DNA from: Cellulomonas hominis
GTDB lineage: Bacteria > Actinomycetota > Actinomycetes > Actinomycetales > Cellulomonadaceae
Length of the DNA: 64,000 nt
Assembly: GCF_014201095.1 (NCBI RefSeq)
Contig: NZ_JACHDN010000001.1
Span: forward strand, 3,782,001-3,846,000
Direction: 5' to 3'
Below the pieces are notes generated by a model that was not told the DNA's origin, did not search any database, and was given only the letters and a program-made list of their open reading frames with translations. This document shows positions 1-64,000 of the stretch, piece after piece. A program made the translations under genes and the position numbers. Positions within the stretch are counted from its first letter, which is position 1; the number at the start of each line of letters is the position of its first letter.

Positions 1-2
1 CG

Positions 3-491
3 CTCGATGGGGCGCTCAAGCAGGCTGAAGCCCGACTCGATGCCGACCATGCAGCCGACGCTGTTCGCCAAGGCGAGGAGGCGCGCCGTGCGAGCGACTA
101 CCGGGAGAGTCTTGCTGCGGCCGGCGACCTTCCGGAGTGGGCGGCCAGCGCATCCCTCACCCCCGACATGGGCGGGACCGCCGTGCTGCTGACGATCAAC
201 CACGACTTCGCATGGCTCCTTGCCGTGGGAGGAGGGCTGCAAACCCGTCTCGAGGCCGACGCACGGGTCACGGCGGTCCGACGCGATACAGGCAGCGACC
301 GGCTCTACATCACACCGCGCCTCGAGCCCGTCGAACTGGTCTCCCTGCTCGACGAGATCGACGTCGAGGTCCAAGAGCAGGCTCGGGATCTGGCAGCGCG
401 CCAGGACGCCATGGTCAGCGCGGGGGCGGAGCACACCGCGGCGCTGCTCGGCATCCTGCGTGAGCTCGACGAGCGGGCCGCAGGAGCCTAG
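3..491 (+). CDS. hypothetical protein, 5' end outside window
   Basis: The reading frame is open from the first bases of the window to a TAG at 489-491, giving about 162 visible residues, so the gene starts to the left. The visible part is rich in Ala, Glu, Arg and Asp and looks largely helical, with a short hydrophobic stretch (ITINHDFAWLLAV-like) in the middle. I recognise no family. It lies just upstream of the first GCCGCACAT promoter, which begins 9 bases after its stop. A start at the internal ATG (168) is possible, but the upstream codons look equally coding. Confidence 0.6.
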   Translation, partial: LDGALKQAEARLDADHAADAVRQGEEARRASDYRESLAAAGDLPEWAASASLTPDMGGTAVLLTINHDFAWLLAVGGGLQTRLEADARVTAVRRDTGSDRLYITPRLEPVELVSLLDEIDVEVQEQARDLAARQDAMVSAGAEHTAALLGILRELDERAAGA

Positions 492-500
492 CCCCGCACC

Positions 501-509
501 GCCGCACAT
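501..509 (+). promoter_or_regulatory. GCCGCACAT promoter motif, leaderless start at 519
   Basis: Exact GCCGCACAT, with the ATG at 519 starting 10 bases after its last T. No ribosome-binding site lies between them. See the finding on the element-wide promoter. Confidence 0.7.
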
Positions 510-518
510 CTACCGGGC

Positions 519-953
519 ATGAGCACCACGACCCCTGCCCGACACCCCGCGGGCGTGCGCACCGGCGGGCAGTTCGCTGCCACCGCCCGCGCCGAGGCGC
601 CGCTCGACCTGGGCGTCCCCGACGCGCCTCAGGTCGACGCCGTCAACGGCCTCGTGCCCCGGCTCAACGCCGCCGGCCGCTGGTACCTCGCCGACCAGGC
701 CACCGGCAAGCCCGTCCTGCGTGACGCCCAGCGCGCCCGCGGCTCGCACGCGACGCTCGACGACGCCATGCGCTGGGCCGAGCACACCTACCCGCTCGTG
801 GTCCGGGTCGCCGACAAGCTCGAGCGGCGCCACCCGGTCCTCACGCCGACGTGTCCGGACTGCGCCACCACCATGGTGCACGAGGTCGACGACGAGCGGC
901 CCCGGCCTGCGCCGGTGTGGGTCTGCCCGGTGTGCGACGCCCCCGCGCGCTGA
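519..953 (+). CDS. GGQF-tag protein with C-terminal zinc ribbon
   Basis: 144 residues. The N-terminus carries the motif HPAGVRTGGQF followed by A-x-A-R-A-E, which recurs almost unchanged in the protein at 27144-27965 of the same element. The C-terminus has two CxxC pairs (Cys112/115 and Cys136/139) spaced like a zinc ribbon. The middle is helical and charged. The start is set by the promoter motif: ATG 519 has no ribosome-binding site but sits at the fixed leaderless distance. Function unknown; the shared N-terminal tag suggests both proteins bind the same partner or are processed alike (inference). Confidence 0.8.
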   Translation: MSTTTPARHPAGVRTGGQFAATARAEAPLDLGVPDAPQVDAVNGLVPRLNAAGRWYLADQATGKPVLRDAQRARGSHATLDDAMRWAEHTYPLVVRVADKLERRHPVLTPTCPDCATTMVHEVDDERPRPAPVWVCPVCDAPAR

Positions 954-992
954 TCCGCGACACGCCGGCAGAACTGGCATCGGGAATTCGCT

Positions 993-1020
993 GGCCAGCG
1001 CCGCGGCGGTGTCATACAGT
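993..1020 (+). promoter_or_regulatory. second-class promoter (GGCCAGCGC, then TACAGT)
   Basis: GGCCAGCGC at 993-1001, then a good -10 hexamer TACAGT at 1015-1020. The same arrangement, including the flanking CA and TC, is found at 14371-14399 before the surface-protein gene. It would give a transcript reaching the small gene at 1065. Confidence 0.5.
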
Positions 1021-1064
1021 CGATCCGGACGCCAGTCCAGCAGACGATGAAGGAGGTGCCGACC

Positions 1065-1184
1065 GTGGATCGCAACGTGACCCTGACCAGCGGATCGCAC
1101 ACCCCTGCCATCGTCCGCGCCTACGCCGAGTCCAACCACGTCCAGCGGTGGTTCAGGCTCCCGGTGGAGGCGACCTTGACGTAG
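1065..1184 (+). CDS. 39-residue hypothetical protein
   Basis: A short gene supported by a strong ribosome-binding site, AAGGAGG at 1050-1056, eight bases before GTG 1065, and by the class-2 promoter just upstream. The product (starting MDRNVTLTSGSH) is polar, with a VQRWFRLPVEATL-like C-terminal half. It has no membrane segment and no recognised family. An in-frame ATG at 1047 is an alternative start but would place the ribosome-binding site inside the gene. Confidence 0.55.
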   Translation: MDRNVTLTSGSHTPAIVRAYAESNHVQRWFRLPVEATLT

Positions 1185-1262
1185 CGCGAACGGAACGCCC
1201 GGACGCTACGAGAGGCCGCCCCTGCCAGCGCAGACGGGCGGCCTTTCCTGTTCCTGGGGGAT

Positions 1263-1271
1263 GCCGCACAT
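1263..1271 (+). promoter_or_regulatory. GCCGCACAT promoter motif before tRNA-Trp
   Basis: Exact motif. The expected transcript start is 1281, 45 bases before tRNA-Trp, so here it would drive an RNA gene. A short ATG-started frame (1279) ends inside the tRNA and is not believable as a protein gene. Confidence 0.6.
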
Positions 1272-1325
1272 ACACACGATGGCGACACCAAGCAGCCAGC
1301 CCGGCGCCGCCGCACAGAACGACCT

Positions 1326-1398
1326 AGGGATGTAGCTCAGCAGGCAGAGCGCCGGTCTCCAAAACCGAAGGTCGGGGGTTCGATTCCCCCCATCCCTG
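1326..1398 (+). tRNA. tRNA-Trp (CCA)
   Basis: Seven-pair acceptor stem AGGGATG/CATCCCT, standard D arm (TAGCTCAG), anticodon loop with CCA, canonical TTCGATT T loop. No CCA tail is encoded. Confidence 0.93.
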
Positions 1399-1797
1399 CG
1401 TTGCTCTCGGTCACTGAGGCACGGAAGTGTCATACACCGCGATGCGCTCGCTCCCGCCCCTCGGGGAGGGTTGTCAACTGCACAGAGACGAGAAGTAGCC
1501 GACCGGAGCCAACCGGTCGGTCACCTTCGAGCAGCCAGCACACCCCCGGGCGTGCCGAGGTGTGGACCCCGCCAAGTGCGGGCGAGCCCCGGCCCTCGCG
1601 GACCTGAACGCGCGGCTGCTCGGAACCTTCCAGGTGGCGCCGCCCTGCGCGCCCGGCCTCCGCGTTCGAGCGTGCCGGGCGTCCCGCGAGGGCAAGGCGG
1701 GCGGAGCCACCTGGTCGCGCGTCGATGACCCGAGCGGCGAAGTGGCGTCCCGCAGAGTGGTGTGCGAGCCCGGCCTTGATCGGGCATCGTCGTAGAC
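1399..1797. other. gene-free stretch before the IS256-like element
   Basis: I see no convincing gene or RNA here. There is an imperfect hairpin around 1500-1530 (GACCGG and CCGGTC arms). Short frames exist on both strands but lack start signals. This may be decayed array DNA. Confidence 0.4.
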
Positions 1798-3135
1798 GTG
1801 TAGGCGGTCACCGCGTGATTCTTCGAGAGACCTACCAAGTCGACTCGAGAGAAGGACCCGCGATGACCGCTGGACCCAGTCTGGACCCTGCCCGCTTCCT
1901 GCACGAGCACCTGAGCACGGCCAGCCCCGACCTGCTGCGCGAGCTGCTGGGCGTGTTCATCGACACCCTGATGGGCGCCGAAGCCGACGCGATCTGCGGC
2001 GCTGACTACGGCTCCCGCTCTGCGGAGCGGACCAACGTGCGCAACGGCTACCGGCACCGCGACTTCGACACCCGGGTCGGCACGATGGACGTGGCGATCC
2101 CCAAGCTGCGCGCCGGCACCTACTTCCCCGACTGGTTGCTAGAGCGCCGCCGGCGCGCGGAGGCGGCGCTGACTAGCGTCGTTGCAACCTGCTACCTCCT
2201 GGGCGTCTCGACCCGGCGGATGGACAAGCTCGTCGAGTCGCTCGGGATCACCAGGCTGTCGAAGTCCCAGGTCTCGCGGATGGCCGCGGACCTGGACGAG
2301 CAGGTCGCCGCGTTCCGCACCCGTCCGCTGGACGCCGGCCCCTACACGTTCGTGGCGGCCGATGCCCTGAGCGTGAAGGTCCGTGAGGGCGGACGGGTGG
2401 TCAACATCGCGGTCATGGTCGCGACCGGGGTCAACGCCGACGGGCACCGAGAGATCCTGGGCATCGACGTGTCCACCGCGGAGGACGGGGCCGGGTGGTT
2501 GACGTTCTTCCGAGACCTGACCGCCCGCGGCCTGACCGGGGTCAAGCTGGTGACCTCTGACGCGCACTCCGGGCTGGTCGCCGCGATCGGCGCGACCCTG
2601 CCCGGCGCGACCTGGCAGAGGTGCCGCACCCACTACGCGGCGAACCTGATGTCGACCTGCCCGAAGTCCTCCTGGCCGTGGGTCAAGACGCTGCTGCACA
2701 GCGTCTACGACCAGCCCGACACCGACGCGGTCCACGCCCAGTTCGACCGGCTGCTGGACGCCGTCGCCGACAAGCTCCCGGCCGTCGCGGACCACCTCGA
2801 AGCGGCCCGGGCCGACGTCCTGGCGTTCACGTCCTTCCCGAAGGAGGTCTGGCGCCAGATCTGGTCCAACAACCCGAACGAGCGTCTCAACCGCGAGATC
2901 CGCCGCCGCACCGACGTCGTGGGGATCTTCCCCGACCGCACCTCGATCATCCGCCTGGTCGGAGCCGTGCTCGCGGAGCAGCACGACGAATGGGCCGAAG
3001 GACGCCGCTACCTCGCCCTGGACGTTCTTGGCCGATCCCGGCTCACTGCCCTGCCAGACCCGCCGGAGGTGACCACGCCCCAACTCCCGGCGCTCAGCGC
3101 CTGAACCCGAAGATCACGCGGAAGCCGTCACACAC
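1798..3135 (+). mobile_element. IS256-family insertion sequence
   Basis: The element is bounded by imperfect inverted repeats at 1798-1819 and 3113-3135. Both contain the block CCGCGTGAT and an outer GTGT in mirrored order. It carries a single transposase gene. I could not find a convincing target duplication, so the exact ends are approximate. Confidence 0.8.
1863..3104 (+). CDS. IS256-family (Mutator-type) transposase
   Basis: 413 residues, full length for the family. It is a DDE transposase that cuts and joins the IS ends. The likely catalytic residues are Asp in FVAADALS, Asp in LVTSDAHSG and Glu in the family signature around NPNERLNREI, which continues into RRTDVVGIFPD. A zinc-like CxxH (QRCRTHYAANL) lies between. 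Start ATG 1863 follows GAGAAGGA. A longer frame from 1725 crosses the inverted repeat and is unlikely. The gene looks intact. It separates tRNA-Trp from the rest of the array. Confidence 0.95.
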   Translation: MTAGPSLDPARFLHEHLSTASPDLLRELLGVFIDTLMGAEADAICGADYGSRSAERTNVRNGYRHRDFDTRVGTMDVAIPKLRAGTYFPDWLLERRRRAEAALTSVVATCYLLGVSTRRMDKLVESLGITRLSKSQVSRMAADLDEQVAAFRTRPLDAGPYTFVAADALSVKVREGGRVVNIAVMVATGVNADGHREILGIDVSTAEDGAGWLTFFRDLTARGLTGVKLVTSDAHSGLVAAIGATLPGATWQRCRTHYAANLMSTCPKSSWPWVKTLLHSVYDQPDTDAVHAQFDRLLDAVADKLPAVADHLEAARADVLAFTSFPKEVWRQIWSNNPNERLNREIRRRTDVVGIFPDRTSIIRLVGAVLAEQHDEWAEGRRYLALDVLGRSRLTALPDPPEVTTPQLPALSA

Positions 3136-3274
3136 CACGCCCGGGGACTTGACCCACTCCTTGAGAGCCACCGCGGCCCCACCCCGCTGCACCGCAGCCG
3201 GGCCACCGAGGCGGCGCCCTCCCGGGCGGGATGTAGACCTCGGGGACCGAGCCGGACGGCGAGCACCGGCACCC

Positions 3275-3349
3275 GCCCGCCTAGCTCATCACTGGTAGAG
3301 CGCCCGCCCCGTAAGCGGGAGGTGCCCGGATCGAGGCCGGGGGTGGGCT
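3275..3349 (+). tRNA. tRNA-Thr (CGT), with C33 and A54
   Basis: Acceptor GCCCGCC/GGTGGGC. Perfect anticodon stem CCCGC/GCGGG around loop CCCGTAA, giving anticodon CGT with C instead of U at 33. The T loop is ATCGAGG, with A in place of T54. No encoded CCA. Confidence 0.85.
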
Positions 3350-3461
3350 CGGGCGCTGCGGCGCCGCACGACGAGGGACCGGCGTGCCCTCCCGCCACCG
3401 TGGCACCCGAGTGGAGCGCGCGGAGCGGACACCTACACGCCCGGGCCGTCAGGCCCGTCAC

Positions 3462-3537
3462 GCCGCCGTAGCTCAGCTGGAAGAGCGCCGACTTGGTAGG
3501 TCGGAGGTCCCCGGATCATGCCCGGGCGGTGGCTCCA
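3462..3537 (+). tRNA. tRNA-Thr (GGT), A54
   Basis: Acceptor GCCGCCG/CGGTGGC, anticodon stem CCGAC/GTCGG, loop TTGGTAG (anticodon GGT, normal U33). The T loop ATCATGC is non-standard. An encoded CCA follows the discriminator T. Confidence 0.87.
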
Positions 3538-3538
3538 G

Positions 3539-3625
3539 GCCCTCGTGGCGGAAGCAGGTAGACGCGCTGGCTTGAGGTGCCAGTGCTCCGCGAGGAGCGT
3601 CCCGGTTCAAGTCCGGGCGAGGGCA
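3539..3625 (+). tRNA. tRNA-Leu (GAG)
   Basis: A class II tRNA with a long variable arm. Acceptor GCCCTCG/CGAGGGC, anticodon stem CTGGC/GCCAG, loop TTGAGGT (GAG), canonical TTCAAGT T loop. It starts two bases after the CCA of tRNA-Thr, so the two are probably one transcript. Confidence 0.93.
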
Positions 3626-3638
3626 CCCAGCAGCACCC

Positions 3639-3711
3639 GCCCCTCTGGCCCAACCGGCAGAGGCGCCCGACTCAAACTCGGGATCTCCCGGTTCGAATCC
3701 GGGGAGGGGCA
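3639..3711 (+). tRNA. tRNA with CAA anticodon on a class I body
   Basis: Acceptor GCCCCTC/GAGGGGC, anticodon stem CCCGA/TCGGG, loop CTCAAAC. The anticodon CAA would read the Leu codon UUG. The variable region is only about four bases, so the molecule lacks the long arm of tRNA-Leu, and its charging identity is uncertain. T loop TTCGAAT is canonical. Confidence 0.85.
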
Positions 3712-3712
3712 C

Positions 3713-3805
3713 GGAGGGCCCAGCCGAGAGACGGCGACGGCGCCCGATTCGAGATCGGGTTGCGGGCTCATCGTCCGCGTGCGGGTTCGACCCCCGCGCC
3801 CTCCG
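3713..3805 (+). tRNA. tRNA-Ser (CGA)
   Basis: Class II. Acceptor GGAGGGC/GCCCTCC, anticodon stem CCCGA/TCGGG, loop TTCGAGA (CGA), long GC-rich variable arm, T loop TTCGACC. It starts one base after the previous tRNA's discriminator. Confidence 0.92.
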
Positions 3806-3848
3806 CACACAGGAACCGTCGGCCAGCCCGCAACGAGGAGCACCGCTC

Positions 3849-4166
3849 ATGATCGTCAGCATCGTCATCACCTCCGCCGTTGCCGCTGCCGTCGCGGGCG
3901 CGGTGTGGATCACCAGCGACAAGCGGGCCGCCAAGCGGATCGGGGTCGACACGGCATCCCCGCACTGGCGGGAGGCGTTCGCCCTCACCTCCCGGCTGCT
4001 GATCCAGGAGGCCCAGCGGCTGGGCGTGGAGACCGAGGGCCGCGACGTGCGCACGCTCGCCAAGGCCGTCCGGGCCGCCCGCGAACGGCAGCAGGACGGG
4101 GCAGCCCACGCCGCGCAGATCAGGGCGGCGATGCCGAACTGGATCCGTGAGGCCGCACCGTTCTGA
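3849..4166 (+). CDS. small membrane-anchored hypothetical protein
   Basis: 105 residues. Residues 2-20 (IVSIVITSAVAAAVAGAV) form one membrane segment or uncleaved signal anchor. The rest is a charged helical domain rich in Arg, Ala and Glu, probably cytoplasmic. Start ATG 3849 is preceded by GAGGAG. It sits between tRNA-Ser and the next promoter motif and may share a transcript with the upstream tRNAs. No family recognised. Confidence 0.75.
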   Translation: MIVSIVITSAVAAAVAGAVWITSDKRAAKRIGVDTASPHWREAFALTSRLLIQEAQRLGVETEGRDVRTLAKAVRAARERQQDGAAHAAQIRAAMPNWIREAAPF

Positions 4167-4172
4167 GGCGGT

Positions 4173-4181
4173 GCCGCACAT
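4173..4181 (+). promoter_or_regulatory. GCCGCACAT promoter motif at a tRNA-like RNA
   Basis: Exact motif. The expected start, 4191, coincides with the first paired base of the cloverleaf candidate at 4191-4269, so the RNA would need no 5' trimming. Confidence 0.6.
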
Positions 4182-4190
4182 AGGCACTTC

Positions 4191-4269
4191 GAGCGAGAGA
4201 CCCCGCCGCAGTGGTAGCGGGGCGAGCCGGGCACATGCACCCGGCCACGATGCGGACCCGTGTCGCTCG
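4191..4269 (+). ncRNA. tRNA-like cloverleaf, CAT in the anticodon-like loop
   Basis: Outer stem GAGCGA/TCGCTC. The three inner arms are CCCCG/CGGGG (D-like), GCCGGG/CCCGGC with loop CACATG(CA), and CACG/CGTG (T-like). The anticodon-position loop has eight bases instead of seven, and the T-like loop TGCGGAC is not canonical. It may be a divergent tRNA-Met, a decayed tRNA or a tRNA mimic. The 5' end matches the promoter prediction exactly. Confidence 0.4.
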
Positions 4270-4343
4270 AGCAGGTCCGAAGTCGGTGGGACTGCAGCCC
4301 GCCGGCCGATCCAGAGGTCCGCGCGCGCCGTGCGGCGCCACGC

Positions 4344-4417
4344 CTGGCAGCAGCACGAGGGGACGTGCACCCGCCCGTCGGGGCGGGAGGAAGCGGGTTC
4401 GAGTCCCGCCGCTGAGC
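4344..4417 (+). ncRNA. tRNA-like fragment with canonical T arm
   Basis: A normal T arm GCGGG-TTCGAGT-CCCGC is present at 4393-4409, with a D-like hairpin GCAC/GTGC and a hairpin CCCGCC/GGCGGG around CGTCGG where the anticodon arm should be. I cannot pair a proper acceptor stem, so this is either a degenerate tRNA or one with unusual geometry. Confidence 0.3.
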
Positions 4418-4449
4418 AGGTGGCCACCGCGGCGCCGCGGCCCTCACCT

Positions 4450-4521
4450 GGGGGGCCATGTCCTTGGTGGCGACTGATCCTTGCAAGATCGGTGCGGCGG
4501 GTTCGATCCCCGTGCTCTCCA
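4450..4521 (+). tRNA. tRNA-Ala (TGC)
   Basis: Acceptor GGGGGGC/GCTCTCC with G-U pairs, anticodon stem TGATC/GATCG, loop CTTGCAA (TGC), T loop TTCGATC. No encoded CCA. The D arm is somewhat divergent. Confidence 0.85.
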
Positions 4522-4582
4522 CGCTCGCCCCGTGGCCGGCTACGCGCCCCGTGCGCCGGGCCGCCCACGTGTGGCCGGTACC

Positions 4583-4623
4583 GTGCACGGCCCGGATGCC
4601 CTGGTGGCGCCCGGGCCGTGCAC
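4583..4623 (+). terminator. 13-bp hairpin between tRNAs
   Basis: GTGCACGGCCCGG pairs perfectly with CCGGGCCGTGCAC around a 15-base loop. It lies between tRNA-Ala and tRNA-Pro and could be a terminator or a processing signal. No T run follows. Confidence 0.45.
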
Positions 4624-4625
4624 AC

Positions 4626-4698
4626 CTGGGTGTAGCGCAGCAGGAAGCGCGTCGGCTTTGGGAGCCGAAGGCCGCGGGTTCGAGCCCCGCCACCCGGA
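4626..4698 (+). tRNA. tRNA-Pro (TGG)
   Basis: Acceptor CTGGGTG/CACCCGG, anticodon stem TCGGC/GCCGA, loop TTTGGGA (TGG), T loop TTCGAGC. No encoded CCA. Confidence 0.93.
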
Positions 4699-4848
4699 CT
4701 CGGCAGTGCCCCCCAGCGGCCCCGCCCACCTACCCGCGGACCCACCTGCCGGTCCGGCCGCGGGCCCAGTGGACCGGCGATGGGTGCTCACGCGCGTCGA
4801 CCCGAACCCGACCCGCACCGCCACCGGCCGGGCTACCCGCCGGTGTGC

Positions 4849-4922
4849 GCCCGCCTAGCTCATCTGGCCAGAGCGCCCGGCCTGTACCCGGGAGGCGACC
4901 GGTTCGAGACCGGTGGCGGGCT
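4849..4922 (+). tRNA. tRNA-Thr (TGT), C33
   Basis: Acceptor GCCCGCC/GGCGGGC, perfect anticodon stem CCCGG/CCGGG, loop CCTGTAC with anticodon TGT and C at position 33. T loop TTCGAGA is normal. No encoded CCA. Confidence 0.87.
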
Positions 4923-5051
4923 CGCGACCGCGTGAGGCGGCCACACCCGGACCCGGTCCGGGCAGGTGGCAGGACTCTCCGCCGGGTGGACCCGGAGACC
5001 AGGACGTCACCCCTCACGCGGCCAGCACCACACCGAGAGAAGGGCACGACC

Positions 5052-5297
5052 ATGCTCAAGGTCGAGGTCCACCCCGCCGACACGCAGCAGGCGACCCGGT
5101 TCCTCGGGTCCGCCGTCGAGGCAGTCCACCTGCACGGCGACCCGCAGACCATCGGTACCCACTTCGCGACCTTCACCCTCCGCAGGGTGGTCGCCGCGGC
5201 CGAGGCCTCGCCGGAGGCCAACCGCCGGGCGCACGTGGAGTTCAACGCGGCGCTCCTGCCGCTGCTGGAGAAGCGGTGGGTCACCGCAGAGGGCTGA
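5052..5297 (+). CDS. hypothetical protein, 81 residues
   Basis: A small acidic-to-neutral soluble protein with a beta-like start (MLKVEVHPAD) and helical remainder, ending near LLPLLEKRWVTAEG. Start ATG 5052 is chosen because GAGAGAAGGG lies 8-15 bases upstream; a longer open frame back to 4458 runs through two tRNAs and is not credible. It is flanked by tRNA-Thr and tRNA-Glu and followed by a hairpin. No family recognised. Confidence 0.7.
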   Translation: MLKVEVHPADTQQATRFLGSAVEAVHLHGDPQTIGTHFATFTLRRVVAAAEASPEANRRAHVEFNAALLPLLEKRWVTAEG

Positions 5298-5309
5298 CCC
5301 GCCCACCCC

Positions 5310-5340
5310 GCATCGCCCCGGCATCGTGTCGGGGCGGTGC
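5310..5340 (+). terminator. hairpin after the 81-residue gene
   Basis: CGCCCCG and CGGGGCG pair around a nine-base loop just after the stop at 5297, with weaker outward pairing. A likely terminator or structured spacer before tRNA-Glu. Confidence 0.45.
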
Positions 5341-5343
5341 TGA

Positions 5344-5416
5344 GCCCCCATCGTCTAGTGGCCCAGGATCTCGGTCTTTCACGCCGATGGCACCGGTTCG
5401 AATCCGGTTGGGGGTG
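5344..5416 (+). tRNA. tRNA-Glu (TTC)
   Basis: Acceptor GCCCCCA/TGGGGGT, anticodon stem TCGGT/GCCGA, loop CTTTCAC (TTC), D region CGTCTAGTGG typical of tRNA-Glu, T loop TTCGAAT. Confidence 0.95.
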
Positions 5417-5449
5417 CACAGCCGCCGCGAGCTGCGATCGCGGCACCCT

Positions 5450-5524
5450 TCCCCGGTAGCTCAGATGGCAGAGCGGGTGGCTGTTAACCACCGTCCGTCC
5501 CAGGTTCGAGCCCTGGTCGGGGAG
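5450..5524 (+). tRNA. tRNA-Asn (GTT)
   Basis: Acceptor TCCCCGG/TCGGGGA, anticodon stem GGTGG/CCACC, loop CTGTTAA (GTT), T loop TTCGAGC. It lies 24 bases before the IS3-family target duplication. Confidence 0.95.
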
Positions 5525-5603
5525 CACACCAGCGACCGAAGAAGGAGGGGCCTGACCCCGGTTCTTGGACACGCTGAATCCAGCAACGCGCTGGGGAAGC
5601 GAG

Positions 5604-5984
5604 ATGATCCAGTTCATGGCCAGGAAGAGCTACTCCGAGGAGTTCCGTCGTCAGGCCGTCGACTTGTACGAGTCCACTCCGGGCGCCACGGTGCGCGGGA
5701 TCGCCGCGGACCTGGGCATCGTGCGCGGCACGCTGCGCCACTGGCTCGAGGTCTACGGCACGGGCGCCAAGACGGCCGTCGACGGGTCGGCGACGCCCAG
5801 CCCGTTGCGGTCCAAGAGCGCTGCGGCGAGCTCGACGGCGCCTGTCGGCGAGTCGCCGCAGGAGCGGATCGCCCGGCTCGAGGCCCGGGTCCGCGAGCTC
5901 GAGGTCGAGACGACCAAGCTGTCCACCGAGCGGGCGATCTTGCAGCAGGCGGCGAAGTATTTCGCCGGGGAGACGCGCTGGTGA
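5604..5984 (+). CDS. IS3-family transposase OrfA
   Basis: 126 residues. An N-terminal helix-turn-helix (YSEEFRRQAVDLYES through GTLRHWLEVYG) binds the IS ends. A C-terminal leucine-zipper-like segment (RIARLEARVRELEVETTKL) allows multimer formation, as known for the family. ATG 5604 is preceded by GGGGAAG. The stop TGA overlaps the GTG of orfB in the string TGGTGA, so the two are linked by coupling or frameshift. Confidence 0.92.
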   Translation: MIQFMARKSYSEEFRRQAVDLYESTPGATVRGIAADLGIVRGTLRHWLEVYGTGAKTAVDGSATPSPLRSKSAAASSTAPVGESPQERIARLEARVRELEVETTKLSTERAILQQAAKYFAGETRW

Positions 5985-6877
5985 GTCGCTTCCAGTTCGT
6001 CGCCGACAACTCCGCCACCTACCCGGTGAAGCGACTGTGCGAGCTCGTGCAGGTCGAGCGCTCGTCCTACTACGCGTGGAAGGCTGGCGCGCCGGCGCGG
6101 GCCGAGCGCGCCGCGGCGGACGCTCGGCTCGAGGCACGGATCCGCAAGGTCCACGCCGCGGACAGCACGCTCGGCGCGCCGCGGGTCACGGCCGAGCTCA
6201 ACGACGACGCGCCCGCCGGTGAGCAGGTCAACCACAAGCGCGTCGCCCGGGTGATGCGCGCGGCGGGTATCGCGGGCTACGTCAAGAAGCGTCGAGTGCG
6301 GACCACGATCCCCGAGCCGTCGGGCCGCAAGCACCCCGACCTGCTCAAGCGGGACTTCACCGCGCCGGCACCGAACCGGCGCTACGTCGGCGACATCACC
6401 TACCTGCCGATCGCCGACGGCACGAACCTCTACCTCGCCACGGTCATCGACTGCCACTCCCGCCGGCTCGTCGGGTGGGCAGTCGCCGACCACATGCGCA
6501 CCGAGCTCGTCGAAGACGCGCTCAAGGCCGCCGCCGCGACCCGCGGCACCCTGGCCGGGGCGCTGTTCCACTCCGACCACGGGTCGGTCTACTGCTCGAA
6601 GGACTACGCCAGGGTCTGCGCGAGGCTCGGCGTGACCCAGTCGATGGGCGCCGTCGGGTCCTCGGCCGACAACGCGATGGCCGAGTCGTTCAACGCCACC
6701 CTCAAGCGCGAGGTCCTGCAAGACGACGCCTGCTGGCCCGACGAGCCAACCTGCCGCCGGCAGGTCTTCCGCTGGCTGACCCGCTACAACACCCGCCGCC
6801 GCCACTCCTGGTGCGGCTACCTGTCCCCGACCGCCTACGAGGCCCGCCGGGCCGCTACGCTGCCGATCGCCGCGTAA
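5981..6877 (+). CDS. IS3-family transposase OrfB (integrase core)
   Basis: 298 residues with an rve integrase fold. An N-terminal HTH_21-like segment (YPVKRLCELVQVERSSYYAWK) precedes the catalytic core: Asp in RRYVGDITYLP, Asp in LFHSDHGSVY and Glu in NAMAESFNATLK. GTG 5981 overlaps the orfA stop by four bases; in many IS3 elements the active enzyme is an OrfAB fusion made by -1 frameshifting. It appears intact, so the insertion may be recent. Confidence 0.94.
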   Translation: MSRFQFVADNSATYPVKRLCELVQVERSSYYAWKAGAPARAERAAADARLEARIRKVHAADSTLGAPRVTAELNDDAPAGEQVNHKRVARVMRAAGIAGYVKKRRVRTTIPEPSGRKHPDLLKRDFTAPAPNRRYVGDITYLPIADGTNLYLATVIDCHSRRLVGWAVADHMRTELVEDALKAAAATRGTLAGALFHSDHGSVYCSKDYARVCARLGVTQSMGAVGSSADNAMAESFNATLKREVLQDDACWPDEPTCRRQVFRWLTRYNTRRRHSWCGYLSPTAYEARRAATLPIAA

Positions 6878-6922
6878 TCACACCCCGTGTCCAAGAACCG
6901 GGGGTAGGGCCCGGAGGACCGG

Positions 6923-7798
6923 GTGCTGCCCACCGCCCGCTTGCAGCAGTACGCCGCCGCGGCCCTCGGCGAGGGCGCCGGCCTCTGGCTGCGCCACGCG
7001 CAGGCGAGCGTGCGTGCCGCGGCCGCCATCCTCGACCTGGAGCTGGAGCCCCCGCACCCCGGCGCCGGGCGATCACTGGTCGTCCCGGCGCGCACCCCGC
7101 GCGGGGACCGGGTCGCAGTGCGGGTGGACCTTCCGGGGAACCTCCACCTGCCTGAGGTGACCGCGATCGGCGACGCCGGCGTGGGCCCCCGAGTCGTGCA
7201 CGCCGACCAGGCCGCGGGCCTGAGCGTCGTGCAGTGGCTTCCGGGGAAGCACCCGAACCCGTCCAGCCTCGGCGCCTCTGCAGCCGTCGGGCGGACGCTG
7301 TCCCGCCTGCGCGCCACGCCCGCTCCCTCCGGCGCCCGGCCGGTCCAGGACGTCATCGGGCACTTCCTGGACGTCGCCGTGCAGCGCGCACGGCGCGCCG
7401 GGCTCGAGGATCTGCCCCGACTACTGGCCGCCGACGTCGAACGCTCAGTCGAGCTGGCGCACGTGGACGTCCTCGCCCACGGAGACCTCACCGCCGGCAA
7501 CGTCCTGCTCCATGAGGGCCGCGCGTGGCTCATCGATGCGGACCCGTACGCCGGGCCGATCGAGCGCGATCTGGCGACCTGGATCCTGCGGGTCGAAGAC
7601 GGGCAACGCCTGGCCGCGCACGCGGCGGCCGCGCTACGAGCCCTCACCGACGTGGACGTCGAGCTGCTGGAGTGGCTGGTCGCGGTCGCTGCCCGCACGT
7701 TCGTCGCGTACCGCGCGAGTCTGCACCGCGACGTCCCGGCTGCTGCGGCCGCCGTGGCGCTCGATCACACGGCTCGAGCGAGGCTCGGGCTCACCTAG
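6923..7798 (+). CDS. APH-like phosphotransferase
   Basis: 291 residues. It has the kinase-like catalytic loop VLAHGDLTAGNVLL (about residues 181-194) and the metal-binding LIDADPYAGP that replaces the DFG motif, as in aminoglycoside/choline/fructosamine-type phosphotransferases. The substrate is unknown. Start GTG 6923 is preceded by GGAGGACC. The IS3 element sits 12-17 bases upstream and probably changed its promoter. Its stop lies six bases before tRNA-Ser(TGA). It could modify a small molecule, an antibiotic or, given the setting, an RNA-linked substrate; that last idea is speculation. Confidence 0.8.
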   Translation: MLPTARLQQYAAAALGEGAGLWLRHAQASVRAAAAILDLELEPPHPGAGRSLVVPARTPRGDRVAVRVDLPGNLHLPEVTAIGDAGVGPRVVHADQAAGLSVVQWLPGKHPNPSSLGASAAVGRTLSRLRATPAPSGARPVQDVIGHFLDVAVQRARRAGLEDLPRLLAADVERSVELAHVDVLAHGDLTAGNVLLHEGRAWLIDADPYAGPIERDLATWILRVEDGQRLAAHAAAALRALTDVDVELLEWLVAVAARTFVAYRASLHRDVPAAAAAVALDHTARARLGLT

Positions 7799-7803
7799 TG
7801 CCT

Positions 7804-7888
7804 GGAGGGCTGCCGGAGCGGCCGAACGGACCCGTCCTGAAAACGGGAGGGCCAGCGCGCCCCGAGGGTTCGAATCCCTCGCCCTCCG
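7804..7888 (+). tRNA. tRNA-Ser (TGA), C33
   Basis: Class II. Acceptor GGAGGGC/GCCCTCC, anticodon stem CCCGT/ACGGG, loop CCTGAAA with anticodon TGA and C at 33, T loop TTCGAAT. No encoded CCA. Confidence 0.9.
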
Positions 7889-7954
7889 CGGGGTGCACCA
7901 GCGATGCCCGGGCCGTACGGCCGCAGCTGGCGTTGGCCGACGACAAGGCCCCCG

Positions 7955-8042
7955 GGTGGACGAACCTCGCGGTGGCGCGGGGCGCCGGTTGCTAGCCGGC
8001 TGGGTCGCTTCGGCGGCTGGGGATCGTGCCCTCCGTCCACCG
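7955..8042 (+). tRNA. tRNA-Ser (GCT), A54
   Basis: Class II. Acceptor GGTGGAC/GTCCACC, anticodon stem GCCGG/CCGGC, loop TTGCTAG (GCT), variable arm about 18 bases, T loop ATCGTGC instead of TTCGAnT. Position 8 is G rather than T. The body resembles tRNA-Ser(GGA) at 8671. Confidence 0.75.
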
Positions 8043-8060
8043 CACGGAGCTCGGGCGGCA

Positions 8061-8606
8061 TCAGGTTCGCCACGGGCTGCCCCACCGCCAGGGCCGCCGC
8101 TTCTCGGCGGGCTCGTACCGGTGCATCATGCGCTGGACGGCATTGATGTCGGTGCGAGCCGCATCGAGGTCGCTGCGCGCTACGGTGAGGGACCGCTTGA
8201 GCGCGCCGCCCGTGGGGCCCTCCGAGAGCATCTCGTGGCGGACGCCAGCGAGCTCGCGAAGGTCTTCGCGACTCAGCTCGAGCGCACTGAGCGCCTTCAA
8301 GCACCCCTCCGCGATCCGCGGAGAGACGATCTCAAGCTCGACGCATGCGTCACGGTACGCGTCCATCGTCACGGCGATCTCGGCGTCCTCGCTGCGGTCC
8401 GGGTCGAGGCCCGGCTGCTGCAGCGCCGCCAACCGCGCCTGCTGGGTACGAAGGGCGTGGTTGGCCGCCTGCCAGGCGCGCAGGTGGGACTCCCGACGAC
8501 GGCCTGTCATCACGGCTCGCTGCTGCATGCGGACGGTGGTGATCGCGACGGCTGCGCTCGCGACGATGGCGATGGCAGCGATGACGTCCGACGCGTCCCA
8601 GGTCAT
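8061..8606 (-). CDS. membrane-anchored coiled-coil hypothetical protein
   Basis: 181 residues on the strand opposite the tRNAs. Residues 6-24 (DVIAAIAIVASAAVAITTV) are one membrane segment. The remainder is a long alpha-helical, probably coiled-coil domain rich in Arg, Leu, Glu and Ala. The start MTWDASD was chosen because it puts the hydrophobic segment at the N-terminus; a frame 12 codons longer is possible. It is the only minus-strand gene in this half of the array. No known family. Confidence 0.65.
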   Translation of the reverse strand: MTWDASDVIAAIAIVASAAVAITTVRMQQRAVMTGRRRESHLRAWQAANHALRTQQARLAALQQPGLDPDRSEDAEIAVTMDAYRDACVELEIVSPRIAEGCLKALSALELSREDLRELAGVRHEMLSEGPTGGALKRSLTVARSDLDAARTDINAVQRMMHRYEPAEKRRPWRWGSPWRT

Positions 8607-8670
8607 GCCCGCACTGTCGTGCCCTGCACACCTGCGACGCAAGCCGCCGACCGGCTGCGCGCGACGGTCT

Positions 8671-8761
8671 GGAAGGTGAACCCTGCAGTGGTGCGGGGCG
8701 CCCGTTGGAAGCGGGCCGGGTCGGCGTCAGGCCGGCTGAGGATCGTGCCCTCCGCCTTCCG
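8671..8761 (+). tRNA. tRNA-Ser (GGA), A54
   Basis: Class II. Acceptor GGAAGGT/GCCTTCC (eight pairs if extended), anticodon stem GCCCG/CGGGC, loop TTGGAAG (GGA), T loop ATCGTGC. Confidence 0.77.
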
Positions 8762-8803
8762 CTTCGCCCCCAGGGCGCGTCTGGCCCACGACACGGGCCG
8801 CGC

Positions 8804-8879
8804 GTGGGTGTAGCTCAGCTGGCAGAGCGCGAGGTCGCCATCCTCGAGGCCGCGGGATCGAGACCCGTCACCCACTCCA
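8804..8879 (+). tRNA. tRNA-Gly (GCC), C33 and A54
   Basis: Acceptor GTGGGTG/CACCCAC, perfect anticodon stem CGAGG/CCTCG, loop TCGCCAT: anticodon GCC with C33 in place of U33. The T loop ATCGAGA has A54. An encoded CCA follows. Confidence 0.87.
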
Positions 8880-8923
8880 GGTCGACAGCACCTCCGGCGC
8901 CTGCCGGCGGAGGCTGCGACCCC

Positions 8924-8999
8924 GCGGATGAAGCTCAACAGGCCGAGCGCACCCCTCCCACGGGTGAGGCAGCGGGTTCGAGTCCCGTCATCCGCTCCA
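8924..8999 (+). tRNA. tRNA-Gly (CCC)
   Basis: Acceptor GCGGATG/CATCCGC, anticodon stem CACCC/GGGTG, loop CTCCCAC (CCC), T loop TTCGAGT, encoded CCA. Confidence 0.92.
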
Positions 9000-9006
9000 C
9001 GTGCAC

Positions 9007-9090
9007 GGTTCCGCGGCCGCCGATGAGGCCGCGGCGAGAAGACGGCTCATCACCGTCGAGAAGTCGGGTCCCGCCGCGCGGCGGGGAGCC
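9007..9090 (+). ncRNA. tRNA-like cloverleaf with CAT loop
   Basis: Outer stem GGTTCC/GGAGCC. Inner arms: GCGGCC/GGCCGC; GACGG/CCGTC around the seven-base loop CTCATCA, which reads as a Met anticodon CAT with U33; and CCCGCC/GGCGGG. The D and T loops are not canonical. It begins seven bases after the CCA of tRNA-Gly. A divergent tRNA-Met or a tRNA mimic. Confidence 0.4.
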
Positions 9091-9121
9091 TGAGCCTGCA
9101 CGGCAGACCCGCCGGGCCCTC

Positions 9122-9127
9122 TACGAT
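9122..9127 (+). promoter_or_regulatory. leaderless -10 (TACGAT) for the gene at 9134
   Basis: TACGAT ends six bases before GTG 9134, the standard spacing for a sigma-70-type leaderless start in actinobacteria. It contrasts with the GCCGCACAT class. Confidence 0.5.
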
Positions 9128-9133
9128 CGCGGC

Positions 9134-9310
9134 GTGATCACCGTCATCGCCCAGATCGAGACCATCCCGCCGGACCACACCGGTGTCGACCCCGACCGTC
9201 AGGCGGACGAGATCAAGGCGAGCGGCCAGACGTACGAGGAGGCCCGTGACGCCATCGCGGCACGGGTCCCCGCCGGCTGGCGCGCCATCTCGTACCGGGT
9301 CCCCGCGTGA
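9134..9310 (+). CDS. 58-residue hypothetical protein
   Basis: A short acidic protein (starting MITVIAQIETIPPDHTG, ending AISYRVPA), possibly an alpha/beta fold: the YEEARDAIAARVPAGWRAISYRV pattern resembles small proteins with one helix and two strands. It has no ribosome-binding site but a -10-like TACGAT at leaderless distance. Its stop codon directly abuts the first base of tRNA-Gln(TTG). Function unknown. Confidence 0.6.
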   Translation: MITVIAQIETIPPDHTGVDPDRQADEIKASGQTYEEARDAIAARVPAGWRAISYRVPA

Positions 9311-9382
9311 TCCCCTCTGGTGTAGCGGCAGCACGCCGGCCTTTGGAGCCGCGAGGCCCGGGTTCGACCCCTGGGAGGGGAG
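9311..9382 (+). tRNA. tRNA-Gln (TTG)
   Basis: Acceptor TCCCCTC/GAGGGGA, anticodon loop CTTTGGA (TTG), D region TGGTGTAGCGGC as in tRNA-Gln, T loop TTCGACC. Its 3' acceptor strand contains the likely ribosome-binding site of the next gene. Confidence 0.9.
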
Positions 9383-9387
9383 CCTGA

Positions 9388-9971
9388 ATGACCCACGACA
9401 TCACCAGTGCCGTGCGCGAGGTCGGCCGCTGGCCGGTCCTGACGCGGGTGGACTCGTTCCTCGCCGAGGCCGCAGTCGCCGAGCTGCTGCATCGAGAGGA
9501 CCCCCACGGTGTGTGGTGGGCCGGCGGCCGGAACGTCGGCTGGGACGTGTCCTCGGGGGACCTCAAGGTCGACGCCAAGGTGGCGTTCATCGACAACGTG
9601 AACGTCCGAGGCGTCAACGAGCTCTGCCTCGGCTTCATGGGCAGCCCGAAGCGATCGGACGGCGATGAGGCGCGCGAGGGGATCACCTACGCGCTCGTGC
9701 TGCTGCACCACGAGGGGAACGACGGGCCGCAGACCTCCGCCCATGAGCCGATCGTCCGACTGGACGCCACGGTGCGGTTCGCCGCCTTCCGGTTCTCCAC
9801 GGACGAGATCAACACCCTGTTCAGTCGCCCGTTCCTCAAGGACGGCATCGGCCGCCGGCGTGGGGGCAACCTCTACCTGCCCCTGCGCACAGCGCTGGAG
9901 GGCGACTACCTCTGGAAGGGCAGCGCGCAAGTCCTGCCGGATGGTCAGGTCGCTCCGGCGTCGGATGACCC

Positions 9972-9981
<10 letters not shown>
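9388..9981 (+). CDS. possible PD-(D/E)XK-fold protein wedged between tRNAs
   Basis: 197 residues. Around residues 50-64 the pattern WDVSSGDLKVDAKVAF has an acidic residue followed by a strand and D-x-K, as in restriction-endonuclease-like folds; this is suggestive only. ATG 9388 starts five bases after tRNA-Gln, and the purine-rich site GGAGGGGAG is inside that tRNA's acceptor strand. The stop codon at 9979-9981 lies in the D side of tRNA-Arg. Gene and tRNAs therefore compete for the same transcript. No firm family assignment. Confidence 0.7.
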
Positions 9982-10047
<66 letters not shown>

Positions 10048-10057
10048 CCACACCGAC

Positions 10058-10103
10058 GAGGCCCCCTCAGGGCCGACCCAGAGGCCAACCGCGAGGGGGC
10101 CTC
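10058..10103 (+). terminator. 11-bp hairpin after tRNA-Arg
   Basis: GAGGCCCCCTC at 10058-10068 pairs perfectly with GAGGGGGCCTC at 10093-10103 across a 24-base loop. It lies between tRNA-Arg and tRNA-Val. No T run follows. Confidence 0.5.
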
Positions 10104-10107
10104 GCCG

Positions 10108-10179
10108 GCACGTCTAGCTCACCGGCAGAGCGCTCGCTCGACACGCGGGAGGTACGGGGATCGACACCCCGGTCGTGCA
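10108..10179 (+). tRNA. tRNA-Val (GAC), C33 and A54
   Basis: Acceptor GCACGTC/GTCGTGC with one mismatch, anticodon stem CTCGC/GCGGG, loop TCGACAC (GAC, C33), T loop ATCGACA (A54). No encoded CCA. Confidence 0.8.
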
Positions 10180-10181
10180 CG

Positions 10182-10256
10182 TTGCCTGTAGCTCAGTGGC
10201 AGAGCGCCCGGTTGTGGCCCGGGAGGTCGCGGGATCGATCCCCGTCAGGCACCCCA
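10182..10256 (+). tRNA. tRNA-His (GTG), A54
   Basis: Acceptor TTGCCTG/CAGGCAC, anticodon stem CCCGG/CCGGG, loop TTGTGGC (GTG), T loop ATCGATC. A G precedes the first base, fitting the G-1 of tRNA-His. An encoded CCA follows the discriminator C. Confidence 0.9.
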
Positions 10257-10266
10257 CGTCCTGGCC

Positions 10267-10926
10267 CTAGAGCCAGACGTAGTCCAGCACCTGCTGCTGC
10301 TCCCAGGAGTCGTCGTTGCCGCGGTCCAGGAGGCCCGCGACCTCGAGGCGCACCCGCTGCACGGGAAGGCGTACCTCGGCATGCTCGGGGGAGTAGGCGA
10401 GCGGCACCACGCCGAGGGCCTCAAGCTCCCGGCGGGGTCGGTACTCGCGCAGCAGGGCCGTGATCGTCACGTCGAGCGTGAAGGTGACGTTGTGCAGCTC
10501 GGCACCGTCGTCCAGCGCCTCTACGAACTGCCGGTCGTCGACCGAGGCGCCGGTCGCGGAGATCCAGCCCAGCTCGACGTTCTCCAGCACGCCGTCCGGC
10601 GGCGCGAGCACGTTCTGCGGGGACTTCAGCAGGAGCGAGGCCGCGAACTCCTGCGCGACCCGCTCGTACCACGGGAGGTCCTCCCGACGCGCGCGGGTGC
10701 GGGCCAGTTCCAGCGCCTGGGCCTCGAGCTCATCCGGCGCCGGCACGTACTCGGGCCGGGCGGCAGCGCGGGCCTGCATCTGGGCCAACGCCTCACGCAG
10801 CACCACGAGCTGGTGGCGGCTGCTCGGGTCGGTGTCCTCGAGCTTGCGGTACGCCACGGTGTACTTCACGCCGAGAGCCTTCGCGAGGCGCCGAGCGTGG
10901 GCCTTGTTCACCGGGTGGTTCGACAT
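10267..10926 (-). CDS. hypothetical protein with basic N-terminal helical motif
   Basis: 219 residues, convergent with tRNA-His. The N-terminus (HARRLAKALGVKYTVAYRKL) looks like a small DNA- or RNA-binding helix-turn-helix. A helical region follows, then a C-terminal half with alternating strands (VTFTLDVTITALL, VRLPVQRVRLEVAGLL). The start MSNHPVNK is preferred; a frame 13 codons longer has no better signal. No recognised family; a regulator is one possibility. Confidence 0.65.
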   Translation of the reverse strand: MSNHPVNKAHARRLAKALGVKYTVAYRKLEDTDPSSRHQLVVLREALAQMQARAAARPEYVPAPDELEAQALELARTRARREDLPWYERVAQEFAASLLLKSPQNVLAPPDGVLENVELGWISATGASVDDRQFVEALDDGAELHNVTFTLDVTITALLREYRPRRELEALGVVPLAYSPEHAEVRLPVQRVRLEVAGLLDRGNDDSWEQQQVLDYVWL

Positions 10927-11139
10927 CGCAGATCCGTTCGCTGGGTCGCTCGTCCCGCGCCGCACGCCCAGGCAGATCTGGATCGACGGATGTCCTGCTT
11001 CACACCGGTGCTAGGCACCTTGTCCTCGGTCACGACCTGCGCGGGCAGGGCGCTCGGAGCGGGGTCTGTGCTCGACCGATTCGGAACGTACCAGCGTGAT
11101 GCGCTACCGCCAAGAGCTGACGAGTCGTTGCCCCGCGGC
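10927..11139. other. divergent intergenic region
   Basis: About 210 bases between the minus-strand gene at 10926 and the GCCGCACAT promoter at 11140. I see no gene here. It probably holds the promoter of the minus-strand gene. Confidence 0.4.
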
Positions 11140-11148
11140 GCCGCACAT
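11140..11148 (+). promoter_or_regulatory. GCCGCACAT promoter motif, leaderless start at 11158
   Basis: Exact motif with ATG 11158 at the fixed distance (start codon 10 bases after the final T). Confidence 0.7.
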
Positions 11149-11157
11149 ACGCAGGCC

Positions 11158-11547
11158 ATGGCCTCCATCACCTGCCCGCGCCCGGGCCTGCCGGTGCCGC
11201 CCGACGGCACGCCGCTGCCGACGCGGGTGAAGCTCCTGCTGACCCCGATCGCCCCGGTGCGGGCCCCGCAGCGGGCCGCTGACGGCGCGTGGCTGTACGC
11301 CCCGTTCGTCCTCAAGGTCGAGTTCGGGGTCGCGGTGGTCCAGTTCGACCTCGACGAGGGCGCCTTCTACGCCTGCATCGACCCTCAGGCCCCCGCGGGC
11401 ATGACCGACGAGCAGGTCGAGGCTGCCTGCAGCTGGTCGCTGCAGGTGTGGTCGAGCGTGTACCACGAGCTGCTGCTCGGCGGGCGGGATCACCTGCGCC
11501 TGTGGGCCCAGGCTGCGGGGATCGGCGTCTGGGAGTCCACCGACTGA
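11158..11547 (+). CDS. hypothetical protein, 129 residues
   Basis: A soluble protein beginning MASITCPRPGLPVPPDG, with a beta-rich middle (PFVLKVEFGVAVVQFDLDEGAFYACID) and a C-terminal helix (EQVEAACSWSLQVWSSVYHELL). ATG 11158 is chosen over a much longer upstream frame because it sits at the leaderless distance from the promoter motif. It is followed 22 bases later by tRNA-Cys. Family unknown. Confidence 0.75.
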   Translation: MASITCPRPGLPVPPDGTPLPTRVKLLLTPIAPVRAPQRAADGAWLYAPFVLKVEFGVAVVQFDLDEGAFYACIDPQAPAGMTDEQVEAACSWSLQVWSSVYHELLLGGRDHLRLWAQAAGIGVWESTD

Positions 11548-11569
11548 CCCGCCCGACAACGGCGGGCCC

Positions 11570-11643
11570 GGTGCTGTGGCCGAGTGGCTAGGCAGCGGCC
11601 TGCAAAGCCGTCTACGCCGGTTCGAATCCGGCCAGCACCTCCA
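11570..11643 (+). tRNA. tRNA-Cys (GCA)
   Basis: Acceptor GGTGCTG/CAGCACC, anticodon loop CTGCAAA (GCA), T loop TTCGAAT, encoded CCA. Confidence 0.95.
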
Positions 11644-11654
11644 CGCCACGCCAC

Positions 11655-11730
11655 GCCCCCGTAGCTCAACGGACCAGAGCGCCGGTCTCCTACACCGGGT
11701 GTCCGGGTTCGAGTCCCGGCGGGGGCACCA
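11655..11730 (+). tRNA. tRNA-Arg (CCT)
   Basis: Acceptor GCCCCCG/CGGGGGC, anticodon stem CCGGT/ACCGG, loop CTCCTAC (CCT), T loop TTCGAGT, encoded CCA. Confidence 0.95.
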
Positions 11731-11804
11731 CGAGCACGAGCGGAGCACGGCATGGCAGAGCACGTCGGCCCGGCCGGCCGGGCCGCACGACCAGGACGTA
11801 GGGA

Positions 11805-11879
11805 TTCGCGGAGCCCCCACGGGGCTGACCCTCCGGCTGCCGAGCCGGTGACGACGAGGTCGTCGAGCAAACCGCGAGC
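11805..11879 (+). ncRNA. three-hairpin tRNA-like cloverleaf
   Basis: Outer stem TTCGCGG/CCGCGAG (seven pairs including G-U) encloses three perfect hairpins: AGCCCC/GGGGCT, CCGGCT/AGCCGG and GACGAC/GTCGTC. It is 75 bases long and ends three bases before tRNA-Gln(CTG), the usual tRNA size and spacing here, but it lacks the canonical D and T loop bases. A degenerate tRNA or a tRNA mimic. Confidence 0.35.
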
Positions 11880-11881
11880 GA

Positions 11882-11954
11882 TGCCCCATGGTCCAGTTGG
11901 CACGGACACCCGGTTCTGGCCCGGGAGACCGAGGTTCGAGTCCTCGTGGGGCAG
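11882..11954 (+). tRNA. tRNA-Gln (CTG)
   Basis: Acceptor TGCCCCA/TGGGGCA, anticodon stem CCCGG/CCGGG, loop TTCTGGC (CTG), D region TGGTCCAGTTGGC, T loop TTCGAGT. Confidence 0.94.
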
Positions 11955-11957
11955 CAA

Positions 11958-12030
11958 CGGGATGTGGCGCAGGTGGTAGCGCGCACGGCTGGGGGCCGTG
12001 AGGTCGTGGGTTCGAGCCCCGCCATCCCGA
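11958..12030 (+). tRNA. tRNA-Pro (GGG)
   Basis: Acceptor CGGGATG/CATCCCG, anticodon stem CACGG/CCGTG, loop CTGGGGG (GGG), T loop TTCGAGC. No encoded CCA. Confidence 0.94.
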
Positions 12031-12098
12031 CTCGGCGTCGCCTCGGCGCGCCCCGCCCCGGGCGGCACCCGGGACCTGCGAAGCACGAGGAGCACCGC

Positions 12099-12518
12099 AT
12101 GGCCATCGTCGACTACTCCCAGGCCACCGTCCGGGAGATCAGGGTCGAGCTGGACCGCAGCACCCGCCCGGGGGTCATCCTGGACACCGGCCGCCCCGGC
12201 GACCCGCTGGCCCTGGAGATCTTCGCGCCGTGCGACTGCGGGGTCCTCGAGTGCACCGGCATCGCGATGAACTACGTGATGAGCGCTGCGGACTCCGGCG
12301 GCGTCAGCACCGTCACCTACGCCGGCACCGACATCACGTTCACCGCGGTGCGCACCGGCGGCGGCCTGTTCATCCCGGACGCCTCCGGCATCGCCGCCTC
12401 GGTGGCGCTCCAGGCCGAGGGCAGCGGCTGGTGGCCCGCCCCCGAGCAGATCGAGCAGTCCGCGACCAAGTACGCCAACCCGGCGTTCCGGGCCTGGCGC
12501 GAGCGCGTCGAGGACTAG
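12099..12518 (+). CDS. hypothetical protein, 139 residues
   Basis: A beta-rich soluble protein starting MAIVDYSQATVREIRVEL. It has a clustered Cys motif (FAPCDCGVLECTG, three Cys) that could bind metal, a VSTVTYAGTDITFTAVRTGGGLFI stretch of strands, and a helical tail. ATG 12099 follows GAGGAG at good spacing. It lies between tRNA-Pro(GGG) and tRNA-Pro(CGG). No family recognised. Confidence 0.75.
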   Translation: MAIVDYSQATVREIRVELDRSTRPGVILDTGRPGDPLALEIFAPCDCGVLECTGIAMNYVMSAADSGGVSTVTYAGTDITFTAVRTGGGLFIPDASGIAASVALQAEGSGWWPAPEQIEQSATKYANPAFRAWRERVED

Positions 12519-12545
12519 CACCACCCGGCCCTCGGGCCGGTCCCA

Positions 12546-12621
12546 CGGGCTGTAGCGCAGGTGGGAGCGCGCCGCGTTCGGGACGCGGAGGTCGCCGGTT
12601 CGAGCCCGGCCAGCCCGACCA
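12546..12621 (+). tRNA. tRNA-Pro (CGG)
   Basis: Acceptor CGGGCTG/CAGCCCG, anticodon stem CCGCG/CGCGG, loop TTCGGGA (CGG), T loop TTCGAGC, encoded CCA. All three Pro anticodons TGG, GGG and CGG occur in this array. Confidence 0.95.
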
Positions 12622-12658
12622 GGACGCCACGGCGTCCGCCGGCCGACCGGGCCGGCAC

Positions 12659-12732
12659 GGTTCCCAAGCTCAGGAGGAAGTAGCGCCCGACTGAAGATCG
12701 GGAGGATGCCGGTTCGACGCCGGCGGGGACCA
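12659..12732 (+). tRNA. tRNA-Phe (GAA)
   Basis: Acceptor GGTTCCC/GGGGACC, anticodon stem CCCGA/TCGGG, loop CTGAAGA (GAA), T loop TTCGACG. No encoded CCA. Confidence 0.92.
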
Positions 12733-12755
12733 CGGGGCCGCCACGCGGCCACCAA

Positions 12756-13111
12756 GGGGCTGACCGGTTTCGATCGGGCCCAGGACAGCAGTTCAGGTCG
12801 AGCCCGGGCAGGTGACGTCACCCGGTCAACATGTCGTCACGCCAAGAAGCGCCAAGCGCGACTTCGCCCTCACCGCCTAGCGGTGACGTCCACGGCCGGG
12901 CGGTCCTGCCCCGAGCCGCACGGGCGCCGCAAGCAGGACTCGCCCCTCCGGCTGCCTCACGTGCGGGCTGGCGGGGGACACCCCCACGTGAGAACCAGGC
13001 GCCGCACTCCGACCCCCTCGGCGGCGCCGCGAACCCCGGGGTCGGTGACGCTCGTGAGGATCCCTTTCTGCTTCCCTGACCGAGACGCGGGTTCGACTCC
13101 CGCCAGCTCCA
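12756..13111 (+). ncRNA. ssrA: tmRNA (transfer-messenger RNA) with tag AKRDFALTA
   Basis: About 356 bases. The 5' end GGGGCTGACCGGTTTCGA is the conserved tmRNA start. The 3' end has a T arm GCGGG-TTCGACT-CCCGC and CAGCTCC, which pairs with GGGGCTG, and is followed by ACC. The tag frame starts at GCC 12851, in a context like other actinobacterial tmRNAs, and ends at TAG 12878-12880. It encodes AKRDFALTA. Most actinobacterial tags end LAA; the T in the last-but-one position is a difference that could weaken ClpX recognition. It ends the tRNA array. Confidence 0.92.
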
Positions 13112-13203
13112 CCGACAGATGGCTCGTCCGCGTCCGCGGGTCGCGGCCTTGCCCGATCGTCGCGCCCGGGAGCACAGTGGATTGCCTCACCCAGGAGGCA
13201 GCC

Positions 13204-13626
13204 ATGAGCACTCCGGACCGCCCACAGCGACCGATCGTCCTGCTCGGTCGCCTCGACGCGACCAAGGGCAGCGTGATGACGTTCAGACCCGCCGGCGGTG
13301 GCGACCTCGTGCTGCAGGTCAGCCCGTCAGCGGTGCGCGCGCAGTCTCGCCCCGATGATGACGGGTGGGTGACGCTCGAGCTGAGCGACGCAGCGAGCGT
13401 CACGCCGCCTGGACAGGTCGCTCGACGGTTGAACGACCATGGCGGCGGCACCGGAGGGTCGAATGCGGCGTGCGTCGAGGCGTACCGGCGCAAGTGCAAG
13501 ACCAGCCCCGACCAGCACAGTCCGGGCTGGTGCGACTCCGCGGAGGCCGCCCGCCAATGGGGCTGGATGTGCGACATCTTCGGTCCGCCCGGTGCGCCTC
13601 ACCCTGTGCCCTGGGTGATCGCCTAG
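13204..13626 (+). CDS. hypothetical protein, 140 residues
   Basis: A soluble protein. The N-terminal half is beta-rich (PIVLLGRLDATKGSVMTFRPA, DLVLQVSPSAV). The C-terminal third has four Cys (ACVEAYRRKCK, PGWCDS, GWMCDIF) that could bind zinc. ATG 13204 is preceded by AGGAGG at seven bases. It follows the tmRNA by 92 bases. I recognise no family. Confidence 0.75.
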   Translation: MSTPDRPQRPIVLLGRLDATKGSVMTFRPAGGGDLVLQVSPSAVRAQSRPDDDGWVTLELSDAASVTPPGQVARRLNDHGGGTGGSNAACVEAYRRKCKTSPDQHSPGWCDSAEAARQWGWMCDIFGPPGAPHPVPWVIA

Positions 13627-13689
13627 CCCCCTTCGTGCCGCGCCGAGATCCCCGCGGTCGTTGACCTCTTCTCGTCTCCGTGCAGCCCT

Positions 13690-13698
13690 GCCGCACAT
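13690..13698 (+). promoter_or_regulatory. GCCGCACAT promoter motif with 43-base leader
   Basis: Exact motif. The expected start is 13708. The leader contains a GCCCCG/CGGGGC hairpin and a GAGGAG ribosome-binding site before ATG 13751, so this copy is not leaderless. That argues for a promoter rather than a translation signal. Confidence 0.65.
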
Positions 13699-13750
13699 GT
13701 ACCAGGCGAGCCCCGGCACCCCGTCGGGGCTCCAACCAGAGGAGACGACG

Positions 13751-14197
13751 ATGGCCGCCGCGCCCGGCGTGCTCGTGCTGAACGCGGGCCTGGAGCCCCT
13801 GCACCGCGTCGACTTCAAGCACGCGATCCGCATGCTGGTCCGCGAGGTCGCCGTCGTGCACGAGGCCGCGGCGGGGTCGTTCGGGCCGTACCCGCGCCCC
13901 CTGGTCGTGCGTCTCGTCCGCTACGTCCAGATGGGGTGGGCCTACGCCCGCACCGGGTACGGGCCGGTCTCCAAGGCCGGGATCAAGCGCCGCGACAAGG
14001 TCTGCGCCTACTGCGGCGGGCCGCCGGAGACCATCGACCACGTCCACCCCAAGTCCCGCGGTGGCGCGAGCTCCTGGCTGAACCAGGTCGCTGCCTGCCG
14101 CCCGTGCAACGGGGCCAAGGCGGACCGCACCCCGCAGGAGGCGGGCATGCCGCTGCTGTACGCCACGCCCTACGACCCGACGGCGCGCACCCGGTGA
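13751..14197 (+). CDS. HNH endonuclease
   Basis: 148 residues with an HNH_5-type domain in the second half: CAYCGG (zinc Cys pair), TIDHVHPKSRGG (the catalytic His region), WLNQVAACRPCNGAKADR (Asn and second Cys pair). The N-terminal half (VLVLNAGLEPLHRVDFKHAIRMLV) matches the usual leader of this HNH subfamily. Such proteins are common in phages and actinobacterial chromosomes, where they cut or nick DNA. ATG 13751 follows GAGGAG. A strong inverted repeat follows the gene. Confidence 0.92.
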   Translation: MAAAPGVLVLNAGLEPLHRVDFKHAIRMLVREVAVVHEAAAGSFGPYPRPLVVRLVRYVQMGWAYARTGYGPVSKAGIKRRDKVCAYCGGPPETIDHVHPKSRGGASSWLNQVAACRPCNGAKADRTPQEAGMPLLYATPYDPTARTR

Positions 14198-14253
14198 CGC
14201 TGGGCTCCGCTCGGCCACCGACGGCCAGCCCGGCTCCAGGCTCCGGGGCAGCC

Positions 14254-14303
14254 CCATGCCGAGCACCGCGATCGGCCTCGACCGGTCGCGGTGCTCGGCA
14301 TGG
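14254..14303 (+). terminator. 18-bp perfect inverted repeat
   Basis: CCATGCCGAGCACCGCGA and its exact reverse complement are separated by 14 bases, 57 bases after the HNH gene. It probably acts as a strong terminator, but its length and perfection are unusual and could reflect a protein-binding site. Confidence 0.6.
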
Positions 14304-14370
14304 CCCCACCGCGCCTCCTCGGTGTACTACACGAGGGACGCACACGCAGCGACACACCTGCGGATTCGTC

Positions 14371-14399
14371 GGCCAGCGCGCGCCGGGGTGACATACAGT
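14371..14399 (+). promoter_or_regulatory. second-class promoter for the surface-protein gene
   Basis: GGCCAGCGC at 14371-14379 and TACAGT at 14394-14399, matching the arrangement at 993-1020. Between them both sites share GTG-n-CA directly before TACAGT. Confidence 0.5.
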
Positions 14400-14455
14400 C
14401 AAGCGTGACACGCCCACGGGATGGGTGACCGCACGTACGGCAGGAGCCAGCGCAG

Positions 14456-16189
14456 ATGACGTCCCTCAACCGCCGTAGGCGCGGCCTGCCTGCACGCGCG
14501 ATCGCGCTGCTGGGCGCCATCGTTCTCGGGGCAACGAGCCTCCTGGCGGGCGCCGCCTCCGCCCTGGCCGCGCCCGTCCTCGTCGAGCCGGGGACCATCA
14601 ATCTCGACCCCGCGTGCCCCTCCAGTACGAGCGAGACCAGCGACGGCACCTGCACGTGGCTGCGCGTCTCGCCGTCGTCGTTCCTGACGACGGCTGCGCT
14701 GACCCCCAGCGAGCTCGAGGCGACCATCGTGAACCTGTACCGGGGCGAGACCCTCGTCGCGTCCGGCAGCCCGGCGGCCGAGTACGGCGCGGCCGACCTG
14801 TACTTCTTCGGGATCCGCGAGGGCACCTACACCGTCGAGCTCGTCAGCCCCGCGGGGTTCCAGCAGGTCGGCGACTTCGCCTCGGGGATCGCACCGGGCA
14901 CCGTCGCGCGCACCGACCTGACGTTCGCCCCAGCCGCCGGCGTGCTCACCCCGCGGACGCTGCAGCTGCGCATGGCGCCGGCCGACCTCGAGCTGGGCGA
15001 CCTGCAGCTCGACGTCTGGGTCGACGAGAACCTCAACGGCGTGCGCGACGCGGGCGAGACCGGCCCATCCGCCTCGGTCTCGCTCGGGATCCGCAACACC
15101 GACCCGACCCGTGACGGCCTGGTGCCGATCAACGCCTTCAACAAGTTCCTGTACGACTACGCCCGCACGTACAAGGTGGCGACCGGCGACTACGTCGTGG
15201 ACTACGACTACTTCGGCACCGACGGACTGGTGCCGCTGGCCGGGATCGACCCGGCGACCGGCACGGGCACCGTCTCGGTGTCCCCGACCGGGCGCCTGCT
15301 GATCCCGCTCGGCCAACCCGGCGACGTGATCACACCGCCAGCGCCCACCGTGCCAGCGGTGTCACTCGCATCCGGCCCGGCTTCTGCGACCGAGGCCACC
15401 TCCGCGGACTTCACCTTCACGGTCACACCGGACAACGCGACCCTGAACTGGTCGCTCGACGGCGGGGGAACCACCGGCACCCCAGGGCGGACTGTGTCGC
15501 TCTCCGGGCTGGGCACCGGCGAGCACGAGCTGCGCGTCACCGCCGTGCTCAACGGTGTCGCGTCGAACGAGCTCGCCTTCGACTGGCAGGTCCTCTCCCC
15601 GGGCAGCATCCCGGACCCGAGCCCGACGCCGACGGCCCCCGGTGACGGCCAGGGGAACCCCGACCCCGACCCCAGCGAGGAGGCGCCCGAGGTCCCGAAG
15701 TACGACGTCGTCCAGGGCGAGGCGCTGGTCGTGAACGCCGTCGGCTTCGCCTCCGGTGAGCAGGTGGAGGTGCGCCTACTGCCCGAGGACGTCGTGCTCC
15801 GCACGGCCACGTCCGGCGCGGACGGGGCTGTGCGGGCCGAGGTGACGGTCCCCGCCGACGCGGAAGTCGGCCTGCACGCACTGCGGCTGACGGGCCTGAC
15901 GTCGGGCTTCACCCAGTCGGTCGACCTCGACGTGACCGCTGCGGTGCCCGCGCCCCCCGAGGGCGGGTCTGAGGAGGGGACTCCGGCCTCGGACCCGACC
16001 GAGGTCCGCGCTACGGGCGGTCGCTCCGAGCTGGAGATGACCGGCCTGTCGCCCGGGGCCCAGCTCGCCGGCTACGGCGCCCTCGCGGCGATCCTTCTCG
16101 GCGCCGGCCTGATCCTCGTGCGGTCGCGCGCGAGCCGTCGCGTCGCCGCCATGGACCCGGCTGACAGGCTGCGGATGCTGATCGGCTGA
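14456..16189 (+). CDS. secreted, wall-anchored surface protein with SdrD_B-like domain
   Basis: 577 residues. A signal peptide with Arg-rich start ends near residue 38 (ALA-APV). The middle holds an SdrD_B/Cna_B-like segment (DVWVDENLNGVRDAGETG) followed by Ig-like beta domains. A Pro/Asp/Gly-rich linker (PDPSPTPTAPGDGQGNPD) and another beta domain follow. The C-terminus is a sortase signal: LEMTG at about 526, a hydrophobic segment and RSRASRR. The motif differs from LPxTG and is closer to the LxxTG types of actinobacterial sortases. On a mobile element it may affect adhesion or mask a phage receptor (inference). ATG 14456 follows AGGAG. Confidence 0.85.
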   Translation: MTSLNRRRRGLPARAIALLGAIVLGATSLLAGAASALAAPVLVEPGTINLDPACPSSTSETSDGTCTWLRVSPSSFLTTAALTPSELEATIVNLYRGETLVASGSPAAEYGAADLYFFGIREGTYTVELVSPAGFQQVGDFASGIAPGTVARTDLTFAPAAGVLTPRTLQLRMAPADLELGDLQLDVWVDENLNGVRDAGETGPSASVSLGIRNTDPTRDGLVPINAFNKFLYDYARTYKVATGDYVVDYDYFGTDGLVPLAGIDPATGTGTVSVSPTGRLLIPLGQPGDVITPPAPTVPAVSLASGPASATEATSADFTFTVTPDNATLNWSLDGGGTTGTPGRTVSLSGLGTGEHELRVTAVLNGVASNELAFDWQVLSPGSIPDPSPTPTAPGDGQGNPDPDPSEEAPEVPKYDVVQGEALVVNAVGFASGEQVEVRLLPEDVVLRTATSGADGAVRAEVTVPADAEVGLHALRLTGLTSGFTQSVDLDVTAAVPAPPEGGSEEGTPASDPTEVRATGGRSELEMTGLSPGAQLAGYGALAAILLGAGLILVRSRASRRVAAMDPADRLRMLIG

Positions 16190-16203
16190 CGCGAGCCCAG
16201 ATC

Positions 16204-16248
16204 ACGGCGAAGCCCCCGGGCCCACACGCGGCGCGGGGGCTTCGCCGT
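16204..16248. terminator. bidirectional terminator
   Basis: ACGGCGAAGCCCCCG pairs with CGGGGGCTTCGCCGT (15 bp) around a 15-base loop, between convergent genes ending at 16189 and 16254. Confidence 0.8.
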
Positions 16249-16253
16249 TCCGG

Positions 16254-17215
16254 TCAGCCGACCTTCGTGAGCGCGACCAGGCGCATGAGGTCGCCGGAGC
16301 GGTAGCACGTCTGGACCAGGACCGACCCGCCCAGGCCCGAAGCGGCGTCCGCGCTGGCGCCCTTGGAGACGTCGCGGGAGTTCGTCACCTCGTAGACGCC
16401 GTCCAGCCCACCGCCGCTGATCGCGACGAGCTGGCCACCCGCAGCGACAGGATCGGGCCACCGCCGCAGTGGATGTGGATCGGCAGGTACGGGTGGCCGT
16501 CGATGTCGAAGGAGTAGCGGGTCAGGCCGCCGCCGCAGGCGTCCACGGTGCTCTGGCCGCCGGAGTTGACGACGCTGACCGACCACACGACGCCGCTGCC
16601 GGCCCGGGTCCCGCCGGGAGCCGTGACGCGGTCCACGGCCTGCTGGGTGCGGACGGACTGGCCACTGGCGGCACGGGCCGCAGCCTCCTGAGCCGCCTTT
16701 TCGGCCGCGATGCGGGCGTCCTCAGCGGCCTGCCAGGCGGCCTGCGACTCGGTGACCGCGGGGGCCGCGCTCTGGACGAGCTGAGCCGCTGCGGCAGCCG
16801 TGCCAGGCACGGCCCGCGCGGCGTCGAGGTCGAGGTCGTCGACGACGGAGGCGCCCTCACTGCGCGCTGCCTCGACCGCCGCGCTGAGGGCGGAGCGCAG
16901 GGCCTCGTCGGCGTGCGGGGCCGCGTCGAGGACACCCTGGCCAGTGTCCGCTGCCGCCATGGTGGCAGCACGCGCCTCGGCTGCCTCCTTGCGGGCGAGG
17001 CCCAGGGTGATCGCGTCGCGGCGCGCGCTCTCGCGCCCGATCCAGTTGGCGAAGGCGTTGCTGCGCAGGGCGGCTGCCTCGGCCTGCCGCTGCGCGGTGA
17101 CCATGTCGCGGTACGCGTCGTAGCCCAGCGCCGCCGGCGGCGCGACCACGGCCATCAGCGTGACGGCTATCGCGACGGTGGCTCGCGTGCTGAGCTTCTT
17201 GCTGGTGATCGACAT
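16254..17215 (-). CDS. secreted helical protein with apparent frameshift
   Basis: The N-terminal frame encodes a signal sequence (ATVAIAVTLMAVVAPPAALG) and a long Ala/Glu-rich helical region with Q-rich repeats (AAEDARIAAEKAAQEAAARAA), then IDGHPYLPIHIHCGGGP. Near 16430-16445 the coding sense passes to another frame, which gives GGQLVAISGGGLDGVYEVTNSRD and ends LVALTKVG at 16254. The -1 shift needed is one base, so this is either a pseudogene, a sequencing error or programmed frameshifting. ATG 17215 follows GGAAG, with a GCCGCACAT promoter upstream. Reminiscent of extracellular coiled-coil proteins; function unknown. Confidence 0.65.
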
Positions 17216-17264
17216 GGCGCTCCGCTTCCTGGATGTCGACCCTCTTGGTCGAGCTGGCATGCAG

Positions 17265-17273
17265 ATGTGCGGC
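17265..17273 (-). promoter_or_regulatory. GCCGCACAT promoter motif on the minus strand
   Basis: The only minus-strand copy, and it precedes a minus-strand gene. The expected start is 17255, leaving a 39-base leader with a ribosome-binding site before ATG 17215. The strand agreement supports promoter function. Confidence 0.65.
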
Positions 17274-17392
17274 ACGCAGCGCGCTTGGGACGTTCGGCGC
17301 CGGAACGTCCCGGAGCGGCGGAGGGCGGGGCGCCGGCCGCCGCAGCGGGAGTGGTGCTCGCGGGCACGTGCGAGGACCGCCTGCCGCACATC

Positions 17393-17401
17393 TACGAAGC
17401 A
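17393..17401 (+). promoter_or_regulatory. GCCGCACAT motif, upstream of a tandem pair
   Basis: Exact motif with expected start 17411. No gene begins there; the next copy is 100 bases downstream. It may be a second promoter for the exonuclease gene, giving a longer GC-rich leader. Confidence 0.5.
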
Positions 17402-17492
17402 CGCGGGCGCGCACGGAGCCGGCAGCTCAGCCCTCCGGCGCGGCCGCGCCACCACGAGTGCCGGCGGCCGGCCGGGGCATCCCGAGCCGCCT

Positions 17493-17501
17493 GCCGCACA
17501 T
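17493..17501 (+). promoter_or_regulatory. GCCGCACAT promoter motif, leaderless start at 17511
   Basis: Exact motif, with ATG 17511 at the fixed leaderless distance. Confidence 0.7.
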
Positions 17502-17510
17502 ACGAACCTC

Positions 17511-18269
17511 ATGACGCACACCGCCACGTACCCCGAGAAGGCCCTGGTCTGGACCGACGTCGAGACCACAGGCACGGTCGCCCACCGCGGTCATCTGCTG
17601 CAGATCGCGATCCTCGTCACCGACCTGGACCTCAACGTGCTGGAGGAGACGGGGTACGAGGCGACCGTGGGCTACACCGCCGAGCAGTCCGCCGCGATGC
17701 GGGACGCAGCCGACCCCATCGTGCGCGACATGCACGACACGAACGGCCTGTGGAACGCGATCACCGACCCGACGACGACGAAGTCCACCACCACCATCGC
17801 GGCGGAGGCACTGGCGTACGTGCAGCAGCTCGTGCCCGAGCGGCGAACCGCCCGCATGGCCGGCAACTCCCTGCGCCTGGACCTCAACTTCGTCGAGGAG
17901 CACTTGCCCCCGCTCTACGAGCACCTGCACTACCGCATGCTCGACGTGTCCTCGTGGACCGGCCCTGCCCAGTGGTGGGCCGGGATCGAGCCGATGCCGA
18001 AGGCCCGCAACCACACCGCCATGGCCGACATCCGCGAGTCGATCGAGGAGATGCGGTTCGTGCGGCGTGCGCTCGGGCTCGAGCCCCACGGCGGGATGCT
18101 CACCCTCCGCGAAGCCGCCAGTGCGCTGGGCGTGTCCAGGTCCACCGCCGACCGGATGGTGGAGGCCGGCACCCTGCCCATCGCGGTGCGCACGCTCGGC
18201 GGACACCGCCGCTTCGACCCCGAGACGGTCCGCGAGCTTCTCTCGGCGCGCGCAGGGGCCGCCGTCTAG
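17511..18269 (+). CDS. oligoribonuclease-type exonuclease fused to an HTH domain
   Basis: 252 residues. Residues 1-190 are an oligoribonuclease (Orn)-like DEDDh 3'-5' exonuclease: WTDVETTG (Asp16, Glu18), an Asp in SLRLDLNFVEEHLP, and the His/Asp end in NHTAMADIRESIEEM, very close to the Orn signature. Orn degrades short RNAs, including pGpG. Residues 196-252 are an added excisionase/MerR-type helix-turn-helix (TLREAASALGVSRSTADRMV through GGHRRFDPETVRELL). Host Orn proteins lack this domain. The fusion could tether the nuclease to DNA or couple nuclease and regulator. No ribosome-binding site; leaderless promoter. Confidence 0.88.
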   Translation: MTHTATYPEKALVWTDVETTGTVAHRGHLLQIAILVTDLDLNVLEETGYEATVGYTAEQSAAMRDAADPIVRDMHDTNGLWNAITDPTTTKSTTTIAAEALAYVQQLVPERRTARMAGNSLRLDLNFVEEHLPPLYEHLHYRMLDVSSWTGPAQWWAGIEPMPKARNHTAMADIRESIEEMRFVRRALGLEPHGGMLTLREAASALGVSRSTADRMVEAGTLPIAVRTLGGHRRFDPETVRELLSARAGAAV

Positions 18270-18304
18270 GTGTGATGTCCGGCGCGTCGCCGTTCACCTC
18301 GACA

Positions 18305-18330
18305 GGCCAGCGCGCCACCAGACCTAGTCT
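18305..18330 (+). promoter_or_regulatory. possible second-class promoter
   Basis: GGCCAGCGC followed after 11 bases by TAGTCT. It resembles the sites at 993 and 14371 but matches less well. It lies upstream of the P-loop ATPase gene at 18484. Confidence 0.3.
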
Positions 18331-18483
18331 CGATGTGGCAGCAGGCGCCGCCGCTCGCCCGATCACCAGGCCCCCGCACGGCCGGTGAGCTGTACGGGCC
18401 AAGGTCCGACGGATCGCGCCCCGGACGAGGTCATGCCCCCTCCAGGCGCGCCGGTGCGGGAGCCGTGCCGGGAAGCAGCAGCC

Positions 18484-20304
18484 ATGACCCGCAACGCCGC
18501 CACCAAGGCGCGCACCCGAGCCGCCGCCCGCGCCGCCGGGACCACCTACACCGCCGCCCTGCGGTCGGCGACCACCGAGCACAGGGCCACCCTGTCGAGC
18601 CCGCTGCGCGCCGTCCTGGGCCGCACCGACGACGGCAAGGACGTCGCGCTCACCGGCGGGCGCACCTGGGGCATCCTCGGCGCCGCCGGCACCGGCAAGA
18701 CCACGATGGCCGACCAGATCCTCGACCTCGCGCTCGAACAAGGCCGGCGCGTCTACCGGATCGGCCGCGGCCTCAGGTCCGGGGTGGTCGCCCAGATCAA
18801 CACCTCCACGACGCCCGCGGCCGACGGCCCCGCACGGATCGAGAAGCTGGCGCAGACCTTTCTGACGGACGGGGCGGGCCCGCTGCTGGTGGTCGACAGC
18901 CTGTACGAGATCGACCGCCTACTGCTGACCGCGCGGCCGATGGAACGGCGCAGCGCCGACGCCCAGCGCGCCGCCGAGGTTCTCACCCGGGCCGTGACCC
19001 GCGGCGGCGGGCGGACCGTGATCCTGGTCGGCGCCGGCTCGCTCGACGAGCCCCACACTCCGGACCACGTGTCGTGGTGGATGCAGCAGACCGCCGGCGT
19101 GGTCGAGCTGCGTCGCGGCACCTACTCACAGCCGTGGGGCGGGGTGCTGCACGAAGGCGGGCGCACCGAGTTCCTGCGGCCCGCCTTGCCGCTGCCGGTG
19201 CGCGAGCTCGCCGTGGGGGAGCGGGTCCAGTTCGCCGAGTCCCGCCGCTGGTGGCGGGTGCGCGCCGTCTCGCCGAGCGGCCGGTACGCGGGTCTGTCGT
19301 CCCCGAACAACCTCACCGGAGAGGACTTCTACACGATCATCGACCGCGCTGAGCAGATCCGCGGTGCCGACGACATCGTCGGTGGGTCCGGCTGGGGCTC
19401 CGACGCCGAGTTCACCGACCACCTGGACGAGCTCGATCGGGGCGAGCTGGGCATCTCCCACCGCAACCGGGTGCCCGCCCGCATCGCCGCGGTCCGCCCG
19501 CCTGACCCGGCCCGGCCAGCCGACCCGCCCGCCTCGCTGCCGGTTCCGCCCTGGCTGAGCCGTCCGGTCTCCACTGGCGAGCCCGGCATCTGGGCGGCCG
19601 GCCAGCACGTCCAGATCCGTCTCCCCGGCGGCAACCGGATCGTCGCGACCCAAGCCACCGACCAGGGGGAATGGGACGACCCGGCCTACTACGCCGACGG
19701 CCGGATCGCGCTGGTCTCCAGCAAGGCACCGGCGCACCCCGACGGGGTGGTGCTGGTCGCCGACCCCGACGGGGACCCGGTCACATTCGACCTGAGCGCC
19801 GGCCTGCTGATCGGGGACACGGCGCGCACGCCGGCCACCGTGTGGGACCTGCTGGCGCGGCAGGCCGCCGATGCCGGTCGCACGGTGACCATCGCGGCCG
19901 CCCGCGCCCGCGGCCCACTGGCCGAGGCCTTCCCGGGTGCCCGGTTGGCAGACCTCGCCGACGTGGACGGCGCCCTACGGGCAGCCCGCGGTGGCGACCT
20001 GCTGATGCTGGCCGACATCGAGGACGACGTGAACCCCTACCGCGACGCCCTCGCCTGGTCGCAGCGAGCCGCCGCCCTGCGGACCGCGCTGGCCTCCGGT
20101 GCCTGGGTCGTGGGCCTCGGCCTTCCGAACCGGTACTCCGAGCCGCTGCTGGACCAGCTGCCCGCCCGGCTCGCATTCGGCCGCTACGCCGCCCGCCAGC
20201 TGCTCGGCGGTGGCGCGCGCACCCGAACGCTGCCGGTCGAAGGCGCCGGGTTGGCGCGGCTGGCCGCCGAAGGCCCCGCGATCCCGGTCCGGTCCTACAC
20301 CTGA
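18484..20304 (+). CDS. large P-loop ATPase, possibly FtsK/TraB-related
   Basis: 606 residues. The N-terminus (TKARTRAAARAAGTTYTAALR) resembles the basic leader seen in actinobacterial mobile-element proteins. Walker A is GAAGTGKT at residues 66-73; a Walker B-like LLVVDSLYEID follows near 140. The middle is a linker with beta segments. The last 120 residues (ATVWDLLARQAADAGRTVTI through RLAFGRYAARQLLGG) look like the end of an FtsK-type motor. It may act in DNA transfer, packaging or replication; I cannot decide. ATG 18484 has GGGAAG upstream. A hairpin follows the stop. Confidence 0.65.
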   Translation: MTRNAATKARTRAAARAAGTTYTAALRSATTEHRATLSSPLRAVLGRTDDGKDVALTGGRTWGILGAAGTGKTTMADQILDLALEQGRRVYRIGRGLRSGVVAQINTSTTPAADGPARIEKLAQTFLTDGAGPLLVVDSLYEIDRLLLTARPMERRSADAQRAAEVLTRAVTRGGGRTVILVGAGSLDEPHTPDHVSWWMQQTAGVVELRRGTYSQPWGGVLHEGGRTEFLRPALPLPVRELAVGERVQFAESRRWWRVRAVSPSGRYAGLSSPNNLTGEDFYTIIDRAEQIRGADDIVGGSGWGSDAEFTDHLDELDRGELGISHRNRVPARIAAVRPPDPARPADPPASLPVPPWLSRPVSTGEPGIWAAGQHVQIRLPGGNRIVATQATDQGEWDDPAYYADGRIALVSSKAPAHPDGVVLVADPDGDPVTFDLSAGLLIGDTARTPATVWDLLARQAADAGRTVTIAAARARGPLAEAFPGARLADLADVDGALRAARGGDLLMLADIEDDVNPYRDALAWSQRAAALRTALASGAWVVGLGLPNRYSEPLLDQLPARLAFGRYAARQLLGGGARTRTLPVEGAGLARLAAEGPAIPVRSYT

Positions 20305-20309
20305 ACCAG

Positions 20310-20340
20310 ATGCGGAGCCCGCCGGTCGCGGGCTCCGCAT
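20310..20340 (+). terminator. 13-bp hairpin after the ATPase gene
   Basis: ATGCGGAGCCCGC and GCGGGCTCCGCAT pair perfectly around a five-base loop, starting six bases after the stop. A strong terminator candidate. It also covers the only ATG of the next small frame. Confidence 0.7.
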
Positions 20341-20522
20341 CTCCTCCTGGCGCGTACCTGCAGCTGCTCACCACCGAGGACCTGGCCGACCATCTGGACG
20401 AAGCCATCGCCTGCGCCACCGACGGCTACGTCCGGTTGCCCTCGGAGCAGCTGCGCGCCGCCCGGCACCTGGACGACCTGCTGATCGACGCCGAGCCGGA
20501 CCCGCGCGCACCGCTACGGTGA
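20310..20522 (+). CDS. possible 70-residue helical protein
   Basis: The frame codes for a helical segment (TTEDLADHLDEAIACATDGYVRL through EQLRAARHLDDLLIDAEPD) that looks like real protein. However, its only ATG lies in the terminator hairpin and there is no ribosome-binding site, so the start is uncertain. It could be read through from the upstream gene or be a remnant. Confidence 0.4.
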   Translation: MRSPPVAGSASPPGAYLQLLTTEDLADHLDEAIACATDGYVRLPSEQLRAARHLDDLLIDAEPDPRAPLR

Positions 20523-20558
20523 CCTGGATGATCCCGATGCAGGGCCTGCACTGCAGGT

Positions 20559-20567
20559 GCCGCACAT
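20559..20567 (+). promoter_or_regulatory. GCCGCACAT promoter motif, leaderless start at 20577
   Basis: Exact motif, with ATG 20577 at the fixed distance. Confidence 0.7.
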
Positions 20568-20576
20568 GAGGCAGGC

Positions 20577-20978
20577 ATGACCACCCTCAGTCGTAGGCCG
20601 TACAGGCCCTCCTCGACCACGATCGAGGCGTACACCCAGGGCGACTGCTGGCACCTCGCGCATGCGATCCATCAGCGCACGGGCTGGCCGATGATCTTCG
20701 CCGACCCGACGGACCTCAGAGCGTCGGCCCGGTACTGGGAGCACGCCGCCGTCGTCATGCCGTGCGGTCGTGTCCTCGACATCGAAGGCGTACGCACCCG
20801 ACGGGAATGGAAGCAGCGGTGGGGTGCTGCGCGCGTCACCGTGGTCTCCAGCAGCGCCGCGATCCGCGCCGACTGGATCGGCGATCAGGAGCGGCTCTTC
20901 ACCACGCAGACCGCCGCGGTGGCTGCCCGACTGCTGCGGGGGATCACGCGCGAGAAGCACGCCGCCGCACATCCGTAG
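20577..20978 (+). CDS. putative papain/transglutaminase-like fold protein
   Basis: 133 residues. The order GDCWHLAHAIHQRTGWP (Cys), WEHAAVVMPCGRVLDIEGV (His, then Asp) matches a Cys-His-Asp triad in small papain-like or transglutaminase-like proteins found in phages and plasmids. This is pattern recognition, not proof of activity. The target is unknown: protease, amidase or a binding fold are all possible. It starts leaderless. The next promoter motif overlaps its last codons (AAAHP). Confidence 0.7.
   Translation: MTTLSRRPYRPSSTTIEAYTQGDCWHLAHAIHQRTGWPMIFADPTDLRASARYWEHAAVVMPCGRVLDIEGVRTRREWKQRWGAARVTVVSSSAAIRADWIGDQERLFTTQTAAVAARLLRGITREKHAAAHP
20964..20972 (+). promoter_or_regulatory. GCCGCACAT promoter motif, leaderless start at 20982
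   Basis: Exact motif lying inside the end of the preceding gene. ATG 20982 is at the fixed distance. Confidence 0.7.
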
Positions 20979-20981
20979 GGC

Positions 20982-21311
20982 ATGAGCCGCGAGACCGCGC
21001 CGATCCTCGGGCCGACCTGCATGATCTGCCTGCGCCCGGAGGGCGACCACCCCGCCCGCATCGCCCACAACACGTGCCTCGTGACGTTCGACGCCGCCCG
21101 CTCCACGTACGCCCAGGGCGAGGATCGTGCACGCCTGGCGCTGTGGCCGGCCGAGGCGTGGGAGGCCTACCGCCGCCTGCACCGCCTGACCGCCGACCGC
21201 TACCAGGCCGCGCCCTCCCCGGAGGTCGCCGCCTGGGTGCAGCGCCTGAGGGACGAGCTCGCCCGCGCCGGCACCGGGTCGCTCTACCAGCACCCGGTCG
21301 GCCTGTGGTGA
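20982..21311 (+). CDS. hypothetical protein with CxxC, 109 residues
   Basis: The N-terminus has TCMICLRPEGDHPARIAHNTC, a small Cys/His cluster that may bind zinc. The rest is helical (EAWEAYRRLHRLTADRYQ, EVAAWVQRLRDELARAG). Its stop TGA overlaps the GTG start of the Dam-like gene by four bases, so the two are coupled. It may assist the methyltransferase (inference). Confidence 0.75.
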   Translation: MSRETAPILGPTCMICLRPEGDHPARIAHNTCLVTFDAARSTYAQGEDRARLALWPAEAWEAYRRLHRLTADRYQAAPSPEVAAWVQRLRDELARAGTGSLYQHPVGLW

Positions 21312-22252
21312 GCGGCCCGCGGCAGCCGATGAGCGCCCGCCGGTACCTCTCGCCGCTGCGCTACCCGGGAGGCAAGGCGCGCATGGCCCCGTTCCTGGCG
21401 CGCGCCTTCGCCGAACAGGTCTCCACCCTCGACGTCGAGATCTGGCTGGAGCCCTTCGCAGGCGGCGCCGGCGCCGCGCTGACGCTGCTGGACGCCGACG
21501 CCGTCCCGGAGGTCTGGCTGGTCGAGAAGCACCCGGCGATCGCCGCGCTGTGGCGCACCATCCTGACCGACGGACCGGACCTGGCCGCCCGCGTACAGGG
21601 CACCGTCCCGGACCTGGACCTGTGGCACTGGGCCCGGCAGGTGCTGGCCGCGGGGGAGAGCGGTCTGGAGGCCGACCTGGCCTTCGCCGCGCTCGTGCTC
21701 AACCGGTGCTCCCGCTCGGGCATCGTGCACCCGCGGGTCGGCCCGATCGGCGGGAAGGGCCAGAACGGCCGGTGGACGCTGGCCTCCCGGTGGAACGGGC
21801 CCGGGCTGGCCGACCGGATCCGGCACGTGCACTCCCTGCGTGCGCGGATCCGGTTCTGGCAGGGCGACGCGATCGCCGCGCTCGCCGACCTTGACGGATC
21901 GGGCGTCGAGGACGAGGTGCTCGCGTTCGTCGACCCGCCGTACATCCGCGAGGGCAACGGCCTGTACACCAACGGCATGACGGCTGCCGACCACCGGCGG
22001 ATGGCGCAGGTGCTCAACGCCTCCCCGGTGCGGTGGCTGCTGACCTACGACGACGAGCCGGTGGTCGCCGAGCAGCTCTACCCGGACCGGCGGGTGCTGG
22101 CCTACCGGATCGCGAACACCGCCAACCGCGCCCGCATCGCCACCGAGCACGCCGTGCTCTCGGACAACCTGGTGCTGCCCGAGGGCGAGCTGCTGCCCGG
22201 CGCCGAGTCCGCCTGGGTGCGCGAGCACAGCCACCGTTCGCACGCCGCCTGA
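21308..22252 (+). CDS. Dam-like N6-adenine DNA methyltransferase (D12 class)
   Basis: 314 residues, near full length for the family. Visible motifs: PLRYPGGKARM (N-terminal D12 signature), WLEPFAGGAGAAL (SAM-binding FxGxG) and AFVDPPYI (catalytic DPPY). It transfers a methyl group from SAM to adenine N6 in a sequence context I cannot predict. GTG 21308 overlaps the previous stop (GTGA); an internal ATG eight codons later is possible. No restriction partner is adjacent, so it looks like a phage-type orphan enzyme. MT-A70-like and Mom-like genes follow within 1.2 kb. Confidence 0.93.
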   Translation: MSGPRQPMSARRYLSPLRYPGGKARMAPFLARAFAEQVSTLDVEIWLEPFAGGAGAALTLLDADAVPEVWLVEKHPAIAALWRTILTDGPDLAARVQGTVPDLDLWHWARQVLAAGESGLEADLAFAALVLNRCSRSGIVHPRVGPIGGKGQNGRWTLASRWNGPGLADRIRHVHSLRARIRFWQGDAIAALADLDGSGVEDEVLAFVDPPYIREGNGLYTNGMTAADHRRMAQVLNASPVRWLLTYDDEPVVAEQLYPDRRVLAYRIANTANRARIATEHAVLSDNLVLPEGELLPGAESAWVREHSHRSHAA

Positions 22253-22319
22253 GCGTGCGTCAGGCGGTTGCCCGCATCCGCCTACTCAGAACACGGCGAC
22301 GGCCTTCACGGCGACCCCG

Positions 22320-22328
22320 GCCGCACAT
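22320..22328 (+). promoter_or_regulatory. GCCGCACAT promoter motif, leaderless GTG at 22338
   Basis: Exact motif, with GTG 22338 at the fixed distance. This shows GTG is also used. Confidence 0.7.
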
Positions 22329-22337
22329 CTACCCGGC

Positions 22338-22991
22338 GTGCCGCCCACCTTCGCCGACCGCCCCTTCACGACCACCGACGCCCACCCCGGCCTGACCGAG
22401 CTCGCCGGCGCCGGCTTCCAGGTCGTCGTGGCCGACCCGCCCTGGATGTACCAGAAGGCGCCCGGAGCCAAGGCCGGGGGAGCGGGCCCGAGAGTGACGG
22501 CCGAGCGCAAGTACCCGACCATGACCAACGAGGCCATCGCCGCCCTGCCGGTCCGCGACCTCGCCGACGACGACGCCCACCTGTTCCTGTGGTTCACCAA
22601 CCCTGGCATGTTCGGCAACAGGTTCTCCGACCTCGACCCCGAGGACATCGCCACCGCCTGGGGGTTCGAGTTCCGGACCGTGCTCACCTGGGTCAAGACC
22701 ACGCAGGCCGGGACGGTGCACGGCGGCGGCATGGGCTGGTACTTCCGGGGCGCGACCGAGCACGTCCTGTACGCCACCCGCGGCCGGGCCAGGATCCCCT
22801 CCGAGCTGCGCGAACCGAACGTCATCCTCGCCCCGCGGGCTGCGCACTCGGCCAAGCCCACGGCGTTCATGGAGCTGGTCGAACGGGTCACCCCCGGCGC
22901 GCGGCGCCTGGAGATGTTCGCCCGCAGCCCGCGCCCGGGCTGGGCCGCCTGGGGCAACCAGGCCAGCGGCAACGCCCTGCCCGCTGCGTGA
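22338..22991 (+). CDS. MT-A70-family adenine methyltransferase
   Basis: 217 residues. The catalytic motif VVVADPPWMYQ (DPPW) and the following YPTMTNEAIAALPVRDL are typical of bacterial and phage MT-A70 enzymes. HLFLWFTNP and LTWVKTTQAG are the next conserved strands, and PTAFMELVERVTPG precedes the C-terminal EMFARSPRPGW motif. It methylates adenine in DNA or RNA; the family alone does not say which. GTG start fits the leaderless promoter. Confidence 0.93.
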   Translation: MPPTFADRPFTTTDAHPGLTELAGAGFQVVVADPPWMYQKAPGAKAGGAGPRVTAERKYPTMTNEAIAALPVRDLADDDAHLFLWFTNPGMFGNRFSDLDPEDIATAWGFEFRTVLTWVKTTQAGTVHGGGMGWYFRGATEHVLYATRGRARIPSELREPNVILAPRAAHSAKPTAFMELVERVTPGARRLEMFARSPRPGWAAWGNQASGNALPAA

Positions 22992-22995
22992 GCGT

Positions 22996-23004
22996 GCCGC
23001 ACAT
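22996..23004 (+). promoter_or_regulatory. GCCGCACAT promoter motif with short leader
   Basis: Exact motif. Expected start 23014, then a 37-base leader to ATG 23051 containing CGGGGAG. Confidence 0.65.
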
Positions 23005-23050
23005 ACGCACCTGGACAGCACTTTCGCGCGGAACCCGGGGAGCCCACCCC

Positions 23051-23407
23051 ATGCCCACCGTCGAGCACAAGCAGATCGCCAAGATCACCAAGCCGTTCCT
23101 CGGGTTCGAGGAGGGCCACGGCATCTTCACCGCGGGGTTCACCGCCGACTTCGGCGGCTCGACGCAGTCCGTGGGCGGGTACAACCTGGCCGGCGACACC
23201 GGCTTCGCCGGCGCGTTCATCCGCGAGCTGCTCAAGGCGGCCGGCGTGGACTCCTGGGACAAGCTGGACGGCAAGGTCGTCCAGATCATCCAGGCCGAGC
23301 AGTTCGGCCCCGCGATCGGCATCGAGAACCTGCCGTTCGAGCGCGGCGGCCGGTTCATCTTCGACGAGCTCGCCGCCACCTACCGCGCCCGCCGCGAGCA
23401 GCAGTAG
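23051..23407 (+). CDS. phage-type hypothetical protein, 118 residues
   Basis: A compact alpha/beta protein: IAKITKPFLGFEEGHGIFTAGFTADFGGSTQSVGGYNL, then FIRELLKAAGVDSWDKLDGKVVQIIQAE. Proteins of this general type are frequent in phage replication and modification clusters, but I know no function. It sits directly before the Mom-like gene (six bases between stop and start), so the two are probably co-transcribed. Confidence 0.8.
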   Translation: MPTVEHKQIAKITKPFLGFEEGHGIFTAGFTADFGGSTQSVGGYNLAGDTGFAGAFIRELLKAAGVDSWDKLDGKVVQIIQAEQFGPAIGIENLPFERGGRFIFDELAATYRARREQQ

Positions 23408-23413
23408 CGCCAC

Positions 23414-24283
23414 ATGGTCGCAGCCCTGCCCGAGGTCGACCCGTCCGGCACCGCCTGCCAGCGGTGGAGCGGCGGGTCGCACTCGTTCGTGCGCACCCGC
23501 GACGGTGGATTCGACCCGGCCCGCTACGCCGTCGAGCCGCTGCCCGAAGCCGCCGCCAAGGCGTACGTGACCACCCATCACTACTCCGGCACCTACCCGG
23601 CCGCCGCTGCCCGCTACGGGCTGTACCTGCACGAGCCCGACGGCCCCGCGCTGGTCGGCGTCGCCGTGTTCGGCATCCCCGCCCAGGCCAAGGTCCTCAC
23701 CGCCGTGTTCCCCGACCTCGCGCCGTACACGCAGTCGCTGGAGCTGTCCCGGTTCGTGCTCGAGGGCCCTCGCGGCGGCGCCGTGCGCGCCCCGGCCAAC
23801 TCCGAGTCCTGGTTCCTGGCCCGCTGCTTCGAGCACCTGGCGGCCCGCGGCGTCGACGGCGTCGTCTCCTTCGCCGACCCGGTGCCGCGCCGCGTCGGCG
23901 GCACCACCCTGTTCCCGGGCCACATCGGCACCATCTACCAGGCCTCCAACGCCCGCTACACCGGGCGCGGCACCGCCCGCACCCTGACCGTGCTGCCCGA
24001 CGGCACCACCCTGACCGCCCGCGCCCAGCAGAAGGTCCGCGCCCGCGAGCAGGGCCACGGCTACGTCGAGCGGCGGCTGATCGCCCTCGGCGCCACCGTG
24101 CCGCGCGCCGGGCAGGACCCCGCCGACTGGCTGGCCGCCGCCCTGCACGAGGTGGGCGCCGCCCGCGTCCGGCACGGCGGCTGCCTGCGGTACGCGTTCA
24201 CCACCTCCCGCACCGCCCGCCGCCGCACCCGGATCGCGCTGCCGGGCCGCCCCTACGTCAAGACCATCGACCAGGCCGCCTGA
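23414..24283 (+). CDS. Mom-like DNA-modification protein (GNAT-type)
   Basis: 289 residues. The pattern TTHHYSGTYPAAAARYGLYLHEPDGPALVGVAVFG, LELSRFVLEG, NSESWFLARCFEHL, and GVVSFADPVP matches the phage Mom-type acyltransferase-like family, whose Mu member converts adenine in DNA to an acetamido derivative. This makes three candidate adenine-modifying enzymes in a row. Known: Mu mom needs host Dam for expression. Inferred: the Dam-like gene here could regulate or compete with it. No clear ribosome-binding site; probably coupled to the upstream gene. Confidence 0.8.
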   Translation: MVAALPEVDPSGTACQRWSGGSHSFVRTRDGGFDPARYAVEPLPEAAAKAYVTTHHYSGTYPAAAARYGLYLHEPDGPALVGVAVFGIPAQAKVLTAVFPDLAPYTQSLELSRFVLEGPRGGAVRAPANSESWFLARCFEHLAARGVDGVVSFADPVPRRVGGTTLFPGHIGTIYQASNARYTGRGTARTLTVLPDGTTLTARAQQKVRAREQGHGYVERRLIALGATVPRAGQDPADWLAAALHEVGAARVRHGGCLRYAFTTSRTARRRTRIALPGRPYVKTIDQAA

Positions 24284-24297
24284 CCCGAGCTGCGGCT

Positions 24298-24306
24298 GCC
24301 GCACAT
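24298..24306 (+). promoter_or_regulatory. GCCGCACAT promoter motif, leaderless start at 24316
   Basis: Exact motif, with ATG 24316 at the fixed distance. Confidence 0.7.
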
Positions 24307-24315
24307 AGGGCAACC

Positions 24316-25254
24316 ATGAGCGCTCTCGTCACGCCCCTGGCCATGGGCCGGCGCGCGCACGCGCGCCCGCCCACCCCGGTGCCCGCGCCGCCGCGCGCCG
24401 CGCTCGCGCTGCGCAGCATGTCCAAGCGGGTCGTGGTGTGGGCTTGCGTCGCGGACACCGACCCGGAGCCGATGACCGGGCAGATCGACGTCGCCGAGAC
24501 CGGAGGAGGCGATCCCCACGCCTCTGCGTTCGCCGCGGCCCTGCCGACGATCCTCGCGCAGATCGAGCCCTGGCTCGCCCGGCTGGCCTCAGGCACCAGC
24601 TTGCGGCTGGCCGAGCTCGCCGTGCTGAACCCGACCCTGCGCCAGCGTCTGCGCGAGGGGCCCCCGCTCGACGGCGTGCTGGTCCTGCCGGCATCCGAGG
24701 TCACTGAGGCGAACGCGACCGTGGGCGCCGCACGCCAGCTCGTGGAGCAGCTGCACCGAGACGTCATCGCCCCCGGCCGGGAGGCCACCGTCGAGGTCGC
24801 CGTCGGTGCCTCCGTTCGCGCCCACCACCGCGACGCCGGGGTCGCCTGGGCGCGTGCCGACGGCCTGTACGAGACCCGCGTGGTCGATGCCAGCGACCAG
24901 ACCGCTGCGCTGGTTCGAGCGATCGTCCTGGCCGTCCGGGCGCACCGCCGTCACGAGGGCCGGCTCGAGGTGGTGTGCTCCAGCCGCGCCGCCGTGTCGC
25001 TCGCGCGGGACGCGCTGACCGGGCGCCCCCTCTCATCGCACAGGGCGCGGGCCGCCGCACAGCGCGCACTGGCAGATCTCGACACCGCGGGAACGGTGCG
25101 CATCGTGCGCGCGGGCGGGGGCGGGATCTCGCGAGCGGCCGCTCGGCTGGCCACCGTCGCGCGGCACAACCACGAGGCGGGAGTCGCCGGGCCCGAGCAC
25201 GAGCGACGGGCCGCCGCAGCCCTCGCCGACGAGCTGGGGCGACCGGCGCCCTGA
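24316..25254 (+). CDS. hypothetical protein with possible RNase H-like part
   Basis: 312 residues. The N-terminal 100 residues are Pro/Arg-rich then helical. Around 180-240, VAWARADGLYETRVVDASDQTAALVRAIVLAV followed by RLEVVCSSRAAVSLARDAL recalls the RNase H fold order (strand, helix, strand with an acidic residue), but the first catalytic Asp is not obvious. It may be an inactive nucleic-acid-binding relative. Leaderless start. Confidence 0.6.
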   Translation: MSALVTPLAMGRRAHARPPTPVPAPPRAALALRSMSKRVVVWACVADTDPEPMTGQIDVAETGGGDPHASAFAAALPTILAQIEPWLARLASGTSLRLAELAVLNPTLRQRLREGPPLDGVLVLPASEVTEANATVGAARQLVEQLHRDVIAPGREATVEVAVGASVRAHHRDAGVAWARADGLYETRVVDASDQTAALVRAIVLAVRAHRRHEGRLEVVCSSRAAVSLARDALTGRPLSSHRARAAAQRALADLDTAGTVRIVRAGGGGISRAAARLATVARHNHEAGVAGPEHERRAAAALADELGRPAP

Positions 25255-25258
25255 GCCG

Positions 25259-25267
25259 CCCGCACAT
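25259..25267 (+). promoter_or_regulatory. promoter motif variant CCCGCACAT
   Basis: The only near-match (first G replaced by C). Expected start 25277, with a 32-base leader to ATG 25309 containing GAGGGG. Confidence 0.5.
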
Positions 25268-25308
25268 CTAGGGGGCAACCGCAGACCGACGAGGGGCAGC
25301 ACCCGCAG

Positions 25309-25614
25309 ATGAGCAACTCCGCCAGCAACACGACCAGCACGCTGACCGTGTACAGCCGCCCCCGCTGCGTCCACTCCGCTGCGACCTACCGGGACCTCGA
25401 CGCCGCGGGGATCCAGTACGAGGGCATCGACCTCGCGGAGGACATCGGCGCCCGGGAGTACGCGCTGTCGTTCGGGTTCCTGGAGGCGCCCGTCGTCGTC
25501 GTCACCGCGCCCGACGGACGGGTCGCCGCCGCCTGGGGCGGCTACCAGCCCAAGAACCTCGCCCTGTTCATCGCCAGCTGCCGCAGCGAGAGCGCGGAGC
25601 CTGCGCGCAGCTAG
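25309..25614 (+). CDS. glutaredoxin/NrdH-like protein with CVHS site
   Basis: 101 residues. TLTVYSRPRCVHSAATYRDL is the thioredoxin-fold start with the active-site Cys; the second Cys of CxxC is Ser (CVHS), as in monothiol types. EAPVVVV carries the cis-Pro, and GGYQPKNLALFI resembles the GFRPD segment of NrdH. NrdH reduces ribonucleotide reductase; with one Cys the role may differ. No nrd genes are visible in the window. ATG 25309 is preceded by GAGGGGCAG. Confidence 0.82.
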   Translation: MSNSASNTTSTLTVYSRPRCVHSAATYRDLDAAGIQYEGIDLAEDIGAREYALSFGFLEAPVVVVTAPDGRVAAAWGGYQPKNLALFIASCRSESAEPARS

Positions 25615-25627
25615 CACGCCCAGCAGC

Positions 25628-25660
25628 GGGCCCCGGGATACACCTGCGATCCCGGGGCCC
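25628..25660. terminator. bidirectional terminator
   Basis: GGGCCCCGGGAT and ATCCCGGGGCCC (12 bp, nine-base loop), extended by AGCG/CGCT-type pairs, between convergent genes ending at 25614 and 25670. Confidence 0.8.
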
Positions 25661-25669
25661 TCCGCTGGG

Positions 25670-27052
25670 TCACGACGCCAGCGGCACGATCTGCTCGTCG
25701 TACTCGCGGACGTCGTCTGCGTAGGCCAGGCGGGCAGCGGTGACCAGAGCGCGACCGTCCGAGAACGGGCCGCAGAGCACCTGCCCCGTGTACCGGTACA
25801 GCACCTGAGGATCGGCGTCCGGCGCCAGCACCTGCGCGAGCTCGCTCACTTGGGCGTCGGACTGCCCCGAGAGCACCCGCCGCATCTGCTCGAGGATGAG
25901 CGCGACGGCAGGGTCCGGAGCCTCCCCGGGGTCGGTGAGCGTCGCCTCGAAGTCCGCTTCGACGGCCGGGTACCCCGGGCCGAGCGCCTCGAGCACGTGC
26001 CGCAGCAGCCGCCGTGTCTCCTTCGAGGCGAGTACCGCGAGGGCCATCGGCAGCTGTTCGCCCCACGTCGGACCCAGGTGCCAAGCCATCAGCTGGCCCT
26101 CCGAGGAGTCGATCTGCTCTCCACCGAGCACCTTGGCCATGGTGACGATCAGCGAACCGAGGGCTTCGTCGGACGGGGTGGTGTCGACCATGTCACCCAC
26201 CGTCTCCGCCGCCAGCACCGTGAGCTGCTCCGCCTGGTCGGGGTCCTCGTGGTCGACCCCGCTGCCGGCGACGAGATCGCCCAGGAGCGACAGCCACGAC
26301 CACTGGTCCTCGAGCGAGGCCGCGAGCCGACCCCAGGAGACCCGCCAGATCAGCGGCCAGATCAGACGCACGTGGTCGAGCGCCCACCCCTCGGGCCCGA
26401 GGTCGATGTGAGGTGCGAGGTCGATGCCGTCGAGGTCCGGGTCGAACGCGCCGGCCTGCCATGCTGCGATGCGCTCCGCGTCGCCCACATCGGCGGGGTC
26501 CATGCCGACCGTGGCGAGCACGTCCAGCCACGTAGCGGCGACCCCGGCGTCGGTCTGGGTCACCGCCTCGTACATGCCCGCCTCCGTCAGCGTGACCGCG
26601 ACGCGCACCGCCCACGCAGCGTCCGTCTCGACCATGTGCCCCGACTCGATGTCGCGCTCGAACTGGGGCGGCACGCTGGGGTCCAGCTCGGCCGGTTCAC
26701 CGGCGGCCCACAGGTCGTCGGGGTCGCCGTTCGGCTCGGGTCGCACCTGCCGCTCGTACAGGCTCTGCGGGAGCCAGAACAGCGGGTTGCGCAGCGCCTC
26801 GGCCGACACGCGGGGGAAGGCTCGCCGGGTGTCGTACTGGCCCGGTGCGGGGGCGTCGCCGAGGTAGCCGCACAGGGGGATGGGCATCGCCATCAACGGA
26901 CTGAAGACGACCTCGTCAGGCATGAGGCCGGTCGCAGACAAGAAGGCCGCCCGACGCCCCTCAAGTACCTCGTAGGTGTCGTAGACCCCGGGGGCGGTCA
27001 GGAGCAGCTCTCCCGGGTTCATCAGGAACTCGTAGCGCTCGAACTGGGACAT
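25670..27052 (-). CDS. hypothetical acidic protein, 460 residues
   Basis: A large acidic, helix-rich cytosolic protein starting MSQFERYEFLMNPGELLLTAP. No membrane segments or clear motifs. Repeated Asp/Glu/Ala-rich helices (PDEALGSLIVTMAKVLGG, ALILEQMRRVLSG) suggest a scaffold or inhibitor. ATG 27052 is preceded on its strand by GAGGAG at about 12 bases. It is the only large minus-strand gene between 18 and 38 kb. No family recognised. Confidence 0.75.
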   Translation of the reverse strand: MSQFERYEFLMNPGELLLTAPGVYDTYEVLEGRRAAFLSATGLMPDEVVFSPLMAMPIPLCGYLGDAPAPGQYDTRRAFPRVSAEALRNPLFWLPQSLYERQVRPEPNGDPDDLWAAGEPAELDPSVPPQFERDIESGHMVETDAAWAVRVAVTLTEAGMYEAVTQTDAGVAATWLDVLATVGMDPADVGDAERIAAWQAGAFDPDLDGIDLAPHIDLGPEGWALDHVRLIWPLIWRVSWGRLAASLEDQWSWLSLLGDLVAGSGVDHEDPDQAEQLTVLAAETVGDMVDTTPSDEALGSLIVTMAKVLGGEQIDSSEGQLMAWHLGPTWGEQLPMALAVLASKETRRLLRHVLEALGPGYPAVEADFEATLTDPGEAPDPAVALILEQMRRVLSGQSDAQVSELAQVLAPDADPQVLYRYTGQVLCGPFSDGRALVTAARLAYADDVREYDEQIVPLAS

Positions 27053-27125
27053 CGGTGGCGGCTCCTCGTGACGTCGTATCCCTGTGCACCCCTCAACATG
27101 CGCCGAATCTGCGGCGTCCGAGCCC

Positions 27126-27134
27126 GCCGCACAT
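27126..27134 (+). promoter_or_regulatory. GCCGCACAT promoter motif, leaderless start at 27144
   Basis: Exact motif, with ATG 27144 at the fixed distance. Confidence 0.7.
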
Positions 27135-27143
27135 CTACCGAGC

Positions 27144-27965
27144 ATGACCAGCTTCGAAGGCGTGCACCCGCGCCAGGGTGCCGGCGTGTCCACCGGCGGG
27201 CAGTTCGTGACGAAGGCTCGGGCGGAGGTGGCGCTCGACCTCGAGGCCGTGCACCACGGGCACGGCACCACACTGGTCGAGCAGGCGCGCGAGCTCTGGC
27301 ACCTCTGGCAGGGCGGTGCGATCGAGGAGTACACGCGGCTGGAGCGGGAAGTCCTGGCGTCCGTGCCGCACCTCGACACGAGCCTGGTCGCCGACGACTT
27401 CTACCACCCCATGCTGCAAGCCCTGGCCGACGGCAAGGCCCACGAGGCGGAGAGCCTCGGGCGACGGCTGGACGTCATCGCCGAGCGGGAGCGCGCCTGG
27501 CGAGAAGGCGGCTACACCCCGCCCACCTTCACCAAGGATGAGCAGACCTCAGGCCCGGTGACGTACCGCAAGTCGACCGGCAGCAACTACACCGGGTACC
27601 GCGACGTGACGGCGATCGCGAAGGACGTGCGCGCCGACCTGCGTGCGGCGCAGCGTGCCGGCTTCATCCCGCCCGACGTGACAATCTCGGTGCGGTCCTC
27701 GAAGTACGCGGGCGGGCAGGCCCTCGACCTTCGGGTGGAGGGCCTCAGCGAGGACGACCAGTTCCAGCGCCGCTCGCCCCTGGACCCCTCCTGGCAGCGC
27801 CGCTACAGCGCCTACGCGCACCAGGTCCGGGACCGGGTCAAGGCCATCGCGTCCGCCTACTCCCACGACGACACCAGCAGCGAGACCGACTACTGGAACG
27901 TCACCTACTACTGCAACGTCACTCTCGCCGACCCCGCACCGGTGACCGACGGGGTGCTGCTGTGA
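27144..27965 (+). CDS. GGQF-tag protein with LPD29-like C-terminal domain
   Basis: 273 residues. The N-terminus has HPRQGAGVSTGGQF then KARAEVALDL, closely matching the protein at 519-953. The C-terminal 130 residues (VTAIAKDVRADLRAAQRAG, VTISVRSSKYAGGQALDLRV) follow the pattern of the LPD29-type domain of phage and conjugative polyvalent proteins: an AK-x-x-R-x-D-L helix then SVRSSxYxGGxxLxV. Function unknown. Its stop overlaps the GTG of the RuvC-like gene, so the two are coupled. Confidence 0.75.
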   Translation: MTSFEGVHPRQGAGVSTGGQFVTKARAEVALDLEAVHHGHGTTLVEQARELWHLWQGGAIEEYTRLEREVLASVPHLDTSLVADDFYHPMLQALADGKAHEAESLGRRLDVIAERERAWREGGYTPPTFTKDEQTSGPVTYRKSTGSNYTGYRDVTAIAKDVRADLRAAQRAGFIPPDVTISVRSSKYAGGQALDLRVEGLSEDDQFQRRSPLDPSWQRRYSAYAHQVRDRVKAIASAYSHDDTSSETDYWNVTYYCNVTLADPAPVTDGVLL

Positions 27966-28540
27966 GCGCGACCCCGTTCGTCGTCGGGCTCGACCTGTCC
28001 CTGACGTCGACCGGAGTTGCCCTGATCGCGCACGACCTCAGCGTGCGCACCGTGCTCGAGAAGTCCAAGGGCACGCGCGCCGACACGATCACGGCCCGGC
28101 GAGCCCGGCTGCGAGACCTCGCAGATCGCGTCCTGGCGCGCTGCACGGGCGCGACCCTCGCGGCCATCGAGGCACCGGCCTACAGCCAGGCCGCCGGCGC
28201 CGGTAGCCACGACCGGTCCGGCCTCTGGTGGTTGGTGGTCGACGGTCTCGTCAGCGCGGGCGTGCCCGTCATCCAGATCTCCCCGAGCTCGCGCCCCACG
28301 TACGCCACCGGCAAGGGCAACTCGGGCAAGGACGCCGTCATCATCGCGGTCACGCGGCGCTACTGGGGCGTGGAGATCGCCGACAACAACGAAGCGGACG
28401 CGCTGGTCCTCGGGGCGATGGGCGCGCGCCTGCTCGGGCGCCCGATCGAGGGGTCCCTGCCCCAGACCCATCTGCGCGCGATGGACAAGCTCACCTTGCC
28501 GCCAGGCCTCGTCCCACTGGCCGCCGCCGCAGCCGCCTGA
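27962..28540 (+). CDS. RuvC-like Holliday-junction resolvase
   Basis: 192 residues, typical length. VVGLDLSLTSTGVAL gives the first catalytic Asp (residue 11). AAIEAPAYS gives the Glu. DNNEADALVLGAMG supplies the last acidic residues. Such enzymes cut four-way junctions made in recombination or branched phage DNA. GTG 27962 overlaps the previous stop by four bases. It probably works with the DnaE and SSB encoded downstream. Confidence 0.88.
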   Translation: MSATPFVVGLDLSLTSTGVALIAHDLSVRTVLEKSKGTRADTITARRARLRDLADRVLARCTGATLAAIEAPAYSQAAGAGSHDRSGLWWLVVDGLVSAGVPVIQISPSSRPTYATGKGNSGKDAVIIAVTRRYWGVEIADNNEADALVLGAMGARLLGRPIEGSLPQTHLRAMDKLTLPPGLVPLAAAAAA

Positions 28541-28569
28541 CCGCCGCCCCTCCGCACGCAAGGACCGCC

Positions 28570-29058
28570 ATGACCACCACCGCCGTCCCGCATCTGACCG
28601 TCGTCGGCCCCGCGTACGCCCAGTCCGTGCTCGCCGACCCACAGGACCGCCGCGGCGCCGTCGACGCCACGAACTACCCGGTCGCCACGACCAACGAGCA
28701 GGTCCGCGCCTGGGTACGGTTGCGAGCGCATCGCCGGCAGTCGCTCGCCTGCGTCCGGCTGCAGTACGCCGACCTGTCCGGACTCAACCTCTCGGGTGCC
28801 GAGCTCACGAGAGCCGACCTGTTCGGTGCCTCCGCCAGCGGCTCGCGCCTCACCGCGGCCGACCTCACCGGTGCGGAGATGGCACTCATGGACCTGCGGG
28901 GCGCCGACCTCACCGCGGCCACCCTGCGGGGCGCGAACCTCATGGGTGCTCGGATCGATGAGACCACGGTTCTGGACTGGATCGACTGGGACCGCCACAC
29001 CGTCTGGCCTGCGGGGCTCACCCCGCCGGCGCCGCTGTTCGACCCGCCCGCGGCCTGA
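28570..29058 (+). CDS. pentapeptide-repeat protein
   Basis: 162 residues. From residue 75 about ten A(D/N)LxG-type five-residue repeats are seen (YADLSGLNLSGAELTRADLFG, ADLTGAEMALMDLRGADLTAA, LRGANLMGARI). They form a right-handed beta helix. Known relatives include DNA mimics that protect gyrase (Qnr, MfpA), but most are uncharacterised. ATG 28570 is preceded by AAGGA. On this element it could protect gyrase or bind a host factor (inference). Confidence 0.88.
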   Translation: MTTTAVPHLTVVGPAYAQSVLADPQDRRGAVDATNYPVATTNEQVRAWVRLRAHRRQSLACVRLQYADLSGLNLSGAELTRADLFGASASGSRLTAADLTGAEMALMDLRGADLTAATLRGANLMGARIDETTVLDWIDWDRHTVWPAGLTPPAPLFDPPAA

Positions 29059-29070
29059 CGCCCCGGCCCT

Positions 29071-29079
29071 GCCGCACAT
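29071..29079 (+). promoter_or_regulatory. GCCGCACAT promoter motif, leaderless dnaE start at 29089
   Basis: Exact motif, with ATG 29089 at the fixed distance. It links polymerase expression to the element-specific promoter set. Confidence 0.7.
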
Positions 29080-29088
29080 ACCCCTGAC

Positions 29089-32000
29089 ATGGCCGAGAGC
29101 ACCACGCGCGGGTTCGTGCACCTGCACACGCACACCGAGTACAGCCCTCTGGACGGCATGGGCCGCATGTCCGATCTCGTCAAGGCTGCGGCCGCGGACG
29201 GCAACCCGGCGTTCGCGGACACCGACCACGGGACGCTGGCCGGCGCGTGGAAGCTCCGCAAGTTCTGCAAGGCCGCCGGGATCAAGGCGATCCCGGGGTG
29301 CGAGGTCTACATGGCGATCGGCTCCCGGTTCAAGCCCGAGACGATCCTCGTCGACGCCGACGACGAGTCCGGGGACGCGATCGACGACGAGAAGGGCACC
29401 AAGGGCGCGCTCGGGGAGACCCGCAAGAAGAAGAAGATCTACGAGCACCTCACGCTGTTGGCCTACACCCCCGAGGGGTGGCGGAACCTGGTGCGCCTGC
29501 ACAACAGCGCCCAGGCGACGTACTCGCCCGGCGGCGGCGGGCTCGCCAAGCCGCAGCCGCTCATGGACTTCGACCTCCTCGAGAAGTACCGCGAGGGCAT
29601 CATCGTCCTGACCGGCTGCCTCGGCGGAGGCGTGGCCGGAGCCCTCGTGCGCGCGCACAAGGACCCCACCCACGCCGGCGAGCACCGTGCCGCTGCCCGC
29701 TCGTACCTGACGAACCTGGTCCGCATCTTCGGCGACGAGAACGTCTTCGTCGAGGTGATGGACCACGGCATCCCGGACCAGCACCTGATCACCGAGGACC
29801 TCCGGGCGATCGCCGGCGAGTTCGGGCTGCGCATGGTCGCGACCAACGACTCCCACTACACCCACGAGCGCCACAGCAAGGCACACGAGGCGTGGCTCGC
29901 CGTGGGCACCAAGAAGGTCCTGTCCAGCGAGAAGCGCTTCAAGTTCCACGGGCACGGGCACCACCTGCGCACCGAGGCCGAGATGCGCGCCCTGTTCGGC
30001 GGCGAAGCGTGGTGGCAGGCGGCCTGCGACGCCACCGTCGAGATCGCCGACCGGGTGCACCCCGACATCTTCGGGGAGACGCGCCTGCGCCTGCCCGTGT
30101 ACCCGGTGGCCCAGCTCAACCCCGAGTTCCGTCCGCAGAACGTCGACCACGACGACACGCGCGCGATGTCCAACGCCTACTTCCGGTTCCTGGTCTCCAA
30201 GGGCGCCCGCGAGCGGGAGGGTCTCGCCCCGGACGAACGGCTCTCGGCGGAGGTGAACAAGCGGATCGCCTGGGAGTACAACGTCATCGTCACGATGGGC
30301 CTGGCGGACTACTTCCTCATCGTCCGCGACGTCATCGAGTGGTGCCGCTCCACCCGCGGGCTGCCCACCAAGGCCTACCCGAAGGGCCGCGAGGGCCAGA
30401 AGAAGCCCATCCGCGTCGGCCCGGGCCGCGGGTCCGCCGCCGGCTCGTACTGCTCCTACGCGCTGGGCATCGTGCTGCCGCACCCGATCAAGAACGGGCT
30501 GCTGTTCGAGCGGTTCCTGGACCTGCTGCGCGTCGGCATGCCCGACGTCGACGTCGACTTCGAGCAGGGGCGACGCCCCGAGGTCATCGCCTACCTCGTG
30601 GCGATGTGGGGCTCGGACCGCGTCGCCCAGATCGGCACCTTCGGGATGGCGCGCACCAAGGCCGCGATCAACGACGCCGCCCGCGTGCTGGAGAAGCAGG
30701 CGCTGGGCGACAAGCTCTCCAAGCTGGTCCCCATCGAGGGCGGCAAGCCGGCCTCGATCGCCTCGCTGACCGACGATGCGTTCCTGCCGGGGCGCGACTT
30801 CCGCGCGCTGGTCGCCAAGTCGGGCGAGGACGCCACCGCGATCCTCGAGCTCGCATCCGCCTTCGAGGACGTCATCAAGACCCCGGGCATCCACGCCTCC
30901 GGGGTCCTCATCGCCGACGAGCCGATGTTCGACCTGGTCCCGCTGCGGCGCAGCGCGCGCGGCAAGGGGGCCGCGCTCAACGCCCCGATGATCACCGAGT
31001 GGGACGGGGTCGACTGCGACGACTACGGGCTGCTCAAGCTGGACGTGCTCGGGCTGCGCAACCTCGACGTCGTCCAGTTCACCGTCGACTCCATCAAGGC
31101 CACCACCGGTGAGGACGTCGAACCGGCCGACATCGACCCCGACTGCGGCGACGAGCGCGCTCAGGCCGCGTGGGCACTGCTGCGCGCCGGGCGCACCGCG
31201 GGGGTGTTCCAGATGGAGTCCGAGGGCATGACCAAGCTCGCCATGGACTCCGGACCGACGTGCCTGGACGACCTGTCGACCATCGTCGCCCTCTACCGGC
31301 CCGGGCCCCTCGGCCAAGGCATGGACAAGCACTGGGCTGCTCGCAAGCGGGGGACCGAGCCCCTGGACTACGGGATCTTCACCGACGACCGGGACGAGCA
31401 GGCCGCCATCGCGGCGGTGCTCGACGAGTCGCTGGGCGTGCCCGTGTTCCAGGAGCAGTCGATGCGTCTGGGCGACGTGGTGGCCGGCTTCGGCCCGAAC
31501 ACCAGGAACCGGCTGCGCAAGGCCATCTCCAAGAAGAAGAAGGACGAGATCGCCGCCGTCGGCGAGCTGTGGATGGAGAACGCCTCCAAGGGCGTCTCGA
31601 ACGAGACCGGGGAGCCCAAGGTCGCCTTCCGGCCCTCCAGCGCCCAGAACCTGTGGGACGCGATCAAGTCCGCCGGCGAGTACCAGTTCAACAAGTGCTT
31701 GGCGGGCGAGACCGTCGTCACGACCGGTCGGCACACCGATCACGAGGTGGCGGCGCTGTACCGGCGCCTGCACGCCTCGGATCGGCGCGCTGACGGGATC
31801 TGCCCCGCGTGTCTGCAGCGTCCGTCCCGGATCAAGACGGTCCTGTGCGACCCGTGCAGGCAGTGGCGAGCGATGTTCAACGGTCGCGGGTTCCACGTCC
31901 TGTCCTACGACTTCGCCGACGGGCGGATCCGCCCCAAGCGGGTCAAGGACGTCCACTTCAACGGTCGCCGCGAGGTCTACCGGATCACCCTCGCTGACGG

Positions 32001-33882
32001 CCGGACCATCCGGGCGACCGGCAACCACCGCTTCCTCGTGCAGGGCGGCTGGGTGCGCGTCGAACACCTGTCACTCGGCGACGAGCTGATGACCAGCGAG
32101 GGCTACGAGGCCCAGCAGTGGGACGGCTCCTACCGGCTGACCACCGGCGAACGTCAGGGGGCCCCCGGTCGCCTGTACGCACCCGGATCGGAGAACGTCG
32201 GCTACGTCGACGGCGGCCACGTCGCCCTGGCCGAGTGGACCGAGGCCACCCGGCAGGGCTCCGCGTGCGCTGCATGCGGCGTGAGCGGCGTCCGCCTCGA
32301 GCGCGCGCACCTCGACGGCGATCGGACCCACAACGCGCCGGGGAACCTCGCGTGGCTGTGCGTCAGCCACCACAAGGAGCACGACTACGAGGTCAACGGC
32401 CGCCGCCGGAAGTGGGAGAAGGGCTACGCGACCGGCACCTCGGCGATCGTGAGCATCGAGGCCGACGGCGTCACCGACACCTACGACCTCGAGATGGACG
32501 ACGAGGGCCACAACTTCATCGCCAACGGCATCGTCTCGCACAACAGCCACACCACCGCCTACGGTCTGCTGGCGTACTGGACCGCCTGGCTCAAGGCGAA
32601 CTGGCCTGCCGAGTTCGCCGCCGCGATCCTGGCCGCCACCGAGAGCGCCGACAAGCGCGCGAAGGCGATCCTGTCCATCCAGCAGGAGGGCATCGAGCTG
32701 CTGGCTCCGGACATCAACGTCTCCGGCGCTGCCACCCAGCCCGAGGGCGCCTCTGCGGTCCGGTTGGGGCTCTCGGAGGTCCGGGGCGTGGGCGCCAACG
32801 CGGCCGTGATCGTCGCTGAGCGGGAGGCGAACGGCCCCTTCACCGGCCTGGCCGACCTGCTCCTGCGGGTGCACGCTGCCCCGAAGGCCGCCGCAGACAC
32901 CGAGGCGGACCAGGAGCAGGAGCAGGAGGACGAGGCCGAGGTGGACCAGGCGACCGCGGAGGTCGGTGCGATCCTGCCGGTCAACGTCGTGGAGTCGCTC
33001 GTCGCAGCCGGCGCGCTGGACTCGTTCGGGCCGCGCCGCGGCCAGATGATGATCTCCCGGGCGATCCGCGAGCACCCCGACCTCGCAGTGCCGGACGTGG
33101 ACTGGGGGCTCCTGGAGCGATCGGGACGTCAGCGCATCGCGATCGGCGTCATCACCGGGCAGCATCCGCTGTCCCAGCTCGGAGCGCAGCTGCGCTCGTA
33201 CACCACCCCGAACGGGAGGTACGCACGCCCGGTCTCGACGGTCCACGCCGCCGCCGAGCGCGAGCAGGTGCTCCTGCTCGGCGTTCTCGCCGGGTACTCC
33301 GAGAAGGCCTACTCCAAGGGCCGCATGGCCAAGATCACCCTCGAGGGCACCCGCGGCGCCATCGACGGGGTGATGTGGGACGACGACCGTCAGCGGGTGG
33401 CTTTCGAGCCCGCAGTCGGTCAGGTGGTGGCCATCTCCGGCACGGTCCGCGTCCGCGAGATCGAGGTTGAGGACGAGGCGGGCGAGGTCGAGATCGTCTC
33501 GCGGCGCGAGCTGACCTTCCGCGACATGTGGCTTGTCCCGGTCGAGGACCCGGTCGTCAACCGCTTCGCCCTGGAGACCGACGAGCTCGCGATCGCCCCG
33601 GAGCGGATCGAGGAGGCTCCCGTCGCGGTGCTGTCGCTACCGTCGGCCGGGCCCCTGGAGGTGTACGCGCCACGGCTGCCCGAGGCGGTTGTGGCGACCC
33701 TCGGGCGGGCGCTGTACGACTGCCCGTGGACCGGCACGGACGTGGCCGGCGGGGTGTGGCTGTTCGGGCGCGGCCCGGATGCCGTCATCGTGACCGTCGG
33801 CAAGGTCACGGTCCACGCCCTGGAGAACGCGCGCGACCTCGCTCGCGCCAACAGCACGGACGGCTGGGTGCAGGCGGCGTGA
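29089..33882 (+). CDS. dnaE: DNA polymerase III alpha subunit with intein
   Basis: 1597 residues; about 1314 remain after removing a 283-residue intein, slightly longer than chromosomal DnaE1. Order: PHP domain with FVHLHTHTEYSPLDG (His11, His13, His15); palm with active site MPDVDVDFE at about 484-492 and the GRGSAAGS motif just before; fingers with EYQFNK-intein-SHTTAYGLLAYWTAWLKA; then helix-hairpin-helix and OB-fold region (ITLEGTRGAIDGVMWDD). It copies DNA and suggests the element replicates with its own polymerase. Leaderless start. Without splicing the fingers would be disrupted. Confidence 0.95.
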   Translation: MAESTTRGFVHLHTHTEYSPLDGMGRMSDLVKAAAADGNPAFADTDHGTLAGAWKLRKFCKAAGIKAIPGCEVYMAIGSRFKPETILVDADDESGDAIDDEKGTKGALGETRKKKKIYEHLTLLAYTPEGWRNLVRLHNSAQATYSPGGGGLAKPQPLMDFDLLEKYREGIIVLTGCLGGGVAGALVRAHKDPTHAGEHRAAARSYLTNLVRIFGDENVFVEVMDHGIPDQHLITEDLRAIAGEFGLRMVATNDSHYTHERHSKAHEAWLAVGTKKVLSSEKRFKFHGHGHHLRTEAEMRALFGGEAWWQAACDATVEIADRVHPDIFGETRLRLPVYPVAQLNPEFRPQNVDHDDTRAMSNAYFRFLVSKGAREREGLAPDERLSAEVNKRIAWEYNVIVTMGLADYFLIVRDVIEWCRSTRGLPTKAYPKGREGQKKPIRVGPGRGSAAGSYCSYALGIVLPHPIKNGLLFERFLDLLRVGMPDVDVDFEQGRRPEVIAYLVAMWGSDRVAQIGTFGMARTKAAINDAARVLEKQALGDKLSKLVPIEGGKPASIASLTDDAFLPGRDFRALVAKSGEDATAILELASAFEDVIKTPGIHASGVLIADEPMFDLVPLRRSARGKGAALNAPMITEWDGVDCDDYGLLKLDVLGLRNLDVVQFTVDSIKATTGEDVEPADIDPDCGDERAQAAWALLRAGRTAGVFQMESEGMTKLAMDSGPTCLDDLSTIVALYRPGPLGQGMDKHWAARKRGTEPLDYGIFTDDRDEQAAIAAVLDESLGVPVFQEQSMRLGDVVAGFGPNTRNRLRKAISKKKKDEIAAVGELWMENASKGVSNETGEPKVAFRPSSAQNLWDAIKSAGEYQFNKCLAGETVVTTGRHTDHEVAALYRRLHASDRRADGICPACLQRPSRIKTVLCDPCRQWRAMFNGRGFHVLSYDFADGRIRPKRVKDVHFNGRREVYRITLADGRTIRATGNHRFLVQGGWVRVEHLSLGDELMTSEGYEAQQWDGSYRLTTGERQGAPGRLYAPGSENVGYVDGGHVALAEWTEATRQGSACAACGVSGVRLERAHLDGDRTHNAPGNLAWLCVSHHKEHDYEVNGRRRKWEKGYATGTSAIVSIEADGVTDTYDLEMDDEGHNFIANGIVSHNSHTTAYGLLAYWTAWLKANWPAEFAAAILAATESADKRAKAILSIQQEGIELLAPDINVSGAATQPEGASAVRLGLSEVRGVGANAAVIVAEREANGPFTGLADLLLRVHAAPKAAADTEADQEQEQEDEAEVDQATAEVGAILPVNVVESLVAAGALDSFGPRRGQMMISRAIREHPDLAVPDVDWGLLERSGRQRIAIGVITGQHPLSQLGAQLRSYTTPNGRYARPVSTVHAAAEREQVLLLGVLAGYSEKAYSKGRMAKITLEGTRGAIDGVMWDDDRQRVAFEPAVGQVVAISGTVRVREIEVEDEAGEVEIVSRRELTFRDMWLVPVEDPVVNRFALETDELAIAPERIEEAPVAVLSLPSAGPLEVYAPRLPEAVVATLGRALYDCPWTGTDVAGGVWLFGRGPDAVIVTVGKVTVHALENARDLARANSTDGWVQAA
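31696..32544 (+). other. intein (HNH-containing) inside dnaE
   Basis: Residues 870-1152 of the DnaE product. Starts with Cys1 (CLAGETVVTTG), has the block-B-like ATGNHRFLVQGGWVRVEHL, and ends GHNFIANGIVSHN before Ser+1. The centre holds an HNH nuclease: CAACGVSGVRLERAHLDGD, then NLAWLCVSHHKEHDYEV. The N-terminal part also has two CxxC pairs (CPACL, CDPCR). The insertion point is FNK/SHTTAY, three residues past the well-known cyanobacterial split DnaE site. Confidence 0.93.
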
Positions 33883-33929
33883 GCACTCGAGGACCGACGC
33901 AGCCGGGGTGCTCACGCCGGCGTCACGAC

Positions 33930-33938
33930 GCCGCACAT
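33930..33938 (+). promoter_or_regulatory. GCCGCACAT promoter motif with 50-base leader
   Basis: Exact motif. Expected start 33948, before the gene at 33998. Confidence 0.65.
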
Positions 33939-33997
33939 AGACCCCTCAGAGCGCGCGACTCGCGCAGCCTGCCGAAACGACCCTGCTGGAGCACCAC

Positions 33998-34471
33998 ATG
34001 ACCGGTAGCACCGAGATCACCGCCGCCCGCGAGGGTGCGCGAGACCTCATCGCGCACATCATCCTTCGCTGCGGCGGCCGACCGGACGGGTCCATGGTCG
34101 CCGTCAGCTTCACCGGCGCGGAGGACGTCGCCGACGACCACCCGCTCGCCGTCGTCGACCTGTCGACGTCGGTGCCGGACCGACCGGCCGCCGAGACCGT
34201 CGCGCACCTGCGTAGGGCCGTCGCCGAAGCGGGCGCCGAGCGTGTCGCCCTGGTGGCCTTCGACCACGACGTCCCCCAGATGACCGTCCTGACCGGTCTG
34301 CTGGCCGTGACGGTCGGCCTGCCGACGCAGCGGCTGCTCGTCGCCGACGACATCTGGCTCGACCCGGACAACCCCTCTGTGAGCGGCGCGATGGCCGAGA
34401 TCTACGCCTCGCGGGCGGCCGTCTCGGCGGTCCTCGACGGCGTCGTGTTCCCCGTTCCGGAGATGCGGTGA
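33998..34471 (+). CDS. hypothetical protein, weakly DUF4192-like
   Basis: 157 residues. Alternating strands and helices ([60 protein letters not shown]) faintly recall the actinobacterial DUF4192 family, but the length is short and the match is not secure. Its stop overlaps the GTG of the prepilin peptidase gene by four bases. ATG 33998 has CTGGAGCACC upstream, a modest ribosome-binding site. Confidence 0.65.
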
Positions 34472-35274
34472 CCTCGACTCCCACCTGGTTGCTGCTGACG
34501 TACCTGGCCGGTGCGGGAGCGATCATGGCGTCCTACGCGGGCCTGGTCGCGGTTCGCGTCCCGCAGGGCCGCTCGAGCGTGACCGGCTCGTCGGCATGCG
34601 ACTCGTGCGGACACCGCCTCCGCCCGCAGCACAACGTGCCGGTGGTGTCGTGGCTGGCACTGCGCGGCCGGTGCCGCGACTGCGGGGCGCGGATCGGTGT
34701 TCGGCACCTGATCGTCGAGCTCGTTGGCGCCGCGGCGTTCGTCCTGATCGGTGTCGTCGCCCCGCCGTCGTTCGGCTGGCCGGTGGCGTGCACGGCCATG
34801 GTGCTGACGGTCGGCGGGCTCGCACTCTCGCTGATCGACATCGACACCAGGACCCTTCCGGACCGCGTCCTGCTGCCGTGGTCCGCGGTGCTGGTGGTCA
34901 CGATGGTGGCCGGGGCGATCGTCGCGGGGGACCTGGGGTCGCTCGCGCGCGCCGGGCTCGGGGGCTGTGCGCTGTTCGCGCTCTACTTCCTGGTCGCCGT
35001 GATCTACCCCGCTGGCATGGGGTTCGGCGACGTGAAGCTCGCGGCCCCGCTGGGAGCGGTGATGGCGTTCGCGAGCTGGCCTGTGCTCGCCGTCGGCGCG
35101 TTCTGCGCCTTCCTGCTGGGCGGGCTGGGTGCACTCGTGCTGGCGTTGCGTGGCCGGTTGCACCGCGGCACAGAGGTGCCGTTCGGCCCGTACATGGTCG
35201 CCGGCGCCTTCGTCGGTCTGCTCGTGGGCGACCCGGTCGCGCACTGGTACCTGACCGTCTTCGGGCTCGCCTGA
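34468..35274 (+). CDS. type IV prepilin peptidase (A24 family)
   Basis: 268 residues, about seven membrane segments. The N-terminal region has SACDSCGH and GRCRDCGA (zinc-binding Cys pairs). The catalytic Asp residues are in [12 protein letters not shown] and [10 protein letters not shown] (GxGD). It cleaves prepilin leaders and methylates the new N-terminus. No pilin or pilus ATPase is visible in the window, so the substrate may be encoded further left on the element or by the host. GTG 34468 is coupled to the upstream gene. Confidence 0.92.
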
Positions 35275-35284
35275 GCGGTGCCCT

Positions 35285-35293
35285 GCCGCACAT
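35285..35293 (+). promoter_or_regulatory. GCCGCACAT promoter motif with long leader before ssb
   Basis: Exact motif. Expected start 35303, leaving an 85-base leader to ssb at 35388. Confidence 0.6.
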
Positions 35294-35387
35294 ACGAGAC
35301 GTGCGGGACAAGTCCCGCCGGTTGACCGCCGATCAGGTCGCACAGGTAGAGCCGGATACGAACCGGACGTACAGCAGGAGGAAGTAC

Positions 35388-35909
35388 ATGGCTGGTGACA
35401 CCGTCATCACGGTGATCGGGAACCTGACCGCGGACCCGGAGCTGCGGTTCACGCCCGCAGGGGCGGCGGTCGCGAACTTCACCGTGGCGTCCACGCCGCG
35501 CACGTACGACCGCCAGAGCAACGAGTGGAAGGACGGCGACACGCTGTTCCTGCGCTGCTCGATCTGGCGGGAGGCGGCCGAGAACGCTGCCGAGTCGCTC
35601 ACCAAGGGCACCCGCGTGATCGTCCAGGGTCGCCTGATCCAGCGGACGTACGAGACCCGCGAGGGCGAGAAGCGGACCGTGTACGAGCTCGAGGTCGACG
35701 AGGTCGGCCCCTCGCTGCGGTACGCGTCGGCGAAGGTGACCCGCAAGGCCAGCAACGGCAACGGCGGCAACGGTCAGGCCCCTGCGGCGCCCGCGCAGGA
35801 CGGCGCGGTGCCGGCGCAGGCCGCCCCCGCGCAGGCCGCCGCCCCCGCGCAGGCCGCCGCTCCCGCGCAGGCCGCCGCCCCCGCGCAGGCGCCGACCGAG
35901 GAGTTCTGA
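35388..35909 (+). CDS. ssb: single-stranded DNA-binding protein
   Basis: 173 residues. OB fold at residues 1-115: [67 protein letters not shown]. Then an Asn/Gly linker and a low-complexity tail with four AAPAQ-type repeats. The tip is APTEEF rather than the usual DDDIPF-like end, so contact with host repair proteins may be altered. ATG 35388 follows AGGAGG. A very strong terminator follows. Confidence 0.95.
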
Positions 35910-35925
35910 GCCTCCGGCTCACCTC

Positions 35926-35969
35926 ACGGAGCAGGCCCCCACCCCGTCGCGGGTGGGGGCCTGCTCCGT
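35926..35969 (+). terminator. 19-bp hairpin terminator after ssb
   Basis: Arms 35926-35944 and 35951-35969 pair perfectly (core GGAGCAGGCCCCCACCC) with a six-base loop, 17 bases after the ssb stop. Confidence 0.9.
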
Positions 35970-36002
35970 TCTCGGCGCATGTTCTGGTGGGGAGGAGGTG
36001 GC

Positions 36003-36800
36003 ATGCGCTACGTGAGTGTGTTCGTCGGGCTCGCCCTGGCGCTGGTCGGGGTGGTCGCGGCTGGAGGCGGCCTGCAGGGCCCGGTCGCCGGGATCGCAGA
36101 GCTGCGGCAGTGGATGGTCGCGGTGGCGATCCTGATCGTGCTCGGCGCGCTGACCCAGCGGCTCCGTGGCGCCGCAGTGGGCAGGTGGTCGGGCGCGGTC
36201 GACCCGCAGCGCATGTACTCACCCGAGCAGCGACGCGTGATCCACGAGCGCGCCGGCGGCCAATGCGAGTACACCGGGTGGGGCTGGCAGCGCTGCCGGT
36301 CGGCATCCGAGCACGCCGATCACCTGCACCCGCACGCCAAGGGCGGCGCGACCTCGCTGCGCAACGGGGTCGCAGCCTGCGCGCACCACAACACCTCGAA
36401 GGGGGCGAAGGTGCTCGCGCGCTCGAAGATCCGCTCCCTGGAGCGGCGTAGGCGGCGCTACTTCCCGAAGGGCGTCGATGTCCGGGTGGGGGAGATGTAC
36501 GACCTGGCCACCACGCGACGCGACGAGGGTCGCGTCGGTGCCGCGACCGCCGCGACACCACGCCGCGGACCCGGCGTGCCTGCCATGGCGTCGCCTCCGG
36601 TCCGCGTTCCGCCTGCGACCCCGGTGGTCGTTCCCGGGTGGGACGAGGTCGCTGAGGACCCGAGCGACGATACGGCGCCCTGGGGCTCGGCTCCTTCCGC
36701 CTCGCAGCCGGGCGCGACCCGGCCCGGGCCGTCGGCTGGGCACCGAGACACCGGCGGGCCGGCCCCGGGGACACGCCCGCCGGCGCCACCGCTGTGGTGA
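36003..36800 (+). CDS. membrane-anchored HNH endonuclease-like protein
   Basis: 265 residues. Two membrane segments lie at about 4-25 and 37-55 (VFVGLALALVGVVAAGGGL, WMVAVAILIVLGAL). An HNH domain follows at 75-130: GGQCEYTGWGWQRC (Cys pair), SEHADHLHPHAKGG (His), NGVAACAHHNTSKGA (Asn, His). The last 100 residues are a Pro/Gly/Ser-rich tail. ATG 36003 has GGAGGAGG four bases upstream. A nuclease held at the inner membrane could act on incoming DNA, for example against superinfection (inference). Confidence 0.85.
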   Translation: MRYVSVFVGLALALVGVVAAGGGLQGPVAGIAELRQWMVAVAILIVLGALTQRLRGAAVGRWSGAVDPQRMYSPEQRRVIHERAGGQCEYTGWGWQRCRSASEHADHLHPHAKGGATSLRNGVAACAHHNTSKGAKVLARSKIRSLERRRRRYFPKGVDVRVGEMYDLATTRRDEGRVGAATAATPRRGPGVPAMASPPVRVPPATPVVVPGWDEVAEDPSDDTAPWGSAPSASQPGATRPGPSAGHRDTGGPAPGTRPPAPPLW

Positions 36801-36909
36801 CGATCCCGCACCTGATGAGCCATCCGATGGACGTACCGCCAGATCGGCGCCTCCGGGGTCGTCACGGCCCCTAGGGTCGGCAGCACCAAGGTGACCGGCG
36901 GAGGAGCGC

Positions 36910-36990
36910 GTGGAGCCGATCGAGATGCACTTCCGCCAGCGCGCCCCGGTCGACGACACCGAGGTGCCGCCCGAGCGGTGCGGCGCGTGA
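36910..36990 (+). CDS. 26-residue peptide coupled to the CoiA-like gene
   Basis: GTG 36910 follows GGAGGAGCGC. The product starts MEPIEMHFRQRAPVDD. Its stop TGA overlaps the GTG start of the next gene by four bases, as at four or more other junctions in this element. It may be a translational leader rather than a functional protein. Confidence 0.5.
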   Translation: MEPIEMHFRQRAPVDDTEVPPERCGA

Positions 36991-38078
36991 CTGCCCGGCA
37001 CTCGCCGGCGCAGATCGCCGCATTCGCCGCGGGGGAGTCGGCTCAAGTCGTGGCGCGCGACCGCCGGGACGCGGCCCTCGTGTTCCTCCCGCGTGGGCAG
37101 GCCGACTCCGTGCGCGCCGTGGCCGTCGAGCACTACGAGTGCCCTATCCCGGGCTGCGACTCGCCGGTGCCGCTGTCGACCCGCGGCGGCTCGAAGCGCG
37201 ACCACTTCTGGCACCGGCGCCCGCACGCGCACCCGGGCGGGCCCGAGTCGTTGCACCACTTCCAGGCCAAGCATCTGGTCGCACAGTGGGCGCGCGCAGC
37301 CGCGGCCGCCGGTGGGGTGGAGGTAGCGGTCAACGAGGAGGAGTGGTCCTCGGACGTCCGCAGGCGACCTGACGTCCTGGCGACGTGGCCGGACGGCAGT
37401 CGCGTCGCCTTCGAGGTCGAGTACAAGTCCTTCCCGGTCGCCGCGTGGCGAGCGAAGGACGATGCCTACAGGGCTGCCGGCATCGTCCCAGTGTGGCTGT
37501 TCGGCCACACCCCTGAGCGCTACCTCAAGCCCGAGCGGCGCGCCGGGCGCGCGCGAGGCGAGGGGGAGCCGCCGGCGTTCCGCCTGACGGCGATCACGGC
37601 CTGTGCTGCCGAGCGCGGGCCGGTGCTGTTCATCAACCCGGTGCTCGGCCTGGTCGGGACGCTGTGGGACCGCGGCGAGGATCTCGAGACGGTGCGGGCA
37701 GAGGACCGGCGCTGGTTCATCTCGCGAGGTCGCAGGGTGGGCGATCCGCGCGCCGTCTCACCGAACCGGGACGCCAGCTTCGACCTCGCGCTCAGCGAGC
37801 TGCGTGCGTGCGCCCTCGACGTCAGCCGCGGGCTGGTGACGCCCACCATGTCGGCGATCGAGGTGGAGGCCCGTCGTGTGCAGGACGCCGCAGCCGCAGA
37901 CCGGGTGGCCATCACGTCGGCGGCGCGGGCAGCGCGTGCCAGTGGCCGGCGCGCGGTGGCTCGGCAGGTACGTTCTGTGGTCCCCGCGCCGCCCAGCGCG
38001 CCCGGCGCGCGATGCCGGGTCTGCGGGAACGAGCTCGACCCCATCCTCGCCGCCGCCGGCCGCCACGTCCTGTGCTGA
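36987..38078 (+). CDS. CoiA-like nuclease-fold protein
   Basis: 363 residues. N-terminal zinc-like YECPIPGCDSPV and KRDHFWHRRPHAH, then HHFQAKHLVAQW, and the PD-(D/E)XK core RRPDVLATW followed by VAFEVEYKSF and later VPVWLFGHTPERYL. This order is that of competence protein CoiA. The C-terminal third is helical and ends with CRVCGNELDPILAAAGRHVLC (two more Cys pairs). Roles in CoiA relatives are DNA uptake or recombination; here a DNA-processing role on the element is likely. Start by coupling at GTG 36987. Confidence 0.82.
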   Translation: MTARHSPAQIAAFAAGESAQVVARDRRDAALVFLPRGQADSVRAVAVEHYECPIPGCDSPVPLSTRGGSKRDHFWHRRPHAHPGGPESLHHFQAKHLVAQWARAAAAAGGVEVAVNEEEWSSDVRRRPDVLATWPDGSRVAFEVEYKSFPVAAWRAKDDAYRAAGIVPVWLFGHTPERYLKPERRAGRARGEGEPPAFRLTAITACAAERGPVLFINPVLGLVGTLWDRGEDLETVRAEDRRWFISRGRRVGDPRAVSPNRDASFDLALSELRACALDVSRGLVTPTMSAIEVEARRVQDAAAADRVAITSAARAARASGRRAVARQVRSVVPAPPSAPGARCRVCGNELDPILAAAGRHVLC

Positions 38079-38150
38079 GCCTGGTGAACCCGGGCGCGAG
38101 ACCCGGCTCGGTGGCTGAGAGGCGACCAGTGGGCCAGTCCTGCTGTGGGT

Positions 38151-38159
38151 GCCGCACAT
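38151..38159 (+). promoter_or_regulatory. GCCGCACAT promoter motif, leaderless GTG at 38169
   Basis: Exact motif, with GTG 38169 at the fixed distance. The last copy before the integrase. Confidence 0.7.
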
Positions 38160-38168
38160 CTACAGGCC

Positions 38169-38363
38169 GTGGAAGACCAGCACCCGACCCCGGCAGCAGA
38201 GCCTCAGGACCGGACCGACCCGGTCGGTGAGTCCGCCGCGTTCTGGCAGAAGGAGTTCGATGCCGCGGAGCCGCGGCCGATGGATCCTGCCGATGCTCAT
38301 CTCGCAGTGACGTTGATGGGCCAGTCGTCTGCCCCCGCGCGCACGCCGCGCCGGGCAAGCTGA
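38169..38363 (+). CDS. 64-residue acidic hypothetical protein
   Basis: A short polar protein (starting MEDQHPTPAAEPQDRTD, with FWQKEFDAAEPRPMDPADAHLAVTLMG). It ends seven bases before the convergent integrase gene stop. The start rests on the leaderless promoter spacing. It is placed where a recombination directionality factor might be, but nothing in the sequence proves that. Confidence 0.6.
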   Translation: MEDQHPTPAAEPQDRTDPVGESAAFWQKEFDAAEPRPMDPADAHLAVTLMGQSSAPARTPRRAS

Positions 38364-38369
38364 GCGCTC

Positions 38370-39782
38370 CTAGCGCCGCGTGATGGTGACCCGCTTGCTC
38401 GGGTCGTACTCGCCTGGCCCGCGATTCGCGCGGTCGATGACGACTTCCGCGAACTGCGCGATCAGCAGTCGGCGACTCGCGATCGGCAGTCCCTCCCAGC
38501 GTTCTCGCACCGCGGCGACGGTGCGGGCCGAGACGAACAGGCGGGCTACTGCGTTCTTCGCGGAGGACGCCAGCTTCTGCTCAAGGGCGTCCATCCGCGC
38601 CTCGAGCTTGGTGGCGAGGCGACGGTAGGTCGTCCAGTCGATCTCGCCATCGGCGAACCGCTGATCGACGACACCGAGACGGATGCGCGTCGCGTGCGCC
38701 TCGTCCTCCACCGCGGTGACCTTCTCGCGGTCGTCGCCCTCGGTGATCTGGACGATGTTCGTCGGGCGCGCGAGAAAGGCGATCATCCAGCCTTCGACCC
38801 ACGCATCGACGGAGGCCCTGGGCACCCAGATGTGCACGCTCGGACTCGAACACCGGTAGCGCAGCTCCCCGGTCCTGGTGTCACTGCTTGCGCGCACGGG
38901 CATGCCGCAAACGGCGCACGTCGCGACCCCCGACAGGAGGTTCTGGGCGGTGCGACCGCCCTTGATGTTGCCCTTCGTGCGCAGGGGATCGGTCAGGAGG
39001 CTGACCAGTGCGAGGTGGGTGGCCTCGTCCAGGATCGCCGGCCAGTCCCCGTTGGTGAACGTCTGCCCGTCGTAGACCCGGGTTCGGATGTACAGGGGGT
39101 TGAGCATGACGGACCGGACGCCGTTCGACGTCCAGCCGCGCTTGCCACGGCGCGCGCTCGACAGCCCGGCGTCCACCCACTCGCGAGCGATCTGGACGAG
39201 CGGAACTCCAGCGAGGACCTTGCGCGCCCCGTCCTGGATCGCCGCGGCCTCTTCCGGGACGATGGCTGACCGGTCGAGCGTGTAGCCGAACGCCCTGACG
39301 CCCGACGGCCAAGGCCGACCCTCGCTGGCGCGCTGCGCGTTGGCGGCGCGCTGGCGGTCCGACTTCCGCTCGGACTCCTGCCGAGCCATCAGCGCCATCA
39401 TCCCGGCAAGAGTGCGCCCATTCGGGTTCGACAAGTCGGCGTCGCCGATCGCTGTCACGAGCGCCACGCCGTGCTCGCGGCTGAGGGAGTCGATTCGCAC
39501 CCAGTCGTCCAGCGAGCGCGTGATGCGGTCGACCGCGTAGGCCAGGATGACGTCGATCTCGCCGCCAGTGGCCATCGCGAGGACGCGCTCGAAGGCGGGG
39601 CGCTCCTTGCCCGAGAAGGCCGAGATGGAGTTGTCTGACTCCACGGCGACGACCGTCCAGCCCCGGCTTCGAGCGAGCTGCCGACACATCTGCTCCTGGC
39701 GCTTCACGCCGGCTCCCTCGCCGGTGTGGTCCCGACTGATCCGCGTGTAGATCACGGCCCGACGCGGGCTCTCCGGGAGCAT
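38370..39782 (-). CDS. large serine recombinase (integrase)
   Basis: 470 residues. N-terminal resolvase domain: AVIYTRISRDHTGEG with catalytic Ser16, then ILAYAVDRITRSLDDW and NPNGRTLAGMMALMARQESE. Recombinase domain around GRPWPSGVRAFGYTLD to TSNGVRSVMLNPLYIRT. Zinc ribbon with CAVCGM and YRCSS. Then a coiled-coil segment. Large serine integrases join attP and attB without host factors. ATG 39782 lies about 20 bases from the element/host junction, the usual arrangement. It would carry out integration into spoU. Confidence 0.95.
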   Translation of the reverse strand: MLPESPRRAVIYTRISRDHTGEGAGVKRQEQMCRQLARSRGWTVVAVESDNSISAFSGKERPAFERVLAMATGGEIDVILAYAVDRITRSLDDWVRIDSLSREHGVALVTAIGDADLSNPNGRTLAGMMALMARQESERKSDRQRAANAQRASEGRPWPSGVRAFGYTLDRSAIVPEEAAAIQDGARKVLAGVPLVQIAREWVDAGLSSARRGKRGWTSNGVRSVMLNPLYIRTRVYDGQTFTNGDWPAILDEATHLALVSLLTDPLRTKGNIKGGRTAQNLLSGVATCAVCGMPVRASSDTRTGELRYRCSSPSVHIWVPRASVDAWVEGWMIAFLARPTNIVQITEGDDREKVTAVEDEAHATRIRLGVVDQRFADGEIDWTTYRRLATKLEARMDALEQKLASSAKNAVARLFVSARTVAAVRERWEGLPIASRRLLIAQFAEVVIDRANRGPGEYDPSKRVTITRR

Positions 39783-39809
39783 GGAAGTAGCATACTTTGA
39801 ACGAAGAAG
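39783..39809. other. right attachment-site junction (attR), approximate
   Basis: Between the integrase start and the point where the spoU coding frame becomes recognisable (KKVGAAFRSAAA; host homologues read NVGAaFRSA). The exact crossover dinucleotide cannot be set without the left end or an empty site. Confidence 0.6.
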
Positions 39810-40223
39810 GTCGGCGCGGCGTTCCGGTCCGCGGCGGCGATCGGCGTGGACGCCGTCCTGGTGACCCCGCGGTGCGCCGACCCGCTGTACCGGCGGTCCG
39901 TGCGGGTGTCGATGGGCACGGTGTTCCAGGTGCCGTGGACGCGGATCGACCCGTGGCCGGACGGCATCGCCCTGCTCCGGGACGCCGGGTTCGTCACCGC
40001 GGCGCTGGCGCTGTCGGACGACTCGGTCTCCCTGGACGCCCTGGAGGCCGACCCGCCGGAGCGGCTGGCGCTGGTGCTCGGGGCCGAGGGGGACGGGCTG
40101 AAGCCGGCGACGATCGCGGCGGCCGACGTGACGGTGCGGATCCCCATGGCGGGCGGGGTGGACTCGCTGAACGTGGCGGCCGCGGCGGCCGTGGCGTTCT
40201 GGGCGACGCGCGTGCGGGACTGA
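39801..40223 (+). pseudogene. 3' fragment of TrmH/SpoU RNA methyltransferase
   Basis: About 140 residues with the catalytic end of a SPOUT enzyme: VGAAFRSAAAIGVDAVLVTPRCADPLYRRSVRVSMGTVFQVPW, then LALVLGAEGDGL (motif 2) and VRIPMAGGVDSLNVAAAAAVAFW (motif 3, trefoil knot). An in-frame TGA at 39798-39800, contributed by the element, closes the frame. The missing N-terminal half should lie left of the element. A new GTG start at 39846 could give a shortened product lacking motif 1. Confidence 0.9.
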
Positions 40224-40322
40224 GGCGTCTCCCGGCGACGCGGACACCGGGTACCCGGTGGACGCGCGCGCGGTGGAGGGACGTCTCCTGACGACGTGGA
40301 CGCCGGGTACCAGGTGTCCACG
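40224..40322 (+). repeat. imperfect 43-bp direct repeat, period 56
   Basis: 40224-40266 and 40280-40322 match at about four of five positions, sharing CGTCTCC, CGACG, GGAC and CCGGGTACC in the same order. The first copy contains the palindrome CCGGGTACCCGG. It directly follows spoU. Confidence 0.6.
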
Positions 40323-40650
40323 CTTCGCAGCGACGTGCCGGCGGGGCGCACGCGGACACGGCGGACACGGTGGTCATCGCCGTCGCGGTCGACCTGGTGA
40401 CGAACCTGGGGCAGCAGGGCTGAACCTCAGGCGTCTGTGGAGATCGCCGCGCGCTTCTTGCCAGGGGCGTCCGCACGGGGTGACGCTGGCCGGGCGCACA
40501 CCGCGGTGCCGGGCCGGGAAACGGCTCACCCACGCGGCCGCAGCGCCGCACCGCCGGTGACGACCGGCCACTCGTCCTTCGCCTGGCGGACCTCCGCGGT
40601 CCGTCCTGCAGGCGCGCCCGCCGTGGGCCCGCCTGCCTGAGGGGGCACCC
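40323..40650. other. intergenic region upstream of levansucrase
   Basis: About 330 bases with no convincing gene. It must contain the levansucrase promoter; I see no clear hexamers. GGGGGC just before ATG 40651 is a weak ribosome-binding site. Confidence 0.4.
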
Positions 40651-42030
40651 ATGAACCGCATGATCCGCGCCGTCCTCGGCGGCGGCGCCGCACTCGTCAC
40701 CACGGCCGCACTCACGCTGCCGTCCCACGCTCTCGAGACCCCACCCGACCCGCCCGGGGGAGGTGGCGGCGCGCACGCCGACGCGGTCTTCGACCCGGAA
40801 GCCCCGGTCACCGCGAACTGGACCCGCGCCCAGGCGCTGCAGATCGCGCCCGACGAGACGAACACGAAGCCCCTGATCCCCGAGGACTTCCCGCTGATGA
40901 CGGAGGACGTCTGGATCTGGGACACCTGGCCGCTGACCGACCTGGACATGCAGCCGGTCGCGTACCAGGGCTGGAACATCATCTTCTCGCTGACCGCGCC
41001 GCGGTCGATCTTCTTCGGCGACCGGCACTGGCAGGCCCGCATCGGGTACTTCTACTCCCGCGACGCCCGCACCTGGACGTACGGCGGCGACCTGTTCCCC
41101 GACGGGGCGTCCCTCGGCTCCCGCGAGTGGGCGGGGTCCACCGTGCTGACCGACGACGCGACCGGCACGCTGCAGATGCTCTACACCGCGTCCGGGCACG
41201 ACGACGGCGGGATCGACCCGGACGACCCGCTGCAGCGGCTCGCGCACACGACCGGCCAGATCCACGCGGACGACCAGGGCGTGTGGTTCACCGGGTTCGA
41301 GGACCACCAGATCGTCGCCGAGGCCGACGGTTCCCTGTACCAGACCCAGGAGCAGTCCGAGTCCGGGCCGATCATCTACGCCTTCCGTGACCCCTTCCTG
41401 TTCCGCGACCCGACGGACGGCAGGACCTACGCGCTGTTCGAGGGCAACAACGCCGGTGTCGCCGGCACCCACCGGTGCGACCGCAAGGAGATCGGGCGCG
41501 TGCCACCCGGGCACGTGGTGCCGGAGGACGCGCGGTTCTACACCGGGAACATCGGCTTGATGGAGCTCACGCCGGGCGACTCCACCTACACCGACTGGAC
41601 TCTGCTGCCGCCGCTGCTGTCGGCGGAGTGCACCAACCAGCAGACCGAGCGGCCGCACCTGGTCGTGCACGAGGGGAGGTACTACCTGTGGACGATCAGC
41701 CACACCTTCACGTTCGCGCCGGGGCTCACCGGGCCGGACGGGCTCTACGGGTTCGTCGGTGACGGCCTGCGCAGCGACTACCGGCCGCTCAACGGCAGCG
41801 CGCTGGTGCTCGGCAACCCCGAGGAGGCGCCGCTGCAGAACTACTCGGACTACGTGATGCCGAACCTGCTCGTCGAGAGCTTCATCGACACGGTCCCGAC
41901 CGCCGACGGCGGGGTCCGCTACGGCGGCACGCTGGCACCCACGCTCGAGCTCGAGCTCGAGGGGGCGACGTCGCGGCTGGTCGACGAGCTGCCCTACGGG
42001 TACGTCCCGGCGCTGCGCGCCGCGCCCTGA
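40651..42030 (+). CDS. sacB: secreted levansucrase (GH68)
   Basis: 459 residues. Signal peptide to about residue 27. GH68 motifs: DVWIWDTWPLTD (nucleophile Asp), SREWAGSTVL, FRDPFLF (transition-state Asp) and QQTERPHLVV (acid/base Glu); then YYLWTISHTFTFAPG. It splits sucrose and builds levan or transfers fructose outside the cell. A normal-length bacterial enzyme. It stands alone, without other levan genes next to it. Confidence 0.93.
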   Translation: MNRMIRAVLGGGAALVTTAALTLPSHALETPPDPPGGGGGAHADAVFDPEAPVTANWTRAQALQIAPDETNTKPLIPEDFPLMTEDVWIWDTWPLTDLDMQPVAYQGWNIIFSLTAPRSIFFGDRHWQARIGYFYSRDARTWTYGGDLFPDGASLGSREWAGSTVLTDDATGTLQMLYTASGHDDGGIDPDDPLQRLAHTTGQIHADDQGVWFTGFEDHQIVAEADGSLYQTQEQSESGPIIYAFRDPFLFRDPTDGRTYALFEGNNAGVAGTHRCDRKEIGRVPPGHVVPEDARFYTGNIGLMELTPGDSTYTDWTLLPPLLSAECTNQQTERPHLVVHEGRYYLWTISHTFTFAPGLTGPDGLYGFVGDGLRSDYRPLNGSALVLGNPEEAPLQNYSDYVMPNLLVESFIDTVPTADGGVRYGGTLAPTLELELEGATSRLVDELPYGYVPALRAAP

Positions 42031-42180
42031 CGCGCGCGACGCTCGACACCCGGCCGGTTCGCGGCGCGACGGCGGTGACGCCGGTCCGCCGCGGACCCCG
42101 GGACGGGGTGGGCTGGCGGTCGCGGGCGGCGCCGGGATACTGGTCGGGCTGCCCAGCGACCGACAGCCTGCGAGGTGCCC

Positions 42181-43902
42181 GTGACCACGACCGAGACCGA
42201 CCGGCCCGCCGTGGGCGGACGCGGGCCCTGGGGCACGTCCCGCCCGGTGTTCTGGGGATCCGTGGCGGTGGTCGTCCTCGTGGCCGGCCTGACGATCGCG
42301 TTCCCGGAGACGGCGGGCGAGGTGATCGGCCGGATCCAGACCGACGTCGTGAGCGCGTTCGGCTGGTACTACGTGCTCCTGGTGGCGGGCTTCGTGGCCT
42401 TCGCCCTGTGGGTCGGGCTCGGGCGGTGGGGCGACATCACGCTCGGGCAGGACGACGACGTGCCGCAGTACCGGCTGACCACCTGGTTCGCGATGCTGTT
42501 CGCGACCGGCATGGGCATCGGCATGGTGTTCTGGGGCGTCGCGGAGCCGCTCAGCCACTACGCGGACCCGAAGCCCGCGGTGACCGGGACGCCCGAGGAG
42601 CTCGCGCAGGCGGCGATGTCGCAGACCTACCTGCACTGGGGCGTCAGCGCGTGGGCCATCTACGTCGTCGTCGGCCTGGCCCTCGCCTACACCGTGCACC
42701 GCAAGGGCCGGCCGGTGTCGATCCGCTGGGCGCTCGAGCCGCTGCTCGGCGCGCGCGTGCGCGGGCGGCTCGGGGACGGGATCGACATCACCGCGGTCGT
42801 CGGGACGGTGTTCGGCATCGCGACGTCGCTCGGCCTCGGGGTGCTGCAGATCACCGCCGGCCTGGAGCACGTGGGGATCGCCCGGTCCTCGACCGTGCTG
42901 CAGGTCGTCGTCATCGTCGGCGTGACCGGGTTGGCGACGTTCTCCGTGGTGTCGGGGCTGGACCGCGGGCTGAAGTGGCTGTCGAACATCAACGTGGTGT
43001 TCGCCGGCGTCCTCCTGCTCGCCGTGCTGGCGCTCGGGCCGACGCTGTTCCTGCTGCGCGAGTTCGTGCAGTCCCTCGGGGTGTACCTGGCGAGCGTCGT
43101 GCCGATGATGTTCAACGTCTCGGCCTACGCCGGCGCCGAGGGGGAGGCGTGGCAGGCGTCCTGGACCACGTTCTACTGGGGCTGGTGGATCTCCTGGTCC
43201 CCGTTCGTCGGGGTGTTCATCGCCCGGATCTCGCGGGGGCGGACCGTGCGGGAGTTCGTCGGCGGGGTGCTGCTGGTGCCGACCCTGGTGTGCTTCCTGT
43301 GGTTCTCGGTGCTGGGCGGGTCGGCGCTGCACACCGAGCTGTTCGGCGGCGGCGGCCTGGTCGGGCCCGGCGGCGAGGTGGTGCCGGAGAACGCCCTGTT
43401 CGACCTGCTCGCCGGCCTGCCGGGCGGGGCGGTGCTGTCGGTCGGGGCGATCGTGCTGGTGGCGCTGTTCTTCATCACGTCGGCCGACTCCGGGGCGCTC
43501 GTCGTGTCGATGCTGTCGGCGGGCGGCGACCCCGAGCCGCGCACCCCGCTGCGGGTGCTGTGGGCGGCGCTCGGCGGGGTCCTGGCGATCGCGCTGCTGC
43601 TGGCCGGCGGGCTCACGGCGCTGCAGACGGCGGCCATCCTCATCGCGCTGCCGTTCAGCGTGGTGATGATCGGCATGGTCGTGTCGACGTCGCGGGCCCT
43701 GCACGCGGAGCACACGGCGTTCCTGCGCGCCGAGAAGCGCCAGGTGCGCGCGCAGCTCGCCGCGCACGTGGGGGCGCGCGTCGAGGCGCAGGTCCAGGCC
43801 TCGGTGGCCCGGCACGTCGACGAGCGCCTCGGCCGGGAGCCGGGCGGGTCGCGGCCGCCGCAGCCGCCGCGGCCCGGCGTCCGGCGGCGCCGGACCGACT
43901 GA
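42181..43902 (+). CDS. BCCT-family betaine/choline/carnitine transporter
   Basis: 573 residues with 12 predicted membrane segments. GMGIGMVFWGVAEPLSHYADP is the family signature, and EGEAWQASWTTFYWGWWISWSPFVG is the conserved region of helix 8. The C-terminal charged, helical tail (AEKRQVRAQLAAHVGARVEAQVQ) resembles the regulatory tail of osmosensing BCCT carriers such as BetP. It imports compatible solutes with sodium or protons. GTG 42181 is preceded by GAGG; GTG 42175 is an alternative. Confidence 0.92.
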   Translation: MTTTETDRPAVGGRGPWGTSRPVFWGSVAVVVLVAGLTIAFPETAGEVIGRIQTDVVSAFGWYYVLLVAGFVAFALWVGLGRWGDITLGQDDDVPQYRLTTWFAMLFATGMGIGMVFWGVAEPLSHYADPKPAVTGTPEELAQAAMSQTYLHWGVSAWAIYVVVGLALAYTVHRKGRPVSIRWALEPLLGARVRGRLGDGIDITAVVGTVFGIATSLGLGVLQITAGLEHVGIARSSTVLQVVVIVGVTGLATFSVVSGLDRGLKWLSNINVVFAGVLLLAVLALGPTLFLLREFVQSLGVYLASVVPMMFNVSAYAGAEGEAWQASWTTFYWGWWISWSPFVGVFIARISRGRTVREFVGGVLLVPTLVCFLWFSVLGGSALHTELFGGGGLVGPGGEVVPENALFDLLAGLPGGAVLSVGAIVLVALFFITSADSGALVVSMLSAGGDPEPRTPLRVLWAALGGVLAIALLLAGGLTALQTAAILIALPFSVVMIGMVVSTSRALHAEHTAFLRAEKRQVRAQLAAHVGARVEAQVQASVARHVDERLGREPGGSRPPQPPRPGVRRRRTD

Positions 43903-43969
43903 GCCGCCGCCCGCCCCAGCCGCTACGGTGGGCGCCGGCCGCACGCGCACCCCCCGACCCGGAAGCACC

Positions 43970-45394
43970 ATGCCCCGCACCTCGACGCCCCCTGCCCCGA
44001 CGCTCGACGCCGCCGCCGCGGACGACCACCTCCGGCACGGGCTGAGGCCCCGGCACCTGACGATGATGGGCCTGGGCTCGGCGATCGGCGCCGGCCTGTT
44101 CCTCGGCAGCGGCGTCGGCATCGCGACCGCCGGTCCCGCCGTCCTGGTGTCCTACGCGATCGCCGGCCTGCTGGTCGTGCTGGTCATGCGGATGCTCGCG
44201 GAGATGGCCGCCGCCGTCCCGGCCAGCGGCTCGTTCTCGGTGTACGCGGAGGCGGCGCTCGGCCGGTGGGCGGGCTTCACGCTCGGCTGGGTCTACTGGT
44301 TCACGCTGATCATGGTGCTGGGCGCGGAGATCACCGGCGTCGCGCGGATCGTCTCGGGCTGGCTGCCGGGCGTGCCGCAGTGGGCGGTGGCGCTGGCGTT
44401 CGTCGCGCTGTTCGCGGCGGTGAACCTCGCGGGTGTGCGGCGGTTCGGCGAGGCCGAGTTCTGGTTCGCGCTGATCAAGGTCGCGGCGATCGTGGTGTTC
44501 CTCGTGATCGGCGTGCTGCTGGTGCTCGGCTGGCTGCCGGGCACCGAGCCGGTCGGCACGGCGAACCTGCTCGGGCACGGCGGGTTCGCGCCGGAGGGGC
44601 TCGACGGGATCGCGGCGGGGCTGCTCGTGGTGGTGTTCGCGTTCGGGGGCATCGAGATCGTGACGATCGCGGCGGCCGAGGCGGACGAGCCGCAGCGCGC
44701 GGTGGGCCGGGCGGTCCGGACGATCCTGTGGCGGATCCTGCTGTTCTACGTCGGCTCGGTCGCGATCATGGTGCTGGTCCTGCCGTGGGACGCGCCGGTG
44801 CTGCAGGAGGGCCCGTTCGTGGCGGTCCTGGACGTCGCCGGGCTGCCGGGCGCGGCGCGGCTGATGGAGGCCGTCGTCGTCGTCGCCCTGCTGTCGGCGT
44901 TCAACGCGAACGTGTACGCGACGTCCCGCATGGCGTACTCGCTCGCCGGGCGCGGCGACGGCCCGCCGGTGCTCCGCCGGGTGTCCGGGCGCGGGGTGCC
45001 GTGGGTCGCGGTGCTGGTGTCGGTGGCGTTCGGCGTCGTGGCGGTCGGCCTGAACTGGGCGCTGCCGGACACGCTGCTCGGGATCCTGCTCAACGCGGTG
45101 GGCGCCGCCCTGCTGGTGGTGTGGGTGCTGGTCGCGGTCGCCCAGCTGCGGCTGCGGCCCCGCCTCGAGGCGCAGGCGCGCGAGCGGGGCGAGACGATGC
45201 CGCTGCGGATGTGGGGCTACCCGTGGCTGACGTGGGCGACTCTGGCGGCGCTGGCCGGCCTGGTGGTGCTCATGCTCGCGGACGGCTCCGCCCGGGGGCA
45301 GCTGCTGTCGACCGCCGCCCTGGTGGCGGTCGTCGTCGGGATCTACGGGGTCACGGTCCTGGTGCGTCGCCGCCGGGCCGCGCGAGCCGCCTGA
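43970..45394 (+). CDS. amino-acid permease (AAT/APC family)
   Basis: 474 residues, 12 membrane segments. LRPRHLTMMGLGSAIGAGLFLGSG is the APC signature, with GSFSVYAEAALGRWAGF and FAFGGIEIVTIAAAEADEP typical of the AAT group (proline, aromatic or GABA permeases). The substrate cannot be read from sequence. ATG 43970 has GGAAGCACC upstream. It ends one base before the end of the convergent lysE gene. Confidence 0.93.
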   Translation: MPRTSTPPAPTLDAAAADDHLRHGLRPRHLTMMGLGSAIGAGLFLGSGVGIATAGPAVLVSYAIAGLLVVLVMRMLAEMAAAVPASGSFSVYAEAALGRWAGFTLGWVYWFTLIMVLGAEITGVARIVSGWLPGVPQWAVALAFVALFAAVNLAGVRRFGEAEFWFALIKVAAIVVFLVIGVLLVLGWLPGTEPVGTANLLGHGGFAPEGLDGIAAGLLVVVFAFGGIEIVTIAAAEADEPQRAVGRAVRTILWRILLFYVGSVAIMVLVLPWDAPVLQEGPFVAVLDVAGLPGAARLMEAVVVVALLSAFNANVYATSRMAYSLAGRGDGPPVLRRVSGRGVPWVAVLVSVAFGVVAVGLNWALPDTLLGILLNAVGAALLVVWVLVAVAQLRLRPRLEAQARERGETMPLRMWGYPWLTWATLAALAGLVVLMLADGSARGQLLSTAALVAVVVGIYGVTVLVRRRRAARAA

Positions 45395-45395
45395 C

Positions 45396-46034
45396 TCAGA
45401 GCCCCAGCAGCAGGCTCACGGCGATAGCCGCCATCACGAGGGCGATCACCGCGTCCAGCACGCGCCACGCGCCGGGGCGGGCGAAGAGCGGCCGCAGCAG
45501 CCGCGCGCCGTACCCGAGCCCCGCGAACCACAGGATGCTGCCGGCCACCGCGCCGGCGCCGAACCACCAGCGCTGGTCGCCGTGCGTGCCGGCGACCGAG
45601 CCGAGCAGCACGACGGTGTCCAGGTACACGTGTGGGTTCAGCCAGGTCAGCGCGAGGCACGTCGCGAGCACCGGCCACAGCCGCGCGGGCGCCTCGCCGT
45701 CCTCGGTGGTGAGCGCGCCCGTCGGCCGCCAGGCCCGCCGCGCGGCGACGGCCGCGTAGCCGAGCAGGAACGCCGCGCCGCCGATCCGAGCGACGGCGAG
45801 CACCGCGGGTGCGCGGTCGACCAGGGTGCCGAGCCCGCCGACTCCCGCGGCGATGAGCAGCGCGTCGGACAGCGCGCAGACGGCGACGACGGGCAGCACG
45901 TGGGTGCGGCGCAGGCCGACGCGCAGGACGAACGCGTTCTGCGCGCCGATGGCGACGATGAGGGACAGGCCGAAGGCGAGGCCCTGGAGGGCGGCGAGGG
46001 GCACGGCGACGACGGTAGGACGGGGGGCTCCCAT
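45396..46034 (-). CDS. LysE/ArgO-family basic amino-acid exporter
   Basis: 212 residues, six membrane segments. [22 protein letters not shown] is the family signature, and [20 protein letters not shown] is the second conserved motif. It exports lysine or arginine. Relatives are controlled by a divergent LysR-type gene (lysG/argP); here that regulator type lies 2 kb away beyond a GntR-ABC operon. ATG 46034 or the GTG a few codons later are possible starts. Confidence 0.93.
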
Positions 46035-46125
46035 CAGTCCAACGACTGTCGGCGATGCTCGATCAGTTCTGCTGATGCTGGCCCCTCGGGGCGAAGGTCC
46101 CGTCCTGGCCGTCCCGCCTCACGGT

Positions 46126-46154
46126 CTACTGTGCTTACTGCATATGAACAGTAG
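46126..46154 (+). promoter_or_regulatory. operator and promoter of the GntR-ABC operon
   Basis: CTACTGT at 46126-46132 and its reverse complement ACAGTAG at 46148-46154 flank CATATG, a good -10 element. The palindrome ends one base before AGGAGG. A GntR dimer bound here would block its own promoter. Confidence 0.65.
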
Positions 46155-46167
46155 AGGAGGTGGCCTC

Positions 46168-46557
46168 GTGCGCATCGCCGTGTCCAACAGCGCCGACGCC
46201 CCGCTGTACGAGCAGGTCGCCGAGCAGATCAAGGTCGCCGTGCTCGCGGGCGAGCTCGCCGACGGGGACGCGCTGCCCTCGGTCCGTGCGCTGGCCCGGG
46301 ACCTGCGGATCTCGGTCATCACGACCACCCGCGCCTACGCCGAGCTCGAGGCCGAGGGCTTCATCACCACGGTCCCCGGCAAGGGTGCGTACGTGCTGCC
46401 GGTCGACACCGCGCTGGTCCGCGAGCAGCTGCTCCGCCGGGTCGAGGACGCGCTGGGAGCCGCCGCCGACGCCGCCCGGCTCGCCGGGGTGGACCGGGAC
46501 GGCCTGGTCGAGATGCTCGACGTCGTGCTGGCCGAGGCGGACGGGGCCCGGCGGTGA
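46168..46557 (+). CDS. GntR-family (YhcF/YtrA-type) regulator
   Basis: 129 residues. N-terminal winged helix: PLYEQVAEQIKVAVLAGELADGDALPSVRALARDLRISVITTTRAYAELEAEGFITTVPGKGAYV. The short C-terminal helical part is the YtrA-type dimer domain. These regulators usually repress the ABC operon they belong to. GTG 46168 is eight bases after AGGAGG. Stop overlaps the next gene by four bases. Confidence 0.95.
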   Translation: MRIAVSNSADAPLYEQVAEQIKVAVLAGELADGDALPSVRALARDLRISVITTTRAYAELEAEGFITTVPGKGAYVLPVDTALVREQLLRRVEDALGAAADAARLAGVDRDGLVEMLDVVLAEADGARR

Positions 46558-47423
46558 CCGGGCACGCGCTGCTCCTCGAGGGCGTCACCGTCCCCGTGGG
46601 GTCGTTCGCGCTCCGGGACGTGAGCCTCGCCCTGCCGACCGGCTACGTCATGGGGCTCGTCGGGCCGAACGGCGCCGGCAAGACCACGACGATCCGCACG
46701 CTCCTGGGCATGCTGCGGCCCGCCGCGGGGCGGGTCGAGGTGCTCGGCCGGACCCTGCCCGCGCCCGACGCGCTGCGCCAGGACGTCGGCGTCGTCCTGG
46801 ACCGGCCGAGCCTGGTCGGGGAGTGGCGGCTCCGGGACGTCGAGCGCGCGCTGCGCCCGTTCTACGACCGCTGGGACCCCGCCCGGTACGCCGCGCTGCT
46901 GGCGGACTTCGAGCTCGACCCGGCCTCCCGGGTCAAGGCGCTGTCCCGCGGCATGACGATGAAGCTGCAGATCGCCGTCGCGCTGTCCCACGGCGCCCGC
47001 CTGCTGCTGCTGGACGAGCCGACCAGCGGGCTGGATCCCGTGGCGCGCGACGAGCTGGTCGGCATCCTCGGCGACTACCTCGTCACCGAGGACCGCAGCG
47101 TGCTGTTCTCCACGCACATCACCGCCGACCTGGAGCGGATCGCCGACCACCTCACGCTGCTGCACGCCGGCCGCGTCGTGCGCACGGGGACCAAGGAGGA
47201 CCTGATGGACGCGTACTGCCTCGTGCGCGGCGGCCCGGAGGAGCTGCCCGCCGACGGCCTGGTCCCGCTGCTCGGCGCGCGGCGCACCGACGTCGTCGTG
47301 GAGGCGCTGGTCGCGGCCGACGACGTGCCGCTGCTCGGGCGGGGCGTGGTCGTGGAGCGGCCGACGCTGGACCAGATCGTGGTCCACCTCGGCGGCCGCA
47401 CCCGGACGGCGGTGCCCGCGTGA
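46554..47423 (+). CDS. ABC transporter ATP-binding protein
   Basis: 289 residues. Walker A GPNGAGKTTT, signature LSRGMTMKLQIAVAL (LSRGM in place of LSGGQ, as in YtrB-type proteins), Walker B LLLLDEPTSGLDP, switch His in FSTHITADLE. It powers the membrane partner encoded next. GTG 46554 overlaps the regulator; the stop overlaps the permease start. Confidence 0.95.
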   Translation: MTGHALLLEGVTVPVGSFALRDVSLALPTGYVMGLVGPNGAGKTTTIRTLLGMLRPAAGRVEVLGRTLPAPDALRQDVGVVLDRPSLVGEWRLRDVERALRPFYDRWDPARYAALLADFELDPASRVKALSRGMTMKLQIAVALSHGARLLLLDEPTSGLDPVARDELVGILGDYLVTEDRSVLFSTHITADLERIADHLTLLHAGRVVRTGTKEDLMDAYCLVRGGPEELPADGLVPLLGARRTDVVVEALVAADDVPLLGRGVVVERPTLDQIVVHLGGRTRTAVPA

Positions 47424-48091
47424 GCCCGCTGAGCGCCGCCGTGCGGCTCGACGCCCGGACGGTGAGCCCGTACTGGCGCCAGCTGCTGCCGCTCGTGGGC
47501 GCGGCGGGGATCATCGCGGTGGTGTCCAGCGAACCCGTGGTCGTGGTGGTCGCGGGGGCGGTCTTCGGCTCGGTCGCCGCGTCCTACCCGTTCGCGGTGG
47601 GCGACAAGCACGACCTCGACACCCTGCGCGCGGTGCTCCCGGTGTCCCGCGGGGTCCTGGTCGCGGGCCGGTACCTCTACGCCGTCGCGCTGTACCTCGT
47701 GATCGCGCTGCTCACCACGGCGCTCGCCGTCCTCGGGTCGAGCATCGGGGAGCCGGCGGCCGGCCTCGCCGCGGGCGACCTGGCCTCCGCCGCCGCAGTC
47801 GGGTTCGGCGTGTACTCCCTGCTCGCCGGCACGCAGCTGCCGGTGTACTTCGCGCTCGGCTACACCCGCGGGCGGATGGTCTCCTTCGTCCCGCTGGTGC
47901 TCGGGTCCAGCGCGATCGGCATGGGTGTGAGCATGCTGGGCGACGGCATGCCCGACCTCGACCTCTGGCTGGCCCGGTGGAGCGACCGCCTGGCCCCGCT
48001 GGCCGTCGTCGCCGGGGTGCTGCTGCTCGCGGCGTCGGCCGTCGTCTCGTGGCGCCTCGACCGGCGGCGGGCGGCGCGCGCGGTAGCGTGA
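47420..48091 (+). CDS. ABC-2-type membrane protein
   Basis: 223 residues with about six membrane segments (LLPLVGAAGIIAVVS, LYLVIALLTTALAVLG, AVVAGVLLLAASAVVSW). An export or envelope-stress role is usual for GntR(YtrA)-ABC sets, which often respond to cell-wall antibiotics; the substrate is unknown. GTG 47420 is coupled to the ATPase gene. Confidence 0.85.
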   Translation: MSPLSAAVRLDARTVSPYWRQLLPLVGAAGIIAVVSSEPVVVVVAGAVFGSVAASYPFAVGDKHDLDTLRAVLPVSRGVLVAGRYLYAVALYLVIALLTTALAVLGSSIGEPAAGLAAGDLASAAAVGFGVYSLLAGTQLPVYFALGYTRGRMVSFVPLVLGSSAIGMGVSMLGDGMPDLDLWLARWSDRLAPLAVVAGVLLLAASAVVSWRLDRRRAARAVA

Positions 48092-48122
48092 CGAGCCCCG
48101 CAGCCGAGCCCCAGGGAGCCCG

Positions 48123-49010
48123 ATGGCCGACGTCGACCTGCCCCAGCTGCGCGCGCTGCTCGCCGTGGTGGACGAGGGCTCGTTCGAGGGCGCCGCGGTC
48201 GCGCTGCACCTGACGCAGTCCGCGGTCAGCCAGCGGATCCGCGCGCTGGAGACGGCCGTCGGGCAGGTGCTGGTCCGCCGCACGCGTCCCGCGGGCGTGA
48301 CCGAGGCGGGCGCCGTCTACCTGCGGCTCGCCCGCCAGGTGCTCGGCCTCGCGGACGACGCCCGCGCGGCGGTCGGCGGCGAGCCGGGCGCGGCCGGCCG
48401 GCCGGTCCTGCCGGTCGCCGTGAACTCCGACTCGCTCGGCACCTGGGTGCTGCCCGCGCTGGCGCCGCTCGCGGGCGACATCCTGTTCGACCTGCACCGC
48501 GAGGACCAGGACCACTCCGCCGACCTGCTGCGGGACGGCACCGTGGTCGCGGCGATCACGACGGCGTCCCGCCCGGTCCAGGGCTGCACCGTCCACCGGC
48601 TCGGCGTGCTCCGCTACCGCCCGATGGTCGCGCCGGCCGTCGCGGGCGCCCATCTGCCGGACGGGCCCACGCCGGAGGCGCTGGCGGCCGCGCCGCTCGT
48701 GGTGTTCGACCGCAACGACGACCTGCAGGACCGCTACCTGCGCGACCGCGGCGTCGACCCCGCCCGCCCGCCGCGGCACCACGTGCCCGCGTCCGCGGAC
48801 TTCGCGCTCGCCGTCCGGCTCGGGCTGGGGTGGGGGATGCTGCCCGACCCGGACGCGGCGGCGGGGGAGCGGGACGGGGTGCTGGTCGACCTCGACCCCG
48901 GCCGGCACGTGGACGTGACGCTGTACTGGCAGCAGCAGGCGGTGCGGACCGCGGCCCTCGACCGGACGGGCGCGGCCGTGCGGGCCGCCGCGGCGGCGTA
49001 CCTGCGCTGA
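48123..49010 (+). CDS. LysR-type regulator, ArgP/LysG group
   Basis: 295 residues. N-terminal HTH: LPQLRALLAVVDEGSFEGAAVALHLTQSAVSQRIRALETAVGQVLVRR. The ligand domain begins LPVAVNSDSLGTWVLPALAPL, typical of ArgP/LysG, which sense lysine or arginine and activate lysE/argO. It most likely controls the exporter at 45396. ATG 48123 follows AGGGAG. Confidence 0.9.
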   Translation: MADVDLPQLRALLAVVDEGSFEGAAVALHLTQSAVSQRIRALETAVGQVLVRRTRPAGVTEAGAVYLRLARQVLGLADDARAAVGGEPGAAGRPVLPVAVNSDSLGTWVLPALAPLAGDILFDLHREDQDHSADLLRDGTVVAAITTASRPVQGCTVHRLGVLRYRPMVAPAVAGAHLPDGPTPEALAAAPLVVFDRNDDLQDRYLRDRGVDPARPPRHHVPASADFALAVRLGLGWGMLPDPDAAAGERDGVLVDLDPGRHVDVTLYWQQQAVRTAALDRTGAAVRAAAAAYLR

Positions 49011-49028
49011 GCCGGTCCGGCGGCCCGC

Positions 49029-51319
49029 TCAGGTCGCGTCGAAGCCGGGCGGGCGACCCGGCGGCTGCGCGGGCGCGGGGTGCTCCGCGAGGTCCGGCAC
49101 GCCCCGCTCGGCGACGGGCTCGTCCGCCGTCAGGTGCACCGGCTCCCCGTGGTGGGTCAGCCGCACCGCGTCGCCGGCGACCAGGCGGTACGTCACCGCG
49201 CCGGGTCGCACGTCGACCTCGGCCCGGGCGCCGCCCTGGAGCACCCGGAACACGAGGCGCGTGAGCCGCCGCGGCAGCCGCGGCGCGAGGTGCAGCGCGC
49301 CGTGGTCGTGCCGCAGCCCGCCCAGCCCGGCCACCAGCGCGGTCCACGCGCCCGCGAGCGAGGCGACGTGCAGGCCCCCCTCGGTCGACGCGCGCAGGTC
49401 CGACAGGTCGATGAGCGCGCACTCCCGGGCGTACGCGTACGCCAGGTCCGGGTGCCCCACCTCCGCGGCGACCACCGCCTGCGCGGGGGCGGACAGGGAC
49501 GAGTCGCGGACGGTGATCGGCTCGTAGTAGGCGAAGTCCCGGCGCTTCTGCTCGGTGTCGAACGCCTCGCCCGCCAGGTGCAGGGCGAGCACGAGGTCGG
49601 CCTGCTTGACGACCTGGCGGCGGTAGAGCTCGACGAACGGCGCGTGGTCGGCCAGCGGGTACCGGGCGGTCTCCGGGGTGCCGAAGTCCCAGGGCGCGTG
49701 CCGGGTGAACCCGGCGTGCTGCTCGGTGACGCCCAGGTCGGGGAGTACGGCACGACCATCCGGTCCGCCGCACGGCGCCAGGCCGCCCGCTCGTCGGCGG
49801 TCACGCCGAGCCGCCCGGCCTCCGCGGGGAACCGCTCCGCCGCGTCGGCTGCGCCCCGCAGGTTCCTCCGGGCCATGAGGTTGGTGTACGCGTTGTCGTC
49901 CACGACCGCGGTGTACTCGTCGGGCCCGGTGACGCCGTCCAGGTGGAACCCGTCCGCCGCGTGGTGCCCGCGGCCCGCCCACAGCCGGGCGGTCGCCACC
50001 AGCAGGTCGACGCCGACCTCGCGCGCGAAGTCCTCGTCCCCGGTCGTGGCGACGTGCCGGGCGGCCGCGAAGGCGACGTCCGCGCCGACGTGGAACGCGG
50101 CCGTGCCCGCGGGCCAGTACCCCGAGCACTCCCGGCCGCTGATCGTCCGCCAGGGGAACGCGGCGCCGGGCAGGCCGAGCTCGGCGGCACGCTCGCGGGC
50201 CAGGGCGAGCGTGCCGTGCCGCCACCGCAGGTGCGCCTGCGCGGCCTCGGGCAGCACGTGGTCCAGCACCGGCAGGACGAAGCACTCCGAGTCCCAGAAC
50301 GTGTGCCCGTGGTACCCCGTCCCGGCCAGCCCCTTGGCGCGGACGCCCGAGCCCTCGACCCGGGCGGAGGCCTGCACCACCTGGAACAGCGCGTAGCGCA
50401 CCGCCTGCTGCAGGACGTCGTCGCCCTCGACGCGCACGTCCCCGCGCTCCCAGACGGCGTCCAGCGCCGCCTCCTGCTCGCGGAGCAGCCGGTCCCAGCC
50501 GGCCGCGCGGGCCTCGGCGAGCGCGCGCCCGGCCCGGCCGTCGAGCGCGTCGGCGTCCGTGCCCGCGGCGTAGGCGGCCAGCACCTCGACCTCCAGCCAC
50601 CCGCCGGCCGGCAGGTCGGCGTCCAGCGTCGCCGCGTGCGGCCCGGGGTGCCAGGCGACGCGGGTCCCGTCACCGGCGCGCACCGCGTGCCCGGTGCGGG
50701 CGGCGAGCGCCCGGCCCGAGCGGTGCGCGCGCTGGTGCACGACGGATCCGCCCGGCTCGTGCCGGCAGTGCGTGGTGCCGAGCCCGGGCTCCGGGTCCAG
50801 GTCGTCCGCGCCGGTGGCGTCCGCGTGGCCGCAGCCCGGCACCGGCAGTGCCGTGACGCGCGCCGCGTCGTGCGCCCGCACGTGCCACCGGGTCGCGACC
50901 ACCTCGCGCCGGACGAGCGAGACGAGCCGCGTGGCGGTGAGGGTCAGCCGGGCACCGCCCGGCGTGCGGACCTCGATCTCCCGCTCGAGCAGCCGGCGCA
51001 GGTCCAGCACCCGCGTCGCGCCGGTGTCCGCCACGGGCGCCCCGTCCGCGGCCCAGCCGAGCGCCCAGGCGTCCACCACCGGCACCAGGCGCTCGTCCAC
51101 GAGCGGGTAGCCGTACGCGCGCTCGGCGTAGGTGTGGTCGAACTCCTCCCACACGCCGGCCAGCAGCGTGCCCGGGCCGCGGTCGGGTGCGGGGGAGTCG
51201 GGCACGCCGCGCACCCCGAGGGCGCCGTTCGCGAGCGTCAGCACGGAGGCGGCCGCGCCCGGGTGGTCCAGGTCGAGCTGCGCGGCGCGCACGCGCCAGG
51301 GATCGGGTCGGTCGGGCAC
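49029..51319 (-). CDS. GH65 glycoside phosphorylase/hydrolase, frameshifted
   Basis: About 763 residues spread over two frames. Frame one runs from ATG 51319 (MPDRPDPWRVRAAQLDLDHPG) through GH65 motifs GTGYHGHTFWDSECFVLPVL, RWRHGTLALARERAAELGLPGAAFPW and the catalytic region LDGVTGPDEYTAVVDDNAYTN. Near 49741-49746 it must shift by one base into a second frame giving LGVTEQHAGFTRH through the C-terminal beta domain to 49029. The site is a run of four C; one missing base would explain it. Family members phosphorolyse maltose, trehalose or kojibiose. Confidence 0.85.
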
Positions 51320-51544
51320 GGTGACACCCCACCACAGGCCGGCGGCGCGGTCGCGTCGAGCGCCGGCCGGGGCGCCGGGCCGGGCCGGAGGTCCCGGATC
51401 CCGGGCGCCCCCGGATGAAACGATTCATGGACGCCGTCGCCCCGGTGCGGCGTCCCGCGAGGACCTTGGGCCCGCGCGGAACGCCGTTCCGCCGGGTGGG
51501 ATGGCCGAGCAGACATCACACGTCGTACGAGGGAGGCTGCCGCG

Positions 51545-52699
51545 ATGGCGCAGCGCATGATCTGGAACCAGACCGCCTACTTCGGTGCCGGCAGCATCGA
51601 GGTCATCCCGGGCGAGCTCGCCCGCCGGGGCTTCACCAAGGCGTTCGTCGTCTCCGACGGCGTGCTCGTCGAGTCCGGCGTGACCGGCCGCGTCACCGCC
51701 CTGCTGGACGGCGCCGGCCTCCCGTACGACGTGTACAGCGACGTCCTGCCGAACCCGCCGATCGAGAACGTCCAGGCCGGCGTCGCCGCGTTCCGGGCCT
51801 CGGGCGCCGACGTGCTGATCGCGGTCGGGGGCGGGTCGCCGCAGGACACGTGCAAGGCGATCGGCATCATCGTCGCGAACCCGGAGTTCGAGGACGTCCG
51901 GTCCCTCGAGGGCGTGGCGCCGACGACGAAGCCGTCCGTGCCGATCATCGCCGTGCCGACCACCGCGGGCACCGCGTCCGAGACGACGATCAACTACGTC
52001 ATCACCGACACCGAGCGGCAGCGCAAGTTCGTCTGCGTCGACCCGCACGACATCCCCGTGATGGCGGTCGTGGACCCCGAGATGATGGCCACCGCCCCGC
52101 GCGCCCTCAAGGTCGCCACCGGCCTGGACGCCCTGACCCACGCGATCGAGGGCTACACCACCGCCGGCGCCTGGGAGCTGTCCGACCTGTTCCACCTCAA
52201 GGCGATCCAGGTCATCGCGGCCTCGCTGCAGGCGGCTGCCGACGGCGACGCCGACGCGATGGAGCGCATGGCGCTCGCGCAGTACGTGGCCGGCATGGGC
52301 TACTCGAACGTCGGCCTCGGCCTGGTGCACGCGATGGCGCACCCGCTCGGCGCGTTCTACTCGGCCCCGCACGGCGTGGCCAACGGCATCCTGCTCGCCC
52401 CCGTCATGGCGTTCAACGCCGGGGCGACGGGGGAGAAGCTGCGGGACGTCGCCGCCGCGTTCGGCGTCGAGGGCGCCGCGACCATGCCGCTGGACGAGGC
52501 CCGCGCCGCCGCGGTCGAGGCGGTCGCCGCGCTGACCCGCGACCTCGGCAACCCGACGACGCTGGAGGCCATCGGCGCCCGCGAGGAGGACCTGCCGGCC
52601 CTCGCCAAGGCGGCGTTCGACGACGTGTGCGCGGGCGGCAACCCCAAGGCCGCCTCCGTGGACGAGATCGAGGCCCTGTACCGGGGACTGCTCCGCTGA
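51545..52699 (+). CDS. fucO: iron-containing alcohol dehydrogenase, lactaldehyde reductase-like
   Basis: 384 residues, normal length. ADVLIAVGGGSPQDTCKAIG is the NAD-binding GGGS motif, and VPTTAGTASETTINYVI is the conserved PTTAGTGSE region. Metal ligands: Asp/His in GLDALTHAIEGYTT, and His in LVHAMAHPLGAFYSAPHGVANG, an exact family signature. It reduces lactaldehyde to 1,2-propanediol or oxidises similar alcohols. ATG 51545 follows GGGAGG. Confidence 0.92.
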   Translation: MAQRMIWNQTAYFGAGSIEVIPGELARRGFTKAFVVSDGVLVESGVTGRVTALLDGAGLPYDVYSDVLPNPPIENVQAGVAAFRASGADVLIAVGGGSPQDTCKAIGIIVANPEFEDVRSLEGVAPTTKPSVPIIAVPTTAGTASETTINYVITDTERQRKFVCVDPHDIPVMAVVDPEMMATAPRALKVATGLDALTHAIEGYTTAGAWELSDLFHLKAIQVIAASLQAAADGDADAMERMALAQYVAGMGYSNVGLGLVHAMAHPLGAFYSAPHGVANGILLAPVMAFNAGATGEKLRDVAAAFGVEGAATMPLDEARAAAVEAVAALTRDLGNPTTLEAIGAREEDLPALAKAAFDDVCAGGNPKAASVDEIEALYRGLLR

Positions 52700-52711
52700 C
52701 GGGAACACCCG

Positions 52712-52740
52712 TACCGCCCTGCGCGTTGTGCAGGGCGGTA
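52712..52740 (+). terminator. 11-bp hairpin covering the next start
   Basis: TACCGCCCTGC and GCAGGGCGGTA pair around seven bases, 13 bases after the fucO stop. The right arm contains the ribosome-binding site and the A of ATG 52740, so the hairpin may both end fucO transcripts and hide the next start. Confidence 0.6.
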
Positions 52741-53159
52741 TGAGGAAACGATACGAAGACCTGGAACTGGACGACGGCACGGTCGTGCGCTACCAGCGGC
52801 ACGACAACGGCGGCGGGCTCGTCGCCAAGGGTGCGGTCGTGGACGAGAGCGCCTACGTCGCCGAGACGGCGTGGGTCGACCCCGGGGCCCGCGTCGAGGC
52901 GCGCGCCCGGATCGGGCAGCACTGCTGGGTGGAACCCGGCGCGCGCGTGGAGGTGGCCGCGACCATCGGCTCGCACGCGCACGTCGGCCGGGGCGCGAGC
53001 GTCGGCGCCGGCTCCACCGTGGGCACGCGCTGCGAGGTCGGGGCCGACGCACGCCTCGAGGCGCGCGCCGTGGTGGCACCCGAGTCGCGGGTCGAGCCCG
53101 GGGCCGTCGTGCCCGGCGACCGCGCGGCCCGGCGGCTGGACCGCCGGCTCGCGGCGTAG
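52740..53159 (+). CDS. hexapeptide-repeat (left-handed beta-helix) protein
   Basis: 139 residues. MRKRYEDLELDDGTVVRYQRHDNGGGLVAKGA is followed by about 13 hexapeptide turns (AVVDESAYVAETAWVDPGARVEARARIG and on), as in the acyltransferase beta-helix. It lacks the extra catalytic loop of acetyltransferases, so it may be a carbonic-anhydrase-like or structural protein. The start lies in a hairpin. Confidence 0.85.
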   Translation: MRKRYEDLELDDGTVVRYQRHDNGGGLVAKGAVVDESAYVAETAWVDPGARVEARARIGQHCWVEPGARVEVAATIGSHAHVGRGASVGAGSTVGTRCEVGADARLEARAVVAPESRVEPGAVVPGDRAARRLDRRLAA

Positions 53160-53243
53160 CGCCGCCCGCGTCCCGAGCGCACGACGTCCCGCACCGACGG
53201 GCCGGGCGGCCCCCCAGCCGCCCGGCCCGTCGGCGCGCCCGCA

Positions 53244-54833
53244 TCAGGCCGCCGCGACCCGCCCCCCGGGCACGGCGGCGACCAGCGACGCGGTGTACGG
53301 GTGCCCCGGCCGGTCGAACACGTCGGTCGTGCGACCGCGCTCGACGACCTGGCCCCGGTGCATGACGGCCACCTCGGCGCACACCTGGCGGACCACCGCG
53401 AGGTCGTGCGAGACGAACAGGTAGGCCAGCCCGGTCTCGCGGTGCAGGGTCGCGAGCAGCTCGAGCACCTGCGCCTGGACGGTGACGTCGAGGGACGACA
53501 CCGGCTCGTCGCACACCAGCACGTCCGGCCGCACGGCCAGCGCCCGCGCGATCGCCACCCGCTGCAGCTGCCCGCCGGACAGCTCGTGCGGCCGCCGCTG
53601 CGCGACCGACCGGGGCAGGGCGACCGCGTCGAGCACCTCCGCCAGGCGCGCGCGCCGGCTGCGCCGGTCGCCGACCCGCTGGGCGCGCAGCGGCTCCAGC
53701 ACCGAGGCGCCCACCGGGTGCGCGGGGTCGAGCGACGAGTACGGGTCCTGGAACACGGGCTGCACGCGGCGCCGGAACTCCGCGCGGTCCGGCGCGACGT
53801 CCCCGCCCGGGCCGTGCAGCGCGACCGTCCCGGCGTCCGGCCGGGCGAGCCCGAGCAGCAGGCGCGCCGTGGTCGTCTTGCCCGACCCGGACTCGCCGAC
53901 CAGCCCGAGGGTCCCGCCGACGGGCAGGTGCAGGTCGACGTCGTCCACCGCGACGGTGCCGCGCCCGCCGCGGCCCCGGAACTCCTTGCGCAGCCCGGCC
54001 GCGACGAGCAGGGGCGCGGCGTCCGGCGCGGCGGGTGGGACCAGCGGCGGGGAGTCGGGGCGGGGGACCGCCGCGACCAGCGCCCGGGTGTACGCCCGCT
54101 CCGGGGCGGCGAGCACCCGCGCCGTCGGCCCGTCCTCGACCACGCGCCCCTCGGACATCACGACCACCCGGTCCGCCCGGTCCCCGGCGACGCCGAGGTC
54201 GTGCGTGATGAGGAGCAGCCCGGTGCCCGACCGGCGGACCAGGTGCTCCAGGTGGTCGAGGATCCGGCGCTGCACCGTGACGTCCAGAGCCGAGGTCGGC
54301 TCGTCGGCGACGATCAGCCGCGGCCCGGCGACGATGGCCATCGCGATGAGCACCCGCTGCCGCTGCCCGCCGGACAGCTCGTGCGGCAGCCGGTCCGCGA
54401 GGCGCTCCGCGTCGTCCAGCCCCGCGAGCCGGAGGGCGTCGACGGCCAGGTCCCGCGCGGCCGCGCCCCGCGCCAGGCCGTGCACCCGCAGCACCTCGGC
54501 GACCTGCTTCACGACCGGGTGCAGGGGGTTGAGCGACGCCTGCGGGTCCTGCGGCACGGCGGTGATCCCGGTGCCGTAGACCCCGGCCCGCCGGCGCTCC
54601 GGCAGGCCGACGAGCTCCCGCCCGTCCAGCGTGATGCTGCCGCCGACCTGCGTGCCGCGGCGGTGCAGGCCGAGCACCGCCCGGCCGACGCTGGTCTTCC
54701 CGGAGCCGGACTCGCCCACGAGAGCGACCACCTCGCCCGCGCCGACGCCCAGGTGCACGCCGCGCACGGCGTCCACCGGCCCGCCGCGCCGCCCGCGGTA
54801 CCGCACGGTCAGGTCCCTGATCTCCAGCGTCAT
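53244..54833 (-). CDS. fused oligopeptide ABC ATPases (DppD-DppF type)
   Basis: 529 residues containing two complete ABC domains. First: VGESGSGKTSVGRAVLG, HELSGGQRQRVLIAMAI, LIVADEPTSALDVTVQ. Second: VGESGSGKTTTARLLLG, HELSGGQLQRVAIARAL, VLVCDEPVSSLDVTVQ. In many bacteria these are separate DppD and DppF proteins. ATG 54833 overlaps the permease stop (ATGA). It energises uptake with the two permeases and lipoprotein encoded upstream. Confidence 0.95.
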   Translation of the reverse strand: MTLEIRDLTVRYRGRRGGPVDAVRGVHLGVGAGEVVALVGESGSGKTSVGRAVLGLHRRGTQVGGSITLDGRELVGLPERRRAGVYGTGITAVPQDPQASLNPLHPVVKQVAEVLRVHGLARGAAARDLAVDALRLAGLDDAERLADRLPHELSGGQRQRVLIAMAIVAGPRLIVADEPTSALDVTVQRRILDHLEHLVRRSGTGLLLITHDLGVAGDRADRVVVMSEGRVVEDGPTARVLAAPERAYTRALVAAVPRPDSPPLVPPAAPDAAPLLVAAGLRKEFRGRGGRGTVAVDDVDLHLPVGGTLGLVGESGSGKTTTARLLLGLARPDAGTVALHGPGGDVAPDRAEFRRRVQPVFQDPYSSLDPAHPVGASVLEPLRAQRVGDRRSRRARLAEVLDAVALPRSVAQRRPHELSGGQLQRVAIARALAVRPDVLVCDEPVSSLDVTVQAQVLELLATLHRETGLAYLFVSHDLAVVRQVCAEVAVMHRGQVVERGRTTDVFDRPGHPYTASLVAAVPGGRVAAA

Positions 54834-55726
54834 GCCCCCGCCCTCCGCGCGCCGCGGCTCAGCCGGTTCGTGGCCAGGACGGTCGCGGCGACCACCGCCC
54901 CGGGGAACGTCGTCAGCCACCACGCGGTGGCCAGGTGGGCGCGGCCCTCGCTGACCATCGACCCCCACTCGGGCGTCGGCGGCACGGCCCCGAACCCGAG
55001 GAAGCTCAGCGCCGAGACCGACAGGATCGCGCCCCCGAGCTCCAGCCCGGCCAGCACGAGCACGGCCCCGGTGGCGTTCGGCGCGACGTGCCGGACCAGC
55101 GTGCCGAGGTGCCCGGTGCCGGAGCAGCGCGCGGCGTCCACGTAGGGCCGGTGCGTGATCCGGAGCGTCTCCGCCCGGGTGATCCGGACGAACCCGGGGA
55201 TGCCGGCGATCCCCACCGCCAGCGCCACGTTGAGCACGCCGAACCCGAGGACCGACACCACGGCGAGCGACAGCAGCAGCCCGGGGATCGCGACCAGCAC
55301 GTCGGTGGCGCGCATGATGACCGCGTCCACCCACCGGCCCGCGTAACCGGCGAGCATGCCGAGCGCCGAGCCCAGCGCCAGCGACACGAGGACGGCCACG
55401 AGCGCGGCGCTCACCGACAGCCGCGCGCCGTGCACGACGCGGGAGTACACGTCGCGCCCGAGCAGGTCGGTGCCGAACCAGTGCGCGGCGCTCGGCCCGG
55501 ACAGCGCGTGCGCGGCGTCCAGGTCCCGGACCGGGTCGTACAGCGCCACCGCGCCCGGGGCGATCGCCCAGACGGCGACGACCAGCAGCACGAGGACGCT
55601 CAGCGCGGCGCCCGGGGCGGGCAGCCGGAGCGACCCTCCGCGCGGGGTGTGCCGGGCCCGGCCGGCGGGCGCGACGGGCCCGAGCACGGCCGCGGACGCG
55701 ACGGGCAGGGGGGCGGTGCGGGACAT
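54830..55726 (-). CDS. oligopeptide ABC permease (DppC type)
   Basis: 298 residues with six membrane segments. The N-terminal OppC-like region includes HWFGTDLLGRDVYSRVVHGARLS. The EAA loop AETLRITHRPYVDAARCSGTG couples to the ATPase. ATG 55726 shares one base with the stop of the upstream gene. Confidence 0.93.
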   Translation of the reverse strand: MSRTAPLPVASAAVLGPVAPAGRARHTPRGGSLRLPAPGAALSVLVLLVVAVWAIAPGAVALYDPVRDLDAAHALSGPSAAHWFGTDLLGRDVYSRVVHGARLSVSAALVAVLVSLALGSALGMLAGYAGRWVDAVIMRATDVLVAIPGLLLSLAVVSVLGFGVLNVALAVGIAGIPGFVRITRAETLRITHRPYVDAARCSGTGHLGTLVRHVAPNATGAVLVLAGLELGGAILSVSALSFLGFGAVPPTPEWGSMVSEGRAHLATAWWLTTFPGAVVAATVLATNRLSRGARRAGA

Positions 55727-56682
55727 CAGGCGGCCACCTTCGCGTGGGGGGCGGTGATCCGGGGGTCGATCCACCGGTAGGCCAGGTCGACCACGAGCGT
55801 GACGACGACGAACAGGCCGCCGCTCAGCACGATGAGCGCCTGGATCAGCGGGAAGTCCTGGCCGCGGACGGCCTCGACGAACAGCCGGCCGATCCCGGCG
55901 CGGCCGTAGACGGTCTCCACGATGACGGCGCCGGACAGGATGCCGCCGACCATCATCCCGACCATCGTGAACACGGGGATCGACGCGTTCCGCAGCGCGT
56001 GCCCGAGCACCACGCGGGTGCGGCCGAGGCCCTTGGCCCGGGCGGTGTCGGCGTACGGCTCCGCGAGGGCGTCGGTCAGGCCGCGGGTGAGGATCTGCCC
56101 GAACGTGCCGGCGGTGATGAGCGCGAGCGTCAGCGCCGGCAGCACCAGCGCCCGCACCCCGTCGCCCCCGAACGCGGGGAACCAGCCGAGGGTGAACGAG
56201 AACACCTGCAGCAGCACGATCGCCAGCCAGAACGACGGCACCGCCACCCCGACCACCGTCACCGACTGCACGGCCGACCGCAGCGCCCGGCCGGGCAGCA
56301 GCACGCCGGCCAGCGCGAACAGCAGCCCGAGCGCGATCGACCCGGCGATCGCCGCCAGGCCGAGCTGCACCGTGCTGCCCAGCCCCGAGCCGATCGTGGC
56401 GGCGACGGGCTGACCCGACGTGTACGACGTGCCGAGGTCCAGCGTCACCACCCGGCGCAGGAAGTCGAGGTACTGCACGAGCACCGGCCGGTCCAGGCCG
56501 AGCTCGGCGCGCAGCGCGGCCTCCTGCTCCGGCGACGCCGTGGCGGCGCCGTCACCGCCCGCGCCGAGCATGAGCCGGACGGGGTCGCCCCCGACCAGGT
56601 GCACGACGGCGAACGCGAGGGTGACGGCGCCCCACAGCACGACGACCATCTGCGCCAGGCGGCGCAGCAGGTACGCGGTCAT
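55726..56682 (-). CDS. oligopeptide ABC permease (DppB type)
   Basis: 318 residues, six membrane segments. Starts MTAYLLRRLAQMVVVLWGAVTLAFAVVHLVGGDP, typical of DppB/OppB. GLTDALAEPYADTARAKGLGRTRVVLGHALRNASIPV is the EAA-type loop. ATG 56682 follows the binding-protein stop directly. Confidence 0.93.
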   Translation of the reverse strand: MTAYLLRRLAQMVVVLWGAVTLAFAVVHLVGGDPVRLMLGAGGDGAATASPEQEAALRAELGLDRPVLVQYLDFLRRVVTLDLGTSYTSGQPVAATIGSGLGSTVQLGLAAIAGSIALGLLFALAGVLLPGRALRSAVQSVTVVGVAVPSFWLAIVLLQVFSFTLGWFPAFGGDGVRALVLPALTLALITAGTFGQILTRGLTDALAEPYADTARAKGLGRTRVVLGHALRNASIPVFTMVGMMVGGILSGAVIVETVYGRAGIGRLFVEAVRGQDFPLIQALIVLSGGLFVVVTLVVDLAYRWIDPRITAPHAKVAA

Positions 56683-56683
56683 C

Positions 56684-58315
56684 TCAGCCCCAGACGTCCA
56701 CGAGCAGCGGCTTGCCCTCGATGTCCGTGTGGTACCCCGAGACGCCGGCCGCGTGCGCGGTGTACTGCGTCAGGTCGTACAGCGGCACGGTGTAGCCCCG
56801 CTCGAGGATCAGGCGCTGCACCTGCTCGGAGACCTCGAGCCGCGCCGCGGCGTCGGTCGTCGTCTGCAGGGTGCCCAGCAGGGCGTCGAGCTCCGGGTCC
56901 GCGTTGTCGAACAGGAACGACTGGTTCTCGTAGAACGACGAGTACACGGTGCGCAGCACGTCCGGGTCGGCCCGGGTCTGCGACCAGGTGCTCAGGTCGT
57001 AGGTGTGCGCGTGCAGCGGGTCCTCGGAGGCCTCCGCGACCGGCTTGAGCACCAGGTCGATGCCGAGCTCGCGCCACTGCTGCTGCAGCAGCTGGAGCAG
57101 CGCCTCGGTGGACGTGCCCGTGCCGATGTACTCGATGCTGGGTGCCAGGCGCTCGCCCGCGGCGTTGCTGCGGATGCCGTCGTCGCCGACCTCCGTCCAG
57201 CCGGCCTCGTCCAGCAGCTCGGCGGCCGCGTCGGGGTCGTGCTGGAGCTCCTCGGACAGGTCGACGTAGCCGGGGTTCGTCGTGGTGAGCACCCCGGTGG
57301 CCGGCTCGTACCGGCCCTGGAACACGGTGTCCACGATGGCCTGCCGGTCCGTCGCCAGGGACAGGGCCCGCCGGGTGCGCTCGTCGGAGAACACCTCGCG
57401 GTAGACGAAGGGGACGATCGGGATGGAGATCGCCGGCATCGGGGTGGCGACGAGCTCGGCGTCCGAGGCCTCGACCGACGCGGCGCTCGCGGCGTCGAGG
57501 ACGTACGCCACGTCGACCTGCCCGGAGGACAGGGCGCCGGCGAGCGTCGTCGCCTCGGGGACGAACGACACCTCGATGCTGTCGTAGTAGCCGCGGCCCT
57601 GGTTCTCGTACAGCGGCGACGGCCAGGCGTAGTCCTCGCGCACCGACAGGGTGATCGACTGGTCCGGCACGTACGCGTCGAGCACGTACGGCCCGGTGCC
57701 GACGACGTTCCCCGCCGCGACCTCCGCCGGGTCCAGCGCCAGCGTGCCGAGCGACAGGATGCCGAGCGACTGCGTCGCCGTGGCCTGGAGGAACTGCGCG
57801 TTCGGCTCGGAGAAGGTCACCTTCACGGTGTGCTCGTCCAGCACCTCGGAGCCGACGTAGTTCCGCAGGTACCCGGCGCCGATGTACGCCAGCGGGCCGA
57901 TCGCGACGACGCGGTCGAGGTTCGCCTTGACGACCTCCGCGTCGAACGGCGTGCCGTCCGAGAACGTCACGCCGTCGCGCAGCGTGAACGTGAACTCCCG
58001 GGTGTCCTCGCTGATCTCCCAGCCGGTCGCCAGCCACGGCAGGATCTCGCCGGTCTCCGGGTCCTGGTCGGTCAGCGTGTCGGTGATCTGCCGGGAGATC
58101 GTGCGGGCGTGCAGCTGCGGGCGCTGCTGCGGGTCGTAGTTCCCGGTGTCGTCCGAGAACCCGACGCGGAGCGTGCCCCCGTACGTCGGCTCGCCCGCTG
58201 CGGAGTCGTCGCTCGCGCCGCCGCCCTCGCCGGCGGTGCCGGAGCAGGCGGACAGGGCGAGGACGGCGGCGGTCGCGAGCGCGGCGACGGCCGGTCGGTA
58301 TCGGCGCAGGGCCAT
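56684..58315 (-). CDS. oligopeptide-binding lipoprotein (SBP_bac_5)
   Basis: 543 residues. Lipobox VLALSAC-S gives a lipid-anchored Cys at about residue 24. PTYGGTLRVGFSDDTGNYDPQQ and the following LPWLATGWEISEDTREFTFTLRDGVTFSDGTPFDAEVV are the usual start of family 5 binding proteins. It captures peptides, nickel complexes or similar ligands and hands them to DppBC. ATG 58315 has GAGAGGAACA upstream. With DUF1684 upstream and a Cys-rich leader peptide, the ligand could be sulfur-containing (inference). Confidence 0.93.
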   Translation of the reverse strand: MALRRYRPAVAALATAAVLALSACSGTAGEGGGASDDSAAGEPTYGGTLRVGFSDDTGNYDPQQRPQLHARTISRQITDTLTDQDPETGEILPWLATGWEISEDTREFTFTLRDGVTFSDGTPFDAEVVKANLDRVVAIGPLAYIGAGYLRNYVGSEVLDEHTVKVTFSEPNAQFLQATATQSLGILSLGTLALDPAEVAAGNVVGTGPYVLDAYVPDQSITLSVREDYAWPSPLYENQGRGYYDSIEVSFVPEATTLAGALSSGQVDVAYVLDAASAASVEASDAELVATPMPAISIPIVPFVYREVFSDERTRRALSLATDRQAIVDTVFQGRYEPATGVLTTTNPGYVDLSEELQHDPDAAAELLDEAGWTEVGDDGIRSNAAGERLAPSIEYIGTGTSTEALLQLLQQQWRELGIDLVLKPVAEASEDPLHAHTYDLSTWSQTRADPDVLRTVYSSFYENQSFLFDNADPELDALLGTLQTTTDAAARLEVSEQVQRLILERGYTVPLYDLTQYTAHAAGVSGYHTDIEGKPLLVDVWG

Positions 58316-58358
58316 GGGGTGTTCCTCTCGGGGTGCGGGATGGTGCGGAAGGCAGCAC

Positions 58359-58436
58359 GGACGCCGAGATCGGTCCGTGCGACCGAGATCGGTCGCCAGG
58401 AGATCCGATCTCGGCCCGGGTGACCGATCTCGGCGG
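58359..58436 (-). repeat. four copies of CCGAGATCGG in two orientations
   Basis: Two copies of CCGAGATCGGT in one orientation, then two of its reverse (CCGATCTCGG, ACCGATCTCGG), within about 75 bases between the DUF1684 gene and the binding-protein gene. They can fold as hairpins or bind a dimeric regulator. Confidence 0.7.
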
Positions 58437-58467
58437 GGCTCGGCGGGGTGCGGGGGAGCGGGTGCGG

Positions 58468-59283
58468 TCAGGCGGCGGGGGCGCGCTCGCCGGCCCGCAC
58501 CGGGAACGGCAGGGCGTTGCCGGCCGGGGGGAGCGGGCACGTGCCGTGCTCGCTGAACGCGCACGGGGCGTTCTCCGCGCGGTTGAGGTCGAGGACCACG
58601 GTCCCGTCCGCGCGCGGCGCCACCGGGAGGACCCGGAACGCCGCCGTCTCGACGCCGTTCGTGGCGTCGCGGAACCAGATCGCGGGGTGGTCCCCGCCGG
58701 TGACCTGCAGCGCGTGCTCGGCGCCGTCGCGGGCGAACCGCACCACGCCGGCGACCTCCTGCACGTGCCGGACGCCCGCGGCCACCGAGCCGGTCTCGAC
58801 GACGCGGCCCGCGCCGGCGGGGACGAACGCCGCCTCCAGGCGCCACGCCGGGTCGTAGGCGAACACCGGCACGCCGGTGAACGCCAGCAGCGCCGGGGCG
58901 TGCGGGTCCCGGACGCGCAGCCCGCGCAGCAGCGGGCCGCGGGACAGGGGCTCGATGACGCGGTCCCCGTGCCGCAGCACGCCCGCGGGGCCCGCGTCGG
59001 TCCAGACGACCGTGGGTCCGGTCAGCGGCGCGCCGTCGAGCGTGAGCGAGCGGTCGTCGCCCGGCTCGACGCGGATGCCGCGGGCGTCCGACCACCACAG
59101 CCCGGGCAGGTCGCCCTGGGCGGCGGGGGTGGCGGACAGCCAGTGCAGCGCGGTGAGGCTGAGCCAGCCGTGCGGCTCGGCGAGGGCGGCGTCGCGCTCG
59201 GCCCGCCAGGCCCGCCAGGAGGCGGGCGGGGCGGTGGGCGCCGGCACGACGGACGGGACGGCGGGCTCGGTCGTGGTGGTCAC
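58468..59283 (-). CDS. DUF1684 protein
   Basis: 271 residues. SWRAWRAERDAALAEPHGWLSLTALHWL at the N-terminus and LDLNRAENAPCAFSEHGTCPLPPAGNALPFPVRAGE at the C-terminus are the hallmarks of DUF1684. Two conserved Cys lie in that last motif. The function is not established. It heads the ABC operon, so it may act on the imported compound. Confidence 0.9.
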   Translation of the reverse strand: MTTTTEPAVPSVVPAPTAPPASWRAWRAERDAALAEPHGWLSLTALHWLSATPAAQGDLPGLWWSDARGIRVEPGDDRSLTLDGAPLTGPTVVWTDAGPAGVLRHGDRVIEPLSRGPLLRGLRVRDPHAPALLAFTGVPVFAYDPAWRLEAAFVPAGAGRVVETGSVAAGVRHVQEVAGVVRFARDGAEHALQVTGGDHPAIWFRDATNGVETAAFRVLPVAPRADGTVVLDLNRAENAPCAFSEHGTCPLPPAGNALPFPVRAGERAPAA

Positions 59284-59640
59284 GGTGGTGCTCCAGGCTG
59301 GTGCGCGGCGGCCCGGGCCCGCGGCGGGGCGATCAGGGGCGCGGCTGCGCTGACGGCGACCGCCCGGCGGCGGTCAGGACGGCGTCAGCGGCGACAACAC
59401 CCGCGCAGCGGCGCGGCGGCGCGGGGCGCGGCGGACGGCGCGGCGAGGCCGGCGCGCTGCACGCGTGCTCCTCGCATCGGGTCCCCCTGCCGGTCGTCCC
59501 GGCGCGACCACCGCGCCGGTCCGGTCACGCTAACCCGGCGTCCCGCGGGGGTGTCAACGCGACCGTGACAGGCGTGAGACAACGTGACGACCGCGGGTCC
59601 TCGCCGCGCGGCAGCGCCCGGACCTCGGGATACTGAGGCG
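59284..59640. other. divergent intergenic region with leader peptide
   Basis: Between the DUF1684-ABC operon (minus) and the App1 gene (plus). The minus side holds the leader peptide at 59385-59477. I see no other gene. Confidence 0.5.
59385..59477 (-). CDS. Cys-codon leader peptide (attenuator-type)
   Basis: A 30-residue frame, MRGARVQRAGLAAPSAAPR and onward, ending LRGCCRR just before its stop. Tandem Cys codons at the end of an Arg/Ala-rich mini-ORF are known in actinobacterial attenuation leaders that sense cysteine. It lies about 100 bases upstream of the DUF1684-ABC operon and has GAGGAG-like sequence only inside the gene, so its start may be leaderless. Confidence 0.55.
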   Translation of the reverse strand: MRGARVQRAGLAAPSAAPRAAAPLRGCCRR

Positions 59641-60678
59641 ATGTCGACGCTCGCCCGGATCGCCGCCCGCACGGAGGACCGGATCAACTCCGCCGTCGTC
59701 CGGTTCCTGCGCCGCCGGGGCTACCAGCCCCGCGTCGTGACCTATCCGTCGTTCGGCACCACCACCCGCGCCCACGTGCGCGCCCGGGTGCTGCTCACCC
59801 CGCCCGACGCCCCGACGCCCGGGTCCGTCGAGCGGCGCGGGTGGCGGAACCTGCTGTCCGCGGAGGTCGACGGCGCCGTCGTCCGGGTCCGCGCCGAGGC
59901 CGACGGCCCGGACCTGCTCGTCACCCGCACCGACCGCGGCGGCTACCTGGACGCCCCCGTCGAGATCGCGCTCGAGCCCGGCTGGCGCGCCCTGTGGGTC
60001 GCGGTCGACGGCGGGGGAGCGGCGGTCCCCGCGCCCGTGCAGGTCGTGGACCCGGCCGCCACGCACGGGATCGTCAGCGACATCGACGACACGGTGCTCG
60101 TCACGATGGTGCCCCGCCCGCACCTCGCCGCCTGGAACTTCCTGGTCCGCTCCGAGGCCCGCCGCAGGCCCGTGCCCGGCATGCCGGACCTGTACCGCCG
60201 GCTCACGGCCACCCACCCGGACGCCCCGGTCTTCTACCTGTCGACCGGCGCGTGGAACACGGCGTCCGCCCTGGCCCGGTTCCTCGAGCGCGTCGGCCTC
60301 CCGCAGGGTTCGCTGCTGCTCACCGACCTCGGCCCCACCGGCACCGCGCTGTTCCGGTCCGGCCGCGCGTACAAGGCCGCGACCCTGCGCGCGCTGGCGG
60401 ACGAGCTGCCGCGCCTGCGCTGGATCCTCGTGGGCGACGACGGCCAGCACGACCCCCAGGTCTACGAGACGTTCGCCGCCGAGCACCCCGGCCGGGTCGC
60501 GGCCATCGCCGTCCGGGAGCTCTCGGTCACCGAGCAGGTGGCCGCCAACGGCCTGCCCGCGCCGACCCCCGCGACCCGGAGGGCGGTCGAGGACCTGGAC
60601 GCGTCCGCGGTGGTCCTGGCGCGCGGCGCGGACGGCCGGGCCCTCGCGACGGAGCTGGAGCGCGCGGGGGTCATCTGA
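59641..60678 (+). CDS. App1-type phosphatase (DUF2183)
   Basis: 345 residues. GIVSDIDDTVLVTMV is the DxDxT/V phosphatase motif, preceded by a beta domain (PVEIALEPGWRALWVAV). PDAPVFYLSTGAWNTASALARFLERVGLPQG and WILVGDDGQHDPQVYETFAAEHPGRVAAI are further family motifs. The yeast relative App1 is a phosphatidate phosphatase; bacterial substrates are unknown. ATG 59641 is preceded by GAGG. Confidence 0.9.
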   Translation: MSTLARIAARTEDRINSAVVRFLRRRGYQPRVVTYPSFGTTTRAHVRARVLLTPPDAPTPGSVERRGWRNLLSAEVDGAVVRVRAEADGPDLLVTRTDRGGYLDAPVEIALEPGWRALWVAVDGGGAAVPAPVQVVDPAATHGIVSDIDDTVLVTMVPRPHLAAWNFLVRSEARRRPVPGMPDLYRRLTATHPDAPVFYLSTGAWNTASALARFLERVGLPQGSLLLTDLGPTGTALFRSGRAYKAATLRALADELPRLRWILVGDDGQHDPQVYETFAAEHPGRVAAIAVRELSVTEQVAANGLPAPTPATRRAVEDLDASAVVLARGADGRALATELERAGVI

Positions 60679-60699
60679 CGCGCTGGTTGACCAGACCAG

Positions 60700-60833
60700 A
60701 CCAGACCAGCGGGCGGACGCTGGAGCCCCGCGGCGCGGTCCGCACCCCGGGTGCGCTCCGTGGGCAGATCGAGGTCCCGGACGGCGCGCGCGACCTGACC
60801 GACGAGGAGCTCGAGGACTGGTACGGCCGGTGA
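60700..60833 (+). pseudogene. remnant of a VapB-like antitoxin
   Basis: The open frame ends with GQIEVPDGARDLTDEELEDWYG, the typical tail of a type II antitoxin that pairs with PIN toxins. There is no N-terminal DNA-binding domain and no good start. Its stop overlaps the GTG of the next fragment. Confidence 0.65.
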
Positions 60834-60937
60834 GGGCGCTCGCCGACACGCACGTCCTGCTGTGGTGGCTCGCGGATGACGCGACGCTCGCGACGGTGGA
60901 CGAGCGGCTCGCCGCGCACGACGACTGCACGATCTGA
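60830..60937 (+). pseudogene. remnant of a PIN-domain (VapC-like) toxin
   Basis: 35 residues: RALADTHVLLWWLADDATL is the PIN N-terminus with the first catalytic Asp, but the frame stops after DDCTI, so about 90 residues are missing. Confidence 0.7.
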
Positions 60938-61040
60938 CCGGGGGCTGATCCCGCCCCCACCGCACAAACCCCCCGCCGAGACAGGTCCGTTCCGCCGGGA
61001 CAGGGCCCTGCACGGCCCTACCTCGGCGGTGGTGCGTCGG

Positions 61041-64000
<2,960 letters not shown>

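Follow-up and report, generated by a model that had tools for sequence, protein, structure and literature searches.

A promoter-like motif with a fixed, often leaderless start in a giant integrated element of Cellulomonas hominis, and a candidate element-encoded sigma factor

The window analyzed here, a 64,000-nucleotide stretch of the Cellulomonas hominis genome, covers the right-hand part of an integrated element of about 302 kb together with adjoining host DNA. At the right end of the element lies a large serine recombinase gene (38370..39755, minus strand) with Resolvase, Recombinase and zinc-ribbon matches, followed by the 3′ portion of the target gene that the element interrupts (39846..40223, plus strand), and a segment similar to this 3′ portion is found at the left end of the element, 302,587 bp away. 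The 9-mer GCCGCACAT is repeated along the element part of the window. A sequence-only reading had counted 18 exact copies and one near-copy at 25259, with none in the host DNA, and the count was reproduced: 17 copies on the plus strand and 1 on the minus strand span 501 to 38159, the near-copy is CCCGCACAT, and no exact copy occurs in the right-hand 24 kb of host DNA. Shuffling the window gave an expectation of 0.89 copies, and 18 was reached in 0 of 100 shuffles.

Each site is given here from the first base of the 9-mer to the predicted start (+1). At ten plus-strand sites the predicted start coincides with a start codon. These are the ATG of ORFs of 144 codons (501..519), 129 codons (11140..11158), 133 codons (20559..20577), 109 codons (20964..20982), 312 codons (24298..24316) and 273 codons (27126..27144), of a 252-codon exonuclease/HTH gene (17493..17511) and of the DNA polymerase III alpha gene (29071..29089; 1597 codons, with an intein), and the GTG of ORFs of 217 codons (22320..22338) and 64 codons (38151..38169), the last being the final copy before the right end of the element. 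All ten starts named in the earlier reading thus carry ATG or GTG at the position given. At other plus-strand sites a leader separates the predicted start from an ATG: 43 nt with a Shine-Dalgarno-like stretch before ATG 13751 (13690..13708), 37 nt before ATG 23051 (22996..23014), 50 nt before ATG 33998 (33930..33948) and 85 nt before ATG 35388 (35285..35303), and the near-copy (25259..25277) has a purine at its predicted start, 25277, and a leader before ATG 25309. The site at 17383..17401 has a purine at 17401 without a start codon. The sole minus-strand copy (17255..17273, predicted start 17255) precedes a minus-strand gene, as claimed, with a 40-nt leader. Two further plus-strand sites lie near tRNA genes, one (1263..1281) with its predicted start 45 nt upstream of tRNA-Trp (1326) and one (4173..4191) within a tRNA array. 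A tRNA-like 5′ end had been proposed at 4191; neither ARAGORN nor Rfam agrees, and the next tRNA begins at 4450 (ARAGORN).

The search was extended to the whole element and genome. We found 61+61 exact copies of GCCGCACAT on the two strands of the genome, against 34+36 for the reversed control, with 95 copies inside the element and 27 across the remaining ~4.2 Mb. There were 2 copies in a 300-kb sample of host DNA and 1 in 81 kb of flank, so the 9-mer is not equally common in the host; equal frequency there would have spoken against the original proposal. The 8-base core of the motif, CCGCACAT, occurs more than 120 times in the element, mostly nine bases upstream of a purine, and 112 of 131 scored sites are oriented toward a gene.

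The distance between motif and start is fixed. With 9 intervening bases, an RTG follows 59 of the 95 exact copies in the element (binomial P 4e-67), and no other offset from 0 to 30 gave more than 7 of 95. The remaining 36 copies carry a purine at the same offset in 32 cases (P 1e-6). In 23 of them a called gene follows, starting 17-51 nt downstream and in every case with a Shine-Dalgarno-like stretch. ATG and GTG occur at +1 of the element sites and TTG does not, as expected of leaderless starts, since a 5′-terminal ATG or GTG is enough for leaderless translation in mycobacteria according to the available text of PMC4633059. The element resembles mycobacterial leaderless genes in this respect; those genes use host promoters, whereas in the element the start would be dictated by a single promoter type used throughout.

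A motif at a fixed distance upstream of start codons might also signal the start of translation, or bind a repressor ahead of genes, rather than act as a promoter, and phage start-associated sequences and stoperators do exist. We consider this most improbable, because the 36 copies that abut no start codon nevertheless keep the +1 purine and the flanking preferences, 23 of them precede a gene with its own Shine-Dalgarno-like stretch, one copy precedes tRNA-Trp, and a single exact offset is not something that repressor binding would require. The motif reads best as a promoter whose start is fixed and often leaderless. The proposal of an element-wide promoter with leaderless starts is upheld by the 95 exact copies, the +1 purine where no start codon is present, and the copies at orthologous genes described below.

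We then examined which bases of the motif matter. The core CCGCACAT, at positions -17 to -10, is near-invariant and tolerates almost no change: among 131 sites, C is present at -12 in all, A at -11 in 130 and T at -10 in all. The first base of the 9-mer, at -18, is dispensable, with a preference of G over C over T. RTG was still in place in 22 of 37 copies with a single change at -18, and in 2 of 63 copies with any other single change. The 9-mer proposed as the motif thus holds for its core and not for its first base. Position -7 is A or G in 120 of the 131 sites, and flank preferences at -19, -9 to -7, -3 and -1 are common to the start-codon and non-start-codon classes. No conserved -35 element was seen from -58 to -20 across the element sites, and the motif does not match the TAnnnT -10 hexamer of actinobacterial sigma A promoters; both points had been stated before and both are borne out.

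T7-type promoters are compact, have a strictly fixed start and lack a -35, and the element's promoters share these features, as would be expected if an element-encoded phage-type single-subunit RNA polymerase read them. We regard this as very unlikely. PF00940 had no match in the genome, the same model being silent in controls too, a regular expression for T7-type motif A found nothing in the called proteins, and proteins 84 and 296, both large and conserved, were considered as polymerase candidates and rejected, having no polymerase match. Of the two readers suggested earlier, a dedicated sigma factor or a phage-type polymerase, these searches found no polymerase, and the left part of the element, outside the window, yielded a sigma candidate. 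This is gene 293, which encodes 368 aa and lies at 3,739,535-3,740,641 of the host genome, 41 kb to the left of the window.

Signals of sigma-70 regions 2 and 3 in the protein encoded by gene 293 are weak, but they converge. A profile of its family searched against the PDB at E≤10 gave five matches, all five sigma factors, the best at E 0.051. Among 14 family members, Pfam Sigma70_r3 matched in 6 (best E 0.046) and Sigma70_r2 in 4. In a profile search of 396 genomes, other proteins in 11 genomes matched over region 2 with E values from 6.9e-6 to 7.5e-4, and the 8 checked were all Pfam sigma factors. The top three Foldseek matches were sigma factors, as was the best structural Z, and sigma-28 chains were among the best structural matches. 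Profile alignment to host sigmas was weak, the alignment to regions 3.1-3.2 of host sigma A having a probability of 11%. No sigma region 4 was recognised in the family by the PDB profile search, Pfam or the host-sigma profile alignment, and loss or change of region 4 would fit the absent -35 signal. A 990-aa helicase-sigma fusion of pACHL01 was also considered as reader and rejected, as tblastn of the element proteins met its helicase-associated part only.

Over the whole genome, the Pfam sigma region 2 model at E≤0.001 gave 19 matches, all in the host and none in the element, so gene 293 is invisible to this model at that threshold. The same result would suit promoters read by host sigma factors with an element-encoded activator, for example the product of gene 288, which is a clear WhiB (E 2e-25), and is conserved in the genomes G132 and G476; a WhiB is annotated on a Curtobacterium plasmid as well. 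However, the bases that do not vary, -17 to -10, fall in the zone that sigma itself touches, the upstream zone of an activator is unconserved, and the motif is neither TAnnnT nor above background elsewhere in the host, which makes the activator unlikely. We hold it quite likely that the CCGCACAT copies are promoters read by the predicted sigma factor of gene 293, which would steer the host RNA polymerase.

Pairing of the motif with the sigma-like gene was studied in related elements and plasmids. The element's motif lies upstream of the sigma-like gene in all four integrated elements read. Of 19 homologs examined, 14 have the motif before the gene at exactly the expected distance and a fifteenth has it one base short, and in the other 4 the motif before it is not clear. 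In three related elements the motif is present at many orthologous genes, with misses: among 58 ortholog pairs, the exact motif stands close to the expected start in 38, a copy with one mismatch does so in 7, and 13 have none. The distant relatives G167, G245 and G508 each use a different motif with this same spacing, also before their own sigma-like gene. A gene 293 relative was found on 8 of 72,556 plasmids searched; these carry 15-82 CCGCACA-N10-ATG-type sites each, compared with 0-3 on 5 plasmids without the gene. Site numbers are 82 for pACHL01 of Pseudarthrobacter chlorophenolicus A6, whose homolog is WP_012623387.1 (L079:34066-35103), and 22 for Curtobacterium sp. MCSS17_016. All eight Micrococcales megaplasmids encoding the sigma-like gene have a motif variant before it, in one of them one base short. 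Seven plasmid loci held 1 copy of GCCGCACAT; the region upstream of their sigma-like genes revealed the related form CCGCACACAT. In G205, G500 and G494, which have a relative of gene 273, there was no motif excess and gene 293 was not found; the plasmid collection gave no match to gene 273. The motif was also present on a contig of G004. Stretches of viral contigs (72 and 10) had a single motif match in each, and no phage record encoded a gene 293 relative at E≤0.01. In the literature outside subscription journals and preprints, no title or abstract described the motif or the promoters of these plasmids. It is moderately likely that giant Micrococcales elements share a previously unnamed family of self-activating sigma factors with -35-less, exact-start promoters, in which lineage-specific codes (CCGCACAT, CCGCACACAT, CCGCACGTA, CCGCGCATAT and CCCGTCAAC) keep the same offset and diverge together with their sigma factors.

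We propose that the gene 293 protein may bind core RNA polymerase through region 2, that its regions 2 and 3 would contact -17 to -10 and open the DNA, and that transcription would begin at the +1 purine. Transcripts beginning with AUG or GUG would be translated leaderless, and the others would be short-leader mRNAs or tRNA precursors. By activating its own gene, gene 293 could sustain a transcription programme of the element.

Parts of this scheme have precedents. SigN (ZpdN) of the Bacillus subtilis plasmid pBS32 is a plasmid-encoded, weakly ECF-like sigma factor. It switches on its own expression, and through a repeated promoter with -35 and -10 parts it also controls genes for plasmid replication and nucleotides; PMC6751061 tabulates 19 such promoters, two of them only predicted. 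The motif before the sigma-like gene itself in 14 of 19 homologs is similar, self-activation here being presumed; unlike in SigN promoters, no -35 was seen in the element, which has one fixed offset, many leaderless-looking starts and about 130 sites. T4 late promoters also have no -35 element, and phage gp55 redirects the host core polymerase to them, as described in the accessible part of PMC2988020. The likeness lies in promoters without -35 and a candidate element-encoded reader on the host core polymerase. T4, however, also uses gp33 and the sliding clamp gp45, and its late promoter sequence, which is A+T-rich, differs from that of the element. Finally, the sigma-28 -10 octamer GCCGATAA and the GCCGACAT of aer promoter fragments (PMC2859248, available text) resemble GCCGCACAT, which is a lead only, as sigma-28 promoters have a -35 octamer and none was seen in the element.

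If the proposal is true, more than 100 transcripts, including those of replication genes, share one promoter code, tied to one element-encoded factor and of background frequency in the host, and would not depend on host promoters. Sequence alone would then be enough to map where transcripts and genes start in such elements and how their operons are arranged. The sigma/promoter pairs, which seem to have diverged together, may be useful for orthogonal promoters, and the family would offer a test case for a sigma factor working without a -35 element.

The sequence-only reading had counted 18 exact copies of the 9-mer GCCGCACAT in the window and none in its 24 kb of host DNA, and our recount of GCCGCACAT gave the same figures (18 and 0). 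In the source genome G000, a single contig of 4.49 Mb (C1) on which the window spans 3,782,001-3,846,000, the 9-mer occurs 61+61 times and the reversed control 34+36 times. When 384 kb around the window was read, 95 copies were found between 3,519,671 and 3,820,151, within the element, compared with 2 in a 300-kb host sample, showing that the 9-mer is not equally common in the host. The ends of the element are marked by a gene segment that is present twice, near 3,519,250-3,519,370 and near 3,821,837-3,821,957 (offset 302,587 bp); we take the interrupted target gene, from its sequence, to encode a SpoU/TrmH-type RNA methyltransferase. A large serine recombinase sits at the right end. The element also encodes a DNA polymerase III alpha (window 29089-33882; intein-like insert spanning approximately residues 927-1152), an NAD ligase, an anaerobic ribonucleotide reductase, a primase-like protein, two T2SSE pilus-type ATPases with PilM, a WhiB, and an AAA_10 ATPase that is presumably VirB4-like. 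In the window ARAGORN predicted an array of 24 tRNAs with a tmRNA at 1326-13113, plus one doubtful tRNA, while Rfam at gathering scores listed 19 tRNAs and no tmRNA in 1000-14500; predicted element promoters at 1263 and 4173 lie before or within this array. Two 413-aa ORFs of equal coding score (window 1863-3101, within the tRNA array, and 3164-4402 of another locus, L024) are probably copies of one transposase. An N-terminal stretch (about RVPAGVRTGGQFA) recurs in numerous element proteins that are otherwise unrelated, among them the sigma-like protein (examples are at window 519-953, in loci L096 and L144 and on plasmid pACHL01, L079); it may tag proteins for transfer or targeting.

The proposed fixed distance to the start codon was borne out: ATG or GTG (RTG) follows after nine intervening bases in 59 of the 95 GCCGCACAT copies (43 ATG, 16 GTG), whereas no other offset between 0 and 30 has RTG in more than 7 of 95. 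TTG was found at the fixed place in none of the 95 copies; leaderless translation from a 5' ATG or GTG, well supported in mycobacteria (PMC4633059), fits this absence. Among the 36 copies without RTG there, 32 carry a purine. The next called gene starts 17-51 nt downstream in 23 of these 36, every one with a Shine-Dalgarno-like stretch (some of just four bases), although these calls are not independent of the motif and the Shine-Dalgarno stretch because gene calling scored a bonus for both; in the other 13 the next called gene is more than 51 nt away.

As the sequence-only reading had stated, no shared -35 box was seen, with no conserved hexamer across -58 to -20. Composition at -19, -9, -8, -7, -3 and -1 was similar in copies with and without RTG. 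In a substitution scan of the element, RTG was kept at the fixed place in 22 of 37 copies changed at -18, but in only 2 of 63 with any other single change (pooled); the host sample gave 0/6 and 2/74, respectively. A weight matrix was trained on the exact copies, with the cut-off set to yield 3 sites in the 300-kb host sample, and it identified 131 sites in the element. RTG stood at the predicted start (+1) in 82 of them and a purine in 124, and at 150 nt downstream there was a same-strand gene for 112, an opposite-strand gene for 3 and no gene for 16. ORFs from the 82 RTGs had a median length of 207 codons, versus 79 from random RTGs.

Among 221 genomes of the family, an excess of GCCGCACAT-N9-RTG was found only in the source genome G000 (27+32) and relatives G124 (24+51), G132 (5+23) and G004 (9+2); among 396 genomes of the order, CCGCACA-N10-ATG was in excess only in G000 (23+36) and G476 (35+27), every other genome having at most 14. 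G000 genes preceded by a motif copy at most 140 nt away were paired with their homologs; near the homolog's expected start, the motif was exact in 38 of the 58 pairs, had one mismatch in 7 and was absent in 13 (17/5/3 in G124, 11/0/4 in G132, 10/2/6 in G476). RTG followed the core CCGCACAT at the exact place in 41 of 52 copies in G124, 36 of 68 in G132 and 24 of 67 in G476, and the remaining copies had a purine there in 9/11, 23/32 and 24/43, the last near chance. RTG one base further was seen in 9/67 copies in G476 (L142-L148), 0/52 in G124 and 2/68 in G132. Since the G132 stretch is just 53-59% G+C, the motif is not an effect of composition.

The motif also accompanies gene 293, the sigma-like gene (368 aa) 41 kb left of the window: CCCGCACAT lies at -18 to -10 from its ATG in G000, G132, G476 and G124. 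By tblastn, relatives of gene 293 were found on 8 of 72,556 plasmids, from Pseudarthrobacter (2), Paenarthrobacter, Arthrobacter (2) and Curtobacterium (3), the same eight that top the plasmid list of polymerase matches. The relative is preceded by CCGCATA on two of the Curtobacterium plasmids and by CCGCACA on the other six; between this 7-mer and the ATG there are exactly ten bases on seven plasmids and nine on one (BIM B-2242). CCGCACA-N10-ATG counts on the eight were 82, 67, 79, 46, 22, 15, 76 and 16 (reversed controls 0-1), compared with 0-3 (controls 0-3) on five actinobacterial plasmids from further polymerase matches without a gene 293 relative (Fisher P 8e-4, the plasmid lineages not being independent). 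The usual plasmid form is CCGCACACAT, near to the element's motif. On pACHL01, a 990-aa protein annotated as sigma-70 family (L079:12199-15171) appears by eye to be a helicase joined to a sigma-70 factor, with a helicase-associated repeat as well. A prediction tool labels L081:11286-11387 of a Curtobacterium plasmid NDM-19; the entire feature is just 102 bp, and the label is probably a database artefact.

Seven genomes carry the gene 293 family but no CCGCACA excess, and 40-100 kb of each was read. At the same offset, ATG followed CCGTCAA in 9 of 22 copies in G167, CCGCGCAT in 5 of 16 in G401, and CCGCACG in 5 of 11 in G245 and 3 of 14 in G508, two genomes of one genus; P values for these forms are overstated because the forms were chosen from the same data. 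The stretches of G364, G427 and G344 yielded no such motif. The sigma-like gene is preceded by its own genome's form in G167, G245 and G508, and this was not clear in G401, G364, G427 and G344. In G167 (L277-L281, G167:C3:50001-150000), a second motif, CGCATAGG, lies near the first besides CCCGTCAAC, and 7 of its 12 copies have ATG at a single spacing; perhaps there are two factors in one element.

A title and abstract search of the literature outside subscription journals and preprints found no prior description of the motif or of these plasmids' promoters. Among studied systems, SigN of pBS32 (PMC6751061) comes closest, but its promoters have -35 and -10 boxes, whereas the element motif has no conserved -35 hexamer; for promoters without a -35 box the nearest is T4 gp55 (PMC2988020). 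The sigma-28 octamer GCCGATAA and GCCGACAT in aer fragments (both in PMC2859248) resemble GCCGCACAT, which is a lead only. The observed parts fit a predicted element-encoded sigma factor that would redirect the host polymerase and would feed its own gene.
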